A DNA stretch of 64,000 nt from Corallium rubrum (taxonomy: Eukaryota > Cnidaria > Anthozoa > Scleralcyonacea > Coralliidae), in NCBI GenBank assembly GCA_964035015.1, contig CAXIUP010000107.1, positions 555,001 to 619,000 on the forward strand. Direction: 5' to 3'. Below, in pieces: positions 1 to 64,000 of the stretch (the stretch's first letter is position 1; the number at the start of each line of letters is the position of its first letter). Position numbers and translations under genes: made by a program. Below the pieces are notes generated by a model. It was given only the letters and a program-made list of their open reading frames with translations, was not told the origin of the DNA and ran no database searches.

Positions 1-2
1 TA

Positions 3-110
3 AAATATCAAGGTCCTTTATTCTGGAATTCACTCGATACTAGGATGACACATTTACCGTATATCAAAATATTTAAATCAAATTTGAAATTTTTCTTGCT
101 GGATGCTTAA
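3..110 (+). pseudogene. LINE ORF2 C-terminal tail (window-edge fragment)
   Basis: One frame runs open from base 3 to a TAA at 108-110 and reads KYQGPLFWNSLD, then FKSNLKFFLL. The pattern 'Y-x-G-x-x-x-W-N-S-L ... F-K-x-x-L-K' is the usual end of ORF2 in CR1/L2-type non-LTR retrotransposons, downstream of the reverse transcriptase. Only the last 35 codons are in the window; the rest lies to the left. The AT-rich stretch to about base 340 would be its 3' UTR. Family level is inferred from the motif only. Confidence 0.6.
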
Positions 111-439
111 TGCATATTAGAACACAGTGTATAATACCTTCCATTTTCAAGTATTCATATTTAGAATCTTTGTTTATATTGTATTATGTTTTTTATATAA
201 TTGCTTTTCCCACTCCTCAACATTTACTTAACTAAGATTTTTTAAGGAAGCCTAAACGATCATAAGTCGGCCAAATGGTTTCTTGTTCAGGCTCCCTTGT
301 CACAACATCAGTTTCTCTATTATATCATTTATTCAAATTGTATATTGTTGCAAATCAAACTAATAAAATATCACAAAAAAATCATGGATTCCATGGGAAG
401 TGTAAACAAAATGAATATCTATGATTTTTAATAATTGTT

Positions 440-769
440 ATGAATATGGCTTTACACAAGGAGTCACATATCAAGTATCGATTTAAACGCAAATTGAATA
501 CCACGAGAGGATGTCCTTGCAAAGGAAGAAAAGTAGAATGTTCAACCCAGTGTACATGTGGAACTGCAAAGAAACCTTGCACGAACAAGAGAGTATGTTC
601 GCGTTGAAATTGTACAAATGTTATTTATCAGTGTTATGGTTTAATTTATCGTTTTACTATTAACAAGGGAGTTCAAGGTAATCCCGCAGCGCCACAAAGT
701 CGAAGGACGAGACCTGCACCAGGATTTCGTCTCCCGTGTGCTGAAAACAATGATGTGAATGTACTTTAG
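440..769 (+). CDS. 3' end of a small cysteine-rich gene, two exons
   Basis: An open frame from ATG 440 reads RGCPCKGRKVECSTQCTCG, then KKPCTNKR. It contains six cysteines spaced C-x-C-x6-C-x3-C-x-C-x6-C, like a small metal-binding or CXC-type cluster. At 593 the sequence switches to a good donor (AGA|GTATGT). An acceptor at 666-667 (AACAAG|GGA) keeps the phase and adds GVQGNPAAPQSRRTRPAPGF and a short tail, ending at TAG 767-769. If the intron is not removed, the frame stops at 605-607. The gene may extend further upstream. I do not recognise the family with certainty; comparable Cys clusters occur at the ends of transposon-linked proteins. Function unknown. Confidence 0.4.
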
Positions 770-1180
770 CTCCACTTACTTTATATTGACTGGTGATATG
801 AACGAAATAAAAACATTGAGTACATTATATTGACATGTCTTGTACAAGCTTATGTTGTTGGGTGACAACAGCCAGGCTATCATGGACTATCATGGGCGAT
901 TTTTTGTTATTATTATATTATATTTTGTTATTATTATATTTTTGTTATTATTATTATTATTTATACTAGAATGGATTTGTTGGTTCAAACTAAACTAAAT
1001 TAAAACAAGTTAATTTGCTGGTTGAAACTAAAACCAAAGTATTTTGTTGAGAAGTTCAATGGGATATAGAGAGCATTAATCCTTTCCATCTAATATTTAA
1101 AATGCAATATTTACATTAGTGTGACATAATTAATGTACAGTACTGCTCAGAAGCAAGTGTGGTGGAATAGGGGGCTAGTA

Positions 1181-1198
1181 GGGGGGGGGGGGGGGGGG
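1181..1198. repeat. G18 homopolymer
   Basis: An uninterrupted run of 18 G on the plus strand, preceded by a shorter G5 run. No gene was seen around it (770-1440). Confidence 0.9.
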
Positions 1199-1443
1199 TA
1201 GATTCCAATAATTTTGTCAGAGGCATAGGTAGTGCCCAGGCTAAAAGCCTGGTAGTCCCCAATATTTGTGAGCATCAAGCTTTTTTCAGTGTCCAAGCAC
1301 AGTTGTTGCAAGCATCCAAGTTTCAAGTTTTTCATTTATTTGCATAACACGCTGGCACGAAAGGGCCAAAAATCGCTAGGGTTCTACAGTTGACATTACT
1401 ATTGGCCAGAGGAAGTGCACACCAAAATCGAAAGATGGCAGCT

Positions 1444-2330
1444 TTTTTCAATTCAATTCAATTTAATAGTATTTTAACAGCGTAACCTCTTCAGCATACA
1501 TATAGTTGCTGTTATCAACGAGGGCACTGTATCCTAAATTTAATACATGTACAGTAGTAGAATTTATATGTAAAGGTCTAAACAGATGTAATTTGCGGAC
1601 AATAGATTGGATTACTCAATTGATCATGCAGTATGAAATAAATGAGTAAACAATTTCTGTCTGAAGTTATTGAATGAACCAATAGTTTTAATTTCCAATG
1701 GGAGGTTGTTGAAGTACTTTGCTCCGGTGTATTTAAAACTCTTTTTGCCCACTTCAAGTCTAACTTTGGAAACCTTAATATCTCTGGTGTTCCTTCTGGT
1801 TGAGTAGTTATGATTCATAAGTTTGAAGTAGTGTTGACAAATTCTGGCGCAAGCCCAACCAAGCAGCATTTGACCTGTACAATTGTGTGGTATTTTCTTC
1901 GAGTTTCCAATTCTGGCCAGTTGACATCAATGTTAAGGGTGTTGTTCATAGTCACAACTCTCTTACAGCGTTTTTGCAGCCTATTAATCATAATGAGCTT
2001 GGTTTTACTCGCATTACCATATACTATATCTCCATAATCTAAGACTGGTCTAATCATTGAAGTATAAACCGTCTCGGCAGCATGAGCTGTAACTTGCTTT
2101 CTTATTCTTCTTAGCAAAGCAATCCGTTGGTCAACTTTCTTACAAAAGTAGTCAATATGTTCATTAAAAGTAAGATTTTCATCCATCCACATTCCCAGAT
2201 ATTTATAGCTCTGAACCGTTGGGATGGTTTTGCCATCAAATTGAATTTCAATAGGTTCTGCAGTCTGGTTTATAGTTGCTGCAAGTTTTCTTTGTCTTGT
2301 TCCAAACAAAACAAATTCAGTTTTCCCTTT
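1444..2330 (-). pseudogene. CR1/L2-like LINE fragment, ORF2 C-terminus and 3' tail
   Basis: Two overlapping reverse-strand frames (1815-2309 and 1624-1869) give the C-terminal third of a LINE ORF2. The order is a KYLGMWMDENLTFNEHI block, SMIRPVLDYGDIVYG, a QKRCKRVV segment, then GAKYFNNLPLEIK and FRQKLFTHLF. These follow the reverse transcriptase in CR1/L2-type elements. A frameshift near 1815-1870 separates the two frames. The element's 3' end is a short (AATTG)n-like tail at about 1446-1470, a microsatellite tail of the kind CR1/L2 elements use. The 5' part, including the RT core, is missing: a 5'-truncated dead copy. Confidence 0.75.
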
Positions 2331-2955
2331 TTCATTGGCATCAGAAACAATATAGGGAAGAGAGTGTAGGGAAGAGAGTGATATGCAAAGTTTCTTTTAA
2401 GATGCAGCAGCACGAATTAAGAGTATAAGTTTCGATTAAAGTGTTAGAAATATGTAATGAACACCAGTATGGGATAAAATTATATAAATGTGGTACCAGG
2501 CAGTTTGGCTTTAAAATTTGTGTTTGCAGAAAGGCTATCCTGCTTGCAGCGTGAAATACCCAATAAAAACCAGTTGTTTTTTTTCAAATAAATTTTTAAA
2601 CAGTACATGCATTTAGTAACTTAACATTTACAACATACTGTCAATTTGCCCCCCAATGTTTTTCAGAGTGGGTTTTTAGATTTGTTCAAATCCGATGAGA
2701 AATTGCTGGGTGGGGTGTTAAAATTTGTAAGCGGACTGCGTTGTGTAACTTGCCCATCTACTGAACTTTGTTCTGACATAAGGTTCTACAAACTAAAATA
2801 GAATTGATGTCTCCCACTGAATTAAGTTGTCAAGTATTCTGAAAATAAATATTAGACAAGGTGTGTAATGACGCACTTCAATCAAACTTTGATTGTTCGC
2901 ATCAGGTTTACTGCTAAATGATCAATGCCCAGCATAATACACGAAGCAAAGCCAT
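2331..2955. other. No gene seen
   Basis: AT-rich intergenic sequence. A short GGGAAGAGAGTG duplication lies at about 2355-2380. No convincing frame, motif or repeat boundary was found. Confidence 0.5.
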
Positions 2956-2959
2956 AAGT

Positions 2960-3338
2960 TTAAAAGTAATTTAATGAATCTAACATTTCGTTGCTTCTCA
3001 CAACATCTTCAGAGAATGAATTATGGGATAAATAGTTACAAATATATAAATAGGTTACTAATAATAACTATTACAGATATATGAGAGGTGAGAGGTCGGG
3101 AGGTGAGATGTCAGAAGAGAGAAAGTGGGAAGGAGCTGATGTTTGCATTAAGCGAGGGTTTAATCTTCTGAATGAGTAAGCTTTCCTTAATTAGCAGATC
3201 AGTGACCGAAATGCCAGAAGATAAAATAGTAAAGTGCTCTGCAGCCAAGTCCATGTACATGTAGTTAATAAACCAGGAATTACAATCAACCAGAAAGAAC
3301 CAGAAAAGTAGATTGTGACATGTTGATGCATCTATCAA
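2960..3338 (-). pseudogene. Penelope-like element relic (GIY-YIG tail)
   Basis: A reverse-strand frame ends with SVTDLLIKESLLIQKIKPSLN and stops near 3111. The 'E-S-L-x-I-x-K-x-K-P-x-L-N' ending is typical of GIY-YIG endonuclease domains at the C-terminus of Penelope-like elements. About 100 bp downstream on the same strand, at 2980-3015, lies CTGAAGA followed by a GTTG/CAAC hairpin and GAAA. That is a one-base variant of the hammerhead ribozyme core (consensus CTGATGA...GAAA). Everything upstream of the last ~40 residues is lost or unrecognisable. Confidence 0.5.
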
Positions 3339-3339
3339 T

Positions 3340-5528
3340 GTACCATCATTCGTTGTTACTATCAGCTACTGCAAAGGCTAGCGTATAATATTTGACAATT
3401 AGATTGATCATGCCAATAACGGTAAAAGCAGGCCAAATAGCATTTGTGTACATGCAAATTGAATTATATTCAATCTTCAGCAACTAGAATTTATTAGCAA
3501 AAACAACACTAGTTTTGACTGTACCATTGACTTTATTAAGCCAATACTGTTAAAACATATCTGTAGTACATAACAAACGATTTAAGGTAATCTGGTAAAG
3601 ACACCAAGTAGACATTTTCCAGACTTATAAGATATATACTATGTAAACCAGAACAAAAAAATACATGTTCTGGTGTCAGTGCCTGGCTGCTAGATACATA
3701 CAATTAAAATGAACCCAGTATTGTGTTTTTTTCAACCTAATATTGTGGATTTCTCAAAGAAACAATTAGAAAATATTTAAGATATATTAAAAGTATCAAG
3801 ACTCTAGCACCATGCTACAAATAGCAAACAATTTCGACTGTTTACATTCCTTACATTATAAAATTTCGCTACCTCTCTTGTCTTTGACTTTGTATTAGGC
3901 ACTGACTGGCACATCCTTAAGCCTAAATTTGTCGACCATACTAATCACCTCCATTAGACAGTAGAAACTTTGAAATGTCAAATACTGTACTTCTTAATGC
4001 ATTTTACGTCCATATATAAGTCCAAACGCACGTTGCTGGCCTGAGATGCCTTGTAGAAATTCACAATAATCGCAAATCTAAGCGTAAACATCCAAAACCA
4101 AAAATAATACATTTGAGACCAATACTCCAGGCATCATTTGAACGAGAAATTCCACCCAAGGATGATACCGTTAATAGGATGATAAAATAAAACAAGCATG
4201 CTTGAGCAGCATGCAATTCTTCGAAAATCGATGAAAAAGATCAGTATTCGTCACCAGACTCCCACATTTGCCGCTCGTCCAACATGGCAGAATACCACGA
4301 TTTACCCCGGCGATTTTGGCGCCTTTTATGCCCGGCGTATTTGGTGATCATTCCATGTCCTATTTACACCAATTCCTTAGGTCATAGGACATGAAACTAT
4401 TACTGGATATTTGAAATCAAACATGGAAACTTTTTTAAAAAGTAATAGTATGGTTCACATTATATATAGTTTATAAATATCGTAATAAAGTTAGCCTGCA
4501 CGCTGTGCAGGCTTTCTTGCAGGCTTTCTCTCTGTGAAGTTATCTCACTTTTTCTGCCCCTCAGGTAGCTTCCTGGAAGAGCCTAAACACAGGCTTAAAT
4601 AAAGTCTCCCAAAAGTTTCTCGTAAAATTTTTTAGGAGTCTGAGTGCACCCCTGTATTACTATTTAGCTCCCAAATGTAAAACATCTTCCACCGCCCCTG
4701 CTCATTAGTAAGCTAATAGTGTGACGAGGTTGAACAACATTTAAACTAGTTCTAAACATTATAAAGCCCAATGATTTTCCATAATGCAGTAACAGAAAAC
4801 ATTTCACATTTTTGGTCATTGCAGTAGGCCATGGCAGTGTCACCAAGGTGGTTTGACTATGATTGAACTGAGGTTCAACCTAGGTACATTTGACCTTGGT
4901 TTTCATTAGGTTACTTCTGAGAACTGTACTGATATTTTTTTAATATTCACTAAATTAATATGTTTCACTTTGCATATGCACTGCTAAAATATCAATTCTA
5001 CTTGACAAGTACTTTATTGCAGAACTTTAGTTTAAACTAATATTTAGGATATTTAAGGGTAACTGAATGGAGCCAGGGCAACCAAAGCAGTTATCTTTGT
5101 TATCAGGGTATCTTTGACCCATGTACCTTATTCATAAGACATAACTGGCCACTAAATTAATATTTTATGTGCATATACTGTACCGTATGTAGCAATATGG
5201 TGGCATTCTGTGACTACAACTACAACTACCGGTACCAGAATAATTTGCAAGTATCCTCTATGTGTTAGCACTAGGATACTAGCAAAGCATTCTGGTATGT
5301 TGTAGTCACAATGCATTGTCCCTAGAATTCTGAAAAAAACCAGCAAATGTCAAAGCAGCTAACAATGAGCTTCAATTTATGTTTAGGGTGCGCTGAAAGT
5401 TTACAAATTTTTTGTTTTACCTTCATTGATATTTATGCAAAACAGTTGAGTGATTGATCCCAAACATCGCAATTGGCTGATTGCTTCATTATCCTCAAAA
5501 TACATATATGTCATTTACCATCCACGAG
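3340..5528. other. Long stretch without a recognisable gene
   Basis: Only short spurious frames on both strands. The one structured item is a perfect small palindrome at 4493-4513: AGCCTGCAC, a 3-base loop GCT, then GTGCAGGCT, followed by repeats of GCAGGCTTTC. That resembles the edge of a MITE, but a matching second end was not found. Confidence 0.5.
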
Positions 5529-5593
5529 GTCCAGATAGGAAAAACTGTGCCTGAGGCCTTGAAAACGTGGGCACAGTTTTTACCTATCTGGAC
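5529..5593. repeat. Near-perfect hairpin at the Crypton 3' side
   Basis: Arm 5529-5551 starts GTCCAGATAGG and ends ACTGTGCC. Arm 5570-5593 starts GGCACAGT and ends CCTATCTGGAC. The arms pair over about 23 bp around an 18-base loop. It lies about 400 bp beyond the 3' end of the Crypton remnant and may be part of that element. Confidence 0.8.
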
Positions 5594-5994
5594 TGAGCAA
5601 GGCCGGTAAAAAACATATTGATTTTTTTGTTATGAATTAAAATAATCGTAAGACAAGAAAATCGGCCGCGGTATAAAATACAACGCTAGCTGCACTTCCG
5701 CTGCCCATATTTGGAAAGACGATGAACCATATATAGAAAATCACATGACAAAGTACAAAATCATTCAACTGACTTTTATAATAAACAACATTGATCATGG
5801 AAAAGTAAGATTGAAAACATGGTTTGTCTCGTATGATTCACGTAAACAACTAACAAGATGGAAAATCTCGATCGTTTCTTAATACAAGTTAACAACTATT
5901 CACAAGATTGAAATTTATCGAACGTCTTTTTCATCAGAGATCAAGTCAGGACTATTAACTATAAACAAAAGTCAAAACAACAATCTTCGTGAAG

Positions 5995-6829
5995 ATAAAT
6001 AAAGACTTCAATCTGAATCGGAATCTTCAAGGATAGACAAGCGCCTTCTCTTTGTTGGCTCCTCGCTCGATGTATCGCCAGAACTAGTCGAAAAGCGCCT
6101 TTGCTATACCAAATTTCCGATCCTGGTCACCGTCCATGGTTCACTGCCAGAAAGAATGATGACTCCGGGGTTTTTGCCTCCACACAACGACTTCATTGCC
6201 AGTTTCTGGATAAATATCTAAGCCAATATCTCCCCACTTGAGTTTTCTCAACTCATCTCTAGCTCTGAAACCAAAATGAAGCGACAATGCCAACCAAACG
6301 GTTCTTTGCTGTACCTCTCGCTCGTGGTCTCCGAACAGACCTTTTTCAAAAAGTAAATCTTCTTCAGCTTCGGTTAATGCTCTGGCTCAACTAACTGCCG
6401 CTTTCTAACGACAAGGACTTCTCTCGACTTGGCAAACTCTTGGTCCTTAAAAATGTTCAAGGAAGAGTTGGTATCATTGAGATATCGTTGAACACTGCAC
6501 TGGAAAGAGGTAAGAGACACGGGCTCGTAAACACTGCCGTCTCGTTTTGTTATGGTCATAAAAAACCGACACAAGAGGACATTTAGTTCAGTTGTAGGTA
6601 TTTCTTCTAAATTTATTTCTTCCTTTATTGTACCACAGAAGCGGCTCCACACATTAATATCGTAGGTAGTCTTCTTAACTGTGCTGTCCAAGCCGTTGTT
6701 CTTCAATAAAATGTCTTGTGTAATGTTGCCACTTCGTTGGGCGTTTTCTTTTTCACATATAAAATCTTCAACCGTTACTTCGGGAGAGTAAAATTCGCTT
6801 TCGCTATGATATTCATTGTCACTATCCAT
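5995..6829 (-). pseudogene. Crypton-type tyrosine recombinase, broken
   Basis: The frame 6374-6829 starts at ATG with an acidic N-terminus, then the core-binding region with WSRFCGTIKEEINLEEIPT, LLCRFFMTITKRDGS and SVQRYLNDTNSSLNIFKDQEF, characteristic of eukaryotic Crypton recombinases (DUF3504/KIAA1958-like). After QLVEPEH a frameshift near 6385 moves to RALTEAEEDLLFE, LSLHFGFRARDELRKLKWGD (box I, with the first catalytic Arg) and VVVWRQKPRSHHSFWQ, then a stop near 6170. A small tail, RRFSTSSGDTSSEEPTKRRR, stops at about 5997. Box II (H-x-x-R and the nucleophilic Tyr) is absent, so the copy cannot recombine. A 12-bp-arm hairpin lies upstream at 6920-6947. Confidence 0.8.
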
Positions 6830-6919
6830 CTTACTTTGTTTTTACTGGCAGCCTATTGTAGTCTAAGGTAGTGAAAAGCGTCGAGTATACGAAATATTAA
6901 AAAAAAAATTGAAATCCGC

Positions 6920-6947
6920 AGCGGTCCGTATTGTGATACGGTCCGCT
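6920..6947. repeat. GC-rich 12-bp-stem hairpin upstream of Crypton
   Basis: AGCGGTCCGTAT, loop TGTG, ATACGGTCCGCT: a perfect 12-bp inverted repeat 91 bp upstream of the Crypton start codon. It could be part of the element's 5' end or a recombinase binding site. Confidence 0.85.
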
Positions 6948-7149
6948 CGCTAAGCCAATCAGAGCGCGCAGATCAGATGGATACCAGACCGCAAAAAAAA
7001 TATGTTCAGCAAGCGTAAAAGACTAAAAGTGCACACATTTGCATAACATTCTAGGCATTCTAGGCACTTTAATTCTAGAGACTGCATAACACCATCAAAT
7101 GCCCTCATGCAAGTGGTCTATTAGCCCTTATGATCTTTCGTGTAAACGT

Positions 7150-7890
7150 CGTAAAGAGTTGTTGTACACGGTGCAGCCTCTAGCTGGACACCTGTAACAT
7201 CAGGTGTTCCACAGGGCAGCATACTCGGACCAATGCTATTTGTTTAATTCACAATTGATTTGCCAAACGTTATATCTGATGAAGCAAAGGTTGCCTTATA
7301 CGCTGATGACACCAAAGCTTTTAGACAAATTACTTCTGAAGCGGATGCTCAACATCTGCAACAAACATCTGATCTGGTCACTTGGAGTTGCAACAACATG
7401 TTGCTTAATCCAAATGTAAAGTTGTAAGTGTCACGGGAAAAGACCCCTGTTTCCTTCACCTACCAACTTGGTCCAATGGACCTGTTACATGTCGAAGAAG
7501 AAAAAGATCTTGGGGTTGTTGACCAAGAATCTATCTTGGGATTTACATATCCATGGTATAGTGGCTAATGCTAACAAACTTCTAGGGCTGCTAAAAAGAA
7601 CTTGTCTTTTTCTATCTGATGTCAAGGTTTGGCGAACACTGTACTTGTCATTGGTCAAAGCTCAGGTTTGTTATGCCGGCGAGGTTTGGTCTCCACACCA
7701 TAGCGTGCAGAAGGCAAAAATTGAAAAGATTCAAAGGTGAGCCTCCAGATGGATTCTAAAGACGACGATTGGGGACTCTTCCCCCAATGAATGGTTATCA
7801 GCTCTTAAGTTCTTACACCTATGCTATGCAAAAGAAATTAGAGATTTAATTTTCTTTTATAAAGCTTTTTATGGTATCTCTGATTTAAAT
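7150..7890 (+). pseudogene. LINE reverse transcriptase relic
   Basis: Fragments in shifting frames give [14 protein letters not shown] (RT motif before the palm), then VALYADDTKAF with the catalytic Y-x-D-D, then CNNMLLNPN, EEEKDLGVV and SLVKAQVCYAGEVWSP. The order matches the second half of RT and the connection domain of a CR1/RTE-like LINE. At least three frameshifts and stops (for example after GPMLFV and after NPNVKL) break it. The open frames at 7204-7419 and 7468-7740 are accidental pieces of this. Confidence 0.75.
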
Positions 7891-7899
7891 GTTCACTTA

Positions 7900-9000
7900 T
7901 TTTAACCGGATTGTCAAACTATGGAACAATATTTGTAAAATAGCTCAACAAAATTTTCTTTTTTGTTACTACTCAGGAGGACTTCTATTAACAGTTTTTT
8001 ATGTAAACCTAACCTGTACTTGGTCTCTCGTAAGAGATTGTCCTTGTCACAGGAATTAATTTTATTTTACTATTTAATTCGTTAGTTTGTAATATTTTCC
8101 CCTTAATTTTACTATATCTTTTTGCGGGGAGGTGCCTCACATTTGTACTTACACGTCCGTCCCGCCAGTTTGGGTAACGGTATGTTATTTTTTACTGTCT
8201 CTATTTATTGAACGAGATTGGTGGAGGAGGACATGTTAGAAAGCTAGTTATAAAGCACACTCACTTGTTTTACAAAGAACAATTTTTTTATTGACTATTA
8301 TAAACTTACATGCATGGACAACCTAGATCGGGACAACATAGAATTCATATACTGAAAGCCATCGTGACATTGCTTTAACTATATCTCGAACTATATGTAC
8401 GGTATGGTGACATTTTGTGTACATATTACACTTTAATATTTTAGTTATTGTTAAACTGTTTATATGGTGTTCACAGATCTCACATAACGATATCTGAAGT
8501 CATTCACTTTAAAGGCCGCAACAGCATTATCAACAGCACTGCTCATGCTATATATCAAGTTAACATAAATAAATTTGTCCATAGTTAAATGCTCTCTGTT
8601 TTATCACATCAGAACTGATTACAACTTTTCAAGTGCTAGACCTTGAACCTTATATGTACAGTACATGCCCAAGCAAGTGTAACAGGGAATTGTACTCTCT
8701 GAATTTCTGGAGAAGATGCTTTACCTGGTCTTATTTTGATCTTTGCTAATACAGGTTCAATGGGAACTACTTTATTTTCTGTTGCAAAAGGGTTGCCACG
8801 AGTGTAAGTTAAGTCTTTACCAGCATTTGAGTCATAATATAGAGAGCAGTTGGTTTTGGGGTATTTTGATTGACATCAATTTTAAAGACAGTTCCCGTTT
8901 GTCCATTGATAAGTCTATCCTGAATACTGATATTTATTGTAAGCATAATTCCTTCAGATTGTTCCAAGCTACACTGATGAGCTGTAGTACAGCGAAACAT
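7900..9000. other. No gene seen
   Basis: AT-rich sequence with only short accidental frames on both strands (for example 8743-9015 and 8809-9030). No family motif. Confidence 0.5.
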
Positions 9001-9017
9001 GTGTCTGTAGATTGAAC

Positions 9018-9042
9018 TATATATACACATATATATATATAC

Positions 9043-9080
<38 letters not shown>

Positions 9081-9093
9081 TTATTTATTTATT
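9018..9093. repeat. TA/CATA microsatellite
   Basis: (TA)n with CA interruptions running into (TTTA)4. A shorter TA tract follows at about 9187-9203. Confidence 0.9.
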
Positions 9094-9348
9094 TAGTAGA
9101 AACTTAATTACTAGTGTACTATTGAAAATACTGTCCACTCTTGTCAACTATTCACTCAGAAATTTCGAACTCATAATTTAATTGTTATATATATATATAT
9201 ACAGTATAATATACAAACGGGCATGTGTGATTTTGTTCACAGAATGTCGGAAAGTGCTCAATACCATCAAGGTAGAGCGATAGTGGGCTTACCTCAAAAT
9301 GTTGAGTGTTGCAACTGTCAGTTTCACGCCGGGCGATCTTCAGGCGAC

Positions 9349-9465
9349 CTGGTATAATACTAATCTTCAGGCAATTAGTTTATATCAGTTTCTGTTATTA
9401 ATCAAACCAGTCAACTTTCTAAAATATCCAGATGTGTGATCTGTGTTTTTAGCATATCAATGATC

Positions 9466-9472
<7 letters not shown>
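9349..9472. repeat. Left arm of outer inverted repeat around the Penelope cluster
   Basis: Read in reverse complement, this matches 13837-13949 with scattered differences. Shared blocks include TTGATATGCTAAAAACA, AGATCACACATCTGGATA and TATAATACTAA. Both arms end against TA microsatellites facing inward, so they bracket the two Penelope-like pairs. Confidence 0.8.

Positions 9473-9494
<22 letters not shown>
9473..9494. repeat. TA microsatellite
   Basis: (TA)n directly abutting the 3' end of the reverse-strand Penelope-like copy. Confidence 0.9.
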
Positions 9495-9499
<5 letters not shown>

Positions 9500-9538
9500 A
9501 GACAAAAATACAAACTTGGGTTACTTCATTTGAACTTT

Positions 9539-9596
9539 AATCACTACAAATTTGTTTCGTATGGCAAGCGTTGCTCACCACACTCATCAGGTGATT
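9539..9596 (-). ncRNA. Hammerhead ribozyme (reverse copy)
   Basis: This is the reverse complement of the motif at 11910-11967 and appears identical. On the minus strand it reads stem I AATCAC, core CTGATGA, an 11-bp stem II, GAAA, a short stem III with UA before the cleavage point, and stem I GTGATT. Hammerheads with a short stem III are characteristic of Penelope-like elements. Confidence 0.85.
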
Positions 9597-9720
9597 ATCG
9601 CGTCTGATGTTAATGCCTAGGAAACTTGAATATATTACACGGGTGACGTCATTGTAATAAAATGCGGTTTAAATTTACAGAGTTATGAATAATTAAATTT
9701 AAAATGTTGAATCTGATCGG

Positions 9721-11014
9721 TTATTTGTTACATAGCAAGTGCTTTTTTCTGTGTCTACATGTCGATATAAGTTCGTTTCTAGTGTTCAGTGAGCATAGTT
9801 CTGGATGGCAAATTATGATAAACTTTTCATGAAGGCATAGGTTGCATCTTTTTGTTTTGTTGGAATAGGGCCTGCATCGCTTGATTATTTTCCATTTGAC
9901 TGAGTATCGGACATCTGAATCCTTTAGGATCCAAATGTATTTACTCAGTTCAGTAGCATGCTTGCGTTGCTGATTTCTGAAGGAGCTGGTGTGGTTGTTA
10001 AATCTGGTCTTGAATGTACCCTCTGTGAGTCCAACGTAGGTTTTTTCATCTCCGTTGTCCTCTCTTTTTACTGTAGCTTGATACACGATTCCTACAGTTT
10101 GGCATTTCCCAGAGAGTGGGCAGTTTTCATTTCGGCGGCAGTTACAATCTTTAGTTGAAGCTGGGTCGGTTTGGGATGATTCTTCACTAAGTAAGGACTT
10201 GTTGTGTGTTGATATGACGTTTTTCATGTTAGGCATGCAGCTATAACTTAACTTCAGGGTGTTCTTGTTGAATATCTTGCGAAGAGGGTGGTTCTGTGGG
10301 AAGCATTCGTCTACCGTCCGTAGAAATTTGTGACCGATGTTGGTGGCTACGTTGGCGTTGTAGGGCGGGTTAAACCATATTATGTTTCTACTTCTCGGGC
10401 GCTTTGGATTTGGTGGCTGTGGGTTGAAATTAAGGTTGTAGTCGTATCCGCTTCTTTTGAGGGCTTCTTGGTACGGGGGAATTGCTGAATGAAATGACTG
10501 CTTGTCAGAAGAGATGTTAGATAGCCTTCTGTTTATGGCTTCAGGTATGCTTTGGAGAACGGATGGCGGATGGTTGCTGTGGCTGTTGACGTATTGTGGG
10601 ATGTTTCCGGGTTTGGCGAATGGCTTGTAGGTTCCGGATTTTAAATCTAGGGTTATGTCTAGATAGTTGACACACTTCTTGTTTGCTTCAATGGTGATCT
10701 TCAGGTTGTGGTCGCTGAAGGTTCTGCAAATATGTTTCTTGATGATCTCGATTTCTCTGGGCGTTTTGTTAAAGGCGGCTAGTCCGTCATCTCTGTATAG
10801 GCCGATGCTGTTACCGTATTCTGGGGTTAGTTTCGATAGTAGGTAAGAGCCTACTATTTCGCATGTCTCGGCGCCGTCGAAGCTACCCATAGTTACATCG
10901 AAGAGCGAATTAGATGTTTTCTTACACCACGGTGTGTTTTTGTTGAAGAGCAGGGATTTCTTTGCCTGGATAATGATAGTTTTCTCCTCATCAGTTATCT
11001 CGTCAGCAATTCCC
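9721..11014 (-). pseudogene. Penelope-like RT/GIY-YIG protein, N-terminally truncated
   Basis: About 430 codons stay open. The RT palm gives TMGSFDGAETCEIVGSYLL and then GLYRDDGLAAF, where Y-R-D-D is the catalytic box. Next come the thumb (KKCVNYLDITLDLKSGTYKP) and a linker with Cys pairs (DCNCRRNENCPLSGKC). The GIY-YIG domain follows: GIVYQATV plus TYVGLTEGTFKTRFNNH, ending at TAA 9721. The first half of RT is missing because the copy starts at the inversion junction. The first 12 residues of the longer open frame (up to 11049) come from the facing copy. As a protein it would lack the RT fingers, so it is probably not autonomous. Confidence 0.8.
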
Positions 11015-11015
11015 G

Positions 11016-12011
11016 ATTCAGCAATTCCCCCGTACCAAGAAGCCCTCAAAAGAAGCGGATACGACTACAACCTTAATTTCAACCCACAGCCACCAAATCC
11101 AAAGCGCCCGAGAAGTAGAAACATAATATGGTTTAACCCGCCCTACAACGCCAACGTAGCCACCAACATCGGTCACAAATTTCTACGGACGGTAGACGAA
11201 TGCTTCCCACAGAACCACCCTCTTCGCAAGATATTCAACAAGAACACCCTGAAGTTAAGTTATAGCTGCATGCCTAACATGAAAAACGTCATATCAACAC
11301 ACAACAAGTCCTTACTTAGTGAAGAATCATCCCAAACCGACCCAGCTTCAACTAAAGATTGTAACTGCCGCCGAAATGAAAACTGCCCACTCTCTGGGAA
11401 ATGCCAAACTGTAGGAATCGTGTATCAAGCTACAGTAAAAAGAGAGGACAACGGAGATGAAAAAACCTACGTTGGACTCACAGAGGGTACATTCAAGACC
11501 AGATTTAACAACCACACCAGCTCCTTCAGAAATCAGCAACGCAAGCATGCTACTGAACTGAGTAAATACATTTGGATCCTAAAGGATTCAGATGTCCGAT
11601 ACTCAGTCAAATGGAAAATAATCAAGCGATGCAGGCCCTATTCCAACAAAACAAAAAGATGCAACCTATGCCTTCATGAAAAGTTTATCATAATTTGCCA
11701 TCCAGAACTATGCTCACTGAACACTAGAAACGAACTTATATCGACATGTAGACACAGAAAAAAGCACTTGCTATGTAACAAATAACCGATCAGATTCAAC
11801 ATTTTAAATTTAATTATTCATAACTCTGTAAATTTAAACCGCATTTTATTACAATGACGTCACCCGTGTAATATATTCAAGTTTCCTAGGCATTAACATC
11901 AGACGCGATAATCACCTGATGAGTGTGGTGAGCAACGCTTGCCATACGAAACAAATTTGTAGTGATTAAAGTTCAAATGAAGTAACCCAAGTTTGTATTT
12001 TTGTCTTACTA
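11016..12011 (+). mobile_element. Penelope-like element, 996-bp forward copy
   Basis: Starts at ATTCAGCAATTCC and ends at GTCTTACTA. It is the exact-length inverse of 9495-10490. The frame up to TAA at 11783-11785 encodes the linker and GIY-YIG endonuclease with the same residues as the reverse copy (SGYDYNLNFNPQPPN to the C-terminus); the RT is absent. The open frame starting at 10934 is a fusion across the inversion junction, not a real start. The 3' UTR carries the hammerhead. Near-identity of the arms implies a single recent event. Confidence 0.85.
11910..11967 (+). ncRNA. Hammerhead ribozyme (forward copy)
   Basis: Stem I is AATCAC (11910-11915) pairing with GTGATT (11962-11967). The core CTGATGA follows directly. 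Stem II pairs GTGTGGTGAGC with GCTTGCCATAC around loop AAC: 11 bp with a few G-U wobbles. Then come GAAA and a short stem III inside ACAAATTTGT, and A11961 at the cleavage position. All invariant core bases are present. This is a type I arrangement with a very short stem III, as described for Penelope-like elements. Cleavage is predicted between A11961 and G11962. Confidence 0.88.
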
Positions 12012-12067
12012 TTCCGCTCTACCTCTGTATTGAGCACTCTACTCATATGTTTTCGAACTTGCTACTT

Positions 12068-12074
12068 ATCTATA

Positions 12075-12123
<49 letters not shown>
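12068..12123. repeat. TA microsatellite
   Basis: About 28 TA repeats. The 50 bp between the forward Penelope copy and this tract (12012-12060, TTCCGCTCTACC...TTGAGCACT) resemble 9249-9280 in inverted orientation. Confidence 0.9.
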
Positions 12124-12128
<5 letters not shown>

Positions 12129-12280
12129 CAATATCCTGGTTGCTATGCGTGTTTTCATTGGTTGTTGGCCATGATCTATTAGAGGACAGACACATGGATC
12201 ACGTCAGCTGACTTGCTTTTTTCTTTCTTCACGCCCCAAAATCCTGCAAGAAGTATTGTGTAATTTTTATATTGTATAAA

Positions 12281-12441
12281 ACAAATAGATTCCATTTTTT
12301 TTGTTGTCTGTTCAGTTATATATGCACAGATGACGTCACAACGTGGTAAGAACATCAGTGACCCTTTTTGTTCTTACCACGTTGTGACGCCATCTGTGCA
12401 TCTATAACTGAACAGACAACGGCAAAATGGGATCTATTTGT
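12281..12441. repeat. Fold-back element (~70-bp arms)
   Basis: Arm 12281-12353 (ACAAATAGAT...GGTAAGAAC) pairs with arm 12370-12441 (GTTCTTACC...ATCTATTTGT) with few mismatches around a 16-base loop. The arms contain TGACGTCA and its mutated partner TGACGCCA. It has the form of a MITE or fold-back element; no clear target duplication was seen. Confidence 0.85.
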
Positions 12442-12448
12442 CAAATAA

Positions 12449-12453
<5 letters not shown>

Positions 12454-12480
<27 letters not shown>
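12454..12480. repeat. TA microsatellite
   Basis: (TA)n followed by a short GATA run, at the 3' side of the second Penelope-like pair. Confidence 0.85.
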
Positions 12481-12483
<3 letters not shown>

Positions 12484-12528
12484 GATAGATAACAATGGAC
12501 CAAACTCGTCTCAACTGCAACCACATTA

Positions 12529-13026
12529 ATATATTAGACAAGATGTTCAGCTACAGCTCAAAGTTGTAAAAGCTTTATTAAAAATAAAGTTAAATTTTCG
12601 GCAGCATGCCACCGCCTTCTTCAGAAGTAAAGAATCATTGAAGTAAATAAAAGTACAACTATATATAAGCAAAAATGGAATAAATTATACAAGCATAAAC
12701 AAATATGAATAATGGTAGTGAATAATTAGGCTATTGTATAAAATCATGTTGATAATTTAATCCAGTTTGATTTGTTAACAAAGAGCCAATCCAAAAGTTT
12801 TCACATTGTCTTAGATCATCAGTCCGCTGATCAATTAAAATAAATTTTAAAGCGGAATGAACAGCATCATGACAATCCAAAAAATGATTAACAATACTAC
12901 GTTTACGTTTAATGTGTGATTTGTAATTTACGAGGCGGCTCTTAAAATTAACAGTAGAACCAACTCCCTGCAAACCACAAGTCACACATTGTGCAAGATA
13001 AACCACATTAGGTGAAGTACATGTGA
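12529..13026 (-). pseudogene. Second Penelope-like family, reverse partial copy (GIY-YIG)
   Basis: The reverse-strand frame 12731-13006 reads VYLAQCVTCGLQGVGSTVNF, VNHFLDCHDAVHSAL and ENFWIGSLLTNQTGLN, a GIY-YIG endonuclease C-terminus with the conserved E and closing N. Its 3' UTR carries a CTGAAGA...GAAA hammerhead-like hairpin (about 12595-12635) and ends at the TA tract. It is the inverted partner of 13295-13797, a few percent diverged, with a 6-bp deletion in the KRKR/KCKRRTC segment. Confidence 0.75.
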
Positions 13027-13092
13027 AAACATCCGTCTATTATTGAGACGGATGATCGAGCTAAGGAAATATTACCGATTAACGCTATTTGA

Positions 13093-13602
13093 GTGTCTTA
13101 TAAACGCAATGCCAACTTGAAAGAACTATTAGCACCTTCAAATCCTTATAAGGAAGTACATGTAGGTGATATGGATAAATTGGGTTGTTTTAAATGCAAA
13201 GCCAAACGTTGTGATTGTTGTAGCAATGTTTTGCTGACAGGTACTACATTTCGTTCTATTGCCACTAACAAATTGTTTAAAATTTGCACATTCCTCACAT
13301 GTACTTCACCTAATGTGGTTTATCTTGCACAATGTGTGACTTGTGGTTTGCAGGGAGTTGGTTCTGCTGTTAATTTTAAGAGCCGCCTCGCAAATTACAA
13401 ATCATACATTAAATGTAAACGTAGAACTTGTAGTATTGTTAATCATTTTTTGGATTGTCATGATGCTGTTCATTCCGCTTTAAAATTTATTTTAATTGAT
13501 CAGCGGACTGATGATCTAAGACAATGTGAAAACTTTTGGATTGGCTCTTTGTTAACAAATCAAACTGGATTAAATGATCAACATGATTTTATACAACAAT
13601 AG
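13093..13602 (+). pseudogene. Second Penelope-like family, forward partial copy (GIY-YIG)
   Basis: An open frame of 169 codons. The N-terminal linker has Cys pairs (GCFKCKAKRCDCCSN), then VVYLAQCVTCGLQGVGSAVN, CSIVNHFLDCHDAVHSA and CENFWIGSLLTNQTGLN. It lacks the whole reverse transcriptase, so it is a 5'-truncated copy and not an independent gene. The copy continues to about 13797, with hammerhead-like CTGAAGA, a GGCGGT/GCTGCC stem and GAAA at about 13709-13741. The inversion centre is marked by the small palindrome CATCCGTCT/AGACGGATG at about 13030-13055. Confidence 0.75.
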
Positions 13603-13791
13603 CCTAATTATTCACTACCATTATTCATATTTCTTCATACTTGTACAATTTATTCCATTCTTGGTTATATATAGTTGTACTTTTATTTACTTCAATGATT
13701 CTTTACTTCTGAAGAAGGCGGTGGCATGCTGCCGAAAATTTAACATTTTTAATAAAGCTTTTACAACTTTGAGCTGTAGCTGAACATCTTG

Positions 13792-13796
<5 letters not shown>

Positions 13797-13838
<42 letters not shown>
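13797..13838. repeat. TA microsatellite
   Basis: About 20 TA repeats between the forward copy of the second Penelope pair and the right outer inverted arm. Confidence 0.9.
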
Positions 13839-13841
<3 letters not shown>

Positions 13842-13949
13842 GATCCTTGATATGCTAAAAACAGATCACACATCTGGATATTTTAGAAGGTTAACCGGTT
13901 AGATTAACAAGACAAACTGATATAATACTAACATTCATTTGGTATAATT
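13837..13949. repeat. Right arm of outer inverted repeat
   Basis: Inverted counterpart of 9349-9472. The match includes the whole ATTGATC...ATATGCTAAAAACA block and the distal TATAATACTAA block. Confidence 0.8.
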
Positions 13950-14915
13950 TTAGTGATATACAGATACTGCATATTCCTTATACCTTACTGAACATCCCAT
14001 CCATTCTAATTGTCTTCAAAATTACAAGAATTCCCCTAGGAAAGTAGAATTTTCTGTGCAAATTGTTTGTTTGGTAACTGCAATCTTGTACTTAGGAGGA
14101 ATGTGTGAGTATGTGTGTGACCTTTAGGGGGAATGTTACTCTTGACCCTGGGCAGCTAGTCAGCTAGTAGGTTATTACTGAGAGCCCATTTGTGATACAG
14201 TATATGATGGAAGATGAAGTCCTAAATATACTTTGTATATAATGTTTAATACATGTATTGTTGACATTAATTTACACTCCACATGATTTTACTTTCTAAA
14301 GGGGAGGTAACAATGGTATTGAGTCAAATAATTATTACCCATTCCTGCCTGAGCTTGCCAAAAATGACCCCTTTATTGTTTTACTGTGTTTATCAGCAGA
14401 TGATTCCTCAGACACCCTATTGTGGGCATCAATGGGTTAAATGGATAACAAAATCAAAATTTTAGCTTATAAATTGAAATTTTGAGTTTTGTTGCAAAGT
14501 GGTCAATGTATACCTTTAAATATTTGATTTAACTAAATATTAGTTAACAAATTGTTGAACTAATTTTCTCATTTTACAGGACCGGACTGGTACACATTGA
14601 GTGATGTTGCAAAAGCCAACTTCTCAATGAAAGAAAAGGATTGTTGATCTCCAAGATCATTCCACTCATGCTCCCTTGTGTCATTGTTGATTGGATTGTT
14701 GTTAAGTACACTTTGAAAATACCAACATTCTAAATATGCCATGTAGTATCCCAAATGCTGAATGATGTATTTTGGATAGATGCAGAACCACATACATGTA
14801 ACATGCTTAGTCTAGGATTTTTAGCTTAGTTAATATTTGGGAATTTGAACTGCCAAAAATGGTTTGCTTATGACCATATCTCCATATACCATGTATATAA
14901 CTAGTATTTATTACT
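13950..14915. other. No gene seen
   Basis: AT-rich sequence with short accidental frames only (14283-14465 plus, 14569-14793 minus). No family motif. Confidence 0.5.
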
Positions 14916-14918
14916 TAA

Positions 14919-15200
14919 GCTCTAGTCCAACCTTATTTTGACTACTGTTCCCCTCTTTGGGATAACTGTGGAAAACTCCTTAAAGATAAGCTACAAAGAT
15001 TTCAATCTCGAGCTGCTAGAGTTCTAACAGGTGCCAGTTACGATATAAGGTTGGCTGATGTACGTGATACCATCTCATGGGACACGCTTGATACAAGGCG
15101 GACCTATGCTAAATCGGTTTTAATGTACAACATACTGAATGACGACAACACCCCACCAGGCCTTAAAAATTCTTTTGAGAAGAGAAGTGTTAGTCAATAT
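14919..15200 (+). pseudogene. LINE ORF2 C-terminus, left part (split by BEL insertion)
   Basis: Open reading ALVQPYFDYCSPLWDNCGKL, LQRFQSRAARVLTGASYD and TLDTRRTYAKSVLMYNILND: the post-RT connection region of a CR1-like LINE. It breaks at 15200 where the BEL/Pao LTR begins. The last five bases (AATAT, 15196-15200) are the target duplication. The remainder continues at 24746. The 5' half of the LINE is not visible upstream. Confidence 0.8.
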
Positions 15201-15638
15201 TGTGACGTTTATTGACATTTATATTGTTTGTTAAAATTATTATTACATCACGTACTTGGCTAGCGAGAACTTGTTAACCGCTGTCCGCTGACGAACAGTT
15301 CGTAGTGCTCGTAAAACGTACGAAACACGTTTTGGAAAGCTAAATACTAAAATAGCGAAGTTTAGACAGTTTTTGGCCGTTCTTTTTAGTTTTTCATAGT
15401 CGAAATCAGAAGTAAGTCAAGTTGTATATATTTTGCGTGATTTTCTTATAGTTTACTCTTAGTTTTAGCTCTTATTTACATATTTTCTTTGTATTATTCA
15501 TAGTTTTTACCGCTTGTGTTTACGTGTATTTTGATCAAATAAAAGCTTATAAATGGAGTGAATTTGCACAACACAGTGGTTTATACATGCGAACCCGGTA
15601 TACTAGCAACCTTCTCGTGGTATGCTGAGAACGCGACA
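15201..15638 (+). repeat. 5' LTR
   Basis: Starts TGTGACGTTTATTGACA and ends GAGAACGCGACA. It differs from the 3' LTR at two positions seen (GCTAAATA vs GTTAAATA; TGCGAACCC vs TGCAAACCC). AATAAAAGCTTATAAA near 15538-15553 could serve as a TATA or polyadenylation region. Confidence 0.95.
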
Positions 15639-15694
15639 GTAAAAATTCTGATTGGTTTTAAAGGAGATTCAAGGTAAGCCACATCCTACCTTTT

Positions 15695-17164
15695 TTGTTG
15701 ACAAGTATGAGTAAGCATGGTGACGAAAACTCGTTCGAACCAAGTCAAGTACCAGCCGGTCACAACGTAGACGGTCAAATTATGGAGAATCAAAAACGGA
15801 GAATAACTCGATCTAGTAAAGGTTTCGAAAACACTGTAAATGACAAGCTTGAAACAGCAATTTGTAAACGTGGTAAATTGACTGCACTTTTAAACAAGTT
15901 TGAGAAAAGCGAAGACTATATCAATAAAAAGCATGTAGATGAACTCACGAAACTCACCGACGAGTATGGAGTCATTGCAAGCGAACTGAACTGTTTATTT
16001 GAGCAAGACAAATATAGGGTTTTTAAGGAGGAAGCTGATTGGTTTAAACAGGAACAGATTGCTAGTGAAGCATATAAGATGATAAAGGAATTGAAAATTA
16101 GCCAATCTGATAGACGTTCGGAGGCCCCCTCCTGGCGCTCGAAATCGTCTTCACATCGCAGCCGCCGATCATCTTCCTCAACAAGCAGTTATACTAGATT
16201 AAATGCTCTAGCGGAGGCTGCGGCCGCCCAGGAAAATGCAAAATATGAACGGGTAATGGCAGCTAAAGAACATGACTGTCGCCAGCGAGAATTGGAACAT
16301 GCAAAGGAAATGGCAATACTAATCGCAGACAAGAAAGCAGCTATCGCAAATGCTAAGCTCAAAGCAATCGAAGAAGCACTCCAAGAAGAGGAGTCAGCGG
16401 AGAGAGTTAACCTTCCAGAAACTCCAGATATGGGAGTTGAAGAAAGAACTAGCGACTGGGTCAACTCGGTCCTCTCACATGAAAATACCTTGCCCGGGAC
16501 AAATATCGTTGACAACTACCCCCCTCGTGACCTCAGCGGTGGTCCCCAGTTTTCCCACCAACCCACCACGACCCTCGGTGGTGGTCCCCAATTTTCCAAC
16601 CAACCCACCACGACCCCCGGCGGTGGTCCCCAGTTTTCCCGCGAGCCCACTACGAACCTTGGCGGTATGGTTCCTGCAATGAGCATCGGTAACAGCCCAC
16701 AACAAACACCTAGTCAGCCTTCCGTTTCCCAATTAAATCAAATTGGAGATGCAACCGGAAGTCAACTTATAGAGTCACTGACGTCAGCAAATCGGCAAGT
16801 AGTCGCTGGCCTAGCGAGACAAAACCTGCCTAAGTGCCATCCGGACCTTTTCACTGGTGATGCAACACTATTCCACCCCTGGAAAAGAGCTTTCAAAGCC
16901 ATGATTAAAGACACGTCTGTCACGGCTGAACAAGAAATCAATTATCTACGCAGTTTCACTCGTGGAGAAGTCCAACGTGTGGTGGACAATTTTCGAAAAC
17001 GTCATCAGAATGACCCCACGACCCTTCTTCAGAACCTCTGGAAAGAGCTTGAGACCCATTTCGGAAGCGCAGCTGTTATTACAAATGCCTTGTTGGAGCG
17101 TTTACACAACTCGTCAAACTTCCACGAAAACGATCATGCCAAACTTCAAGAATTTTCAGATCTA
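15695..17164 (+). CDS. gag: BEL/Pao gag, 3' part displaced by insertion
   Basis: Starts at ATG 15695, 57 bp after the LTR. The N-terminal half is charged and helical: LTALLNKFEKSEDYINKKH, a Ser/Arg-rich stretch, then a long Ala/Glu/Lys coiled-coil segment. A spacer carries three imperfect repeats (GGGPQFSNQPTTT-type). The C-terminal DUF1759-type capsid domain starts at LPKCHPDLFTGDATLFHPWK and runs through SFTRGEVQRVVDNF and LWKELETHFGSAAVITN. At 17165 the frame enters the inserted element and stops at 17195-17197, giving a 500-residue product with about 11 foreign residues at its end. Reading resumes with the pol frame at 19449. Confidence 0.9.
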
Positions 17165-17416
17165 CAATCACTGACAAAATTAGTTGAAACGACTTGAGTG
17201 AATCATGCCATGTTAATTGCTAGGCCTCTTTTTTGCATGAATTGCTATCCCCCCGTCCCCCCTTTTCAATGTTGATACTCTGAACATTTAAATGTAATGG
17301 CAGGTGACTGAGTGCAAATTGCAAACGTTCTGAGGTCCACAACATTGAAGTGGGGGTTAGGGGGAACATGAAACCATTTCATGTTAGCTTTGTTTCAAGA
17401 ATTATGTCAATGATTG
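17165..17416. repeat. Left bookend module (252 bp, palindromic)
   Basis: Outer inverted repeats CAATCACTGACAAAATTAGT and their complement. An inner inverted pair follows: CCCCCCTTTTCAATGTTGA and CAACATTGAAGTGGGGG. Repeated in direct orientation at 19195-19446. Confidence 0.9.
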
Positions 17417-19194
17417 TCTGAGAACAAATTGGACGCAAACACAACAGATTTAATTCATAAAAATCCATTTTCTCTGATGGATTGACCATTAATGTTTTAA
17501 AATATGCTAAAGAAGAATATGTGGTTAGTTCGTTTATATGCATATTATATTGTCGAACGGGATTACAATAATTTTTTTGTAAGCATTTGAAGTTAAAGTT
17601 TTATGCGATGAGCAAGCGATTAATTACAGTTGTAGCCATTTAAAAGAAGTTGCGTATGCCACGGCTCACAGGCATAATGATCTATGTGACAAAACAAGTC
17701 GAAGAAGCCACTCTAGTTAAGAAATTATCAAGTCATTTAGAAAAAGATTAGTAGTTTGATAAAGGAACTCTCGTCCTATTGAATTTCTATAGAACCGTGG
17801 CGAAGTCGAGTGGCTCATGTGTCGCTGGTTGCTCAATTACTTTGAATGATCATTTTTCGCGAAAGAACATAGTGGAATTAGTGTGGCAGCATAACAGGAA
17901 TTATTCGTAAATAAAATTTAAGCGTCAGGAATAACATGGAATTTAGGTGGTTTCTGCAATCGATCGTATACGATTACGTTCAACCTGAGAAATGAGCAAT
18001 CTCCCAGGTGATCTATCGCAACATGGCGCCTTGCTGCTTAGCATTCGCTATATTGGACAAATAAATAGTGTTATAGAATTATTTCGAGTGAAGTGAACTG
18101 TTTATAGTAATTTCTTAGCTACATCGTTTTATATCAATTCAGTTTACCATATCAATTCTGTATTTTGCCACACTTTACCACACTTTACCACGCTTTACCA
18201 TGCTTATGTTAATAAATTAGATTATGATTCTTTTATATATGCAGATTATGGTAAAGTGTGGTAAAGTGTACTAAATTTTAGTGTAAGTATATGGTAAAGT
18301 GTGATCAAATGCAACAATTATGTCCACTTAATGCTTAAATAGAGCTAAAGTTTAAAAACATCTTTGTGTAACGAATATTTCAGTTGATATTGCACTGAAT
18401 ATTATGCGAAGTTCGTGGTAAAGTGTGGTAAACTGAGCTTAATTTTAGCGGTCTCGTACACAGCAAAGTGCAATGATATCTTAGAAGTATATATGTGTTG
18501 TCAACTATTTGTCAACTATTTGTAATGGTAAAAGTATAAGGAGAAATGTTTGGGTATCGATTATTTTTGTTGAAATCGAGCTGAACTCCTCGATTCATTG
18601 TTTATTTATGTTCCTTGACATATGAGCTCTTTTATAACACGGGTGCCAGTTGTAACTTGAGATGAATTCGAAGCCTTGGATAATTATTCTATTGACAAGT
18701 TTTTAATGAATGCAACTGGTGAAAGAATTTTTTCCCCCTTGCTGCAAACAATTTGTTCTGTTCTTTTGGGCATTAACTTAAGACAATTTCTTCCCGACTT
18801 TTCTCTTTATATCAGCATGAATGGTCAAATATTTTTATGATTTGCGCAAGTGCAGGGTATACATTATCCTTCATGATAGGTCTGCAATAAAGTTATTGGC
18901 ATATTTTAATTTTACGTGTAGGTTTTGTGTCAAAATTATAAATTCATCATGGAAATACAGAGAGCGTGCGCAGCTTTTAAACCGACAATAATTTTGAACC
19001 TGATTTCCGCGTAGTGACAGTTAACATTAGGACGTCATGGTGACGTCATGTAATTAACCTTTAAAATTATCGTTTGTTGTTAGCGATCAATATATGTGTT
19101 AAATGTATGTGAGATCACTTTGCGCAGTCGTGGGTAAAATATGCCGTTTCTCTGCAACGAAAAATGTACGGAGAATTATTAACGTAAATTCAGA
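17417..19194. other. Interior of the composite element, no coding frame
   Basis: No open frame with a recognisable domain in 1778 bp. It holds the TTTACCACAC cluster and otherwise AT-rich sequence. It shares only the short edge motifs (TC at the left; TTCAGA at the right) with the array units at 35.6-52 kb. Confidence 0.7.
18167..18435. repeat. TTTACCACAC motif cluster in the element interior
   Basis: Four or more forward copies of CACACTTTACCA/CACTTTACCACG (about 18167-18205) face reverse copies TGGTAAAGTGTGGTAAAGTG (about 18249-18268), then further reverse copies near 18291-18302 and 18416-18433. The arrangement is an iterated inverted cluster about 1 kb inside the element. Confidence 0.8.
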
Positions 19195-19446
19195 CAATCA
19201 CTGACAAAATTAGTTGAAACGACTTGAGTGAATCATGCCATGTTAATTGCTAGGCCTCTTTTTTGCATGAATTGCTATCCCCCCGTCCCCCCTTTTCAAT
19301 GTTGATACTCTGAACATTTAAATGTAATGGCAGGTGACTGAGTGCAAATTGCAAACGTTCTGAGGTCCACAACATTGAAGTGGGGGGAAGGGGGAACATG
19401 AAACCATTTCATGTTAGCTTTGTTTCAAGAATTATGTCAATGATTG
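19195..19446. repeat. Right bookend module (252 bp, palindromic)
   Basis: Direct copy of 17165-17416. One visible difference is GGGGGGAAGGGGG here against GGGGGTTAGGGGG at the left. It ends ...GTCAATGATTG and is followed by the TA target and the resumed pol frame. The first 22 residues of the open frame beginning at 19380 come from this module and are not part of Pol. Confidence 0.9.
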
Positions 19447-19448
19447 TA

Positions 19449-22400
19449 TGTGCGGACGTGAACAGTCAAATCGAGCACCTACCCGGACTGGCTTGTCTGC
19501 ATTACCCTGGAGCTATTCGACCGATTGTCGAAAAATTACCAGCCTCTCTAAGATCGAAATGGGAGAAAGAAGTCGCCAAACACGCCGAGAGTCACCATGA
19601 TGCCCACCCAGGCTTTAGTATTTTTACTCGGGTAGTAAAAGCTCGAGCGACGATCAAGAACCATCCAAACATTCTCGCAGGCAGCCCTCAGAAACCTGTC
19701 TTTGAAAGACGCAGAGGAAACCCGAGAGATCAAAGGGCCCTGAGGACAAACTTGGACAGCGACGAGGACACCCCCCAGAACCGACCACCAAATGCCAAGA
19801 AGTGGTGCCCCTACCACGAGTGCGATCGTCATGGACTAACTGAGTGCAAAGCCTTTGCAGCGAAATCTCTGAATGAAAAGACAGATTGGATCCAAAAAGC
19901 CAGACTCTGTTTTCGGTGCCTCAAAGAGGGACATCAAGCCAAAAAGTGCGATGCCAAGATTAGTTGCACCATTTGTGGAAACGATCGTCACCTCGCTCTC
20001 CTACACAAAGGAAAAGTAGACAGAGATAGTGAAGATGAAAAGAACACACAAATCGACGGCGAGGAGGATACAACGGATCAAGTAAACAATACATGCACAG
20101 CCGTGTGCAGAGATAACGACGGTGGCGTTTCCTGTAGTAAAATCTTGCTGGTGGATATTGTCAGCCCGGACGAACCAAGTGTATCCTGTCGAGCATATGC
20201 GATTATTGACGATCAAAGTAACAGCTCTCTCATCAGCAGCGAACTAGCCGACAAGCTTGGAGCAAACGGACCGAAAGAAAAATATTACCTATCAATCTGC
20301 AGCGGTAATAGAGAAACCAAGTTTGGTCGACGAGTTTCCGGTCTAGTCATACGATCTGCGTCGAATGGTAGAGAGGCACAATTACCAACACTCGTTGAAT
20401 GTGAAAATTTCCCTGATGACAAGAAAGAGATACCCACCCCTGAGGTAGCAAGGAAGTTTCCCCATCTTCAGGACATTGCTCGAGAAATTCCACCAATAGA
20501 CGAAAGTGCGGGCCTGCACATCCTCTTGGGTCGCGACGCAAGTGAGCTGCTGAAGGTTCGAGCATTCAAGAACGGACCAAAGGGTGCCCCCTGGGCGCAG
20601 AAGCTGTTGTTAGGTTGGACCATCACTGGTCAAATGTGCTTGAATTACTTGAATGGACCCGTCCACATCGAAGCTCGTAGGACAAGCACCACTTCAAGTA
20701 GCAGTAACGAGGCACACGTAGCTGCAGCTCCAACCTCCACGAAAGTTGATGGTGTAGAATACTACGTTGTTCCATGTCCAAATCAAATGAAGATTACGGA
20801 CAGCGTCACGGGTAGTAACGTGTTTTGCTCAACTCCGCTCGATAACGAAGTCAGCCTTTCTATCGAAGACCGGAAATTTATCGAGATGATGGAGAAACAG
20901 ATACGTAAAAACAGTACTGGACACTGGGAAATGCCCCTGCCATTTCGCCAAACAGACACTGCTTTGCCCAACAACCGCGTTCAAGCTGTTCATCGCCTAA
21001 ACGGTCTGCTGAAGACACTGAAACGAAAGCCACAAATGGAGAAGGACTACCTAGAGTTCATGGAGACAATGATCAGTAAGGGACATGCAACTCCTGTTCC
21101 ACGAGAGGAAATAAAAGGTCAGCACGGTCGGGTTTGGTATCTACCACACTTCGGAGTGTATCACCCCAAGAAACCGACCAAGGTACGTGTTGTGTTCGAT
21201 GCATCGGCCGAGTTCGATGGCGTTTCGTTGAACAAGGTTCTGTTACCTGGTCCTGATCTCATGAATAGCTTGCTTGGCGTTCTGATTCGTTTCCGCAGAG
21301 AAAGAGTAGGAGTTATGTGCGACATCGAGCAGATGTTTTATTCCTTCTACGTCGACCCTGAACATCGGGACTATCTGCGGTTTCTGTGGTACCGAGACAA
21401 CGACCCCCAGAAGCAAGTGATCGAGTATCGCATGAATGTCCATCTCTTCGGCAACGGACCAAGCCCGGCAGTGGCCACCTTTGGGCTGAGAAAGACCGCA
21501 TTGGAGGGAGAAGAGAAGCACGGCGAGGAGGTTAAAGATTTCGTGTACCGTAACTTTTACGTCGACGATGGCCTAGCGTCTCTTCCTACCGATGAAGAAG
21601 CAGTTAACCTCATCATCAGTGCTCAAAACGTCCTCGCAACGTCGAACCTAAGGCTGCACAAAGTCGTTTCCAACTCTGTACGTGTTATGGAAGCTTTCTC
21701 GACCGAAGACAGAGCGAAAGCCTTACGCGATTTAGATCTCCATCGGGATATTCTTCCAGCCCAGCGATCCCTGGGAGTCTATTGGAACCTCGAGAACGAC
21801 GTGTTGACATTCCACATTTCCCTGCCCGACAAGCCCTTCACTCGTAGAGGAGTTCTTTCGGTGATCAACAGCGTGTACGATCCCCTTGGAATGGCAGCTC
21901 CGGCTGTTCTCGAAGGCAGAAAGCTGCTACAGCATCTGGTAGCTACGAGCAAAGGGACGGCCGAGGAAACTCCGCTTGCATGGGACGATCGTCTCCCTGA
22001 AAAGATCATGAGTCGATGGCAGTGTTGGAAAGATTCCCTCGAAGACCTGCAACATGTCTCTGTTCCTAGATGCTACCGTCCGAACAGCTTTGGCACAACA
22101 GCGAGAGCAGAGCTTCACGGTTTCTCGGACGCGAGTAAGGACGCGATTGGAGCAGCAGTCTACCTAAAGCTTTGGAACAAGAAAAACGAAGTGTCAGTGT
22201 CGTTCGTCTACGGGCAAGCAAGATTAGCCCCGATACATCCTGTCAGCATACCTCGCCTGGAGTTATGTGGAGCAGTCTTAGTAGTCGAAGCGGTGCAGAA
22301 GGTGTTAAAAGAGATTGACCTCAAAATCGCAGAAGTCACCTATTACACTGATTCGAAGGTAGTCCTAGGCTACATTGCTAACGAAGGCAAGCGTTTCTAC

Positions 22401-24278
22401 GTATACGTCGCGAACAGAGTTCAGCTCATACGAAGCCTATCATCACCAGATCAGTGGAGGTACGTCCAAAGTGAGCGCAACCCAGCCGACCTAGCGACGC
22501 GTGGTGTTCGACCCAGTAAATTGATGGAGTCCGGTTGGCTTTCGGGTCCGGAATTCCTCAAGAACACGGATAACATCCCCCCACCAAGCGAAATCACCAC
22601 CCCGAGCGAGAGTGATCCCGAAGTACGATGTGAAGTAATCAACTCGGCCACTAAAATCGATGAGAATAACAACACGATGGGTTTGGGAGCGAAAAGGTTT
22701 GAGCGATTCTCAAGTCTCTCGTCACTACAACGTGCGATTGCATTACTTATAGTTAAAGTGAGGAAATTCAATTGTCGAAGGAGACAACAACTCACCGGAA
22801 TCGAGACAGAGAAGAACGAACAGATACACTCTACTACGGAAGCGTTAACACAGGCAATGACCGTAATAGTCCGTGCTACGCAAAAGGAGGAGTTTAAGAG
22901 TGAACTAAAGCAGTCTCGGAAAGCTACTACAAATGAAGACGCCAGACAACGCGGAGAAGTTATAACGGATAAGAAGTTGCAAAGAAACACTCGTTTGTAT
23001 CGCCTTGACCCGTTTGTAGACATCGACGGCGTACTTCGCGTTGGCGGACGTCTTCGACGGGCAGAGTTTGAGTTAGGAGAGAAGCACCCCATCATCTTGC
23101 CACGGAACGACCACGTCTCCAGGCTGGTAGTGCGACACTACCACCAGCGAGTGCACCACCAAGGAAGATGCATTACACGAGGCGCCGTTCACCAAGCCGG
23201 CTACTGGATAATCGGGGGACACAACGTCGCATCGAAAGAGATCCATTCCTGTGTGACTTGCAAAAGGTTACGAGGCCGTCCCTTGGAGCAACAAATGGCT
23301 GACCTCCCCGCAGACAGATTAGAGGTTGGTGCCCCGTTTACGAACGTTGGGTTTGACGTGTTCGGTCCTTGGGAAGTCCATACACGAAAGACCAGAGGCG
23401 GCGCGGCTAACTCGAAGCGTTGGGGTCTCGTATTCACCTGCCTTACCAGCAGAGCTATACATATCGAGCTGTTAGAGTCCATGGACGCAAGTGCTTTCAT
23501 CTGTGCACTTAGGCGATTTTTCGCACTACGTGGTCAGGCAACGATACTCCGATGCGACCAAGGAACGAACTTCGTCGGGGGGAAATCGGAGCTAGATTTC
23601 GGAAAGATTCAACAATTCGTTACTGAGCAAGAATGTCAGTGGAGAATGAACCCGCCGCATGCATCGCATTTTGGTGGCGTATGGGAGAGGCAGATCGGAA
23701 CCATTCGTCGTGTTTTAGACGGTATGTTTCTCGAACTCGGTAAGGCTCAGCTAACCCATGAGCTTCTAGCAACCTTAATGGCGGAAGTAACGAGAATTGT
23801 CAACGCTCGACCATTAACCGCAGTACCAACGGAGGTTGATGATCCACAACCCCTCTCTCCTGCTATGTTGCTAACCATGAAGACCCGTCCTCTAGGACCT
23901 CCACCTGGCAACTTCCTACCTACAGATTTGTATGCTCGTCGTCGATGGAAACGGGTTCAGTACCTCGCTGACCAGTTCTGGTTGCGATGGCGTCGAGAAT
24001 ACCTACAGTCTCTTCAATCAAGGAAGAAGTGGAACCTGCCGCAGAGAGACCTCGTCGAAGGCGATGTTGTACTGATGAAAGAACAAGGAGTATATCGTAA
24101 CCACTGGCCCCTTGGACGAGTCGCGAACGCCATGAAGAGCGAAGATGGTAAAGTAAGAAAGGTTTCCATCTCAATCATAAGAGACGGCAAGAAGAAAACC
24201 ATGTTTCGCCCGATCAAGGAGCTGATCCTTCTGGTGCCCGGAGACAAAACAACAAATGACGACGGTGAAAAAGAATAG
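19449..24278 (+). CDS. pol: BEL/Pao Pol polyprotein (PR-RT-RNase H-IN)
   Basis: One uninterrupted frame to TAG 24276-24278. In order: end of the capsid region (PGLACLHYPGAIRPIVEKLP); two zinc knuckles (CFRCLKEGHQAKKC and CTICGNDRHLALLH, about 19.9 kb); aspartic protease with IIDDQSNSSLIS (about 20.2 kb); RT with RVVFDASAEFDG, the FGNGPSPAVATF block and FYVDDGLASL carrying the Y-x-D-D box (about 21.56 kb); RNase H with GFSDASKDAIGAAVY and YYTDSKVVLGYI; integrase with an H-H-C-C finger (HHQGRC...CVTCKRLRG), core GFDVFGPW, RCDQGTNFVGG and GVWERQIG (the D, D, E residues); and a C-terminal DUF5641-type domain (LVEGDVVLMKEQGVYRNHWP). All catalytic boxes are intact. The enzyme would have to be read through from gag, which the insertion now prevents. 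Confidence 0.93.
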   Translation, partial: CADVNSQIEHLPGLACLHYPGAIRPIVEKLPASLRSKWEKEVAKHAESHHDAHPGFSIFTRVVKARATIKNHPNILAGSPQKPVFERRRGNPRDQRALRTNLDSDEDTPQNRPPNAKKWCPYHECDRHGLTECKAFAAKSLNEKTDWIQKARLCFRCLKEGHQAKKCDAKISCTICGNDRHLALLHKGKVDRDSEDEKNTQIDGEEDTTDQVNNTCTAVCRDNDGGVSCSKILLVDIVSPDEPSVSCRAYAIIDDQSNSSLISSELADKLGANGPKEKYYLSICSGNRETKFGRRVSGLVIRSASNGREAQLPTLVECENFPDDKKEIPTPEVARKFPHLQDIAREIPPIDESAGLHILLGRDASELLKVRAFKNGPKGAPWAQKLLLGWTITGQMCLNYLNGPVHIEARRTSTTSSSSNEAHVAAAPTSTKVDGVEYYVVPCPNQMKITDSVTGSNVFCSTPLDNEVSLSIEDRKFIEMMEKQIRKNSTGHWEMPLPFRQTDTALPNNRVQAVHRLNGLLKTLKRKPQMEKDYLEFMETMISKGHATPVPREEIKGQHGRVWYLPHFGVYHPKKPTKVRVVFDASAEFDGVSLNKVLLPGPDLMNSLLGVLIRFRRERVGVMCDIEQMFYSFYVDPEHRDYLRFLWYRDNDPQKQVIEYRMNVHLFGNGPSPAVATFGLRKTALEGEEKHGEEVKDFVYRNFYVDDGLASLPTDEEAVNLIISAQNVLATSNLRLHKVVSNSVRVMEAFSTEDRAKALRDLDLHRDILPAQRSLGVYWNLENDVLTFHISLPDKPFTRRGVLSVINSVYDPLGMAAPAVLEGRKLLQHLVATSKGTAEETPLAWDDRLPEKIMSRWQCWKDSLEDLQHVSVPRCYRPNSFGTTARAELHGFSDASKDAIGAAVYLKLWNKKNEVSVSFVYGQARLAPIHPVSIPRLELCGAVLVVEAVQKVLKEIDLKIAEVTYYTDSKVVLGYIANEGKRFYVYVANRVQLIRSLSSPDQWRYVQSERNPADLATRGVRPSKLMESGWLSGPEFLKNTDNIPPPSEITTPSESDPEVRCEVINSATKIDENNNTMGLGAKRFERFSSLSSLQRAIALLIVKVRKFNCRRRQQLTGIETEKNEQIHSTTEALTQAMTVIVRATQKEEFKSELKQSRKATTNEDARQRGEVITDKKLQRNTRLYRLDPFVDIDGVLRVGGRLRRAEFELGEKHPIILPRNDHVSRLVVRHYHQRVHHQGRCITRGAVHQAGYWIIGGHNVASKEIHSCVTCKRLRGRPLEQQMADLPADRLEVGAPFTNVGFDVFGPWEVHTRKTRGGAANSKRWGLVFTCLTSRAIHIELLESMDASAFICALRRFFALRGQATILRCDQGTNFVGGKSELDFGKIQQFVTEQECQWRMNPPHASHFGGVWERQIGTIRRVLDGMFLELGKAQLTHELLATLMAEVTRIVNARPLTAVPTEVDDPQPLSPAMLLTMKTRPLGPPPGNFLPTDLYARRRWKRVQYLADQFWLRWRREYLQSLQSRKKWNLPQRDLVEGDVVLMKEQGVYRNHWPLGRVANAMKSEDGKVRKVSISIIRDGKKKTMFRPIKELILLVPGDKTTNDDGEKE

Positions 24279-24307
24279 CAAGGATGTAGTCATCCTTGGG
24301 CGAGGAG

Positions 24308-24745
24308 TGTGACGTTTATTGACATTTATATTGTTTGTTAAAATTATTATTACATCACGTACTTGGCTAGCGAGAACTTGTTAACCGCTGTCCGCTGACG
24401 AACAGTTCGTAGTGCTCGTAAAACGTACGAAACACGTTTTGGAAAGTTAAATACTAAAATAGCGAAGTTTAGACAGTTTTTGGCCGTTCTTTTTAGTTTT
24501 TCATAGTCGAAATCAGAAGTAAGTCAAGTTGTATATATTTTGCGTGATTTTCTTATAGTTTACTCTTAGTTTTAGCTCTTATTTACATATTTTCTTTGTA
24601 TTATTCATAGTTTTTACCGCTTGTGTTTACGTGTATTTTGATCAAATAAAAGCTTATAAATGGAGTGAATTTGCACAACACAGTGGTTTATACATGCAAA
24701 CCCGGTATACTAGCAACCTTCTCGTGGTATGCTGAGAACGCGACA
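24308..24745 (+). repeat. 3' LTR
   Basis: 438 bp, same length as the 5' LTR with two differences seen. The pol stop codon lies 29 bp upstream, with a GGGCGAGGAG purine stretch directly before the LTR that could serve as a polypurine tract. It is followed by the AATAT duplication. Confidence 0.95.
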
Positions 24746-24909
24746 AATATAATTACAATCAGCGACAGACCTAACACTGTCAAAGCCAAAAAGAGAATTT
24801 TTAAAAAAGACATTTAAATATAGCAGCGCTGTGCTTTGGAATCAGCTTTCCTGTGAGGCGAAAACAGCCGAGTCGCTATACAGGTTCAAAAGCAATATTA
24901 GGCCTTAGT
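24746..24909 (+). pseudogene. LINE ORF2 C-terminus, right part
   Basis: Continues the LINE interrupted at 15200: after the AATAT duplication comes a shifted segment, then FKYSSAVLWNQLSCEAKTAE and LYRFKSNIRP with TAG near 24907. This is the closing 'K-Y-x-x-A-x-x-W-N-x-L ... F-K-x-x' motif of a CR1-like ORF2. It contains a frameshift and a stop upstream of the motif, so the LINE was probably dead before the BEL insertion. Confidence 0.8.
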
Positions 24910-25235
24910 TGGGTCACATCTTCATCTTCTTTCTTTTTCATAACTTTTAGTTTTTAGCTTAGTTTTTGTAATGTAATTTTAGTGAACATTTGTATTTCTT
25001 TATTTTAATAATTAATTTGTATTATACTATTTATATCTCTTATATTGTACAGACACGCCCTCCATGGAAATCAGCTAATGTTGTTGGGGCTAGCGTGTTT
25101 CTTTTACATAAAGATTTACATACATACATTTATTATAGTAAGTATATACTTTAATGTCATCCTGATGTAAACACACAGTTTTTAGTGCAAAGTTTCACAG
25201 AAACTTCGCAGTATTGTGATGAGGGGCGAAAATTC
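24910..25235. other. LINE 3' UTR and unassigned sequence
   Basis: Probably includes the LINE 3' UTR. It ends at (or near) TACATACATACA at about 25115-25130. No gene. Confidence 0.4.
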
Positions 25236-25970
25236 ACACGATAGATAGATAGGTAGCTAGGTAAATAGGTAGATAGGTAGGTAGCTAGGTAAATAGGTAG
25301 CTAGGTAGCTAGATAGATAGATAGCTAGATAGATAGCTAGATAGATAGCTAGATAGATAGATAGATAGCTAGATAGATAGATAGCTAGATAGCTAGATAG
25401 ATAGCTAGATAGATAGCTCGATAGCTAGCTAGATAGCTAGCTAGCTAGATAGCTAGCTAGCTAGATAGCTAGCTAGCTAGATAGCTAGCTAGCTAGATAG
25501 ATAGCTAGATAGATAGATAGCTAGATAGATAGATAGCTAGATAGCCAGCTAGATAGCCAGCTAGATAGCCAGCTAGATAGCTAGCTAGCTAGCTAGCTAG
25601 CTAGCTGGCTGGCTAGATAGATGGCTGGCTGGCTGGCTGGCTGGATAGATGGCTGGCTGGCTGGACGGCTGGCTGGCTGGACGGCTGGCTGCCTGTACAG
25701 CTGTACGGCTGGACAGCTGGACGGCTGGACGGCTGGATGGGCGGCTGGTTGGATGGACGGCTGGACGGACGACTGGACAGCTGGACGGCTGGACGGCTGG
25801 ACGGCTGGATGGCTGGCTGGCTGGATGGATGGACGGACGGACGGACGGATGGATGGACGGATGGACGGACGGATGGACAGATGGACGGATGGATGGACAG
25901 ATGGATGGATGGATGGATGGATGGATGGATGGATGGACGGATGGACGGACGGATAGATAGATAGATAGAT
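25236..25970. repeat. Drifting tetranucleotide array
   Basis: About 735 bp of 4-bp repeats whose unit changes in order: GATA/GGTA, then TAGA and TAGC mixtures, then GGCT, then GGAC/GGCT, then GGAC/GGAT, and finally GATA again. The open frames on both strands (Pro-Ser-Ile-His or Gly-Trp-Met-Asp repeats) are by-products of the period and not genes. It abuts the 3' end of the reverse-strand LINE. Confidence 0.95.
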
Positions 25971-26103
25971 TGAAATATTTATTTATACACAGTAGTTTCA
26001 TCAAATTGTATATAAAAATACATTTGTTCTTCCTAAAAGCCGTGATATAGCTTATAATACATATTTACATTATTTACAATCAATTGAAACAAATGGTAAT
26101 TAT

Positions 26104-28923
26104 CTAGTTGGCACAGATAATAGTTGACTCCAATTTTTTGATAAATATTTTTAATGAGGATGCCTCTTTTATTTCGTCCGGCAGAGAATTCCAAAGTTTT
26201 GCACCAGTGAAGGCAAAACTTGAGTTATAATACTCCGTTCTATTATTAGGAAGTTCGAAAGTTATTTTAGATCTTCTGAGATTATAAGCATTTAGGCCAT
26301 CACAATGTTTAAATATATCCAATAGGTATGGAGGTGCAATACCATTCACTATTTTGTACATCATAATGGCCTTTTGCCTATATCTCATTTCTTTAATGTT
26401 CATTCAGCCAAGTTCTTCCAAAATTTGCGAGGATGATTTCAAGAAATATGCCCCTGTAATAACACGAGCTGCTCTATTTTGTAAAATTTGTAAACTTTTG
26501 TCCAATGTTTCTCCAATGCTATCCCAAACTATAGAGCAGTAAATGAAATATGGTTCAACAATAGCTCTATAGAGTGACACCAGGTTTTTTTATTGAAAAT
26601 GGGTTTAACACGTCTTAGAGTAGCAATATCGCGGGAAACTTTTCCACGGATACCATGAATATGGTTTTTCCATGATATATTTTCATCAACGTCAATCCCC
26701 AAGCATTTCACCGAGCGAACTTGGCTTAATGAAACACCGTTTACTGACAATGCAACTGAACCCCCAAGGGCCGCCAATTTTTTGTCGAGAACCAATTAAC
26801 ATAAAGTCAGTTTTTAAGACATTTAATGTCAGCTTATTAGCACAAAGCCACTTGAAAATTTTGTCTAACTCAACCTTCATTTCTTGTCGAATTGATTCTA
26901 AATTGCAGCCTGTGAAGGTCATATTTGTATCATCAGCAAACAGTCTTGCAACACTACGTTCCAAACACTTGGGTGGGTCATTTGTATAAAGTAAAAATAA
27001 GACCGGACCCAGAATGGAACCTTGGGGTACTCCACATGAAATTATTTCTTCATCGGAGTAAACCCCATTAACGTGGCAAATTTGTGTCCTATTAGACAAG
27101 TAGGATCTAAACCACTCAAGATTGCACTCTTTCAAGCCATAACATGCTAATTTCATCAGCAATATTTTGTGGTCAATGGTGTCGAATGCTTTTTTTAAAT
27201 CAAGGAAAATTACACCATTCACCATTCCTTTATCAATATTAAAGCACCATTGATTTGTCATATCAAGTAATGCCGTCAAAGTTGAATGCAGCGAGCGGAA
27301 TCCAGATTGTCTAGTATTAATTAGCCTGTGTTTGAGTAAGTATTCATAAATTTGATTGTACATTAAACGTTCAAATAAACGCGCAATTGTAGATAACACA
27401 GAGATTGGCCTAAAATTGTTTGCATCATCTCTTTCCCCAGATTTATACAATGGAAACACCTGCGCGATTTTCCAGTTTGTTGGGAAATTCTTTGTTTCAA
27501 TTGAAAGATTGAAAAGATTTGTTAAAGATTCATAAATATACGGACCAGATATTTTCAACAATTTATTTGATATTTTGCCGTGGCCCGAAGCCTTACGCAA
27601 ATTCAATTTATCAATCAATTTTATAACCTGCTTAGCATCTATCTTTTGAAATTCAAATGATGAATTAGCCTGTGACATATAATCTTTTGGTGTTTTCTCA
27701 TTGTTTAGAACGGGGACTTTAGATGCCAAATTTGGGTCAATTTCAACAAAATATTTATTGAAAGAATTAGCTATGTCATGAGATTTTGTTAAAATTTCTC
27801 CTGAATCAGATGACAGCATCAATAGCATTGTTTAAAATTTTCCACGTTTCCTTAGCGTTCTCTTTATTCTCATTTATCTCATTATGATAATATGTCTTTT
27901 TAACCTCCTTAATCTTATTGTTTACAAAATTGCGTTGCTTTTTATAAGCAGACCAATATTCAGAATTATCGGACGAGATGGCTTTTTTCCTAAGCCTATC
28001 TCTTTCTAACATTAATATTTTAATTTCGGAGTTAAGCCAAGGGTTAGGTTTATTACGTACTCTGAAACTACGTCAAGGTGCGTGTTTATCAATCACTTCA
28101 AGGAAAACAGATGACCATGCATCGCATGCTTTATTGACATCAGTGTACTCATTTATAAAGGGCCACTGAGCAGATTTTAGGTCTATTTTAAATTGTGTTT
28201 CCTTAAAGTTTTTAAAATTCCGACATTCAATATAACGCGGCTGACCCTTTCGTACGCCGATTTTTCTCACTGCGTATACTAAATCATGGTCACTTATTGA
28301 AAGAGGGTAAACCCCTGAACTTATAATAGATTCACACTGATTTGTAATAAATAAATAAATCAACGTTTTTGAAATGTTGTTTACCCTCGTTGGATGAACA
28401 ATGATTTGGGTCAATTGACAATTGATTAATAAATCCAAAAGGTGTTGTGTATGGCACTCAGGAGGATTTGCCAAGCAATTACAATTCAGATCACCTAAAA
28501 TATAAATTTCTCTGTATTTACCATCGATTTTTTTCAAAAGAAGTTCAAATTGATCAAAGTATTCAAGAGAACTTTTTGGTGGTCTATACCATGTAATAAT
28601 AAGAAAGGGGTGAGAATTTGGTTTTATAATTTCGAGAACAATTATTTCCAAACCTTGCTTTTCCAAATCGAAGCGCCTCTTGTAGTTCACAGCATTACAT
28701 AAATAAACGCAAACCCCTCCACCTTGCTTATTTCGGTCTCTACGCTCTACTGTATAGCCTGTCAAAGCTATAGACTCGTCGCTATCATTTTGATCAAGTT
28801 TTGATTCATTGATAGCTAACACGTCTAGAGGTTTGTGGACCATTTGAGCCTTCAACTCATCAATATGTTTACCAAGGCTATTGATATTCAACATGCCATA
28901 TTGAAACCTCTAGTATTAGCCAT
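26104..28923 (-). pseudogene. CR1-like LINE ORF2: endonuclease and reverse transcriptase
   Basis: Starts at ATG 28923 (MANTRGFNMAC). A one-base loss near 28895 shifts into the endonuclease, with NINSLGKHIDEL, LAINESKLDQ (catalytic E), IILGDLNC-type YILGDLNCNC and LSISDHDLVYA (catalytic D-H). A second break lies at 28012-28073, before the linker. RT then runs 27828-26692: [53 protein letters not shown] and VARLFADDTNMTF with the F-A-D-D box. Further breaks fall near 27820, 26785 and 26585. The tail is FAFTGAKLWNSLPDEIK and a stop at 26104. The gene order and residues are complete, but it is not translatable as one protein. Confidence 0.9.
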
Positions 28924-28995
28924 AATTTGGTCAAACGATTTGAAAGATTGTGATGACCCAACATGGCTATATTCAGCATCTGTGCCAGCTAGATT

Positions 28996-30342
28996 TCAAT
29001 TTAAATTAATATATTTTCTAAAGTTAGCAGCTAAACTAATCGTTCCATTCAGATTAAGATGAAGGCCTCCAGCGTTAAGTGAATCCTGCTTAATATTGTC
29101 ATTACAAATGTAATCAAATTTATTATTTGAGCAATTATCTCTCAAGCATTCATTCACCTGTTTAATCTTAGAGTTCAACGATGTATCATCGGATCTGTAA
29201 ATAATCGATGAGATGGCTATATCTACAGAAGAATGCTCCTTTCTGATATTATTAGCCAAATCAACAATTTTTCTACTTAATTGTCTAGGTTTATCCTGAC
29301 GAAGATTATTAGTACCAACATGAATAATAATTTTTTTAGGCTTTTGTCTAACAATCGGCTTGACAAAATCTTCCATATCAGCTACCGATGCACCGGGACA
29401 GTGCATACTAGTTACTTTATGCTTTCTAGAAAGTCGTCTCCCCTGTATATACTTGGTCATAGAATCCCCAACAACGAACATTTCACTATGTTGCTTACCT
29501 CCCGATAAATGAGATGAAGAAGGCTTACCATTTTTGTCATCCTGGCCTTTTTGGGAAGAAGAAGGACTATTATTTTTGTTCGACTTAGAGGTTTCAGCCG
29601 ATTTACCTTTCACCTGAGCTTCTTTAAAGCTTGCAGGTGGTTTGTCTTCTGTCGACTTCACATCCCTCATCAAAAGCTTCAAAGCTGTTAACAAACTATT
29701 CCGTTCTTCCTTCATAGTGTTGTAATTCGAGAGTAACTCTTCGTAAGATGCCTCGTGAACCTTTGAATTTACTTTACGCTCCAGGACGTCCAGTCTCAGA
29801 ATTAGCGATTCAATAACCAAACTATTCTTTTGGCAGTCCCGACAAGTATTACTTGATAAAAAGTTGTTGTTACATCGCTGACAAACATCTTCAATATTAT
29901 CTTCATGAAGATCATTTTTAGACACTAGAACGACGTCGGGGGTTTCTTCCACGTCAACAGTAAGGCACACAGAATCTGCTTGACTTTCGACTTCAACATC
30001 GACAGCAATCTGTAATTCATCCTCCCCAGTTGAATCTTCTATTAAATTAACAAGACTTAACAAGTTCATTTTAACAACATCTTTCATAGCCCCTTGCACA
30101 TTGATGGTGTTGGTGCTGGGATGATAAGAAATGGTCACGGTTTCACATTTTAAGACGTGAAATCCACCATTGCTACTGATGAAAGACCATTCTCCCGATA
30201 ATTTCAATTAGGCTTCAATGAATGATTTCAGGTCGACAAAGTCTCCAATCCATTTTAGTCGTACAAGTTCGTCAATAATTTCACTTCTTGGTTGATTATG
30301 AATACGTTTAAGCACTTCTGCCAAAAGTAACAAGTCTGACAT
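28996..30342 (-). pseudogene. CR1-like LINE ORF1 (SGNH/esterase type), one in-frame stop
   Basis: ATG at 30342 starts MSDLLLLAEVLKRIH and WIGDFVDLKSFIEA. A TAA at 30208-30210 interrupts, and the same frame continues LKLSGEWSFIS for 403 codons. Features in order: a Cys knuckle (CQRCNNNFLSSNTCRDC), a heptad-like coiled region (SLILRLDVLERKVNSKV), a Ser/Lys-rich linker, and a C-terminal SGNH/GDSL hydrolase domain with VVGDSMTKYI (catalytic Ser), IIIHVGTNNLRQD (the G-x-N box) and AGGLHLNLNGT (catalytic His). This domain is typical of CR1 ORF1 proteins. Apart from the single stop it is well preserved. Confidence 0.88.
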
Positions 30343-30571
30343 GTTCAGGATGGATTGGATGGATTGGATGGATTGGATGGATGGATTGGATGGATTGGAT
30401 GGATTGGATGGATTGGATGGATTGGATGGATTGGATGGATTGGATGGATTGGATGGATTGGATGGATTGGATGGATTGGATTGGATTGGATGGATTGGAT
30501 TGGATGGATTGGATTGGATGGATTGGATTGGATGGATTGGATTGGATGGATTGGATGGATTGGATGGATAG
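30343..30571. repeat. GGATTGGAT 9-mer minisatellite at the LINE 5' end
   Basis: The period is 9 bp (GGATTGGAT) for about 130 bp, then a 14-bp variant (GGATTGGATTGGAT) for the rest. It begins within 10 bp of the ORF1 start codon and is open in several frames on both strands. It encodes Ile-His-Pro or Leu-Asp-Gly repeats that are not credible proteins. Confidence 0.92.
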
Positions 30572-30888
30572 ATAGTGTAAACTTTCCGGGGGGTAAACTT
30601 ACCAGGTTTAACGACATACATACATCGTAGTTGACAGGCTAAAACCAGTGAAAATGTGAAAAACCAGTATCAGTCTTATATACGACAAATACTTATGTCG
30701 CTTAAAGCTCGTCAGTCTTACAGAGTGATAACAGACAGCTTTGTACCTTATCTATGGGTATTTCTTGAAAGACGTGTAAAATCCTGGTAATATCTTAATA
30801 TATCGAGAATGAAAGAAGTTTTCCCCCCGGAATATATTAGAATAGCACTGTGCACGCGTGGTTTTGTTTGTGACTGGCGAATGCAACA

Positions 30889-31035
30889 ATGGCGGACAAA
30901 TGCAAAGGAGCGAATGGAGCGGTCAATTTTCTTCTCGAAAACAACGACTTTCTGTGCTTAGCTGCATGGGTAATTAAATATGGTCTGGACGAAAGGATTT
31001 ATAGTCTGCCTAGCGGAGGTGCGAATAAGTGTTAA
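30889..31035 (+). CDS. Possible first exon of an unknown gene
   Basis: An ATG at 30889 in a good start context (CAACAATGGCGGAC) opens MADKCKGANGAVNFLLENND and continues LCLAAW. A plausible donor (GCATGG|GTAATT) follows at about 30970. If not spliced, the frame runs to TAA at 31033-31035. No downstream exon was identified in 31.0-31.8 kb, and the mobile elements after 31.8 kb could have displaced it. Family unknown. Confidence 0.25.
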   Translation: MADKCKGANGAVNFLLENNDFLCLAAWVIKYGLDERIYSLPSGGANKC

Positions 31036-31770
31036 AAGCTTATATTCAACTTTAATATGGTCTGGCATGTTGACGATGTTGTGAAGTCAGTTTGTAGAGT
31101 GCTGTTGGTTCGTGTCTGTTATATTTTAAACGAGTGGCGCTCGAGCAGTTTTGCACGTCAGCTCAATAACAAATTATGTATACTGGAGATTGTAGACTGT
31201 TCGCATTTTGATTTGACGTTCAATAAACAACTATACGAAGAACCCTGGCCATATATTAAACATGATTGTTTGAGTTTTACATGTATATGTACCTGCGTGA
31301 AGTTAGCGCTTGATTGGGCAGACAATTCACAAGCCTAGATAACCTGAAGCTAGCAACATAATCATCAGACGATCGTAATTTGTAAAGGCAACAAAAACGT
31401 TTGTATCTTTACATCCACTTCGCAGACTTTAGTCAATTTTGATCTGGATAGACCACAGGGAGCCAACTCTGATGCCTGTCATGGTCCTTCCTTTTTTTTT
31501 GTTTTATTATATTAAGCTTCTGACTGAAAACCGAGGCCGCTTAACAGTTGTGTAAGCTGGGATCGTGGCGCTTCTCTAAACAGTTAGTAATATATGCATA
31601 TATATGCAAATTGCAGCGCACAGTAATTTGAAACTCAAAACAGCTGACGCTCACTGAAAGCTGAAAGCTCACTGAAAGCTGCCAACATCAATTTGTTCGA
31701 GCTCAAATTACGAGGACACAGAATGGCACAAGTGCCCACAGCTGTTTCGAGTTTCAAAAAACCGCACGCA
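31036..31770. other. No gene seen
   Basis: An open frame at 31057-31338 has no recognisable motif. GAAAGCTCACT/GCTGAAAGCT short repeats lie at about 31650-31680. Confidence 0.4.
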
Positions 31771-31772
31771 TT

Positions 31773-31812
<40 letters not shown>
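31771..31812. repeat. TA microsatellite
   Basis: GCATATATA...TATATATGCA, a palindromic TA tract directly before the first copy of the tandem element. Confidence 0.9.
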
Positions 31813-32550
31813 TTAATGAACACGGTCGTATTTATACAAACTGAGACAGAGGCATTGGTTGTAATGAATTGTGGCAAAAGGAGATAGCGAGGAAGTAACT
31901 GAACCGGGAGGAGGGTGTCCTGTCCGGCGGCCTAAAATGGGGATCGCCCATTTTAGAGACATTAACTAAGTCTGAGGGGTGCTCAGCACTCGTAAGGTCG
32001 ATGTCTCACCCATCCAAATCCTTCACGTGGGTGAAGTGTGTGAGGCACAGCACTTCTGTGAAGTGATAAGGATGACAGCACTTCCTGCCACTCATTTATT
32101 AGATAATTAAATTATTACATTCTTTTTCTTTTTTTTTACTATTATAATTTCTATAGGTATAGACTATTTATATGTTATTACAAAAGGGGTTGTGGTGGGT
32201 GGGATAAAAATCCCCGAAAAACTTAAACTGCTATTTTACAGAACGATTTGAGTGAGCTCTCCGACTGTGAGTCTGTGACAGAATGACCACCCTCGCCCTT
32301 GCCGCATTCATTTATACCATTGCCTCAAGGAGGAATTTTGTTTTGACAAGGAGGAATCTTTAGATAAAGGTTTGGGTTGGGCTTTATCTTTTTGGCCGCG
32401 TATTTTTTCGCACTTTATTTATCTGGCATTTGCATCTGACCCTGTTCACATGGCACAGGAACTACACTTAATGATCGCTTGAGGCAGGAGATACATATTA
32501 TCTCTTACTCCCTAACATTAACCTAAATTTATTAATAATAAATTTCTAAA
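31813..32550 (+). mobile_element. Unrecognised element, internally deleted copy
   Basis: 738 bp: a 5' block (31813-32091, starts TTAATGAACACGGTCG), 110 bp of unique sequence, then a 3' block (32202-32550, ends AATAATAAATTTCTAAA). Both blocks recur at the ends of the following 2596-bp copy with almost no change (one difference seen in the 5' block: CCTTCACG vs CCTCCACG). The 5' block holds a perfect 10-bp hairpin, CTAAAATGGG/CCCATTTTAG (31932-31956). The AT-rich 3' end with (TAA)n suggests a retroelement. Family not identified. Confidence 0.75.
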
Positions 32551-35146
32551 TTAATGAACACGGTCGTATTTATACAAACTGAGACAGAGGCATTGGTTGT
32601 AATGAATTGTGGCAAAAGGAGATAGCGAGGAAGTAACTGAACCGGGAGGAGGGTGTCCTGTCCGGCGGCCTAAAATGGGGATCGCCCATTTTAGAGACAT
32701 TAACTAAGTCTGAGGGGTGCTCAGCACTCGTAAGGTCGATGTCTCACCCATCCAAATCCTCCACGTGGGTGAAGTGTGTGAGGCACAGCACTTCTGTGAA
32801 GTGATAAGGATGACAGCACTTCCTGCCACGAATTGAACGCAGTGATAAATTCCCCCACTGAAGGTTTTGGATTTGTATAGTAGTAAAAGTATTTATCTTA
32901 ATCTAGTAATAGTTAGAAAGTAGAAATATTTATGGACTTGGATTAGGAATACTGTATATAGTTCGATAATTGCTACAAATTCAGTCAGTTTAAGATAATG
33001 ACCGCAGTTGACGCTAGTTGTACTATACCTAAGTGTGAGACGAGGCTTGGGAAAAACGTGTGTGTTGTTAGGCAAATACCGACACTCAAAGCTTACTTGC
33101 TGGAATGTCAGGGAGGCCAGAAAAAACCTGACGCTGGTAAAAAACCCGTGGGAAAAGCCAGTGACAGGAAAAAGTTGGGTGGAGCCAAGACGAAACCAGC
33201 AGCTTCTCCACAAAGCAGTTATGTTACAAATTTTGTGCCGAGTGTCAGCATCTTACGAAACAACGCCAAGCTATAGGTATAGTCACGTAGGAAATTGGTT
33301 CTAGGTTGTTATTGGATTTGTAATTTATTTTTTTTTTACACATGGTCTGTTGAGTACTGTCTAGGGGTGACGATCGAAGTCGGAATGGGATCAACATTCA
33401 ACGATGTTGGACAAAATAAAATAGGCTATTGCGGAACTGAGAAAAAAAAACAAAAAAACAACAAAAACGCCGTGCATGTTTTGCGTCAATTGCGGTTATG
33501 TTCGGGACTTGTAATCTCTGCATGTTGAAGTATGGGAAGCTGGATAATTGAACCAATCAGGATGTAGACCAATAAGGAGTCATATCGCCGTGGCAACGTG
33601 CCTTCCGTCTTAGCTTTTGGTGGTTTGGGAGGTCTGTGGTTTGCCAAAACTGTCATCTAATATTGGTAGAACAACAAGAAAAAGGGACAAGCAAAGCAGA
33701 GCAAAACACAAGAAGAAACACGCAAAGAAATAACGGGAAGGGTTGTGAAATCACAGATCGTAAGAGGCTGGAACAGAATTGGAAAGAAACTAATAGGCTG
33801 GGACTCTGCAATAACTATAGGCTAAAATGAAATATTAACTTGGAAGAAAGATAGGTTTCATAACAGGTCACCATATACCAGCGCTAGAACCATGTCTGCT
33901 TGGGCCATGTCTGTTAACATATTGCGCTCTCAGTGATCAAATAGGAACTCCAATATGCGTGGGCTGGAACATATTCTAAATAATTATGTCATCGATCACC
34001 AAGGTAAAAGTATTATATGGCGCGCAGGGACAGTGCCACTTCAAAATTTTAAGGAAATTTGCCGCTCCGTATCATGTCTTGAATGCCGAATTCTATGTCA
34101 AGCAACAGACATCAAGCTACATTTTGTACGTTTCTTCTCGCTAACTGAAGCGACTAGTCTATAATTTTATTTTTTGTTGATCGTATAAGAATGTGTTCTT
34201 GCGCTTTCAGAGTGCTTTTCGATAATTTCCGTTAGCAGGATTTTCGATCGTCTTAGTGATATTCCTTCGTCGGGTTTCGGGTATGTATACGGTATCATGA
34301 TGGTAGCCATAGCATAACGAGTTAAAGTTAGTGCTAACTGGCCTTTGAACAACCGGGTCCTGGATATTTTTAGAAACAGATTATGTTTGGGCGATCTTGC
34401 GTTTAAGTGTTTAGTGTCAGATTCCTTTCTTTCTTTTGTATCTTCATATTTATCGTCGACTGACCGAGACTGGAGGGGCTGTCGATAAGTATTAACCATG
34501 TCGAGTCATTTGACCGTATTAATATTAAGTTATCTAGTATAAGGAAGGAAATCCCAAAAGTCAAGCGTTGTAAAGACACAAGTATATATTCTACGGACAG
34601 GAAAGCAAGGAGCATATTCACAAATACTTGCGGGCCTTGTGGTTGCATATCAGAGCCTTCAGTTGTAATGGTTTGCTCGAAAATGATGGTATGGCAGTTG
34701 GTCGAGGACAGGCGATTGGATTTCATTAAGCCGGTGGACCAAGTCAGATGATGAACTGTGTGATGGTTAACGACGACGTGGACGGTCTTTGAACTTAGGA
34801 TAAAAATCCCCGAAAAACTTAAACTGCTATTTTACAGAACGATTTGAGTGAGCTCTCCGACTGTGAGTCTGTGACAGAATGACCACCCTCGCCCTTGCCG
34901 CATTCATTTATACCATTGCCTCAAGGAGGAATTTTGTTTTGACAAGGAGGAATCTTTAGATAAAGGTTTGGGTTGGGCTTTATCTTTTTGGCCGCGTATT
35001 TTTTCGCACTTTATTTATCTGGCATTTGCATCTGACCCTGTTCACATGGCACAGGAACTACACTTAATGATCGCTTGAGGCAGGAGATACATATTATCTC
35101 TTACTCCCTAACATTAACCTAAATTTATTAATAATAAATTTCTAAA
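32551..35146 (+). mobile_element. Unrecognised element, longer tandem copy
   Basis: 5' block 32551-32829 (279 bp) and 3' block 34798-35146 (349 bp) have the same lengths as in the upstream copy, here separated by 1968 bp. The first base of its 5' block directly follows the last base of the upstream 3' block, so the two copies are in exact tandem. The interior has an open frame at 32998-33276 (MTAVDASCTIPKCETRLGKN, then a Lys/Pro-rich segment GGQKKPDAGKKPVGK) that might be the start of a nucleic-acid-binding ORF1, but no RT or transposase motif was seen. Confidence 0.7.
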
Positions 35147-35305
35147 TATATTACCAACTGTCAAGAGAAGCACCACGCTCCTAGAAACTTTGCACTATCC
35201 TTGGCATCTAGTTAAGATATATTGAATATATTGACGTTAATGTTAAATGCTTTTAAAAATGTTTATTTTCTCTCAGTCATTGATGTGTTGAATGACATGT
35301 TTCAG

Positions 35306-35566
35306 GGTGTGTTATATTATGCACACCTACATGTGTAAGATAACACACATCAGGGCATGTTGCATGACACACCTTTTTATTAACACACCTATATATAATA
35401 ACACATCTTGGTTATATAACATACCAAGGTGTGTTATTTGATGTGTTAAATAACACACCAAGGTGTGTTTGAAAACCGACCAAGGTGTGTGCAATAACAC
35501 ACCTTCTCACAAAGCACACCTTAGGGTGTGTCAAGATTTGGACAAGATGAAAAAACAAACTTACTA
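35306..35566. repeat. AAGGTGTGTT palindrome island, left part
   Basis: Many copies of ACACACC and GGTGTGT in both orientations (for example AACACACCAAGGTGTGTT near 35450-35470). The block ends with TTTGGACAAGA and then CTTACTA; the final TA (35565-35566) is the target site of the big tandem array. The other part of the island is at 51967-52095. Confidence 0.85.
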
Positions 35567-36013
35567 CAATCAGTGACAAAACCCTTCGGACATTTCTCCT
35601 AATTAAAGGATATATCCCCCCCCCCTTTTCTTCAATGTTGAATGGCCAAAGTATCGCTGTCTGCATTACACATGCCTTCATAACTACATGATCTTGTTGT
35701 ACACCAACATTGAAAAGCGGGGGGGAGGGGGTCAACGAATTATGTTTATGTAATTTTCCATAAAATAAATTATTATTTAATGTGCCCAAAGAGGTTTTGT
35801 CACTAATTGTCCGGGGGGAAAAAAGAGTCAATTTCGCTTAAGTGTTTCCTCCTCAACTATACAGAAATACAATATGATATTTCATGAACGTTTGCATGCA
35901 ACTGCACAAAAATATATCTCCTTAAATAATAATTCTTATAAGCATACTAATTTAATGATGTCATAATAGCACTCTTTTAAGATCTTGCTGGAGGAAAGCG
36001 TTTACACTTACTA

Positions 36014-36283
36014 GTGGCTATAGTGCATGGAAAAGGTGTTATTTATGAAGAGGTATATGAAAAGATGTCTGTACAATATTTTGCCCAGTTTATACGTCGA
36101 TCGTTTGCAATTCTTTTTGAAATTGCCGGTAAGGGAGAATGTGACAACAAAATATTTGTGATGCACAATGAGCCGTCACAGACGTCAGCGAAAGCAAAAC
36201 GTGCCTTCCGCTCTGTTAACGCAGCAATGCGAACAATTCAGCCAAGATCTCCTGACCTGACAAACACGCAGAACGAGTTTTAG
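36014..36283 (+). pseudogene. Array unit 1 transposase fragment (early stop)
   Basis: The frame actually enters upstream with GGKRLHLL after an in-frame TAA, so it is a fragment without the HTH and first Asp region. It reads VHGKGVIYEEVYEKMSVQYF, IFVMHNEPSQTS and PRSPDLTNTQNEF, matching the end of Tc1/IS630-type DDE domains (usual form V-x-D-N-x-P-x-H/Q-x and S-P-D-L-N-P-I-E-N). Here the catalytic Asp of VMDN is changed to His and the Glu position is Gln. TAG replaces the Trp codon after NEF. Confidence 0.8.
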
Positions 36284-37485
36284 AAATGGCTTCTCAAATG
36301 AAAGACAACTGATGAACCAATGAGCCGCCGTTGTGGGACTTGCGGATAATCGTATCGTGTTACTTGTTTAAGTAACAGAAATGAAACGCTAGTGTTTGAT
36401 GAAGGAACCAGTGTTTTACCGGTGTTTCACAGCCCATTCGCGTAACGAAATGGAGCTGTCTGATTGAGTAAAATCCTCATGAATTATTAATGAATTTGAG
36501 AACGATTTACGGTTTACACTCAACATAATTAATATATATTCAATAGTTTTATTCAAATAGGTGTAAATCGTTAACCGTGTCGGCAATTAATTAGGCGACT
36601 CTTGAAGATCAGACACTCTCCTACATCATATTTAAACAACACATGTAAATGCAATATACAACAATATACAACAGATAAGATGCGTCAAGGGGCATAGTTA
36701 TTGCAACATGACACACGTTCAGGGGTATCTATATTCTACTTGTTTTCATGGCATCGTGTTTATTAACGTAAAACTGAATACGCGAGCTATTAACGCTGCA
36801 TTGACCCTGTTAGAGTTTCACACCCTTGCGACCACCCTCCATTGCATATATATATATATATGGAAAACAGGGATTACCCAATCTCGCAAAGAGCCGTTAA
36901 ACAGGTACCAAAATCTTATAAAATACTTTTCGCAGTGAAAACAGGAGTTCGGACGTTTGGACATATAAACTTCTCTAAAATAATAAGATAAAAGTCAGCG
37001 AAAGGATCACCCGTGAGTATAAATACGACCTTTTCGTTTTCAGACAATCAGTGACAAAACCCTCTGGACATTTATCCTAATTAAAGGATATCTCCCCCCC
37101 CCCCCCCCCTTTTCAATGTTTAATGGCCAAAGTATCGCTGTCTACATTACACATGCCTTCATAACTACATGATCTTGTTGTACACCAACATTGAAAAGCG
37201 GGGAGGGGGTCAACGGATTATGTTTATGTAATTTTCCATAAAATAAATTATTATTTAATGTGTCTGAAGAGGTTTTGTCACTAATTGTCCAGGGGGAAAA
37301 AAGAGTCGCTTAAGTGTTTCCTCCTCAACTATACAGAAATACAATATGATATTTCATGAACGTTTGCATGCAACTGCACAAAAATATATCTCCTTAAATA
37401 ATAATTCTTATAAGCATATTAATTTAATGATGTCATAATAGCGCTCTTTTAAGATCTTGGTGGAGGAAAGCGTTTACACTTACTG

Positions 37486-37773
37486 GTGGCTATGGTGCAT
37501 GGAAAAGGTGTTATTTATGAAGAGGTATATGAAAAGATGTCTGTACAATATTTTGCCCAGTTTATACGTCGATCGTTTGCAATTCTTTTTGAAATTGCCG
37601 GTAAGGGAGAATGTGACAACAAAATATTTGTGATGCACAATGAGCCGTCACAGACGTCAGCGAAAGCAAAACGTGCCTTGCGCTCTGTTAACGCAGCAAT
37701 GCGAACAATTCAGCCAAGATCTCCTGACCTGACAAACACGCAGAACGAGTTTTGGAAATGGCTTCTCAAATGA
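37486..37773 (+). pseudogene. Array unit 2 transposase fragment
   Basis: 95-codon fragment ending FWKWLLK. It carries VMHN (Asp lost) and AKAKRALRS. It shares MHN with units 1 and 10. Confidence 0.8.
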
Positions 37774-38950
37774 AAGACAACTGATGAACCAATGAGCCGC
37801 CGTTGTGGGACTTGCGGATAATCGTATCGTGTTACTTGTTTAAGTAACAGAAATGAAACGCTAGTGTTTGATGAAGAAACCAGTGCTTTACCGGTGTTTC
37901 ACAGCCCATTCACGTGACGAAATGGAGCTGTCTGATTGAGTAAAATCCTCATGAATTATTAATGAATTTGAGAACGATTTACGGTTTACACTCAACATAA
38001 TTAATATATATTCAATAGTTTTATTCAAATAGGTGTAAATCGTTAACCGTGTCGGCAATTAATTAGGCGACTCTTGAAGATCAGACACTCTCCTACATCA
38101 TATTTAAACAACACATGTAAATGCAATATACAACAATATACAACAGATAAGATGCGTCACGGGGCATAGTTATTGCAACATGACACACGTTCAGGGGTAT
38201 CTATATTCTACTTGTTTTCATGGCATCGTGTTTATTAACGTAAAACTGAATACGCGAGCTATTAACGCTGCATTGACCCTGTTAGAGTTTCACACCCTTG
38301 CGACCGCCCTCCATTGTATATATATATATGGAAAACAGGGATTACCCAATCTCGCAAAGAGCCGTTGAACAGGTACCAAAATCTTATAAAATAGTTTTCG
38401 CAGTGAAAACAGGAGTTCGGACGTTTGGACATATAAACTTCTCTAAAATAATAAGATAAAAGTCAGCGAAAGGATCACCCGTGAGTATAAATAAGACCTT
38501 TTCGTTTTCAGACAATCAGTGACAAAACCCTTTGGACATTTCTCCTAATTAAAGGATATATCTCCCCCCCCTTTTCAATGTTTAATGGCCAAAGTATCGC
38601 TGTCTACATTACGCATGCCTTCATAACTACATGATCTTGTTGTACACCAACATTGAAAAGCGGGGAGGGGGTCAACGGATTATGTTTATGTAATTTTCCA
38701 TAAAATAAATTATTATTTAATGTGTCTGAAGAGGTTTTGTCACTAATTGTCCGGAAAAAAAAAGTCAATTTCGCTTAAGTGTTTCCTCCTCAACTATACA
38801 GAAATACAATATGATATTTCATGAACGTTTGCATGCAACTGCACAAAAATATATCTCCTTAAATAATAATTCTTATAAGCATACTAATTTAATGACGTCA
38901 TAATAGCGCTCTTTTAAGATCTTGCTGGAGGAAAGCGTTTACACTTACTA

Positions 38951-39157
38951 GTGGCTATAGTGCATGGAAAAGGTGTTATTTATGAAGAGGTATATGAAAA
39001 GATGTCTGTACAATATTTTGCCCAGTTTATACGTCGATCGTTTGCAATTCTTTTTGAAATTGCCGGTAAGGGAGAATGTGACAACAAAATATTTGTGATG
39101 GACAATGAGCCGTCACAGACGTCAGTGAAAGCAAAACCGTGCCTTGCGCTCTGTTAA
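38951..39157 (+). pseudogene. Array unit 3 transposase fragment (frameshift)
   Basis: VMDN retained; a one-base insertion in AAAACCGTGCC shifts the frame, giving KPCLALC and a stop. Confidence 0.8.
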
Positions 39158-40415
39158 CGCAGCAATGCGAACAATTCAGCCAAGATCTCCTGACCTGACA
39201 AACACGCAGAACGAGTTTTGGAAATGGCTTCTCAAATGAAAGACAACTGATGAACCAATGAGCCGCCGTTGTGGGACTTGCGGATAATCGTATCGTGTTA
39301 CTTGTTTAAGTAACAGAAATGAAACGCTAGTGTTTGATGAAGAAACCAGTGCTTTACCGGTGTTTCACAGCCCATTCACGTGACGAAATGGACCTGTCCG
39401 ATTGAGTAAGATCCTCATGAATTATTAATGAATTTGAGAACGACTTACGTTTTACACTCAACATAATTAATATATATTCAATAGTTTTATTCAAATAGGT
39501 GTAAATCGTTAACCGTGTCGGCAATTAATTAGGTGACTCTTGAAGATCAGACACTCTCCTACATCATATTTAAACAACACATGTAAATGCAATATACAAC
39601 AATATACAACAGATAAGATGCGTCACGGGGCATAGTTATTGCAACATGACACACGTTCAGGGGTATCTATATTCTACTTGTTTTCATGGCATCGTGTTTA
39701 TTAACGTAAAACTGAATACGCGAGCTATTAACGCTGCATTGACCCTGTTAGAGTTTCACACCCTTGCGACCGCCCTCCATTGTATATATATATATGGAAA
39801 ACAGGGATTACCCAATCTCGCAAAGAGCCGTTAAACAGGTACCAAAATCTTATAAAATAATTTTCGCAGTGAAAACAGGAGTTCAGACGTTTGGACATAT
39901 AAACTTCTCTAAAATAATAAGATAAAAGTCAGCGAAAGGATCACCCGTGAGTATAAATAAGACCTTTTCGTTTTCAGACAATCAGTGACAAAACCCTTTG
40001 GACATTTCTCCTAATTAAAGAATATCTTCCCCCCCCTTTTCAATGTTTAATGGCCAAAGTATCGCTGTCTACATTAGGCATGCCTTCATAACTACATGAT
40101 CTTGTTGTACACCAACATTGAAAAGCGGGGAGGGGGTCAACGGATTATGTTTATGTAATTTTCCATAAAATAAATTATTATTTAATGTGTCTGAAGAGGT
40201 TTTGTCACTAATTGTCCGGAAAAAAAAAGTCAATTTCGCTTAAGTGTTTCCTCCTCAACTATACAGAAATACAATATGATATTTCATGAACGTTTGCATG
40301 CAACTGCACAAAAATATATCTCCTTAAATAATAATTCTTATAAGCATACTAATTTAATGACGTCATAATAGCGCTCTTTTAAGATCTTGCTGGAGGAAAG
40401 CGTTTACACTTACTA

Positions 40416-40703
40416 GTGGCTATAGTGCATGGAAAAGGTGTTATTTATGAAGAGGTATATGAAAAGATGTCTGTACAATATTTTGCCCAGTTTATACGTC
40501 GATCGTTTGCAATTCTTTTTGAAATTGCCGGTAAGGGAGAATGTGACAACAAAATATTTGTGATGGACAATGAGCCGTCACAGACGTCAGTGAAAGCAAA
40601 CCGTGCCTTGCGCTCTGTTAACGCAGCAATGCGAACAATTCAGCCAAGATCTCCTGACCTGACAAACACGCAGAACGAGTTTTGGAAATGGCTTCTCAAA
40701 TGA
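40416..40703 (+). pseudogene. Array unit 4 transposase fragment
   Basis: 95 codons, VMDN retained, VKANRALRS variant, shared with units 6 and 7. Confidence 0.8.
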
Positions 40704-41885
40704 AAGACAACTGATGAACCAATGAGCCGCCGTTGTGGGACTTGCGGATAATCGTATCGTGTTACTTGTTTAAGTAACAGCAATGAAACGCTACTGTTTG
40801 ATGAAGAAACCAGTGCTTTACCGGTGTTTCACAGCCCATTCACGTGACGAAATGGACCTGTCCGATTGAGTAAAATCCTCATGAATTATTAATGAATTTG
40901 AGAACGATTTACGGTTTACACTCAACATAATTAATATATATTCAATAGTTTTATTCAAATAGGTGTAAATCGTTAACCGTGTCGGCAATTAATTAGGTGA
41001 CTCTTGAAGATCAGACACTCTCCTACATCATATTTAAACAACACATGTAAATGCAATATACAACAATATACAACAGATAAGATGCGTCACGGGGCATAGT
41101 TATTGCAACATGACACACGTTCAGGGGTATCTATATTCTACTTGTTTTCATGGCATCGTGTTTATTAACGTAAAACTGAATACGCGAGCTATTAACGCTG
41201 CATTGACCCTGTTAGAGTTTCACACCCTTGCGACCGCCCTCCATTGTATATATATATATGGAAAACAGGGATTACCCAATCTCGCAAAGAGCCGTTAAAC
41301 AGGTACCAAAATCTTATAAAATAGTTTTCGCAGTGAAAACAGGAGTTCGGACGTTTGGACATATAAACTTCTCTAAAATAATAAGATAAAAGTCAGCGAA
41401 AGGATCACCCGTGAGTATAAATAAGACCTTTTCGTTTTCGGACAATCAGTGACAAAACCCTTTGGACATTTCTCCTAATTAAAGGATATCTATCTCCCCC
41501 CCCCCCTTTTCAATGTTTAATGGCCAAAGTATCGCTGTCTACATTACGCATGCCTTCATAACTACATGATCTTGTTGTACACCAACATTGAAAAGCGGGG
41601 AGGGGGTCAACGGATTATGTTTATGTAATTTTCCATAAAATAAATTATTATTTAATGTGTCCGAAGAGGTTTTGTCACTAATTGTCCGGGGGAAAAAAGT
41701 CAATTTCGCTTAAGTGTTTCCTCCTCAACTATACAGAAATACAATATGATATTTCATGAACGTTTGCATGCAACTGCACAAAAATATATCTCCTTAAATA
41801 ATAATTCTTATAAGCATACTAATTTAATGACGTCATAATAGCGCTCTTTTAAGATCTTGCTGGAGGAAAGCGTTTACACTTACTA

Positions 41886-42131
41886 GTGGCTATAGTGCAT
41901 GGAAAAGGTGTTATTTATGAAGAGGTATATGAAAAGATGTCTGTACAATATTTTGCCCAGTTTATACGTCGATCGTTTGCAATTCTTTTTGAAATTGCCG
42001 GTAAGGGAGAATGTGACAACAAAATATTTGTGATGGACAATGAGCCGTCACAGACGTCAGCAAAGCAAAACGTGCCTTGCGCTCTGTTAACGCAGCAATG
42101 CGAACAATTCAGCCAAGATCTCCTGACCTGA
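41886..42131 (+). pseudogene. Array unit 5 transposase fragment (frameshift)
   Basis: VMDN retained; a one-base loss (TCAGCAAAGCAAAACG) shifts to KQNVPCALL and an early stop. Confidence 0.8.
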
Positions 42132-43353
42132 CAAACACGCAGAACGAGTTTTGGAAATGGCTTCTCAAATGAAAGACAACTGATGAACCAATGAGCCGCC
42201 GTTGTGGGACTTGCGGATAATCGTATCGTGTTACTTGTTTAAGTAACAGAAATGAAACGCTAGTGTTTGATGAAGAAACCAGTGCTTTACCGGTGTTTCA
42301 CAGCCCATTCACGTGACGAAATGGAGCTGTCTGATTGAGTAAAATCCTCATGAATTATTAATGAATTTGAGAACGATTTACGGTTTACACTCAACATAAT
42401 TAATATATATTCAATAGTTTTATTCAAATAGGTGTAAATCGTTAACCGTGTCGGCAATTAATTAGGTGACTCTTGAAGATCAGACACTCTCCTACATCAT
42501 ATTTAAACAACACATGTAAATGCAATATACAACAATATACAACAGATAAGATGCGTCACGGGGCATGTTATTGCAACATGACACACGTTCAGGGGTATCT
42601 ATATTCTACTTGTTTTCATGGCATCGTGTTTATTAACGTAAAACTGAATACGCGAGCTATTAACGCTGCATTGACCCTGTTAGAGTTTCACACCCTTGCG
42701 ACCGCCCTCCATTGTATATATATATATATGGAAAACAGGGATTACCCAATCTCGCAAAGAGCCGTTAAACAGGTACCAAAATCTTATAAAATAGTTTTCG
42801 CAGTGAAAACAGGAGTTCGGACGTTTGGACATATAAACTTCTCTAAAATAATAAGATAAAAGTCAGCGAAAGGATCACCCGTGAGTATAAATAAGACCTT
42901 TTCGTTTTCAGACAATCAGTGACAAAACCCTTTGGACATTTCTCCTAATTAAAGGATATCTCCCCCCCCCCTCTTTTTCAATGTTTAATGGCCAAAGTAT
43001 CGCTGTCTACATTAGGCATGCCTTCATAACTACATGATCTTGTTGTACACCAACATTGAAAAGCGGGGAGGGGGTCAACGGATTATGTTTATGTAATTTT
43101 CCATAAAATAAATTATTATTTAATGTGTCTGAAGAGGTTTTGTCACTAATTGTCTGGAAAAAAAAAGTAAATTTCGCTTAAGTGTTTCCTCCTCAACTAT
43201 ACAGAAATACAATATGATATTTCATGAACGTTTGCATGCAACTGCACAAAAATATATCTCCTTAAATAATAATTCTTATAAGCATACTAATTTAATGACG
43301 TCATAATAGCGCTCTTTTAAGATCTTGCTGGAGGAAAGCGTTTACACTTACTA

Positions 43354-43641
43354 GTGGCTATAGTGCATGGAAAAGGTGTTATTTATGAAGAGGTATATGA
43401 AAAGATGTCTGTACAATATTTTGCCCAGTTTATACGTCGATCGTTTGCAATTCTTTTTGAAATTGCCGGTAAGGGAGAATGTGACAACAAAATATTTGTG
43501 ATGGACAATGAGCCGTCACAGACGTCAGTGAAAGCAAACCGTGCCTTGCGCTCTGTTAACGCAGCAATGCGAACAATTCAGCCAAGATCTCCTGACCTGA
43601 CAAACACGCAGAACGAGTTTTGGAAATGGCTTCTCAAATGA
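43354..43641 (+). pseudogene. Array unit 6 transposase fragment
   Basis: Same 95-codon form as unit 4 (VMDN, VKANRALRS). Confidence 0.8.
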
Positions 43642-44817
43642 AAGACAACTGATGAACCAATGAGCCGCCGTTGTGGGACTTGCGGATAATCGTATCGTGT
43701 TACTTGTTTAAGTAACAGAAATGAAACGCTAGTGTTTGATGAAGAAACCAGTGCTTTACCGGTGTTTCACAGCCCATTCACGTGACGAAATGGAGCTGTC
43801 TGATTGAGTAAAATCCTCATGAATTACTAATGAATTTGAGAACGATTTACGGTTTACACTCAACATAATTAATATATATTCAATAGTTTTATTCAAATAG
43901 GTGTAAATCGTTAACCGTGTCGGCAATTAATTAGGTGACTCTTGAAGATCAGACACTCTCCTACATCATATTTAAACAACACATGTAAATGCAATATACA
44001 ACAATATACAACAGATAAGATGCGTCACGGGGCATAGTTATTGCAACATGACACACGTTCAGGGGTATCTATATTCTACTTGTTTTCATGGCATCGTGTT
44101 TATTAACGTAAAACTGAATACGCGAGCTATTAACGCTGCATTGACCCTGTTAGAGTTTCACACCCTTGCGACCGCCCTCCATTGTATATATATATGGAAA
44201 ACAGGGATTACCCAATCTCGCAAAGAGCCGTTAAACAGGTACCAAAATCTTATAAAATAGTTTTCGCAGTGAAAACAGGAGTTCAGACGTTTGGACATAT
44301 AAACTTCTCTAAAATAATAAGATAAAAGTCAGCGAAAGGATCACCCGTGAGTATAAATAAGACCTTTTCGTTTTCAGACAATCAGTGACAAAACCCTTTG
44401 GACATTTCTCCTAATTAAAGGATATCTCCCCCCCCCCTTTTCAATGTTTAATGGCCAAAGTATCGCTGTCTACATTACGCATGCCTTCATAACTACATGA
44501 TCTTGTTGTACACCAACATTGAAAAGCGGGGAGGGGGTCAACGGATTATGTTTATGTAATTTTCCATAAAATAAATTATTATTTAATGTGTCTGAAGAGG
44601 TTTTGTCACTAATTGTCCGGAAAAAAAAAAGTCAATTTCACTTAAGTGTTTCCTCCTCAACTATACAGAAATACAATATGATATTTCATGAACGTTTGCA
44701 TGCAACTGCACAAAAATATATCTCCTTAAATAATAATTCTTATAAGTATACTAATTTAATGACGTCATAATAGCGCTCTTTTAAGATCTTGCTGGAGGAA
44801 AGAGTTTACACTTACTA

Positions 44818-45105
44818 GTGGCTATAGTGCATGGAAAAGGTGTTATTTATGAAGAGGTATATGAAAAGATGTCTGTACAATATTTTGCCCAGTTTATACG
44901 TCGATCGTTTGCAATTCTTTTTGAAATTGCCGGTAAGGGAGAATGTGACAACAAAATATTTGTGATGGACAATGAGCCGTCACAGACGTCAGTGAAAGCA
45001 AACCGTGCCTTGCGCTCTGTTAACGCAGCAATGCGAACAATTCAGCCAAGATCTCCTGACCTGACAAACACGCAGAACGAGTTTTGGAAATGGCTTCTCA
45101 AATGA
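44818..45105 (+). pseudogene. Array unit 7 transposase fragment
   Basis: Same 95-codon form as units 4 and 6. Confidence 0.8.
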
Positions 45106-46285
45106 AAGACAACTGATGAACCAATGAGCCGCCGTTGTGGGACTTGCGGATAATCGTATCGTGTTACTTGTTTAAGTAACAGCAATGAAACGCTAGTGTT
45201 TGATGAAGAAACCAGTGCTTTACCGGTGTTTCACAGCCCATTCACGTGACGAAATGGACCTGTCCGATTGAGTAAAATCCTCATGAATTATTAATGAATT
45301 TGAGAACGACTTACGTTTTACACTCAACATAATTAATATATATTCAATAGTTTTATTCAAATAGGTGTAAATCGTTAACCGTGTCGGCAATTAATTAGGT
45401 GACTCTTGAAGATCAGACACTCTCCTACATCATATTTAAACAACACATGTAAATGCAATATACAACAATATACAACAGATAAGATGCGTCACGGGGCATA
45501 GTTATTGCAACATGACACACGTTCAGGGGTATCTATATTCTACTTGTTTTCATGGCATCGTGTTTATTAACGTAAAACTAAATACGCGAGCTATTAACGC
45601 TGCATTGACCCTGTTAGAGTTTCACACCCTTGCGACCGCCCTCCATTGTATATATATATATGGAAAACAGGGATTACCCAATCTCGCAAAGAGCCGTTAA
45701 ACAGGTACCAAAATCTTATAAAATAGTTTTCGCAGTGAAAACAGGAGTTCAGACGTTTGGACATATAAACTTCTCTAAAATAATAAGATAAAAGTCAGCG
45801 AAAGGATCACCCGTGAGTATAAATAAGACCTTTTCGTTTTCAGACAATCAGTGACAAAACCCTTTGGACATTTCTCCTAATTAAAGGATATCTCCCCCCC
45901 CCCCCTTTTCAATGTTTAATGGCCAAAGTATCGCTGTCTACATTACGCATGCCTTCATAACTACATGATCTTGTTGTACACCAACATTGAAAAGCGGGGA
46001 GGGGGTCAACGGATTATGTTTATGTAATTTTCCATAAAATAAATTATTATTTAATGTGTCCAAAGAGGTTTTGTCACTAATTGTCCGGAAAAAAAAAAGT
46101 CAATTTCGCTTAAGTGTTTCCTCCTCAACTATACAGAAATACAATATGATATTTCATGAACGTTTGCATGCAACTGCACAAAAATATATCTCCTTAAATA
46201 ATAATTCTTATAAGCAAACTAATTTAATGATGTCATAATAGCGCTCTTTTAAGATCTTGCTGGAGGAAAGCGTTTACACTTACTA

Positions 46286-46573
46286 GTGGCTATAGTGCAT
46301 GGAAAAGGTGTTATTTATGAAGAGGTATATGAAAAGATGTCTGTACAATATTTTGCCCAGTTTATACGTCGATCGTTTGCAATTCTTTTTGAAATTGCCG
46401 GTAAGGGAGAATGTGACAACAAAATATTTGTGATGGACAATGAGCCGTCACAGACGTCAGCAAAAGCAAAACGTGCCTTGCGCTCTGTTAACGCAGCAAT
46501 GCGAACAATTCAGCCAAGATCTCCTGACCTGACAAACACGCAGAACGAGTTTTGGAAATGGCTTCTCAAATGA
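46286..46573 (+). pseudogene. Array unit 8 transposase fragment
   Basis: 95 codons, VMDN with AKAKRALRS; matches unit 9. Confidence 0.8.
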
Positions 46574-47755
46574 AAGACAACTGATGAACCAATGAGCCGC
46601 CGTTGTGGGACTTGCGGATAATCGTATCGTGTTACTTGGTTTAAGTAACAGCAATGAAACGCTAGTGTTTGATGAAGAAACCAGTGCTTTACCGGTGTTT
46701 CACAGCCCATTCACGTGACGAAATGGACCTGTCCGATTGAGTAAAATCCTCATGAATTATTAATGATTTGAGAACGACTTACGTTTTACACTCAACATAA
46801 TTGATATATATTCAATAGTTTTATTCAAATAGGTGTAAATCGTTAACCGTGTCGGCAATTAATTAGGTGCCTCTTGAAGATCAGACACTCTCCTACATCA
46901 TATTTAAACAACACATGTAAATGCAATATACAACAATATACAACAGATAAGATGCGTCACGGGGCATAGTTATTGCAACATGACACACGTTCAGGGGTAT
47001 CTATATTCTACTTGTTTTCATGGCATCGTGTTTATTAACGTAAAACTAAATACGCGAGCTATTAACGCTGCATTGACCCTGTTAGAGTTTCACACCCTTG
47101 CGACCGCCCTCCATTGTATATATATATATGGAAAACAGGGATTACCCAATCTCGCAAAGAGCCGTTAAACAGGTACCAAAATCTTATCAAATAGTTTTCG
47201 CAGTGAAAACAGGAGTTCGGACGTTTGGACATATAAACTTCTCTAAAATAATAAGATAAAAGTCAGCGAAAGGATCACCCGTGAGTATAAATAAGACCTT
47301 TTCGTTTTCAGACAATCAGTGACAAAACCCTTTGGACATTTCTCCTAATTAAAGGATATCTCCCCCCCCCCCCCCCTTTTCAATGTTTAATGGCCAAAGT
47401 ATCGCTGTCTACATTACGCATGCCTTCATAACTACATGATCTTGTTGTACACCAACATTGAAAAGCGGGGAGGGGGTCAACGGATTATGTTTATGTAATT
47501 TTCCATAAAATAAATTATTATTTAATGTGTCCGAAGAGGTTTTGTCACTAATTGTCCGGGGGAAAAAAGTCAATTTCGCTTAAGTGTTTCCTCCTCAACT
47601 ATACAGAAATACAATATGATATTTCATGAACGTTTGCATGCAACTGCACAAAAATATATCTCCTTAAATAATAATTCTTATAAGCAAACTAATTTAATGA
47701 TGTCATAATAGCGCTCTTTTAAGATCTTGCTGGAGGAAAGCGTTTACACTTACTA

Positions 47756-48043
47756 GTGGCTATAGTGCATGGAAAAGGTGTTATTTATGAAGAGGTATAT
47801 GAAAAGATGTCTGTACAATATTTTGCCCAGTTTATACGTCGATCGTTTGCAATTCTTTTTGAAATTGCCGGTAAGGGAGAATGTGACAACAAAATATTTG
47901 TGATGGACAATGAGCCGTCACAGACGTCAGCAAAAGCAAAACGTGCCTTGCGCTCTGTTAACGCAGCAATGCGAACAATTCAGCCAAGATCTCCTGACCT
48001 GACAAACACGCAGAACGAGTTTTGGAAATGGCTTCTCAAATGA
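47756..48043 (+). pseudogene. Array unit 9 transposase fragment
   Basis: Same form as unit 8. It also shares AAGCAAACTAATTTAATG just upstream, so units 8 and 9 look like recent sisters. Confidence 0.8.
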
Positions 48044-49219
48044 AAGACAACTGATGAACCAATGAGCCGCCGTTGTGGGACTTGCGGATAATCGTATCGT
48101 GTTACTTGTTTAAGTAACAGAAATGAAACGCTAGTGTTTGATGAAGAAACCAGTGCTTTACCGGTGTTTCACAGCCCATTCACGTGACGAAATGGAGCTG
48201 TCCGATTGAGTAAAATCCTCATGAATTATTAATGAATTTGAGAACGATTTACGGTTTACACTCAACATAATTAATATATATTCAATAGTTTTATTCAAAT
48301 AGGTGTAAATCGTTAACCGTGTCGGCAATTAATTAGGTGACTCTTGAAGATCAGACACTCTCCTACATCATATTTAAACAACACATGTAAATGCAATATA
48401 CAACAATATACAACAGATAAGATGCGTCACGGGGCATGTTATTGCAACATGACACACGTTCAGGGGTATCTATATTCTACTTGTTTTCATGGCATCGTGT
48501 TTATTAACGTAAAACTGAATACGCGAGCTATTAACGCTGCATTGACCCTGTTAGAGTTTCACACCCTTGCGACCGCCCTCCATTGTATATATATATATGG
48601 AAAACAGGGATTACCCAATCTCGCAAAGAGCCGTTAAACAGGTATCAAAATCTTATAAAATAGTTTTCGCAGTGAAAACAGGAGTTCGGACGTTTGGACA
48701 TATAAACTTCTCTAAAATAATAAGATAAAAGTCAGCGAAGGGATCACCCGTGAGTATAAATAAGACCTTTTCGTTTTCAGACAATCAGTGACAAAACCCT
48801 TTGGACATTTCTCCTAATTAAAGAATATCTCCCCCCCCCTTTTCAATGTTTAATGGCCAAAGTATCGCTGTCTACATTAGGCATGCCTTCATAACTACAT
48901 GATCTTGTTGTACACCAACATTGAAAAGCGGGGAGGGGGTCAACGAATTATATTTATGTAATTTTCCATAAAATAAATTATTATTTAATGTGTCTGAAGA
49001 GGTTTTGTCACTAATTGTCCGGAAAAAAAAAAGTAAATTTCGCTTAAGTGTTTCCTCCTCAACTATACAGAAATACAATATGATATTTCATGAACGTTTG
49101 CATGCAACTGCACAAAAATATATCTCCTTAAATAATAATTCTTATAAGCATATTAATTTAATGATGTCATAATAGCGCTCTTTTAAGATCTTGCTGGAGG
49201 AAAGCGTTTACACTTACTA

Positions 49220-49489
49220 GTGGCTATGGTGCATGGAAAAGGTGTTATTTATGAAGAGGTATATGAAAAGATGTCTGTACAATATTTTGCCCAGTTTATA
49301 CGTCGATCGTTTGCAATTCTTTTTGAAATTGCCGGTAAGGGAGAATGTGACAACAAAATATTTGTGATGCACAATGAGCCGTCACAGACGTCAGCGAAAG
49401 CAAAACGTGCCTTGCGCTCTGTTAACGCAGCAATGCGAACAATTCAGCCAAGATCTCCTGACCTGACAAACACGCAGAACGAGTTTTAG
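49220..49489 (+). pseudogene. Array unit 10 transposase fragment (early stop)
   Basis: VMHN as in units 1 and 2, and the same TAG after NEF as in unit 1. Confidence 0.8.
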
Positions 49490-50687
49490 AAATGCCTTCT
49501 CAAATGAAAGACAACTGATGAACCAATGAGCCGCCGTTGTGGGACTTGCGGATAATCGTATCGTGTTACTTGTTTAAGTAACAGAAATGAAACGCTAGTG
49601 TTTGATGAAGAAACCAGCGTTTTACCGGTGTTTCACAGCCCATTCACGTGACGAAATGGAGCTGTTTGATTGAGTAAAATCCTCATGAATTAGTAATGAA
49701 TTTGAGAACGATTTACGGTTTACACTCAACATAATTAATATATATTCAATAGTTTTATTCAAATAGGTGTAAATCGTTAACCGTGTCGGCAATTAATTAG
49801 GCGACTCTTGAAGATCAGACACTCTCCTACATCATATTTAAACAACACATGTAAATGCAATATACAACAATATACAACAGATAAGATGCGTCAAGGGGCA
49901 TAGTTATTGCAACATGACACACGTTCAGGGGTATCTATATTCTACTTGTTTTCATGGCATCGTGTTTATTAACGTAAAACTGAATACGCGAGCTATTAAC
50001 GCTGCATTGACCCTGTTAGAGTTTCACACCCTTGCGACCGCCCGCCATTGTATATATATATATGGAAAACAGGGATTACCCAATCTCGCAAAGAGCCGTT
50101 AAACAGGTACCAAAATCTTATAAAATAGTTTTCGCAGTGAAAACAGGAGTTCGGACGTTTGGACATATAAACTTCTCTAAAATAATAAGATAAAAGTCAG
50201 CGAAAGGATCACCCGTGAGTATAAATAAGACCTTTTTCGTTTTCAGACAATCAGTGACAAAACCCTTCGGACATTTCTCCTAATTAAAGGATACATCCCC
50301 CACCCCCCCTTTTCAATGTTTAATGGGCAAAGTATCGCTGTTTACATTATGCATGCCTTCATAACTACATGATCTTGTTGTACACCAACATTGAAAAGCG
50401 GGCAGGGGGTCAACGGATTATGTTTATGTAATTTTCCATGAAATAAATTATTACTTAATGTGTCCGAAGAGGTTTTGTCACTAATTGTCCGGAAAAAAAA
50501 GTCAATTTCGCTTAAGTGTTTCCTCCTCAACTATACAGAAATACAATATGATATTTCATGAACGTTTGCATGCAACTGCACAAAAATATATCTCCTTAAA
50601 TAATAATTCTTATAAGCATACTAATTTAATGACGTCATAATAGCACTCTTTTAAGATCTTGCTGGAGGAAAGCGTTTACACTTACTA

Positions 50688-50906
50688 GTGGCTATAGTGC
50701 ATGGAAAAGGTGTTATTTATGAAGAGGTATATGAAAAGATGTCTGTACAATATTTTGACCAGTTTATACGTCGATCGTTTGCAATTATTTTTGAAATTGC
50801 CGGTAAGGGAGAATGTGACAACAAAATATTTGTGATGGGCAATGAGCCGTCACAGACGTCGGCGAAAGCAAAATGTGCCTTGCGCTCTGTTAACGCAGCA
50901 ATGTGA
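50688..50906 (+). pseudogene. Array unit 11 transposase fragment (early stop)
   Basis: The most diverged fragment: VMGN, FDQFIRRSFAIIF, and TGA replacing the codon after NAAM. This unit also has the longest TA tract (about 51515-51545). Confidence 0.8.
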
Positions 50907-51511
50907 ACAATTCAGCCAAGATCTCCTGACCTGACAAACACGCAGAACGAGTTTTGGAAATGGCTTCTCAAATGAAAGACAACTGATGAACCAATGAGCC
51001 GACGTTGTGGGACTTGCGGATAATCGTATCGTGTTACTTGTTTAAGTAACAGAAATGAAACGCTAGTGTTTGACGAAGAAACCAGTGTTTTACCGGTGTT
51101 TCACAGCCCATTCACGTGACGAAATGGAGCTGTTTGATTGAGTAAAATCCTCATGAATTATTAATGATTTGAGAACGATTTACGGTTTACACTCAACATA
51201 ATTAATATATATTCAATAGTTTTATTCAAATAGGTGTAAATCGTTAACCGTGTCGGCAATTAATTAGGCGACTCTTGAAGATCAGACACTCTCCTACATA
51301 TTTAAACAACACATGTAAATGCAATATACAACAATATACAACAGATAAAACGCGTCAAGGGGCATAGTTATTGCAACATGACACACGTTCAGGGGTATCT
51401 ATATTGTACTTGTTTTCATGGCATCGTGTTTATTAACCTAAAACTGAATACGCGAGCTATTAACGCTGCATTGACCCTGTTAGAGTTTCACACCCTTGCG
51501 ACTGCCCTCCA

Positions 51512-51547
<36 letters not shown>

Positions 51548-51728
51548 AAAACAGGGATTACCCAATCTCGCAAAGAGCCGTTAAACAGGTACCAAAATCT
51601 TATAAAATAGTTCTCGCAGTGAAAACAGGAGTTCGGACGTTTGGACATATAAACTTCTCTAAAATAATAAGGTAAAAGTCAGCGAAAGGATCACCCGTGA
51701 GTATAAATAAGACCTTTTCGTTTTCAGA

Positions 51729-51966
51729 CAATCAGTGACAAAACCCTTTGGACATTTCTCCTAATTAAAGGATATATCCCCCCCCTCCTTTTCAATGTTG
51801 AATGGCCAAAGTATCGCTGTCTACATTACGCATGCCGTCATAACTACATGATCTTGTTGTACACCAACATTGAAAAAGGGGGAGGGGGTCAGCGGATTAT
51901 GTTTATGTAATTTTCCATAAAATAAATCATTATTTAATGTGTCCGAAGAGGTTTTGTCACTAATTG
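51729..51966. repeat. Terminal (12th) bookend module closing the array
   Basis: 238 bp, CAATCAGTGACAAAACCC...GAGGTTTTGTCACTAATTG, followed by the closing TA. It shares AATGTTGAATGG with the first module at 35567, where all inner modules have AATGTTTAATGG. Confidence 0.9.
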
Positions 51967-52095
51967 TAGGTGTCTTTTAACATACCAGAAGTTGTGCTTA
52001 ACACACCTTAAGGTGTGTCTTTCAACACTTAAGGTGTGTTAGAAAACCTAACTTAAGGTGTGTTAACATTTGGACAAGAAAAAGTGTGTTAATGT
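51967..52095. repeat. AAGGTGTGTT palindrome island, right part
   Basis: Contains the perfect 20-base palindrome AACACACCTTAAGGTGTGTC/T form near 52001-52020 and further AAGGTGTGTT copies. It ends near TTTGGACAAGAAAAAGTGTG. It continues the island broken by the array at 35566. Confidence 0.85.
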
Positions 52096-52129
52096 AGAAT
52101 ATTGTACTGCATAACTATTGATAAAATGT

Positions 52130-52344
52130 TTTGTAGAGTAGCTTGTAGAATTCCAAAGAATATGCTATTGTATATCTTGTAAGATAGCTTATAGAATATT
52201 CCAAATTATTTTCTATTACATCTTATAGCATATCCTATAGAATATTCCATAGAGGATCCAATAGAATACGTCCCAAAATCTAATAGAATATTGTATAGAA
52301 TTTTTTAATGGAATATTCTATTGGATATTTTCGTAAGGGGAACT
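52130..52344. repeat. TATTCTATAGAATA-rich repeat block
   Basis: Overlapping palindromic words built from TAGAATATTC and CCTATAGAATATTCC. It ends ATTTTCGTAAGGGG, the same closing words as the next block, so the two are probably related elements. Confidence 0.75.
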
Positions 52345-52640
52345 TGCTTTGTTTTTCTCGCTGATGAATTTCCATAGGATTTGCTCAACAGGAAATCCTA
52401 TAGGATTCAATGGGAAATCCTATAGGAATTCCTATAGGACTCAATAGGAAATCCTATAGGATTCAATAGGAAATCCTATAGGAATTCCTGTAGGAATTCG
52501 TATTAGATTTGACCCAGTTTCCTATAGGATTCAATAGGAAATCCTATAGGAAATCCTATAGGATTCAATAGGAAATCCTATAGGATATTGGGCCAAAATC
52601 TAATAGGAATTCCTACAGGATTTTTTCGTAAGGGATATTA
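52345..52640. repeat. CCTATAGGA palindrome array
   Basis: Nine exact CCTATAGGA words, mostly as AAATCCTATAGGATTCAA or AAATCCTATAGGAATTCC, at about 52400-52590. It closes with TTTTTTCGTAAGGG. Confidence 0.85.
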
Positions 52641-52789
52641 CTTTTGATCTCCTCATCTAGATCTTTATTAAGTGGTTCTGCTACAATTGGTCTTTTGGTA
52701 AATAATTGACCAAAATTAAATCTACCAACTAATATTTTTGTATTTTCTGCAGGTTTTAGAATGGTTGTGCTTTTGATAAATTTTAACTA

Positions 52790-53690
52790 ACTCGTGTAAC
52801 TTGGTTCTGTTTCCTCATCCGGAAGATAGACTTGTACATGGTTATCTATAAATTCTATGTAAGCTTCTTTGTTGTCAGATGTAAGTTTGGGGCAATCAGA
52901 AGTCCATATTAATGCATGTAAATGAAGAGACCCTCTCATTTGAAATTCAATTCGGAGTGCATAATATATTATTTTACTATTGGATTTTTTTGACTAAGCA
53001 GAAGTTCAGTGAAAAATGTTTCAACTCTATGTTGAAAATGCTTTGCAACCACAACAGGATTAAGATTTAGCATTGAACATCTTTCATTGTAAGATAAAGC
53101 TTCAGTTTGCTCATCAGTCATGTTTTGCCTTTTTTTCTAGCTATAATCTGAAACAACTCAGACCATCGAAGATCAGCACATGATAATGTCCTAAACCATG
53201 TTGGAATCCCAAGTTGCTTTACCATGGCTACTATTCGTGCCTGGGATTTACCTTTAAAATAAATATGCCTGTTCTTGACAAATTAAATTTTTTAGCTTGT
53301 TTACATGTGATTTCATTTGTGATGCACTGACAGGTTGGCCATGAATTTCTTTAAGGCTATATTAACACTGTCTAATACCTTTTTCTGTTCTATTATAAAT
53401 TGTGCAAAGAAAATATATTCTGGATTCATAGCAAACTTCCACTGTAATGCAAAAGTCAAGCATTAAAAAGTACTTTACTGGTGATAATTTAATTTTTCAA
53501 TCATTAGTATACTCAAACCGTCCTTTTGGAAACAACACTGGAAATGCTAGCTCTTCACATTTCTTATCGGTCATCAGTGATACAGGATGTCTATTTTCTC
53601 TAGGTGCAATATTGTATACTTGTATTGTAACAGGATAATCTGGTAATACAGACTGCAAACATGTTTCATTGGTTGGTTGTCTATGTGTTT
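52790..53690 (-). pseudogene. Helitron-like Rep fragment, degraded
   Basis: Reverse strand, in changing frames: VYNIAPRENRHPVSLM and CEELAFPVLFPKGRF, then NPEYIFFAQFIIEQKKVLDS, KQLGIPTWFRTLSCADLRW and finally MRGSLHLHALIWTSD. This is the order of the Helitron-like N-terminal region leading into the HUH nuclease motif (here H-L-H within GSLHLHALIW). Several stops and frameshifts separate the blocks, and the fragment ends at about 52790. The relaxase tyrosines and the helicase are missing. Dead remnant of a rolling-circle transposon. Confidence 0.85.
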
Positions 53691-53699
53691 TTTAAAAAT

Positions 53700-54080
53700 G
53701 TAAAATAAAAGTAAAAGTAAATCATAAGGTTCAGGTATTTGGATCCTGGCTGTGACTTACCATCCTTGGTGTATTGTGTTGGTGAATAGTGGTGGAAAAT
53801 GGTTAATAGTTTGAGGTTTAAGGTGTTAGGGATTGAGATTATGGAGGTTGGGGTTGGGGTTAAGAGGGTTATGTTTAGAGTTGAAGTTATGTTTTAGAAG
53901 TGGACTTTAAGTTATGGGTTGGGGGTGGGGGGTTAGTATTATAATTTATTTTTATTTTTAAATTTAATTATAACTTATTTTAATTTGTGAAAAACTTGAG
54001 CTGATAATTGTGAATAAGGTCAGGGTCAGGGTTAGGTTTAGGGCAGGCGGTGTGCGGCCTACGATCGCAAAGCATGATCC
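53700..54080. other. G/T-rich low-complexity stretch
   Basis: Degenerate GGTTA/GGGTTA words (about 53780-54050), not a regular telomeric repeat. It precedes the nuclease gene; no promoter element could be fixed. Confidence 0.6.
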
Positions 54081-54185
54081 AAAATGAAATTCGAGTCATT
54101 TTATGCATGGACGCAGTCAAGCGAAGTTAGTGAACACTTTATAGCCGATCAATACAGCCTGCGCTCAAGCGATCAATATACCTAT

Positions 54186-55446
54186 ATGGGGATCAATTGT
54201 CTTTTTCCTTTTGTGAAAAAGTTCTCGAAAGAAGTAAACATAAACTGCTTTTCGGGAAAAATAGCTGCCGTGGATGCTTCTTGTTGGATGCACAAAGCAT
54301 TGGCGACTTCTGTGTCTCAAACGGGTAACCGTGAAAGGCGAGAGAAATCGTGCTACTTGAGTTCATTATTTAAATAGCGCGCAATATTTAAAGTGATCTA
54401 CCGTATTATTTCCCTGTAGATTATTTCGAATATTCAATAGCCATCTCCAGCTTCTTACGGATTCGGCAGTGATATCTTTTGTAGTGTTTGATGGACAATC
54501 ATTGCCAGCCAAAGAAAGGGAAAACATTCGAAGGCAAAGGTAAAATATATATATATTTCTGATATGGTGATTTTATAAACATTTACAAGTCATGTAAATT
54601 ATTTTCGTTCTTTTCCATTGCAACAGTGAGAGACAAGAACGTTTCGTAAAAGCTCAAGACAAGCAACTGAACGAGAGAGAGAGAAACAAATTACTGAGTC
54701 AAAGTGTAAATATAACATATGAGGATGTCTTCGAGTGCGTGAAGGTTGGTCTTTCTCATGTATTTTATTTTCTTATCGAAAACGTGCCTCGAAAACACGA
54801 ATATTTCGTTTCAGTTATGTGTGTGTCAGGGGATAAAATACTTGTGTCTCCATACGAGTCGGATGCACAAATTGCGTTCCTTGTAAAATATGGATATGCC
54901 GATTTTGTCATTACTGAAGACTCAGATCTGCTTGCCTATGGTTGTGAAAAAGTAAGTTATTTTAATTGTGTAAAATATGCCATAAATAAGTTTTGTGTCT
55001 CCATTCTATCATTCGTATTGAAGGTTGTTGTGAAACTCCGTCTAAGTGGTGATGGGGAATGTTTTATACTATCGGAAATACTTGCTGGGCTGGATGTATC
55101 TGTGGCGCAATTTCTCAAAGGTTGCATTGCTGCTGGTTGCGACTATCTAAAGAACTTCCGTGGGATTGGCATCCACACAGCATTTAAATTTATAAAATCT
55201 GGTCATTTGTTCGATGATCTGAAAAAGAAAGGGTCTTCTCTTAGCTACGAAAGCTCGTTTAAAATGGCATTGAAGGTCTTCATGCACCAAACCATATTCG
55301 ACCCCTCGAAGCTGCAGGTTGGTCCACTACAAGAATGGACTGAAGAACCAGAGAATGAACTTCAAACTTATTGTGGACCGTATCCTTTATTCAAAAAACA
55401 ACAAAACAAAACATATGGAAGTCTTTTTACAATGATTCAGGCCTAA
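54186..55446 (+). CDS. EXO1/XPG-family 5' nuclease, five exons
   Basis: A structure-specific nuclease of the FEN1/EXO1 group. Start chosen at ATG 54186, because MGINCLFPFVKKFSKEVNI matches the family's invariant start; the open frame's earlier Met is likely 5' UTR. Exon 1 ends in 54.33-54.36 kb (donor uncertain). Other exons: about 54420-54539, 54627-54748, 54815-54951 and 55024-55446. Active-site blocks are VDASCWMHKA, VVFDGQSLPAKER, VSPYESDAQIAFL, ITEDSDLLAYGCEK and AAGCDYLKNFRGIG, the last leading into the helix-hairpin-helix. All the expected acidic residues are present. At about 300 residues it is shorter than animal EXO1: nuclease core only. XPG-type nucleases also occur in Academ DNA transposons, so a mobile origin is possible. 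Confidence 0.85.
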
Positions 55447-55659
55447 TTATGATTATTGTTTTTATACATATACAGTTATAATTAATATCATAGTTTACAT
55501 ATCAGGTGAGATATTGAAGAGTTGCAAACATCAATATTTATAACTTCAAAAGTTATTTTATTGCAGACTTATTTTTCACTGCATACTGTGTGCCCTTTAA
55601 AGCATTTGAACATATTTCAATTAAAACTATACTTATGCTTTAACTATATTAATATACAG

Positions 55660-56801
55660 TATTATGGACAAGGATTATGCAGTTCAGCTTGCAACAGGGA
55701 ACATAAATATGAAAAACGGTGAAAAACAGAATAACTTTCCTCAATTCCAAATGGTAAGTTAATGCAAAAGTTCTTTTATAGCTGGTAGGTGTGCATATTA
55801 TATCATGGGGACTTATCATTGGAAGGCATTTTCAAATGAGGCTGGTGGACCTGGTATGAAAAATCTTGCTTATATAACTTACTGTAGTATGGAAATTGTA
55901 TAAAAACTAGTGTTATTATTTGTCAGATTCTTTTACCTCAAGAAAAAAAGAATGCCCAAAATACAGTTGCATCTGGTATGCCTATATTGTTTTCATTATT
56001 TTGACTTTAATTTAGGAGTTATAATAATATGAAATATGACTTTTTATATCCAGATGTCAACCAGGCCATTGTTATACTTTATACAGCCCTGTCAACCTAC
56101 TGCACTGAAAGCTGGAATCACTGCCATTGAGGACTCGTGGTTTTCTTGGCAGATTCCTTGTTTCCCTGTTATGTCAGTGGAATTTGTCAAGGTGAAAGTG
56201 GTAATGGATGGAGTAGAAAGTGATGGGCTAATTAAAAGAGGTGCAGCTGTTTCTCTAGGTAGGAAGCGTGACCTGTACATCACATTGTCAATTGATCATT
56301 GATGGAGCTGAATTTACTGTGCTTTGGGAATTTGCCATTTGTCAAAGTGGGAATTGTGAAAATGAAAATGAAATTCAGGATCCAAATGACAATCCAGGGG
56401 ATCAAACAAGTGGACATATAGGTTCAGATGATGATAGTCATGAAAGTGATGAGGTGGTAATGCACACATTGCCATTCAAGGTTCTTGGTTCATGTCACAA
56501 AAAACATAGACAAGTAGTGCTTGAGAAAGCACAGGACTATCTGTATGAATATAACAGGCCAGTATGCATCAGTCTTGAAAGGGAACCAGATAACCCATAT
56601 GACAGCAATGCCATTGCAGTTTTTCTTCAAACAAGTGACGAGTTTGAAATAGTTGGCTATATTGCAAGTGAACTAACCCAGTATGTAATTCCATCCTTAG
56701 GGCACCCTGACTTTCGTGCCTCAGTTAAAGATATCCGTTTTCGCACAACATGCATGATGGTTGGATTTTATCTTTCAATTGAAACTGGCACAAAGAAGTA
56801 A
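55660..56801 (+). pseudogene. HIRAN-domain gene, frameshifted by a 7-bp duplication
   Basis: Probable exons: about 55660-55753 (ATG 55664, MDKDYAVQLATGNINM), 55927-55976 (weak) and from 56054 onward (KAGITAIEDSWFSWQIPCFP, SVEFVKVKVVMDGVESDG). The frame breaks at 56291-56304, where ATTGATC is followed by ATTGATG, a 7-bp tandem duplication; the next frame continues DGAEFTVLWEFAICQSGNCE. An acidic linker leads to a C-terminal HIRAN domain (PFKVLGSCHKKHRQ, VCISLEREPDNPYDSNAIAV, EIVGYIASELTQYV), stop at 56799-56801. HIRAN binds single-stranded 3' DNA ends in HLTF-type proteins. No helicase is fused here. It lies 0.2 kb downstream of the XPG-type gene on the same strand. Confidence 0.7.
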
Positions 56802-56960
56802 TTAAAGCGAGTAAAAGTATAAAGTAATTTATTAACTATTTACAATCATAAATTAACTTGCACATTTTATATGAACAGCATATTTAAATTATATACAGTA
56901 AGGATAATGCACTGAATAATTAAACAAAATGCACTTATAAAATCTATCATTAGTATAGGT

Positions 56961-57108
56961 AATAGCATGGTTTTGAGTGCAATTTGGAAAAAAACATGCA
57001 TAAGTGAGTTTTTCAAAGACTATCAAAATTGCACGAGTGCTATTTGAGGTCTTTGAAAAACTCATGAGTGCATGTTTTTTTCAAAATTGCACGATAAATC
57101 ATGCTATT
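56961..57108. repeat. Fold-back MITE-like element
   Basis: Inverted arms: AATAGCATG...AGTGCAATTT plus AAAAAAACATGCA and GAGTTTTTCAAAGAC on the left; GTCTTTGAAAAACTC and TGCATGTTTTTTT, ending ATCATGCTATT, on the right. The arms are about 60 bp around a short centre. TATTA-like AT-rich flanks; target duplication not certain. Confidence 0.8.
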
Positions 57109-57690
57109 TCTTATTAATAATATACATGAAAATCAGAAAATGTTAGCTTCCAGCTATGAAGCTACATACCACTCAGGCACTCATTGTCCTACTTCTCGAA
57201 GCTTCAGTGGTTTAAAACTGCTTCGTTTCGTTCAGTAAAATGTCAAATGTTTCACCTCATAGCATCTACGGTAACCCTTCTAGTCTTCTTGTAGAAACTT
57301 TACTGACCATATTAAAGCAAAATCCCTTCTGTAAATGTTCTTCGACAACTCCGTGTTTTGGCCGCCGTATTGTATTTTCTCATGAGGGAAAAATCATCCT
57401 CCAAAATCTGCATAAGCATTTCATTGGGTTTTCGGTTGTGTATTAGCCAATCAGAAAACGTTGTTACACTTTGATTACAGATTTTTGCACTGCGATTACA
57501 GATTTTTGCTCTGTGATAACACAATTTTGCACTGTTGTTTGGGATTAACTGCACTGGAATCAGCCAATCACAGTCGAGATATTTTTTCTTGTATATTATT
57601 ATTATTATAGTTATTATATACATATCGATTCCCCTATTCAAAAAAGATATTTTCAAATATGAAGATAAAAATACCTTCTCTATCATCACG
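57109..57690. other. Repeat-like intergenic sequence
   Basis: CCAATCAGAAAACG and CAGCCAATCACAGTCG, with GATTACAGATTTTTGC(A/T)CT repeated at 57473-57520. It looks like another short interspersed repeat. No credible gene. Confidence 0.45.
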
Positions 57691-57691
57691 A

Positions 57692-58106
57692 CTATTTCAT
57701 CGGTTTCTGTATAATAAACATCACATGGCCACTATATCTTGTCTTTGCTCCAGTCCAATAATAGAATGGCAATTCATAATCAATTCTCTTTTTAAATTCA
57801 TTGAGAATTTTTGGCAACTGGCTGAAGAATGGCTTGAGGTCAAAATTCGGCCCAAGCATTTCATGAAGAAAGGAAATGAAACTTTCTACATCATCTGTCG
57901 AAGAGGATCTTGGATGCTCTGCCTTTAAATTTCGTAGTGCATACTCAATTCTACGCAGGTTTCGACTTTCCAAACTGGCCACCAAGCCAATTACAATCTC
58001 ACGGGTGAAACCACATATCCCTTTCAGGCGGTGTGCGCAATGGCATCGTATTGCATTCTGGTCGAAGGTTTTCCAACATGGCACCGATCGAGTGATATTT
58101 CGGTAA
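57692..58106 (-). CDS. Conserved-looking exon of an unknown gene
   Basis: Reverse-strand frame of about 130 codons without a good ATG (the first codon in the longest frame is GTG), so probably an internal or last exon. It reads CAHRLKGICGFTREIVIGLV, SRNLRRIEYALRNLKAEHPR, TDDVESFISFLHEMLGPNFD and KRIDYELPFYYWTGAKTRYS, with a stop at 57692. Its composition and C-x-C-x-H start look like a real protein. It resembles uncharacterised cnidarian proteins that I associate with transposon-type loci, but I cannot name the family. The forward frames over the same bases are shadows. Confidence 0.5.
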
Positions 58107-58457
58107 GTTTTCGTGTTTATTTACTGCTTCAGTTAGGTTATATATCAAACTTTTTTTTACATGATTTATAGTATAAACGTCTTTTGGAATGCTTGAGGTG
58201 TTCTCGAGATTGAAATAAACGCTATTAACAAGTGTAGAAAGCCTTATAAAATATCCACAATTTCGTGCTGTAATTTGATCATCAAATTTGTTTTACGCCT
58301 CACATTGATTGTGAGAGTTTTACCTTTGAAAATAGTCTAAATCGCCACTTTAACTTTCTGTCTCTAGGTATAGATAAACGCTCCCCAACGCTCCCAATCG
58401 CGTCATGTAATATTTCCATGTTGAACATGGTGATGTTTTGGCTTTGAGCGTGACCCG

Positions 58458-59219
58458 ATGGCTACTAAAAGACCTGCCGTTGTGGATGGCAACACGCCGG
58501 GTAAACCCGAAAATAAGCGACCGACAACTGAAGGTACTTCAAGAAAAAGCCTTTTCCAAGAAGTAAAGAAGTCCTCGGGAAACCACGAATGGTCAACAGA
58601 AGACTATTCCGCTTTGACGCCATATATTTGTCTATTTTGGGAAGAGGCTTTCACAGATGGATGGCCAATGAAAAAGGACCCAAAATTCTGGGATGCCTGC
58701 GCCAATGCAGTTAACAAGGCATGCAACTCTGCTAGGACAGGTATGCGAGATATAGATTTTTTCACTTACTTTATCATTACCCTAATATTTGTTATATATA
58801 ATTTATTGTGACTGCATGTATTTGTGTCTTCCATTAAGATGCCTTCAGACTGTCAGTTCTGATTTTACTATATAGGATGTAGTAGATATTATACTTAAAG
58901 TATAATGGTTATTAATGCACGGTGTCTAAGGCATATAAAAGTAAGGAATTCTGTTTTCTATTTTGCTAAAAATTTATTTTTTTTGTTTTCTATTAAAGGT
59001 GCATCTTGTCGCACAAGGGTAACAAAACACCTTTCCAAGCAATTTAAATCATTGTCGGAGGCAGAAGAGTCACTGAGTGTAGATTACATAAAGATTCATC
59101 ACCATTCGAACATACTCACTTTGAAAGCACACCGAGAAGATCTGCCAGTGATGAAAACTCTTCATACCCTTTATCTCCCATCTTCAGCTGTTCTCCCAAG
59201 AAAGGCACAGACTCGCTGA
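58458..59219 (+). CDS. Multi-exon gene, exons 1-2 (DNA-binding-like N-terminus)
   Basis: Exon 1 is 58458-58740: MATKRPAVVDGNTPGKPENK, then EWSTEDYSALTPYICLFWEE and FWDACANAVNKACNSARTG, with a good donor (ACAG|GTATGC). Exon 2 starts at 58999 (AAAG|GTGC), in phase, with ASCRTRVTKHLSKQFKSLSE. The Trp-rich helical pattern resembles SANT/Myb-like or MADF-like modules of transposon proteins. Near 59093 a one-base loss is likely: the annotated frame turns into basic filler, whereas the next frame reads SSPFEHTHFESTPRRSASDE and SPIFSCSPKKGTDSLN, a more natural Ser-rich linker. The TSS region at about 58440 was not defined. Confidence 0.55.
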
Positions 59220-59252
59220 ATTGCAGTAATGTTGGAGATACAATAACAGTTT

Positions 59253-60126
59253 TTGTCATTCTTTAAATGTTCAATGTCTTCACGGTTAAAGACACAACTA
59301 TTGAATTATATATTCAAGCAGCTTGTTATTGAAAGTGATGGCCTGGATTCTTTCCAGTTTGTCAATAGTGATTTCCTCACTACAAGTCTGAGTGGAATGA
59401 GAACATTGTTTAAGAATGAAAAAGCTAATATTATTTTTGATTTAAGTAAATGTTTTGAGAATTCTAGTCCAAGGATGCCTCTTGAGCGAATGCCTTATGG
59501 TTTTTTGGGTTACAACATTCGTTTCTTTGCTAGAGATAGCACTGTTAATGTTAAAATGGTGGAACATTATTCTTCATGGCTGGAGACGATGTTTGCCCAT
59601 TTTGGGCATAAATGGTTATGTCTGCACAGGGGGCCAGTGTGGCAATACGAGAGTACATGTAGTGCAGAATCTGAAGGACCACTGCAGAATTCACTTGACC
59701 AAGGTCATACAGATATTGGTATGGATGTGGCTGAAGTAGACATTATCCAGAAAGCATTGCAGCATTCATCAATTAACCTAGATGCTGATTATCAAGTTGA
59801 AATAGACAGTGACACTTTGGAACATGTTACCACAAGTATCTGTAACTTGTCTATTTCTGTGGATGAAGTGCCTACATGCCTTTTCTCAACAAACCAAGAA
59901 GAATCCCAAAACACTTCTGCTATTCTTCCTGCTCCAGAATCTACCAGTATCATGGAAGATGACACACTGCATGTGTCACACTTGTGGACTTCCCTGTCTG
60001 AAATGGATGAGTGAAATGGAACTGTGGTTGGTGTCTTTCAAGAGCTGGAGAAATTCCATAACATAAAACCAATTTGCGAAGCACGTAGAAGCCGCAACCC
60101 AGATATGTTTAACCTATTGAAGGTTT
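59253..60126 (+). pseudogene. Same gene, middle exon with one in-frame stop
   Basis: Open from about 59253 (true exon start perhaps after TTAAAG near 59290): LKTQLLNYIFKQLVIESDGL, ERMPYGFLGYNIRFFARDST, VEHYSSWLETMFAHFGHKWL and CLHRGPVWQYES, then an acidic segment. TGA at about 60012 interrupts. The same frame continues NGTVVGVFQELEKFHNIKPI and RRSRNPDMFNLLK up to the donor AAG|GTTTGT at 60126. A single stop in an otherwise clean frame, plus the frameshifts in the neighbouring exons, suggests a decaying copy. Domain unknown. Confidence 0.55.
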
Positions 60127-60488
60127 GTCATAAACCTTTCACTTTTTAACTTTACCTATATTATTTTAACTGAAACCGGTTTCTAATTTTCTAATTTTTG
60201 TCAGCGAAATTAGAAATATGATAAGACATATGACATTTCAGTTAGAATAGTACAGGTATGACCTTAGCTAATCACCATCTTAAGATGGTGTGCATTGTCG
60301 TGTTCACAAACCAGGCTTAAAATTAACAGTGTGCAGTGTACAAATCTGGATTCATTTTGTAAAAAAAAAGTGCAAATATTCTTAGCAGACAGATAGGCAA
60401 GTTCTCTGATATTAATTTGGAGAGACATTGTACAATTTTCCTTGGCTTCTAAGATTATGTATTAGTGAGTTTGAGATATATCTACTTA

Positions 60489-62380
60489 CAGTACCGCTCT
60501 AATGAAACTTAACCATTCTCGCTCATTCCGTTCGAGGAAAATGCTATCAAGTATCGAGAACTCGAAGCGTCTCTCGCTCGCTCACTCGCTCGCTCGAAGC
60601 GTCTCTCGCTGGCTCGATCCTCGAACATTTGCGAGTATCGAGAACTCTCGATACTCGAAACACGCAAATGTTAAAGAAATATTATCAGAGTCAGGTTTTG
60701 TTAAGGCAGAATTGCATACACCATACAAAGTCGTTTAAAGACGTGCTGTGTTTCTGTTTATCTCGTTTTGGATATAAAACAGAAAAATGTCGATCGTCAG
60801 TGCTGCGTGGTCGATTTTCAGTAAATAAGGAAGTTAATGCAATGCCGGATCGATTTTTTTAAAGCAGTGCACTTCGGCTTCTTTACACGACTTGGCAAAT
60901 TGGAAACTTACTAAATACTTTCGTTTGCTTTAAACTTTTAAAGAAAGTACATGTAGTTGTATATAGCGCCTAGTGGGGACAAAACAAGAAAATATGTCGG
61001 CGTTTGAATATTGCTGAACATCAAGAAAAATTCGCAACCGAATATCAGTAATCAAGATGAAAATCGATCAGATTTTAAAAGATAAACATTGGCCGCATGT
61101 ACATATAGCGCCAAGCAAGAACTAAATTAAACTAAGTGGAGACATACTGTAAAATTGTTTATTTTGTTTACAACCACAAAGTTTCAAAGGATTATTTCGA
61201 AAATGATTTACCAACGCATTAGCCAGACCCACATTACAAAATTATTAAAACATAATAAAACCGAGAGGTGAGACATGTTCAGTAATAAGGTATCGAAAGT
61301 GAAAGCGGAAATGCACTGGCGCAACCTATTTATATAACTATTTTAGTCAAAAGCACTAATTAGTCAAGCGCTAAAAATCGGCCGACTAATCACGACATTT
61401 ACACGAGAAATTATAAAATGACAACATTAGTCATTAAGAATCATTGAATACACAACACATTACAGATTTCTAGTCTATATATGAATATAATTATGAGTTC
61501 TTACCAACTGCACATAGCTCATCGTTATTTTCCATTTCAGTATCAATAGAGTTTAAATGTTCCGGGTTTAATTTTGGTTGTCGCCCAATTCGTTTTTGAA
61601 CACTGCCAGTGGTCGTCACTGTTCCGTTGTGTTTTTTTATACGTTTTGCAATCGTTTGTCGCGTCGTCGCAATGTCCTCCTGCTTTAAAATTCTGACGAT
61701 ATCATTGATTTTATTACGTTGTTGATGAAGCAAGATGATCCTTCTCTTAGCGTAACTGGAAAGTCGCGCCATTTCTGTGATAATCGTTCTTCTCAGTCTT
61801 GAGACTTGTCTCCCTCTAATTATTTTCAGTCTGATAGTTTAGCTACATGTATATATGACAATTTATTCACTGTATCTTTTGAAATGCAAATTAACACGCA
61901 GACAACTTTCGCCCACGAGCACGATAATAAAGCTTGTCGGGAAGCGGGTACTTGTGCGATCACTGTTGTTGATCCAAAAAAAATTTCGAAATTCAACAAG
62001 TTGGAACCGTGTCAATATTACATACTGTAAATTTCAATGGTCATTTGGATTATTTATAAAGGAAGAACGTGGAGTTTTCACGGTAAGTTACGTGCGTTTA
62101 TGTCCGTTTGGGTTCATGTTTGTCTTTTCTGCTGTTGTATTTTTAAAAAATCTAGACATTGCTGTTCGTATTATTATTAATAATTGCAGCATACACAACG
62201 ATCGCACTTCTCCATCAGAAACATTTCGATACTCGATAATTGAGTTTGCGAGAAAACTCGCTCGTTACGTAGAGTTTGCAAGAAACTTTTCTCGTTACGG
62301 GCCAAATCGCGCTCGCTCGTTCCTCGCTCGAACTCGCAACTCGCTCGTTCCTCGATGTTAAGTTCATTAGAGCGGTACTG
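60489..62380. mobile_element. Tc1/mariner-type transposon in an intron, non-autonomous
   Basis: 1892 bp flanked by TA (60487-60488 and 62381-62382). Terminal inverted repeats begin CAGTACCGCTCTAATGAA on both ends and extend to CTTAAC. Subterminal regions on both sides are rich in CGCTCG and in TCGAGAACTCG/TTTCGATACTCG words. A reverse-strand Tc1-type HTH frame lies inside. It sits between exons of the 58-64 kb gene. Confidence 0.92.
61491..61772 (-). pseudogene. Tc1-type transposase N-terminal HTH fragment
   Basis: MARLSSYAKRRIILLHQQRN, KINDIVRILKQEDIATTRQT and GSVQKRIGRQPKLN form the two helix-turn-helix modules and GRPR-like hook (here GRQP) of Tc1 transposases. The frame stops at 61491, just after a possible donor (CAGTTG|GTAAGA). 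No DDE domain was found in the rest of the element, so this copy cannot make a full enzyme. Confidence 0.8.
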
Positions 62381-62428
62381 TATGTGTTGCATATGTACAG
62401 TATTACAATTTAAGTTATTTCTTTACAG

Positions 62429-63744
62429 AGTAAGGTTAATATTGCAAGCGTGAGTGTTCGGCAGATCCAAAATCACATTAAACACTCAGGATTTTCAAGG
62501 ACCGTTGATGTTCAAGTGAGTCATCTTTTTTTAATAAATGCCGTACTGTTTTTTAATAGTACAACATATGCTAGCTCCCGGTGAACCTGGCCTCCTTCTT
62601 ATTCTTGCTGAGACTGGTCTCAGGCAACCCATTCTCTGTTAAATATAATTGTTGGGGCATTAGCTAAAATAATAAAAGCTGTCCCAGACAGAAATGGGTT
62701 GATGAAACCAAGTTGTTCAGAATTGTCATCTGGCCAATGCAAGATGATTTTATTAACTCATTCACCCCCATAATATGAGTTAAAACCAACCAGAACTCAT
62801 TCCTCTGCTTAAACAAGCGAGTTAAAAGAGAGAAAAGTCCTATAATGTTTGGGATGAAAGAGTTTATACCGTATATAAATTTATTTCTTGACAGCGTACT
62901 ATTAATAATGTTGTTTCGAATTTTCAGATAAAGGCAATCAAGAAGGCCAAAGAAGGCAACCCAAGTGGGAGGTGGTGGGTCAAGGCAGATGGCTGTGATG
63001 TTCGGGATGGGTTCAGGGAGAGCATGCGTGGCACTTGGGCTGGTGATGAGGATTTGGGTGATGGTTCATTGCAAATCTTGTTTAAAGATTATAAGAGAAG
63101 ATGTGCATTTGTAAAGGGTATTGGTACATCAGGAAGGTTGGTACTGGTAGTTAAAGATGTGGAGAAGGTGTTAAAAGTGATTTGCAGGAGGATTTAGATT
63201 TCTTAAAATCTGGTGCAGAAATTGCAAATGAAGCATACGCTAAGGCACTTAAGGAAAATAGGTCAACTGAGCAGAAAATTATGGGATTGCCCTGGAGTGC
63301 AGTAGGTTTTGATGAGTTGAGGAATCACAAGCCATATGCCATTCTGGTGCGTTTCATGCCGTACAAGTCACTTACTGATGCAAAATTAAGGGAACTTGAG
63401 CAGGTAGAAGATGCCATGAGGAAAGCTGGAATGACAGTCGTAGGTGTGTGTGTTAGTAACTGTACACCGATGATATTTAGTGTATGACAGAAACCCATTT
63501 TGCCAAATATTTTGAGTGCTATTAAGGATCCTGGAGTCTGTGCATACACATTTGGTATAATAAATTTGCTTTTCTTATTCGATTATTGTTACAGGATTTA
63601 CAACCGATGGGGAGTTCAATTCCTTGCGAACTGCTGGGAGTGCACGTCCCATATCTGTTATTGGGCTCATTAAGAATGCCAAGAACAAAGCACAGAGTAT
63701 GAAAGTCAAAGATATTACAGAATTCTTTAAACTGGATAAACATG
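62429..63744 (+). pseudogene. Same multi-exon gene, three further exons, running off the window
   Basis: Exons 62429-62515 (SKVNIASVSVRQIQNHIKHS), 62928-63443 and 63595-63744 have canonical sites and fit in phase with the exon ending at 60126. The middle exon reads GRWWVKADGCDVRDGFRESM and WAGDEDLGDGSLQILF. A one-base loss near 63177 then shifts to SDLQEDLDFLKSGAEIANEA, LPWSAVGFDELRNHKPYAIL and AMRKAGMTVVG. The last exon reads GFTTDGEFNSLRTAGSARPI and MKVKDITEFFKLDKHG, with donor CATG|GTAGGT. The V-V-G-F-x-T-D-G-E block looks like the first Asp strand of an RNase H-fold (DDE) transposase; that is inference. The rest lies beyond base 64000. Confidence 0.55.
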
Positions 63745-63793
63745 GTAGGTGTTACATCACACTACAAGGCCTTGTATTGTTGTGTGTAGGATA

Positions 63794-63980
63794 CCGTATT
63801 TCCTCTATTAAGCTCCTGGGGGGCTTATTAATTTTAGGCCATCAAGACCTGGGCTTTTGTAAACAAATTTCTTTTAATAGAATTATTGTATACAGAAAAT
63901 ACATGTTTTTACGTAGAGGGGGGAGCTTATTTTAGGGAGGTGGCTTATTTGAGGGAGGGGGCTTAATAGAGGAAATATGG
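63794..63980. mobile_element. 187-bp MITE with TA duplication
   Basis: Inverted ends CC(G/A)TATTTCCTCTATTAAGC, 20 bp with one mismatch, between TA dinucleotides at 63792-63793 and 63981-63982. The interior is rich in GGGGGCTTATT words. It lies in the intron after the last visible exon. Confidence 0.9.
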
Positions 63981-64000
63981 TATATACATTTTTTGCACCT

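What the first reader, a model, noticed from the sequence alone, without database searches (positions are those of the whole stretch)
17165..51966. A transposon architecture with palindromic 'bookends' in direct orientation, seen in two unrelated interiors
The 2282-bp insert at 17165-19446 and the 16.4-kb array at 35567-51966 share a plan that ordinary TIR transposons do not have. Each end is a complete 238-252 bp module that is itself an inverted repeat: CAATCA(C/G)TGACAAAA at its start, the near complement at its end, and an inner pair C-tract/TTTTCAATGTTG with CAACATTGAA/G-tract. The two end modules of one element point the same way. The interior starts TC and ends TTCAGA in both. The outer target is TA in both. 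The interiors differ (noncoding versus a Tc1-like DDE relic). So the module pair, not the cargo, is the conserved unit, as in a composite transposon built from two MITEs. I know of no named family with this layout.
Basis: partly seen in the sequence, partly recalled or inferred. Interest (0 to 1): 0.9.

Follow-up and report, generated by a model that had tools for sequence, protein, structure and literature searches.

The report
Transposon carrying its own replication initiator
The repeated 'bookend' DNA belongs to a large family of jumping genes in an animal genome that carry two kinds of enzyme, a cut-and-paste transposase and a virus-like replication initiator, and that sit in chains of varying length, as if copied from circles before being pasted in.

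Summary
The module M (about 250 bp, a full-length hairpin, ends CAATCA.TGACAAAA) occurs alone, as M-I-M and in head-to-tail arrays M(IM)n. Its terminus has two main contexts, TA (outer) and AGA (inner): 888 of 942 copies. On C1, TA stands only at outermost listed ends in 36 of 36 clusters; a hold-out variant obeys in 19 of 20 (there non-AGA ends were not checked for TA). 'Two MITEs around any cargo' does not fit: in elements read, inner junctions are not TA, and alpha and gamma interiors are remnants of one two-gene element (beta and delta unsettled). Intact copies carry two convergent genes: a Tc1-like DD34E transposase and a Rep with HUH, YxxK and Walker A motifs. 58 of 81 Rep genes lie 362-887 bp from such a transposase, 58 of 58 tail-to-tail (chance 0.12); 39 Reps form 12 arrays of about 4-kb units. 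Best reading: a transposon-replicon chimera. Rep copies circles from M into concatemers; the transposase cuts at the left end of one M and the right end of the same or a later M and inserts into TA. Genes and junctions are shown; rolling-circle copying is inferred; unequal crossing-over, visible in the window's array, is the main rival.

The parts
17165..17416 (+). module M, delta family, left; outer TA at 17163-17164
17417..19194 (+). interior, delta family, starts TCTG ends CAGA; short weak transposase trace at about 18726-18788 (-)
19195..19446 (+). module M, delta family, right; outer TA at 19447-19448; 2 of 252 bases differ from the left module
35567..35809 (+). module M1, alpha family; outer TA at 35565-35566
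35810..37044 (+). interior 1; transposase relic 35981-36280 (residues 203-302)
37045..37287 (+). module M2
37288..38512 (+). interior 2; transposase relic 37453-37752
38513..38749 (+). module M3; folds as full-length hairpin, z -6.4 (folded as 38509-38753)
38750..39978 (+). interior 3; transposase relic 38918-39218 (two pieces)
39979..40214 (+). module M4
40215..41442 (+). interior 4; transposase relic 40383-40682
41443..41684 (+). module M5 (preceded by CGGA, the one departure from AGA)
41685..42912 (+). interior 5; transposase relic 41853-42151 (two pieces)
42913..43152 (+). module M6
43153..44378 (+). interior 6; transposase relic 43321-43620
44379..44615 (+). module M7
44616..45844 (+). 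interior 7; transposase relic 44785-45084
45845..46083 (+). module M8
46084..47312 (+). interior 8; transposase relic 46253-46552
47313..47554 (+). module M9
47555..48781 (+). interior 9; transposase relic 47723-48022
48782..49017 (+). module M10
49018..50247 (+). interior 10; transposase relic 49187-49486
50248..50487 (+). module M11
50488..51728 (+). interior 11; transposase relic 50655-50954
51729..51966 (+). module M12; outer TA at 51967-51968

Best explanation
A two-gene mobile element that is half Tc1-like transposon, half rolling-circle replicon. Unit: palindromic module M plus interior I; intact I carries a DD34E Tc1-like transposase and, convergent to it, a Rep with HUH, YxxK and Walker A motifs (shown). 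M carries inverted ends CAATCA.TGACAAAA for the transposase and an inner hairpin (C-tract, CAATGTTG) that I take as the Rep origin (inferred). Two Ms in direct order are two origins in head-to-tail order, the layout that lets a Rep start at the first and stop at the second and so free a circle I+M, as in partial dimers of geminivirus genomes (recalled; inferred here). Rolling-circle copying of the circle makes a concatemer ...M-I-M-I-M... whose junctions are always AGA|M|TCT (inferred). The transposase then cuts the left end of one M and the right end of that M or a later one and inserts the piece into TA (DDE gene and TA shown, reaction inferred). Result: M(IM)n, n = 0, 1, 2, ..., TA outside, AGA/TCT inside, modules of one young copy alike. 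Deleted interiors, as in the window's array, would be carried along by the same enzymes (inferred).
For: Two main contexts genome-wide: 422 AGA + 466 TA = 888 of 942 termini. Order on C1:1-87.79M: TA only at outermost listed ends in 36 of 36 clusters, 2000 label shuffles mean 19.9, max 27; of 22 clusters with both outermost ends listed, 20 have TA on both. Hold-out terminus CAATCATTGACAAAA: non-AGA ends only outermost in 19 of 20 clusters, shuffles mean 10.0, max 15. Both genes in L044: DDE_3 9e-15, Sleeping Beauty in PDB 1.3e-8, DD34E spacing and Rep motif positions; H148, H150, Y191, K194, G377, K383, T384 invariant in 16 aligned Reps; REP_ORF2-G2P at E up to 0.1 in 16 of 16, best 3e-6. Co-location 58 of 81 Rep genes, 58 of 58 convergent, chance 0.12. 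Gamma arrays hold relics of both genes. Transposase dN/dS against L044: 0.08-0.09 (gamma, residues 283-366) and 0.07 (L012). Rep genes in 12 head-to-tail arrays, 39 of 81. Left and right modules alike: 0 of 243 (L044), 0 of 255 (L028), 2 of 252 (window 17k), 5 of 254 (L025); in trees of alpha and beta modules those of L044, L028, L025 and L009 each pair by locus. Five units of L034/35, 9.8 kb, differ by one indel in all. Alternating spacing 4009, 3756, 4005, 3756, 4005 at C32:10.19M and partial period 3 in L013/14 (112) would fit multimeric circles.
Against: No circle, nick or replication was seen. In the window's own array the middle units are alike and the edge units diverged, and its first and last modules differ at 14 sites: the mark of unequal exchange after insertion. 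The array at C1:20.94M mixes interiors of about 2.2 and 4.5 kb, again recombination. The period in L013/14 is imperfect. The two modules of L031 do not pair in the tree and most forks lack strong support. 54 of 942 termini have neither context. One hold-out cluster breaks the rule, and two of 22 clusters have AGA at an outermost listed end. L009 is M-M with no interior. 23 of 81 Rep genes had no transposase match within 2 kb and 54 of 112 transposase genes no Rep (both searches score only best candidates). The window relic against L044 has dN/dS 0.64, as for a decaying copy. For the L044 Rep no Pfam match reached its gathering score; no PDB relative by sequence, one meaningless match by profile; structure prediction was never available.
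Confidence: 0.6

Rival explanations
1. A two-gene cut-and-paste Tc1-like transposon M-I-M with LTR-like direct repeats; longer arrays and solo modules arise afterwards by unequal crossing-over and intra-element recombination between Ms, and Rep has another job (or copies DNA only in place).
For: Outer TA and inner AGA/TCT would be kept by crossing-over between Ms without further assumption. Edge-diverged, middle-alike units in the window array; mixed interior lengths at C1:20.94M.
Against: Does not by itself explain why the two modules of single M-I-M copies are alike and differ between loci, unless conversion is frequent; nor why Rep keeps its motifs (all three in 106 of 120 listed relatives) and stands beside the transposase in divergent families; nor near-identical arrays such as L034/35 (112), unless very young.
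Confidence: 0.3
2. Rep alone inserts and copies the element (a Helitron- or Replitron-like mode), and the transposase is a passenger.
For: HUH enzymes are encoded by transposons such as Helitrons, IS91 and IS200/IS605 (PMC6668415 passages).
Against: TA on both outer sides is what Tc1-family enzymes leave (recalled); transposase conserved, dN/dS 0.07-0.09 where computable outside the window relic, and convergent beside Rep in 58 of 58 near pairs.
Confidence: 0.05
3. Composite transposon of two MITEs around arbitrary cargo.
For: Modules also exist alone with TA; beta and delta interiors show little or no kinship to the two-gene interior.
Against: Inner junctions AGA/TC[TC], not TA, in the elements read of all four module families; interiors of alpha and gamma derive from one two-gene element; more than two modules in several copies.
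Confidence: 0.03
4. Endogenous single-stranded-DNA virus that borrowed a Tc1-like integrase.
For: Rep with HUH/YxxK/Walker A motifs.
Against: Inside L044 no ORF of 60 aa or more other than the two genes exceeds 105 aa, so no capsid gene was seen (16, spliced genes not excluded); no relatives in three IMG/VR scans or the phage and plasmid collections.
Confidence: 0.02

Closest known systems
Tc1/mariner (IS630-Tc1-mariner) transposons, DD34E Tc1 group
   Same: DDE_3 catalytic domain, D165, D264, 34 residues, E299; HTH_Tnp_Tc3_2 below its cut-off; inverted ends; TA at the outer ends
   Different: second gene for Rep; ends are 250-bp palindromic direct repeats shared between units; arrays of varying length
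Bari1 tandem clusters (Tc1-like, Drosophila)
   Same: head-to-tail arrays of a Tc1-like element; a circle copied in a rolling-circle-like way has been proposed for them (PMC8834629, passages read)
   Different: there heterochromatic clusters ascribed to error-prone transposition; here arrays are a regular, genome-wide state and the element carries a Rep
CRESS-DNA virus / parvovirus-type Rep (HUH endonuclease + SF3 helicase)
   Same: motifs HUH, YxxK, Walker A; REP_ORF2-G2P, Parvo_NS1, PPV_E1_C, Gemini_AL1 matched in 16, 6, 8 and 2 of 16 members at E up to 0.1
   Different: lives beside a Tc1-like transposase, no capsid gene seen; no match above cut-off for the L044 protein
Replitrons and Helitrons
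   Same: eukaryotic transposons that encode a HUH enzyme
   Different: Replitrons: no TIRs, 5-11 bp direct ends, 2-8 bp TSD; Helitrons: no TIR, no TSD, between A and T (PMC10741241, passage); Helitron SF1 helicase is recalled. Here TIRs, TA, DDE transposase and an SF3-like helicase
Teratorn (piggyBac-herpesvirus fusion)
   Same: a unit of concatenated replicon DNA flanked by transposon copies and inserted by transposition is the proposed logic (PMC10175614, passages)
   Different: 180-kb herpesvirus with piggyBac; unrelated enzymes and size
LTR elements / Cassandra arrays
   Same: R-I-R-I-R layout with shared terminal direct repeats (PMC7215508, passages)
   Different: here repeats are hairpins with Tc1-type ends and TA target, and the genes are transposase and Rep

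Membership tests
Tc1/mariner transposon | DDE_3 transposase with DD34E triad | tested here: met
   (9.2e-15, above cut-off)
Tc1/mariner transposon | TA at both outer ends | tested here: met
   11 of 11 multi-module elements read; 466 TA-flanked termini
Tc1/mariner transposon | single-gene element with one inverted repeat at each end | tested here: not met
   second gene; each end a whole palindromic module in direct order
HUH/SF3 Rep replicons (CRESS-DNA, parvovirus type) | HUH, YxxK and Walker A motifs in one protein | tested here: met
   106 of 120 listed relatives (of 611) have all three in order
HUH/SF3 Rep replicons (CRESS-DNA, parvovirus type) | recognised domain above curated cut-off or matching fold | tested here: inconclusive
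   for the L044 Rep all Pfam scores below cut-off (table A); structure prediction not available
HUH/SF3 Rep replicons (CRESS-DNA, parvovirus type) | hairpin origin nicked by Rep | not testable with these tools
   hairpin shown; nicking needs protein
CRESS-DNA virus | capsid gene | tested here: not met
   no candidate ORF in L044; only this copy was read
Helitron | no TIR, no TSD, insertion between A and T | tested here: not met
   TIR and TA on both sides
Replitron | no TIR, short direct ends of 5-11 bp | tested here: not met
   definition
Composite of two MITEs | each MITE flanked by TA on both sides | tested here: not met
   inner AGA/TC[TC]
LTR retroelement | gag/pol genes in the element | tested here: not met
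   L044 interior encodes transposase and Rep; a reverse transcriptase domain in the L028 interior lies between parts alignable to the shorter L025 interior and is taken as a nested insertion

The most novel reading that the evidence does not exclude
A class of animal transposon with a replicating stage: the element frees itself as a circle, multiplies by Rep-driven rolling-circle replication from its palindromic terminal repeat, and its own Tc1-type transposase inserts concatemers of any length into TA sites. It would be a copy-and-paste DNA transposon that joins the DDE and HUH worlds and builds satellite-like arrays by one act.
Probability: 0.55. Interest if true: 0.95.

Novelty: categorically new. 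Interest (0 to 1): 0.88.

Why it matters
DDE cut-and-paste transposons and HUH rolling-circle replicons are usually treated as separate worlds. An element with both enzymes, kept side by side in many divergent copies of one animal genome, would give a cut-and-paste transposon a way to multiply of its own, offer a source for tandem arrays and satellite DNA, and make transposon circles testable with ordinary long-read and exonuclease methods. It would also give a context to a Rep protein family whose named coral relatives carry no functional name.

Tried and rejected
Composite MITE model: set aside on inner junctions. Helitron/Replitron filing: set aside (definitions). Viral filing: no capsid ORF in L044, no IMG/VR relative in three scans, no phage or plasmid match, no relative in the prokaryote collection. 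NCBIfam and PHROGs gave nothing informative for Rep. PDB by profile: one meaningless match. Coincident contig lengths between Rep and transposase hits were seen but not counted, since a few are expected by chance. Folding of half-modules gave nothing. Literature: ten searches, all answered; others found no paper; of 25, 41, 97 and 98 only the top 25 of 262, 25 of 69, 15 of 138 and 15 of 40 were listed. No listed title or abstract start names a Tc1-Rep chimera; subscription papers, preprints and Repbase were not searched. The Replitron paper itself is not held; PMC6213432 was searched for Tc1, mariner and DDE without a hit.

Dropped before counts: of the 20 rows, L037 and L045 were left out as ends of multi-module elements, leaving 18 solos; of the 40 loci, ten with partial or single ends (L012, L017, L018, L026, L029, L033, L036, L038, L042, L047) were not counted; L009, L045 and L049 were not among the eleven elements read at both ends. 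One search used the listed junctions of C1 up to 87.79M only; one search used the first 100 listed ends. The direct counts of AGA and TA before CAATCATTGACAAAA (128, 129, 131, 133, 135-138, 140) did not complete, so that hold-out rests.
Full report
What was claimed and what is there. All coordinates hold. The 17-kb locus is M-I-M; the 35-52 kb locus is twelve modules and eleven interiors with a start-to-start period of 1464-1472 bp for the interiors. One module of each of four families was folded and all four fold on themselves from end to end (z -6.4, -6.0, -5.5, -5.7). The plan is alike: an outer inverted pair beginning CAATCA.TGACAAAA, a C-tract with CAATGTTG or a near form, a loop, and the complement.

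It is genome-wide. The window lies in an unnamed 474-Mb assembly. The exact terminus CAATCASTGACAAAA occurs 942 times, the reversed control once. I read 40 stretches of contig C1 and four short ones. Eighteen solo modules were found, TA left in 18 of 18 and right in 16 of 18. Eleven multi-module elements could be read at both ends: the two of the window, L011 (n=2), L013/L014 (9 modules, n=8), L025, L028, L031, L034/L035 (6 modules, n=5), L044, L050 and L051+L037; all eleven have TA on both outer sides (the left end of L031 is split by what I take for a nested insertion). By my count from those outputs, 32 of 33 inner left ends of these eleven are preceded by AGA, the exception being the window module at 41443.

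A junction grammar. By whole-genome patterns AGA precedes the terminus 422 times and TA 466 times, together 888 of 942; 54 have neither. On C1:1-87.79M the listed junctions form 36 clusters of two or more ends; in 36 of 36 TA stands only at outermost listed ends, where 2000 label shuffles give 19.9 on average and 27 at most. Of 22 clusters with both outermost ends listed, 20 have TA on both; the other two have AGA at one, as when the true outer end is not an exact match. A terminus variant not used to form the rule, CAATCATTGACAAAA (1280 copies, control 0), has its non-AGA ends only outermost in 19 of 20 clusters, shuffles mean 10.0 and at most 15 (inner labels); those ends were not checked for TA. 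The relaxed inner pattern with up to one mismatch has 2033 matches against 14 for its control.

What the interiors are. L044 (C1:25235000-25244800) is M-I-M with a 4248-bp interior and identical modules. It has two open genes. One is a 366-aa transposase: DDE_3 at 9e-15, best solved relative Sleeping Beauty at 1.3e-8, D165, D264, E299 with 34 residues between the last two. The other, on the opposite strand, is a Rep: YLITYSQ, HYH, YVTK, then a Walker A GPANTGKT; the key residues are invariant or nearly so in 16 aligned relatives; 106 of the 120 listed relatives (of 611) have the three motifs in order. Pfam sees REP_ORF2-G2P in 16 of 16 members at E up to 0.1 (best 3e-6) and parvovirus or papillomavirus helicase models in some; for the L044 protein itself all matches are below the curated score, so the name Rep rests on motifs and their order. 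The window array's interior is L044 with most of the inside missing (four blocks at 85-94% identity); it keeps transposase residues 203-302. The gamma arrays L011 and L034/35 keep relics of both genes, 64-68% (transposase) and 41-55% (Rep) identical to L044; their Rep piece is up to 82% identical to relatives from elsewhere. dN/dS of the transposase against L044 is 0.08-0.09 for gamma residues 283-366 and 0.07 for L012; for residues 1-133 synonymous sites are saturated; for the window relic it is 0.64. Beta interiors gave no gene match beyond a chance-level one and delta only a weak one, so their descent from the two-gene unit is not shown.

The two genes travel together. Rep: 87 matches in the genome, 81 genes, many without a stop inside. 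Transposase: 123 matches, 112 genes. Of 81 Rep genes 58 have a transposase within 2 kb; 58 of 58 pairs are tail-to-tail with a gap of 362-887 bp, median 617; chance would give 0.12. The other 23 Reps and 54 of 112 transposases have no partner in these lists; both searches score only the best candidates, so divergent partners may be missed. Thirty-nine Rep genes stand in 12 same-strand arrays with spacings of 3.73 to 4.10 kb, seven and six copies at two places of C32. Two C1 places show inner junctions on both sides of Rep-transposase units: 14501066 and 14504837, 28644560 and 28655787. A second alpha copy at C1:66736995 has the geometry of L044 and matches its two proteins at 100%.

How it most likely works. 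The direct order of two origins is what a Rep needs to free a unit circle from a linear copy (recalled from geminivirus partial dimers). Copying that circle gives a concatemer in which every M is flanked by AGA and TCT. A transposase that recognises the outward ends of any M can then cut out M, M-I-M, M-I-M-I-M and so on and put it at TA. This predicts the grammar, solo modules, arrays, likeness of the two modules of one young copy (0 of 243, 0 of 255, 2 of 252, 5 of 254; pairing by locus for L044, L028, L025 and L009 but not L031) and arrays with almost no internal difference (L034/35, one indel in five units). Arrays with alternating or three-step unit types (C32:10.19M; L013/14, imperfect) would come from multimeric circles. 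Shown: genes, co-location, junctions, likeness. Inferred: circle, origin, order of steps.

What speaks for the rival. Unequal crossing-over between Ms keeps the same grammar. In the window array units 3-9 differ by 10-28 changes and pairs with edge units by up to 54, its first and last modules at 14 sites, and an array at C1:20.94M mixes two interior lengths; so recombination has worked on at least some arrays. I give the replication step 0.6 and the existence of the two-gene element well above 0.9.

What is known. Rep relatives: 611 above threshold, named ones seen from Porites evermanni and Acropora millepora; transposase relatives: 875, named ones seen from Dendronephthya gigantea and Paramuricea clavata. 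The host is therefore probably an anthozoan (inference). Ten paper searches listed no title or abstract start with both enzymes in one element; of the papers cited I read passages, not the whole text. The parts belong to known families; the combination and the layout fit no family whose definition I could test, hence 'categorically new', with the reserve that Repbase, preprints and subscription papers were out of reach.

Noticed in passing
window 15695-24278: A long gag-pol-like reading frame (by eye BEL/Pao) is interrupted by the 17-kb locus element between 17164 and 19447.
   Followed up: partly
window 26692-30207 (-): ORFs that by eye look like a non-LTR retrotransposon (endonuclease and reverse transcriptase).
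   Followed up: no
window 9721-11785: Two ORFs on opposite strands share a long stretch of protein sequence, an inverted duplication; by eye a GIY-YIG-like (Penelope-like) gene end.
   Followed up: no
window 54739-55446: ORF that by eye resembles an exonuclease-1-type host nuclease.
   Followed up: no
window 35300-35560 and 51967-52100: The array sits inside a field of short palindromic AACACACCTTAAGGTGTGTT-type repeats.
   Followed up: no
L044 1831-2619: A Bro-N domain ORF (Pfam 1.4e-50) runs into the left module of the intact two-gene element; the target may be another mobile element or virus-derived gene.
   Followed up: no
L044 about 6347-6596: A second palindromic segment of about 250 bp (81% to its own complement) covers the 5' end of the Rep ORF; the real Rep start may lie after it.
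   Followed up: partly
L031 about 2500-2790: An insert of roughly 290 bp with ends CATAGTCC and GGGACTATG seems to split the left end of the left module, flanked by CATTGAC on both sides.
   Followed up: partly
L009 3056-3563: Two modules fused head-to-tail with no interior and no AGA/TCT junction.
   Followed up: partly
G000 C1:20942985-20974547: Nine-module array of 31.6 kb mixing interiors of about 2.2 and 4.5 kb, with one transposase match on the opposite strand to the other three listed.
   Followed up: partly
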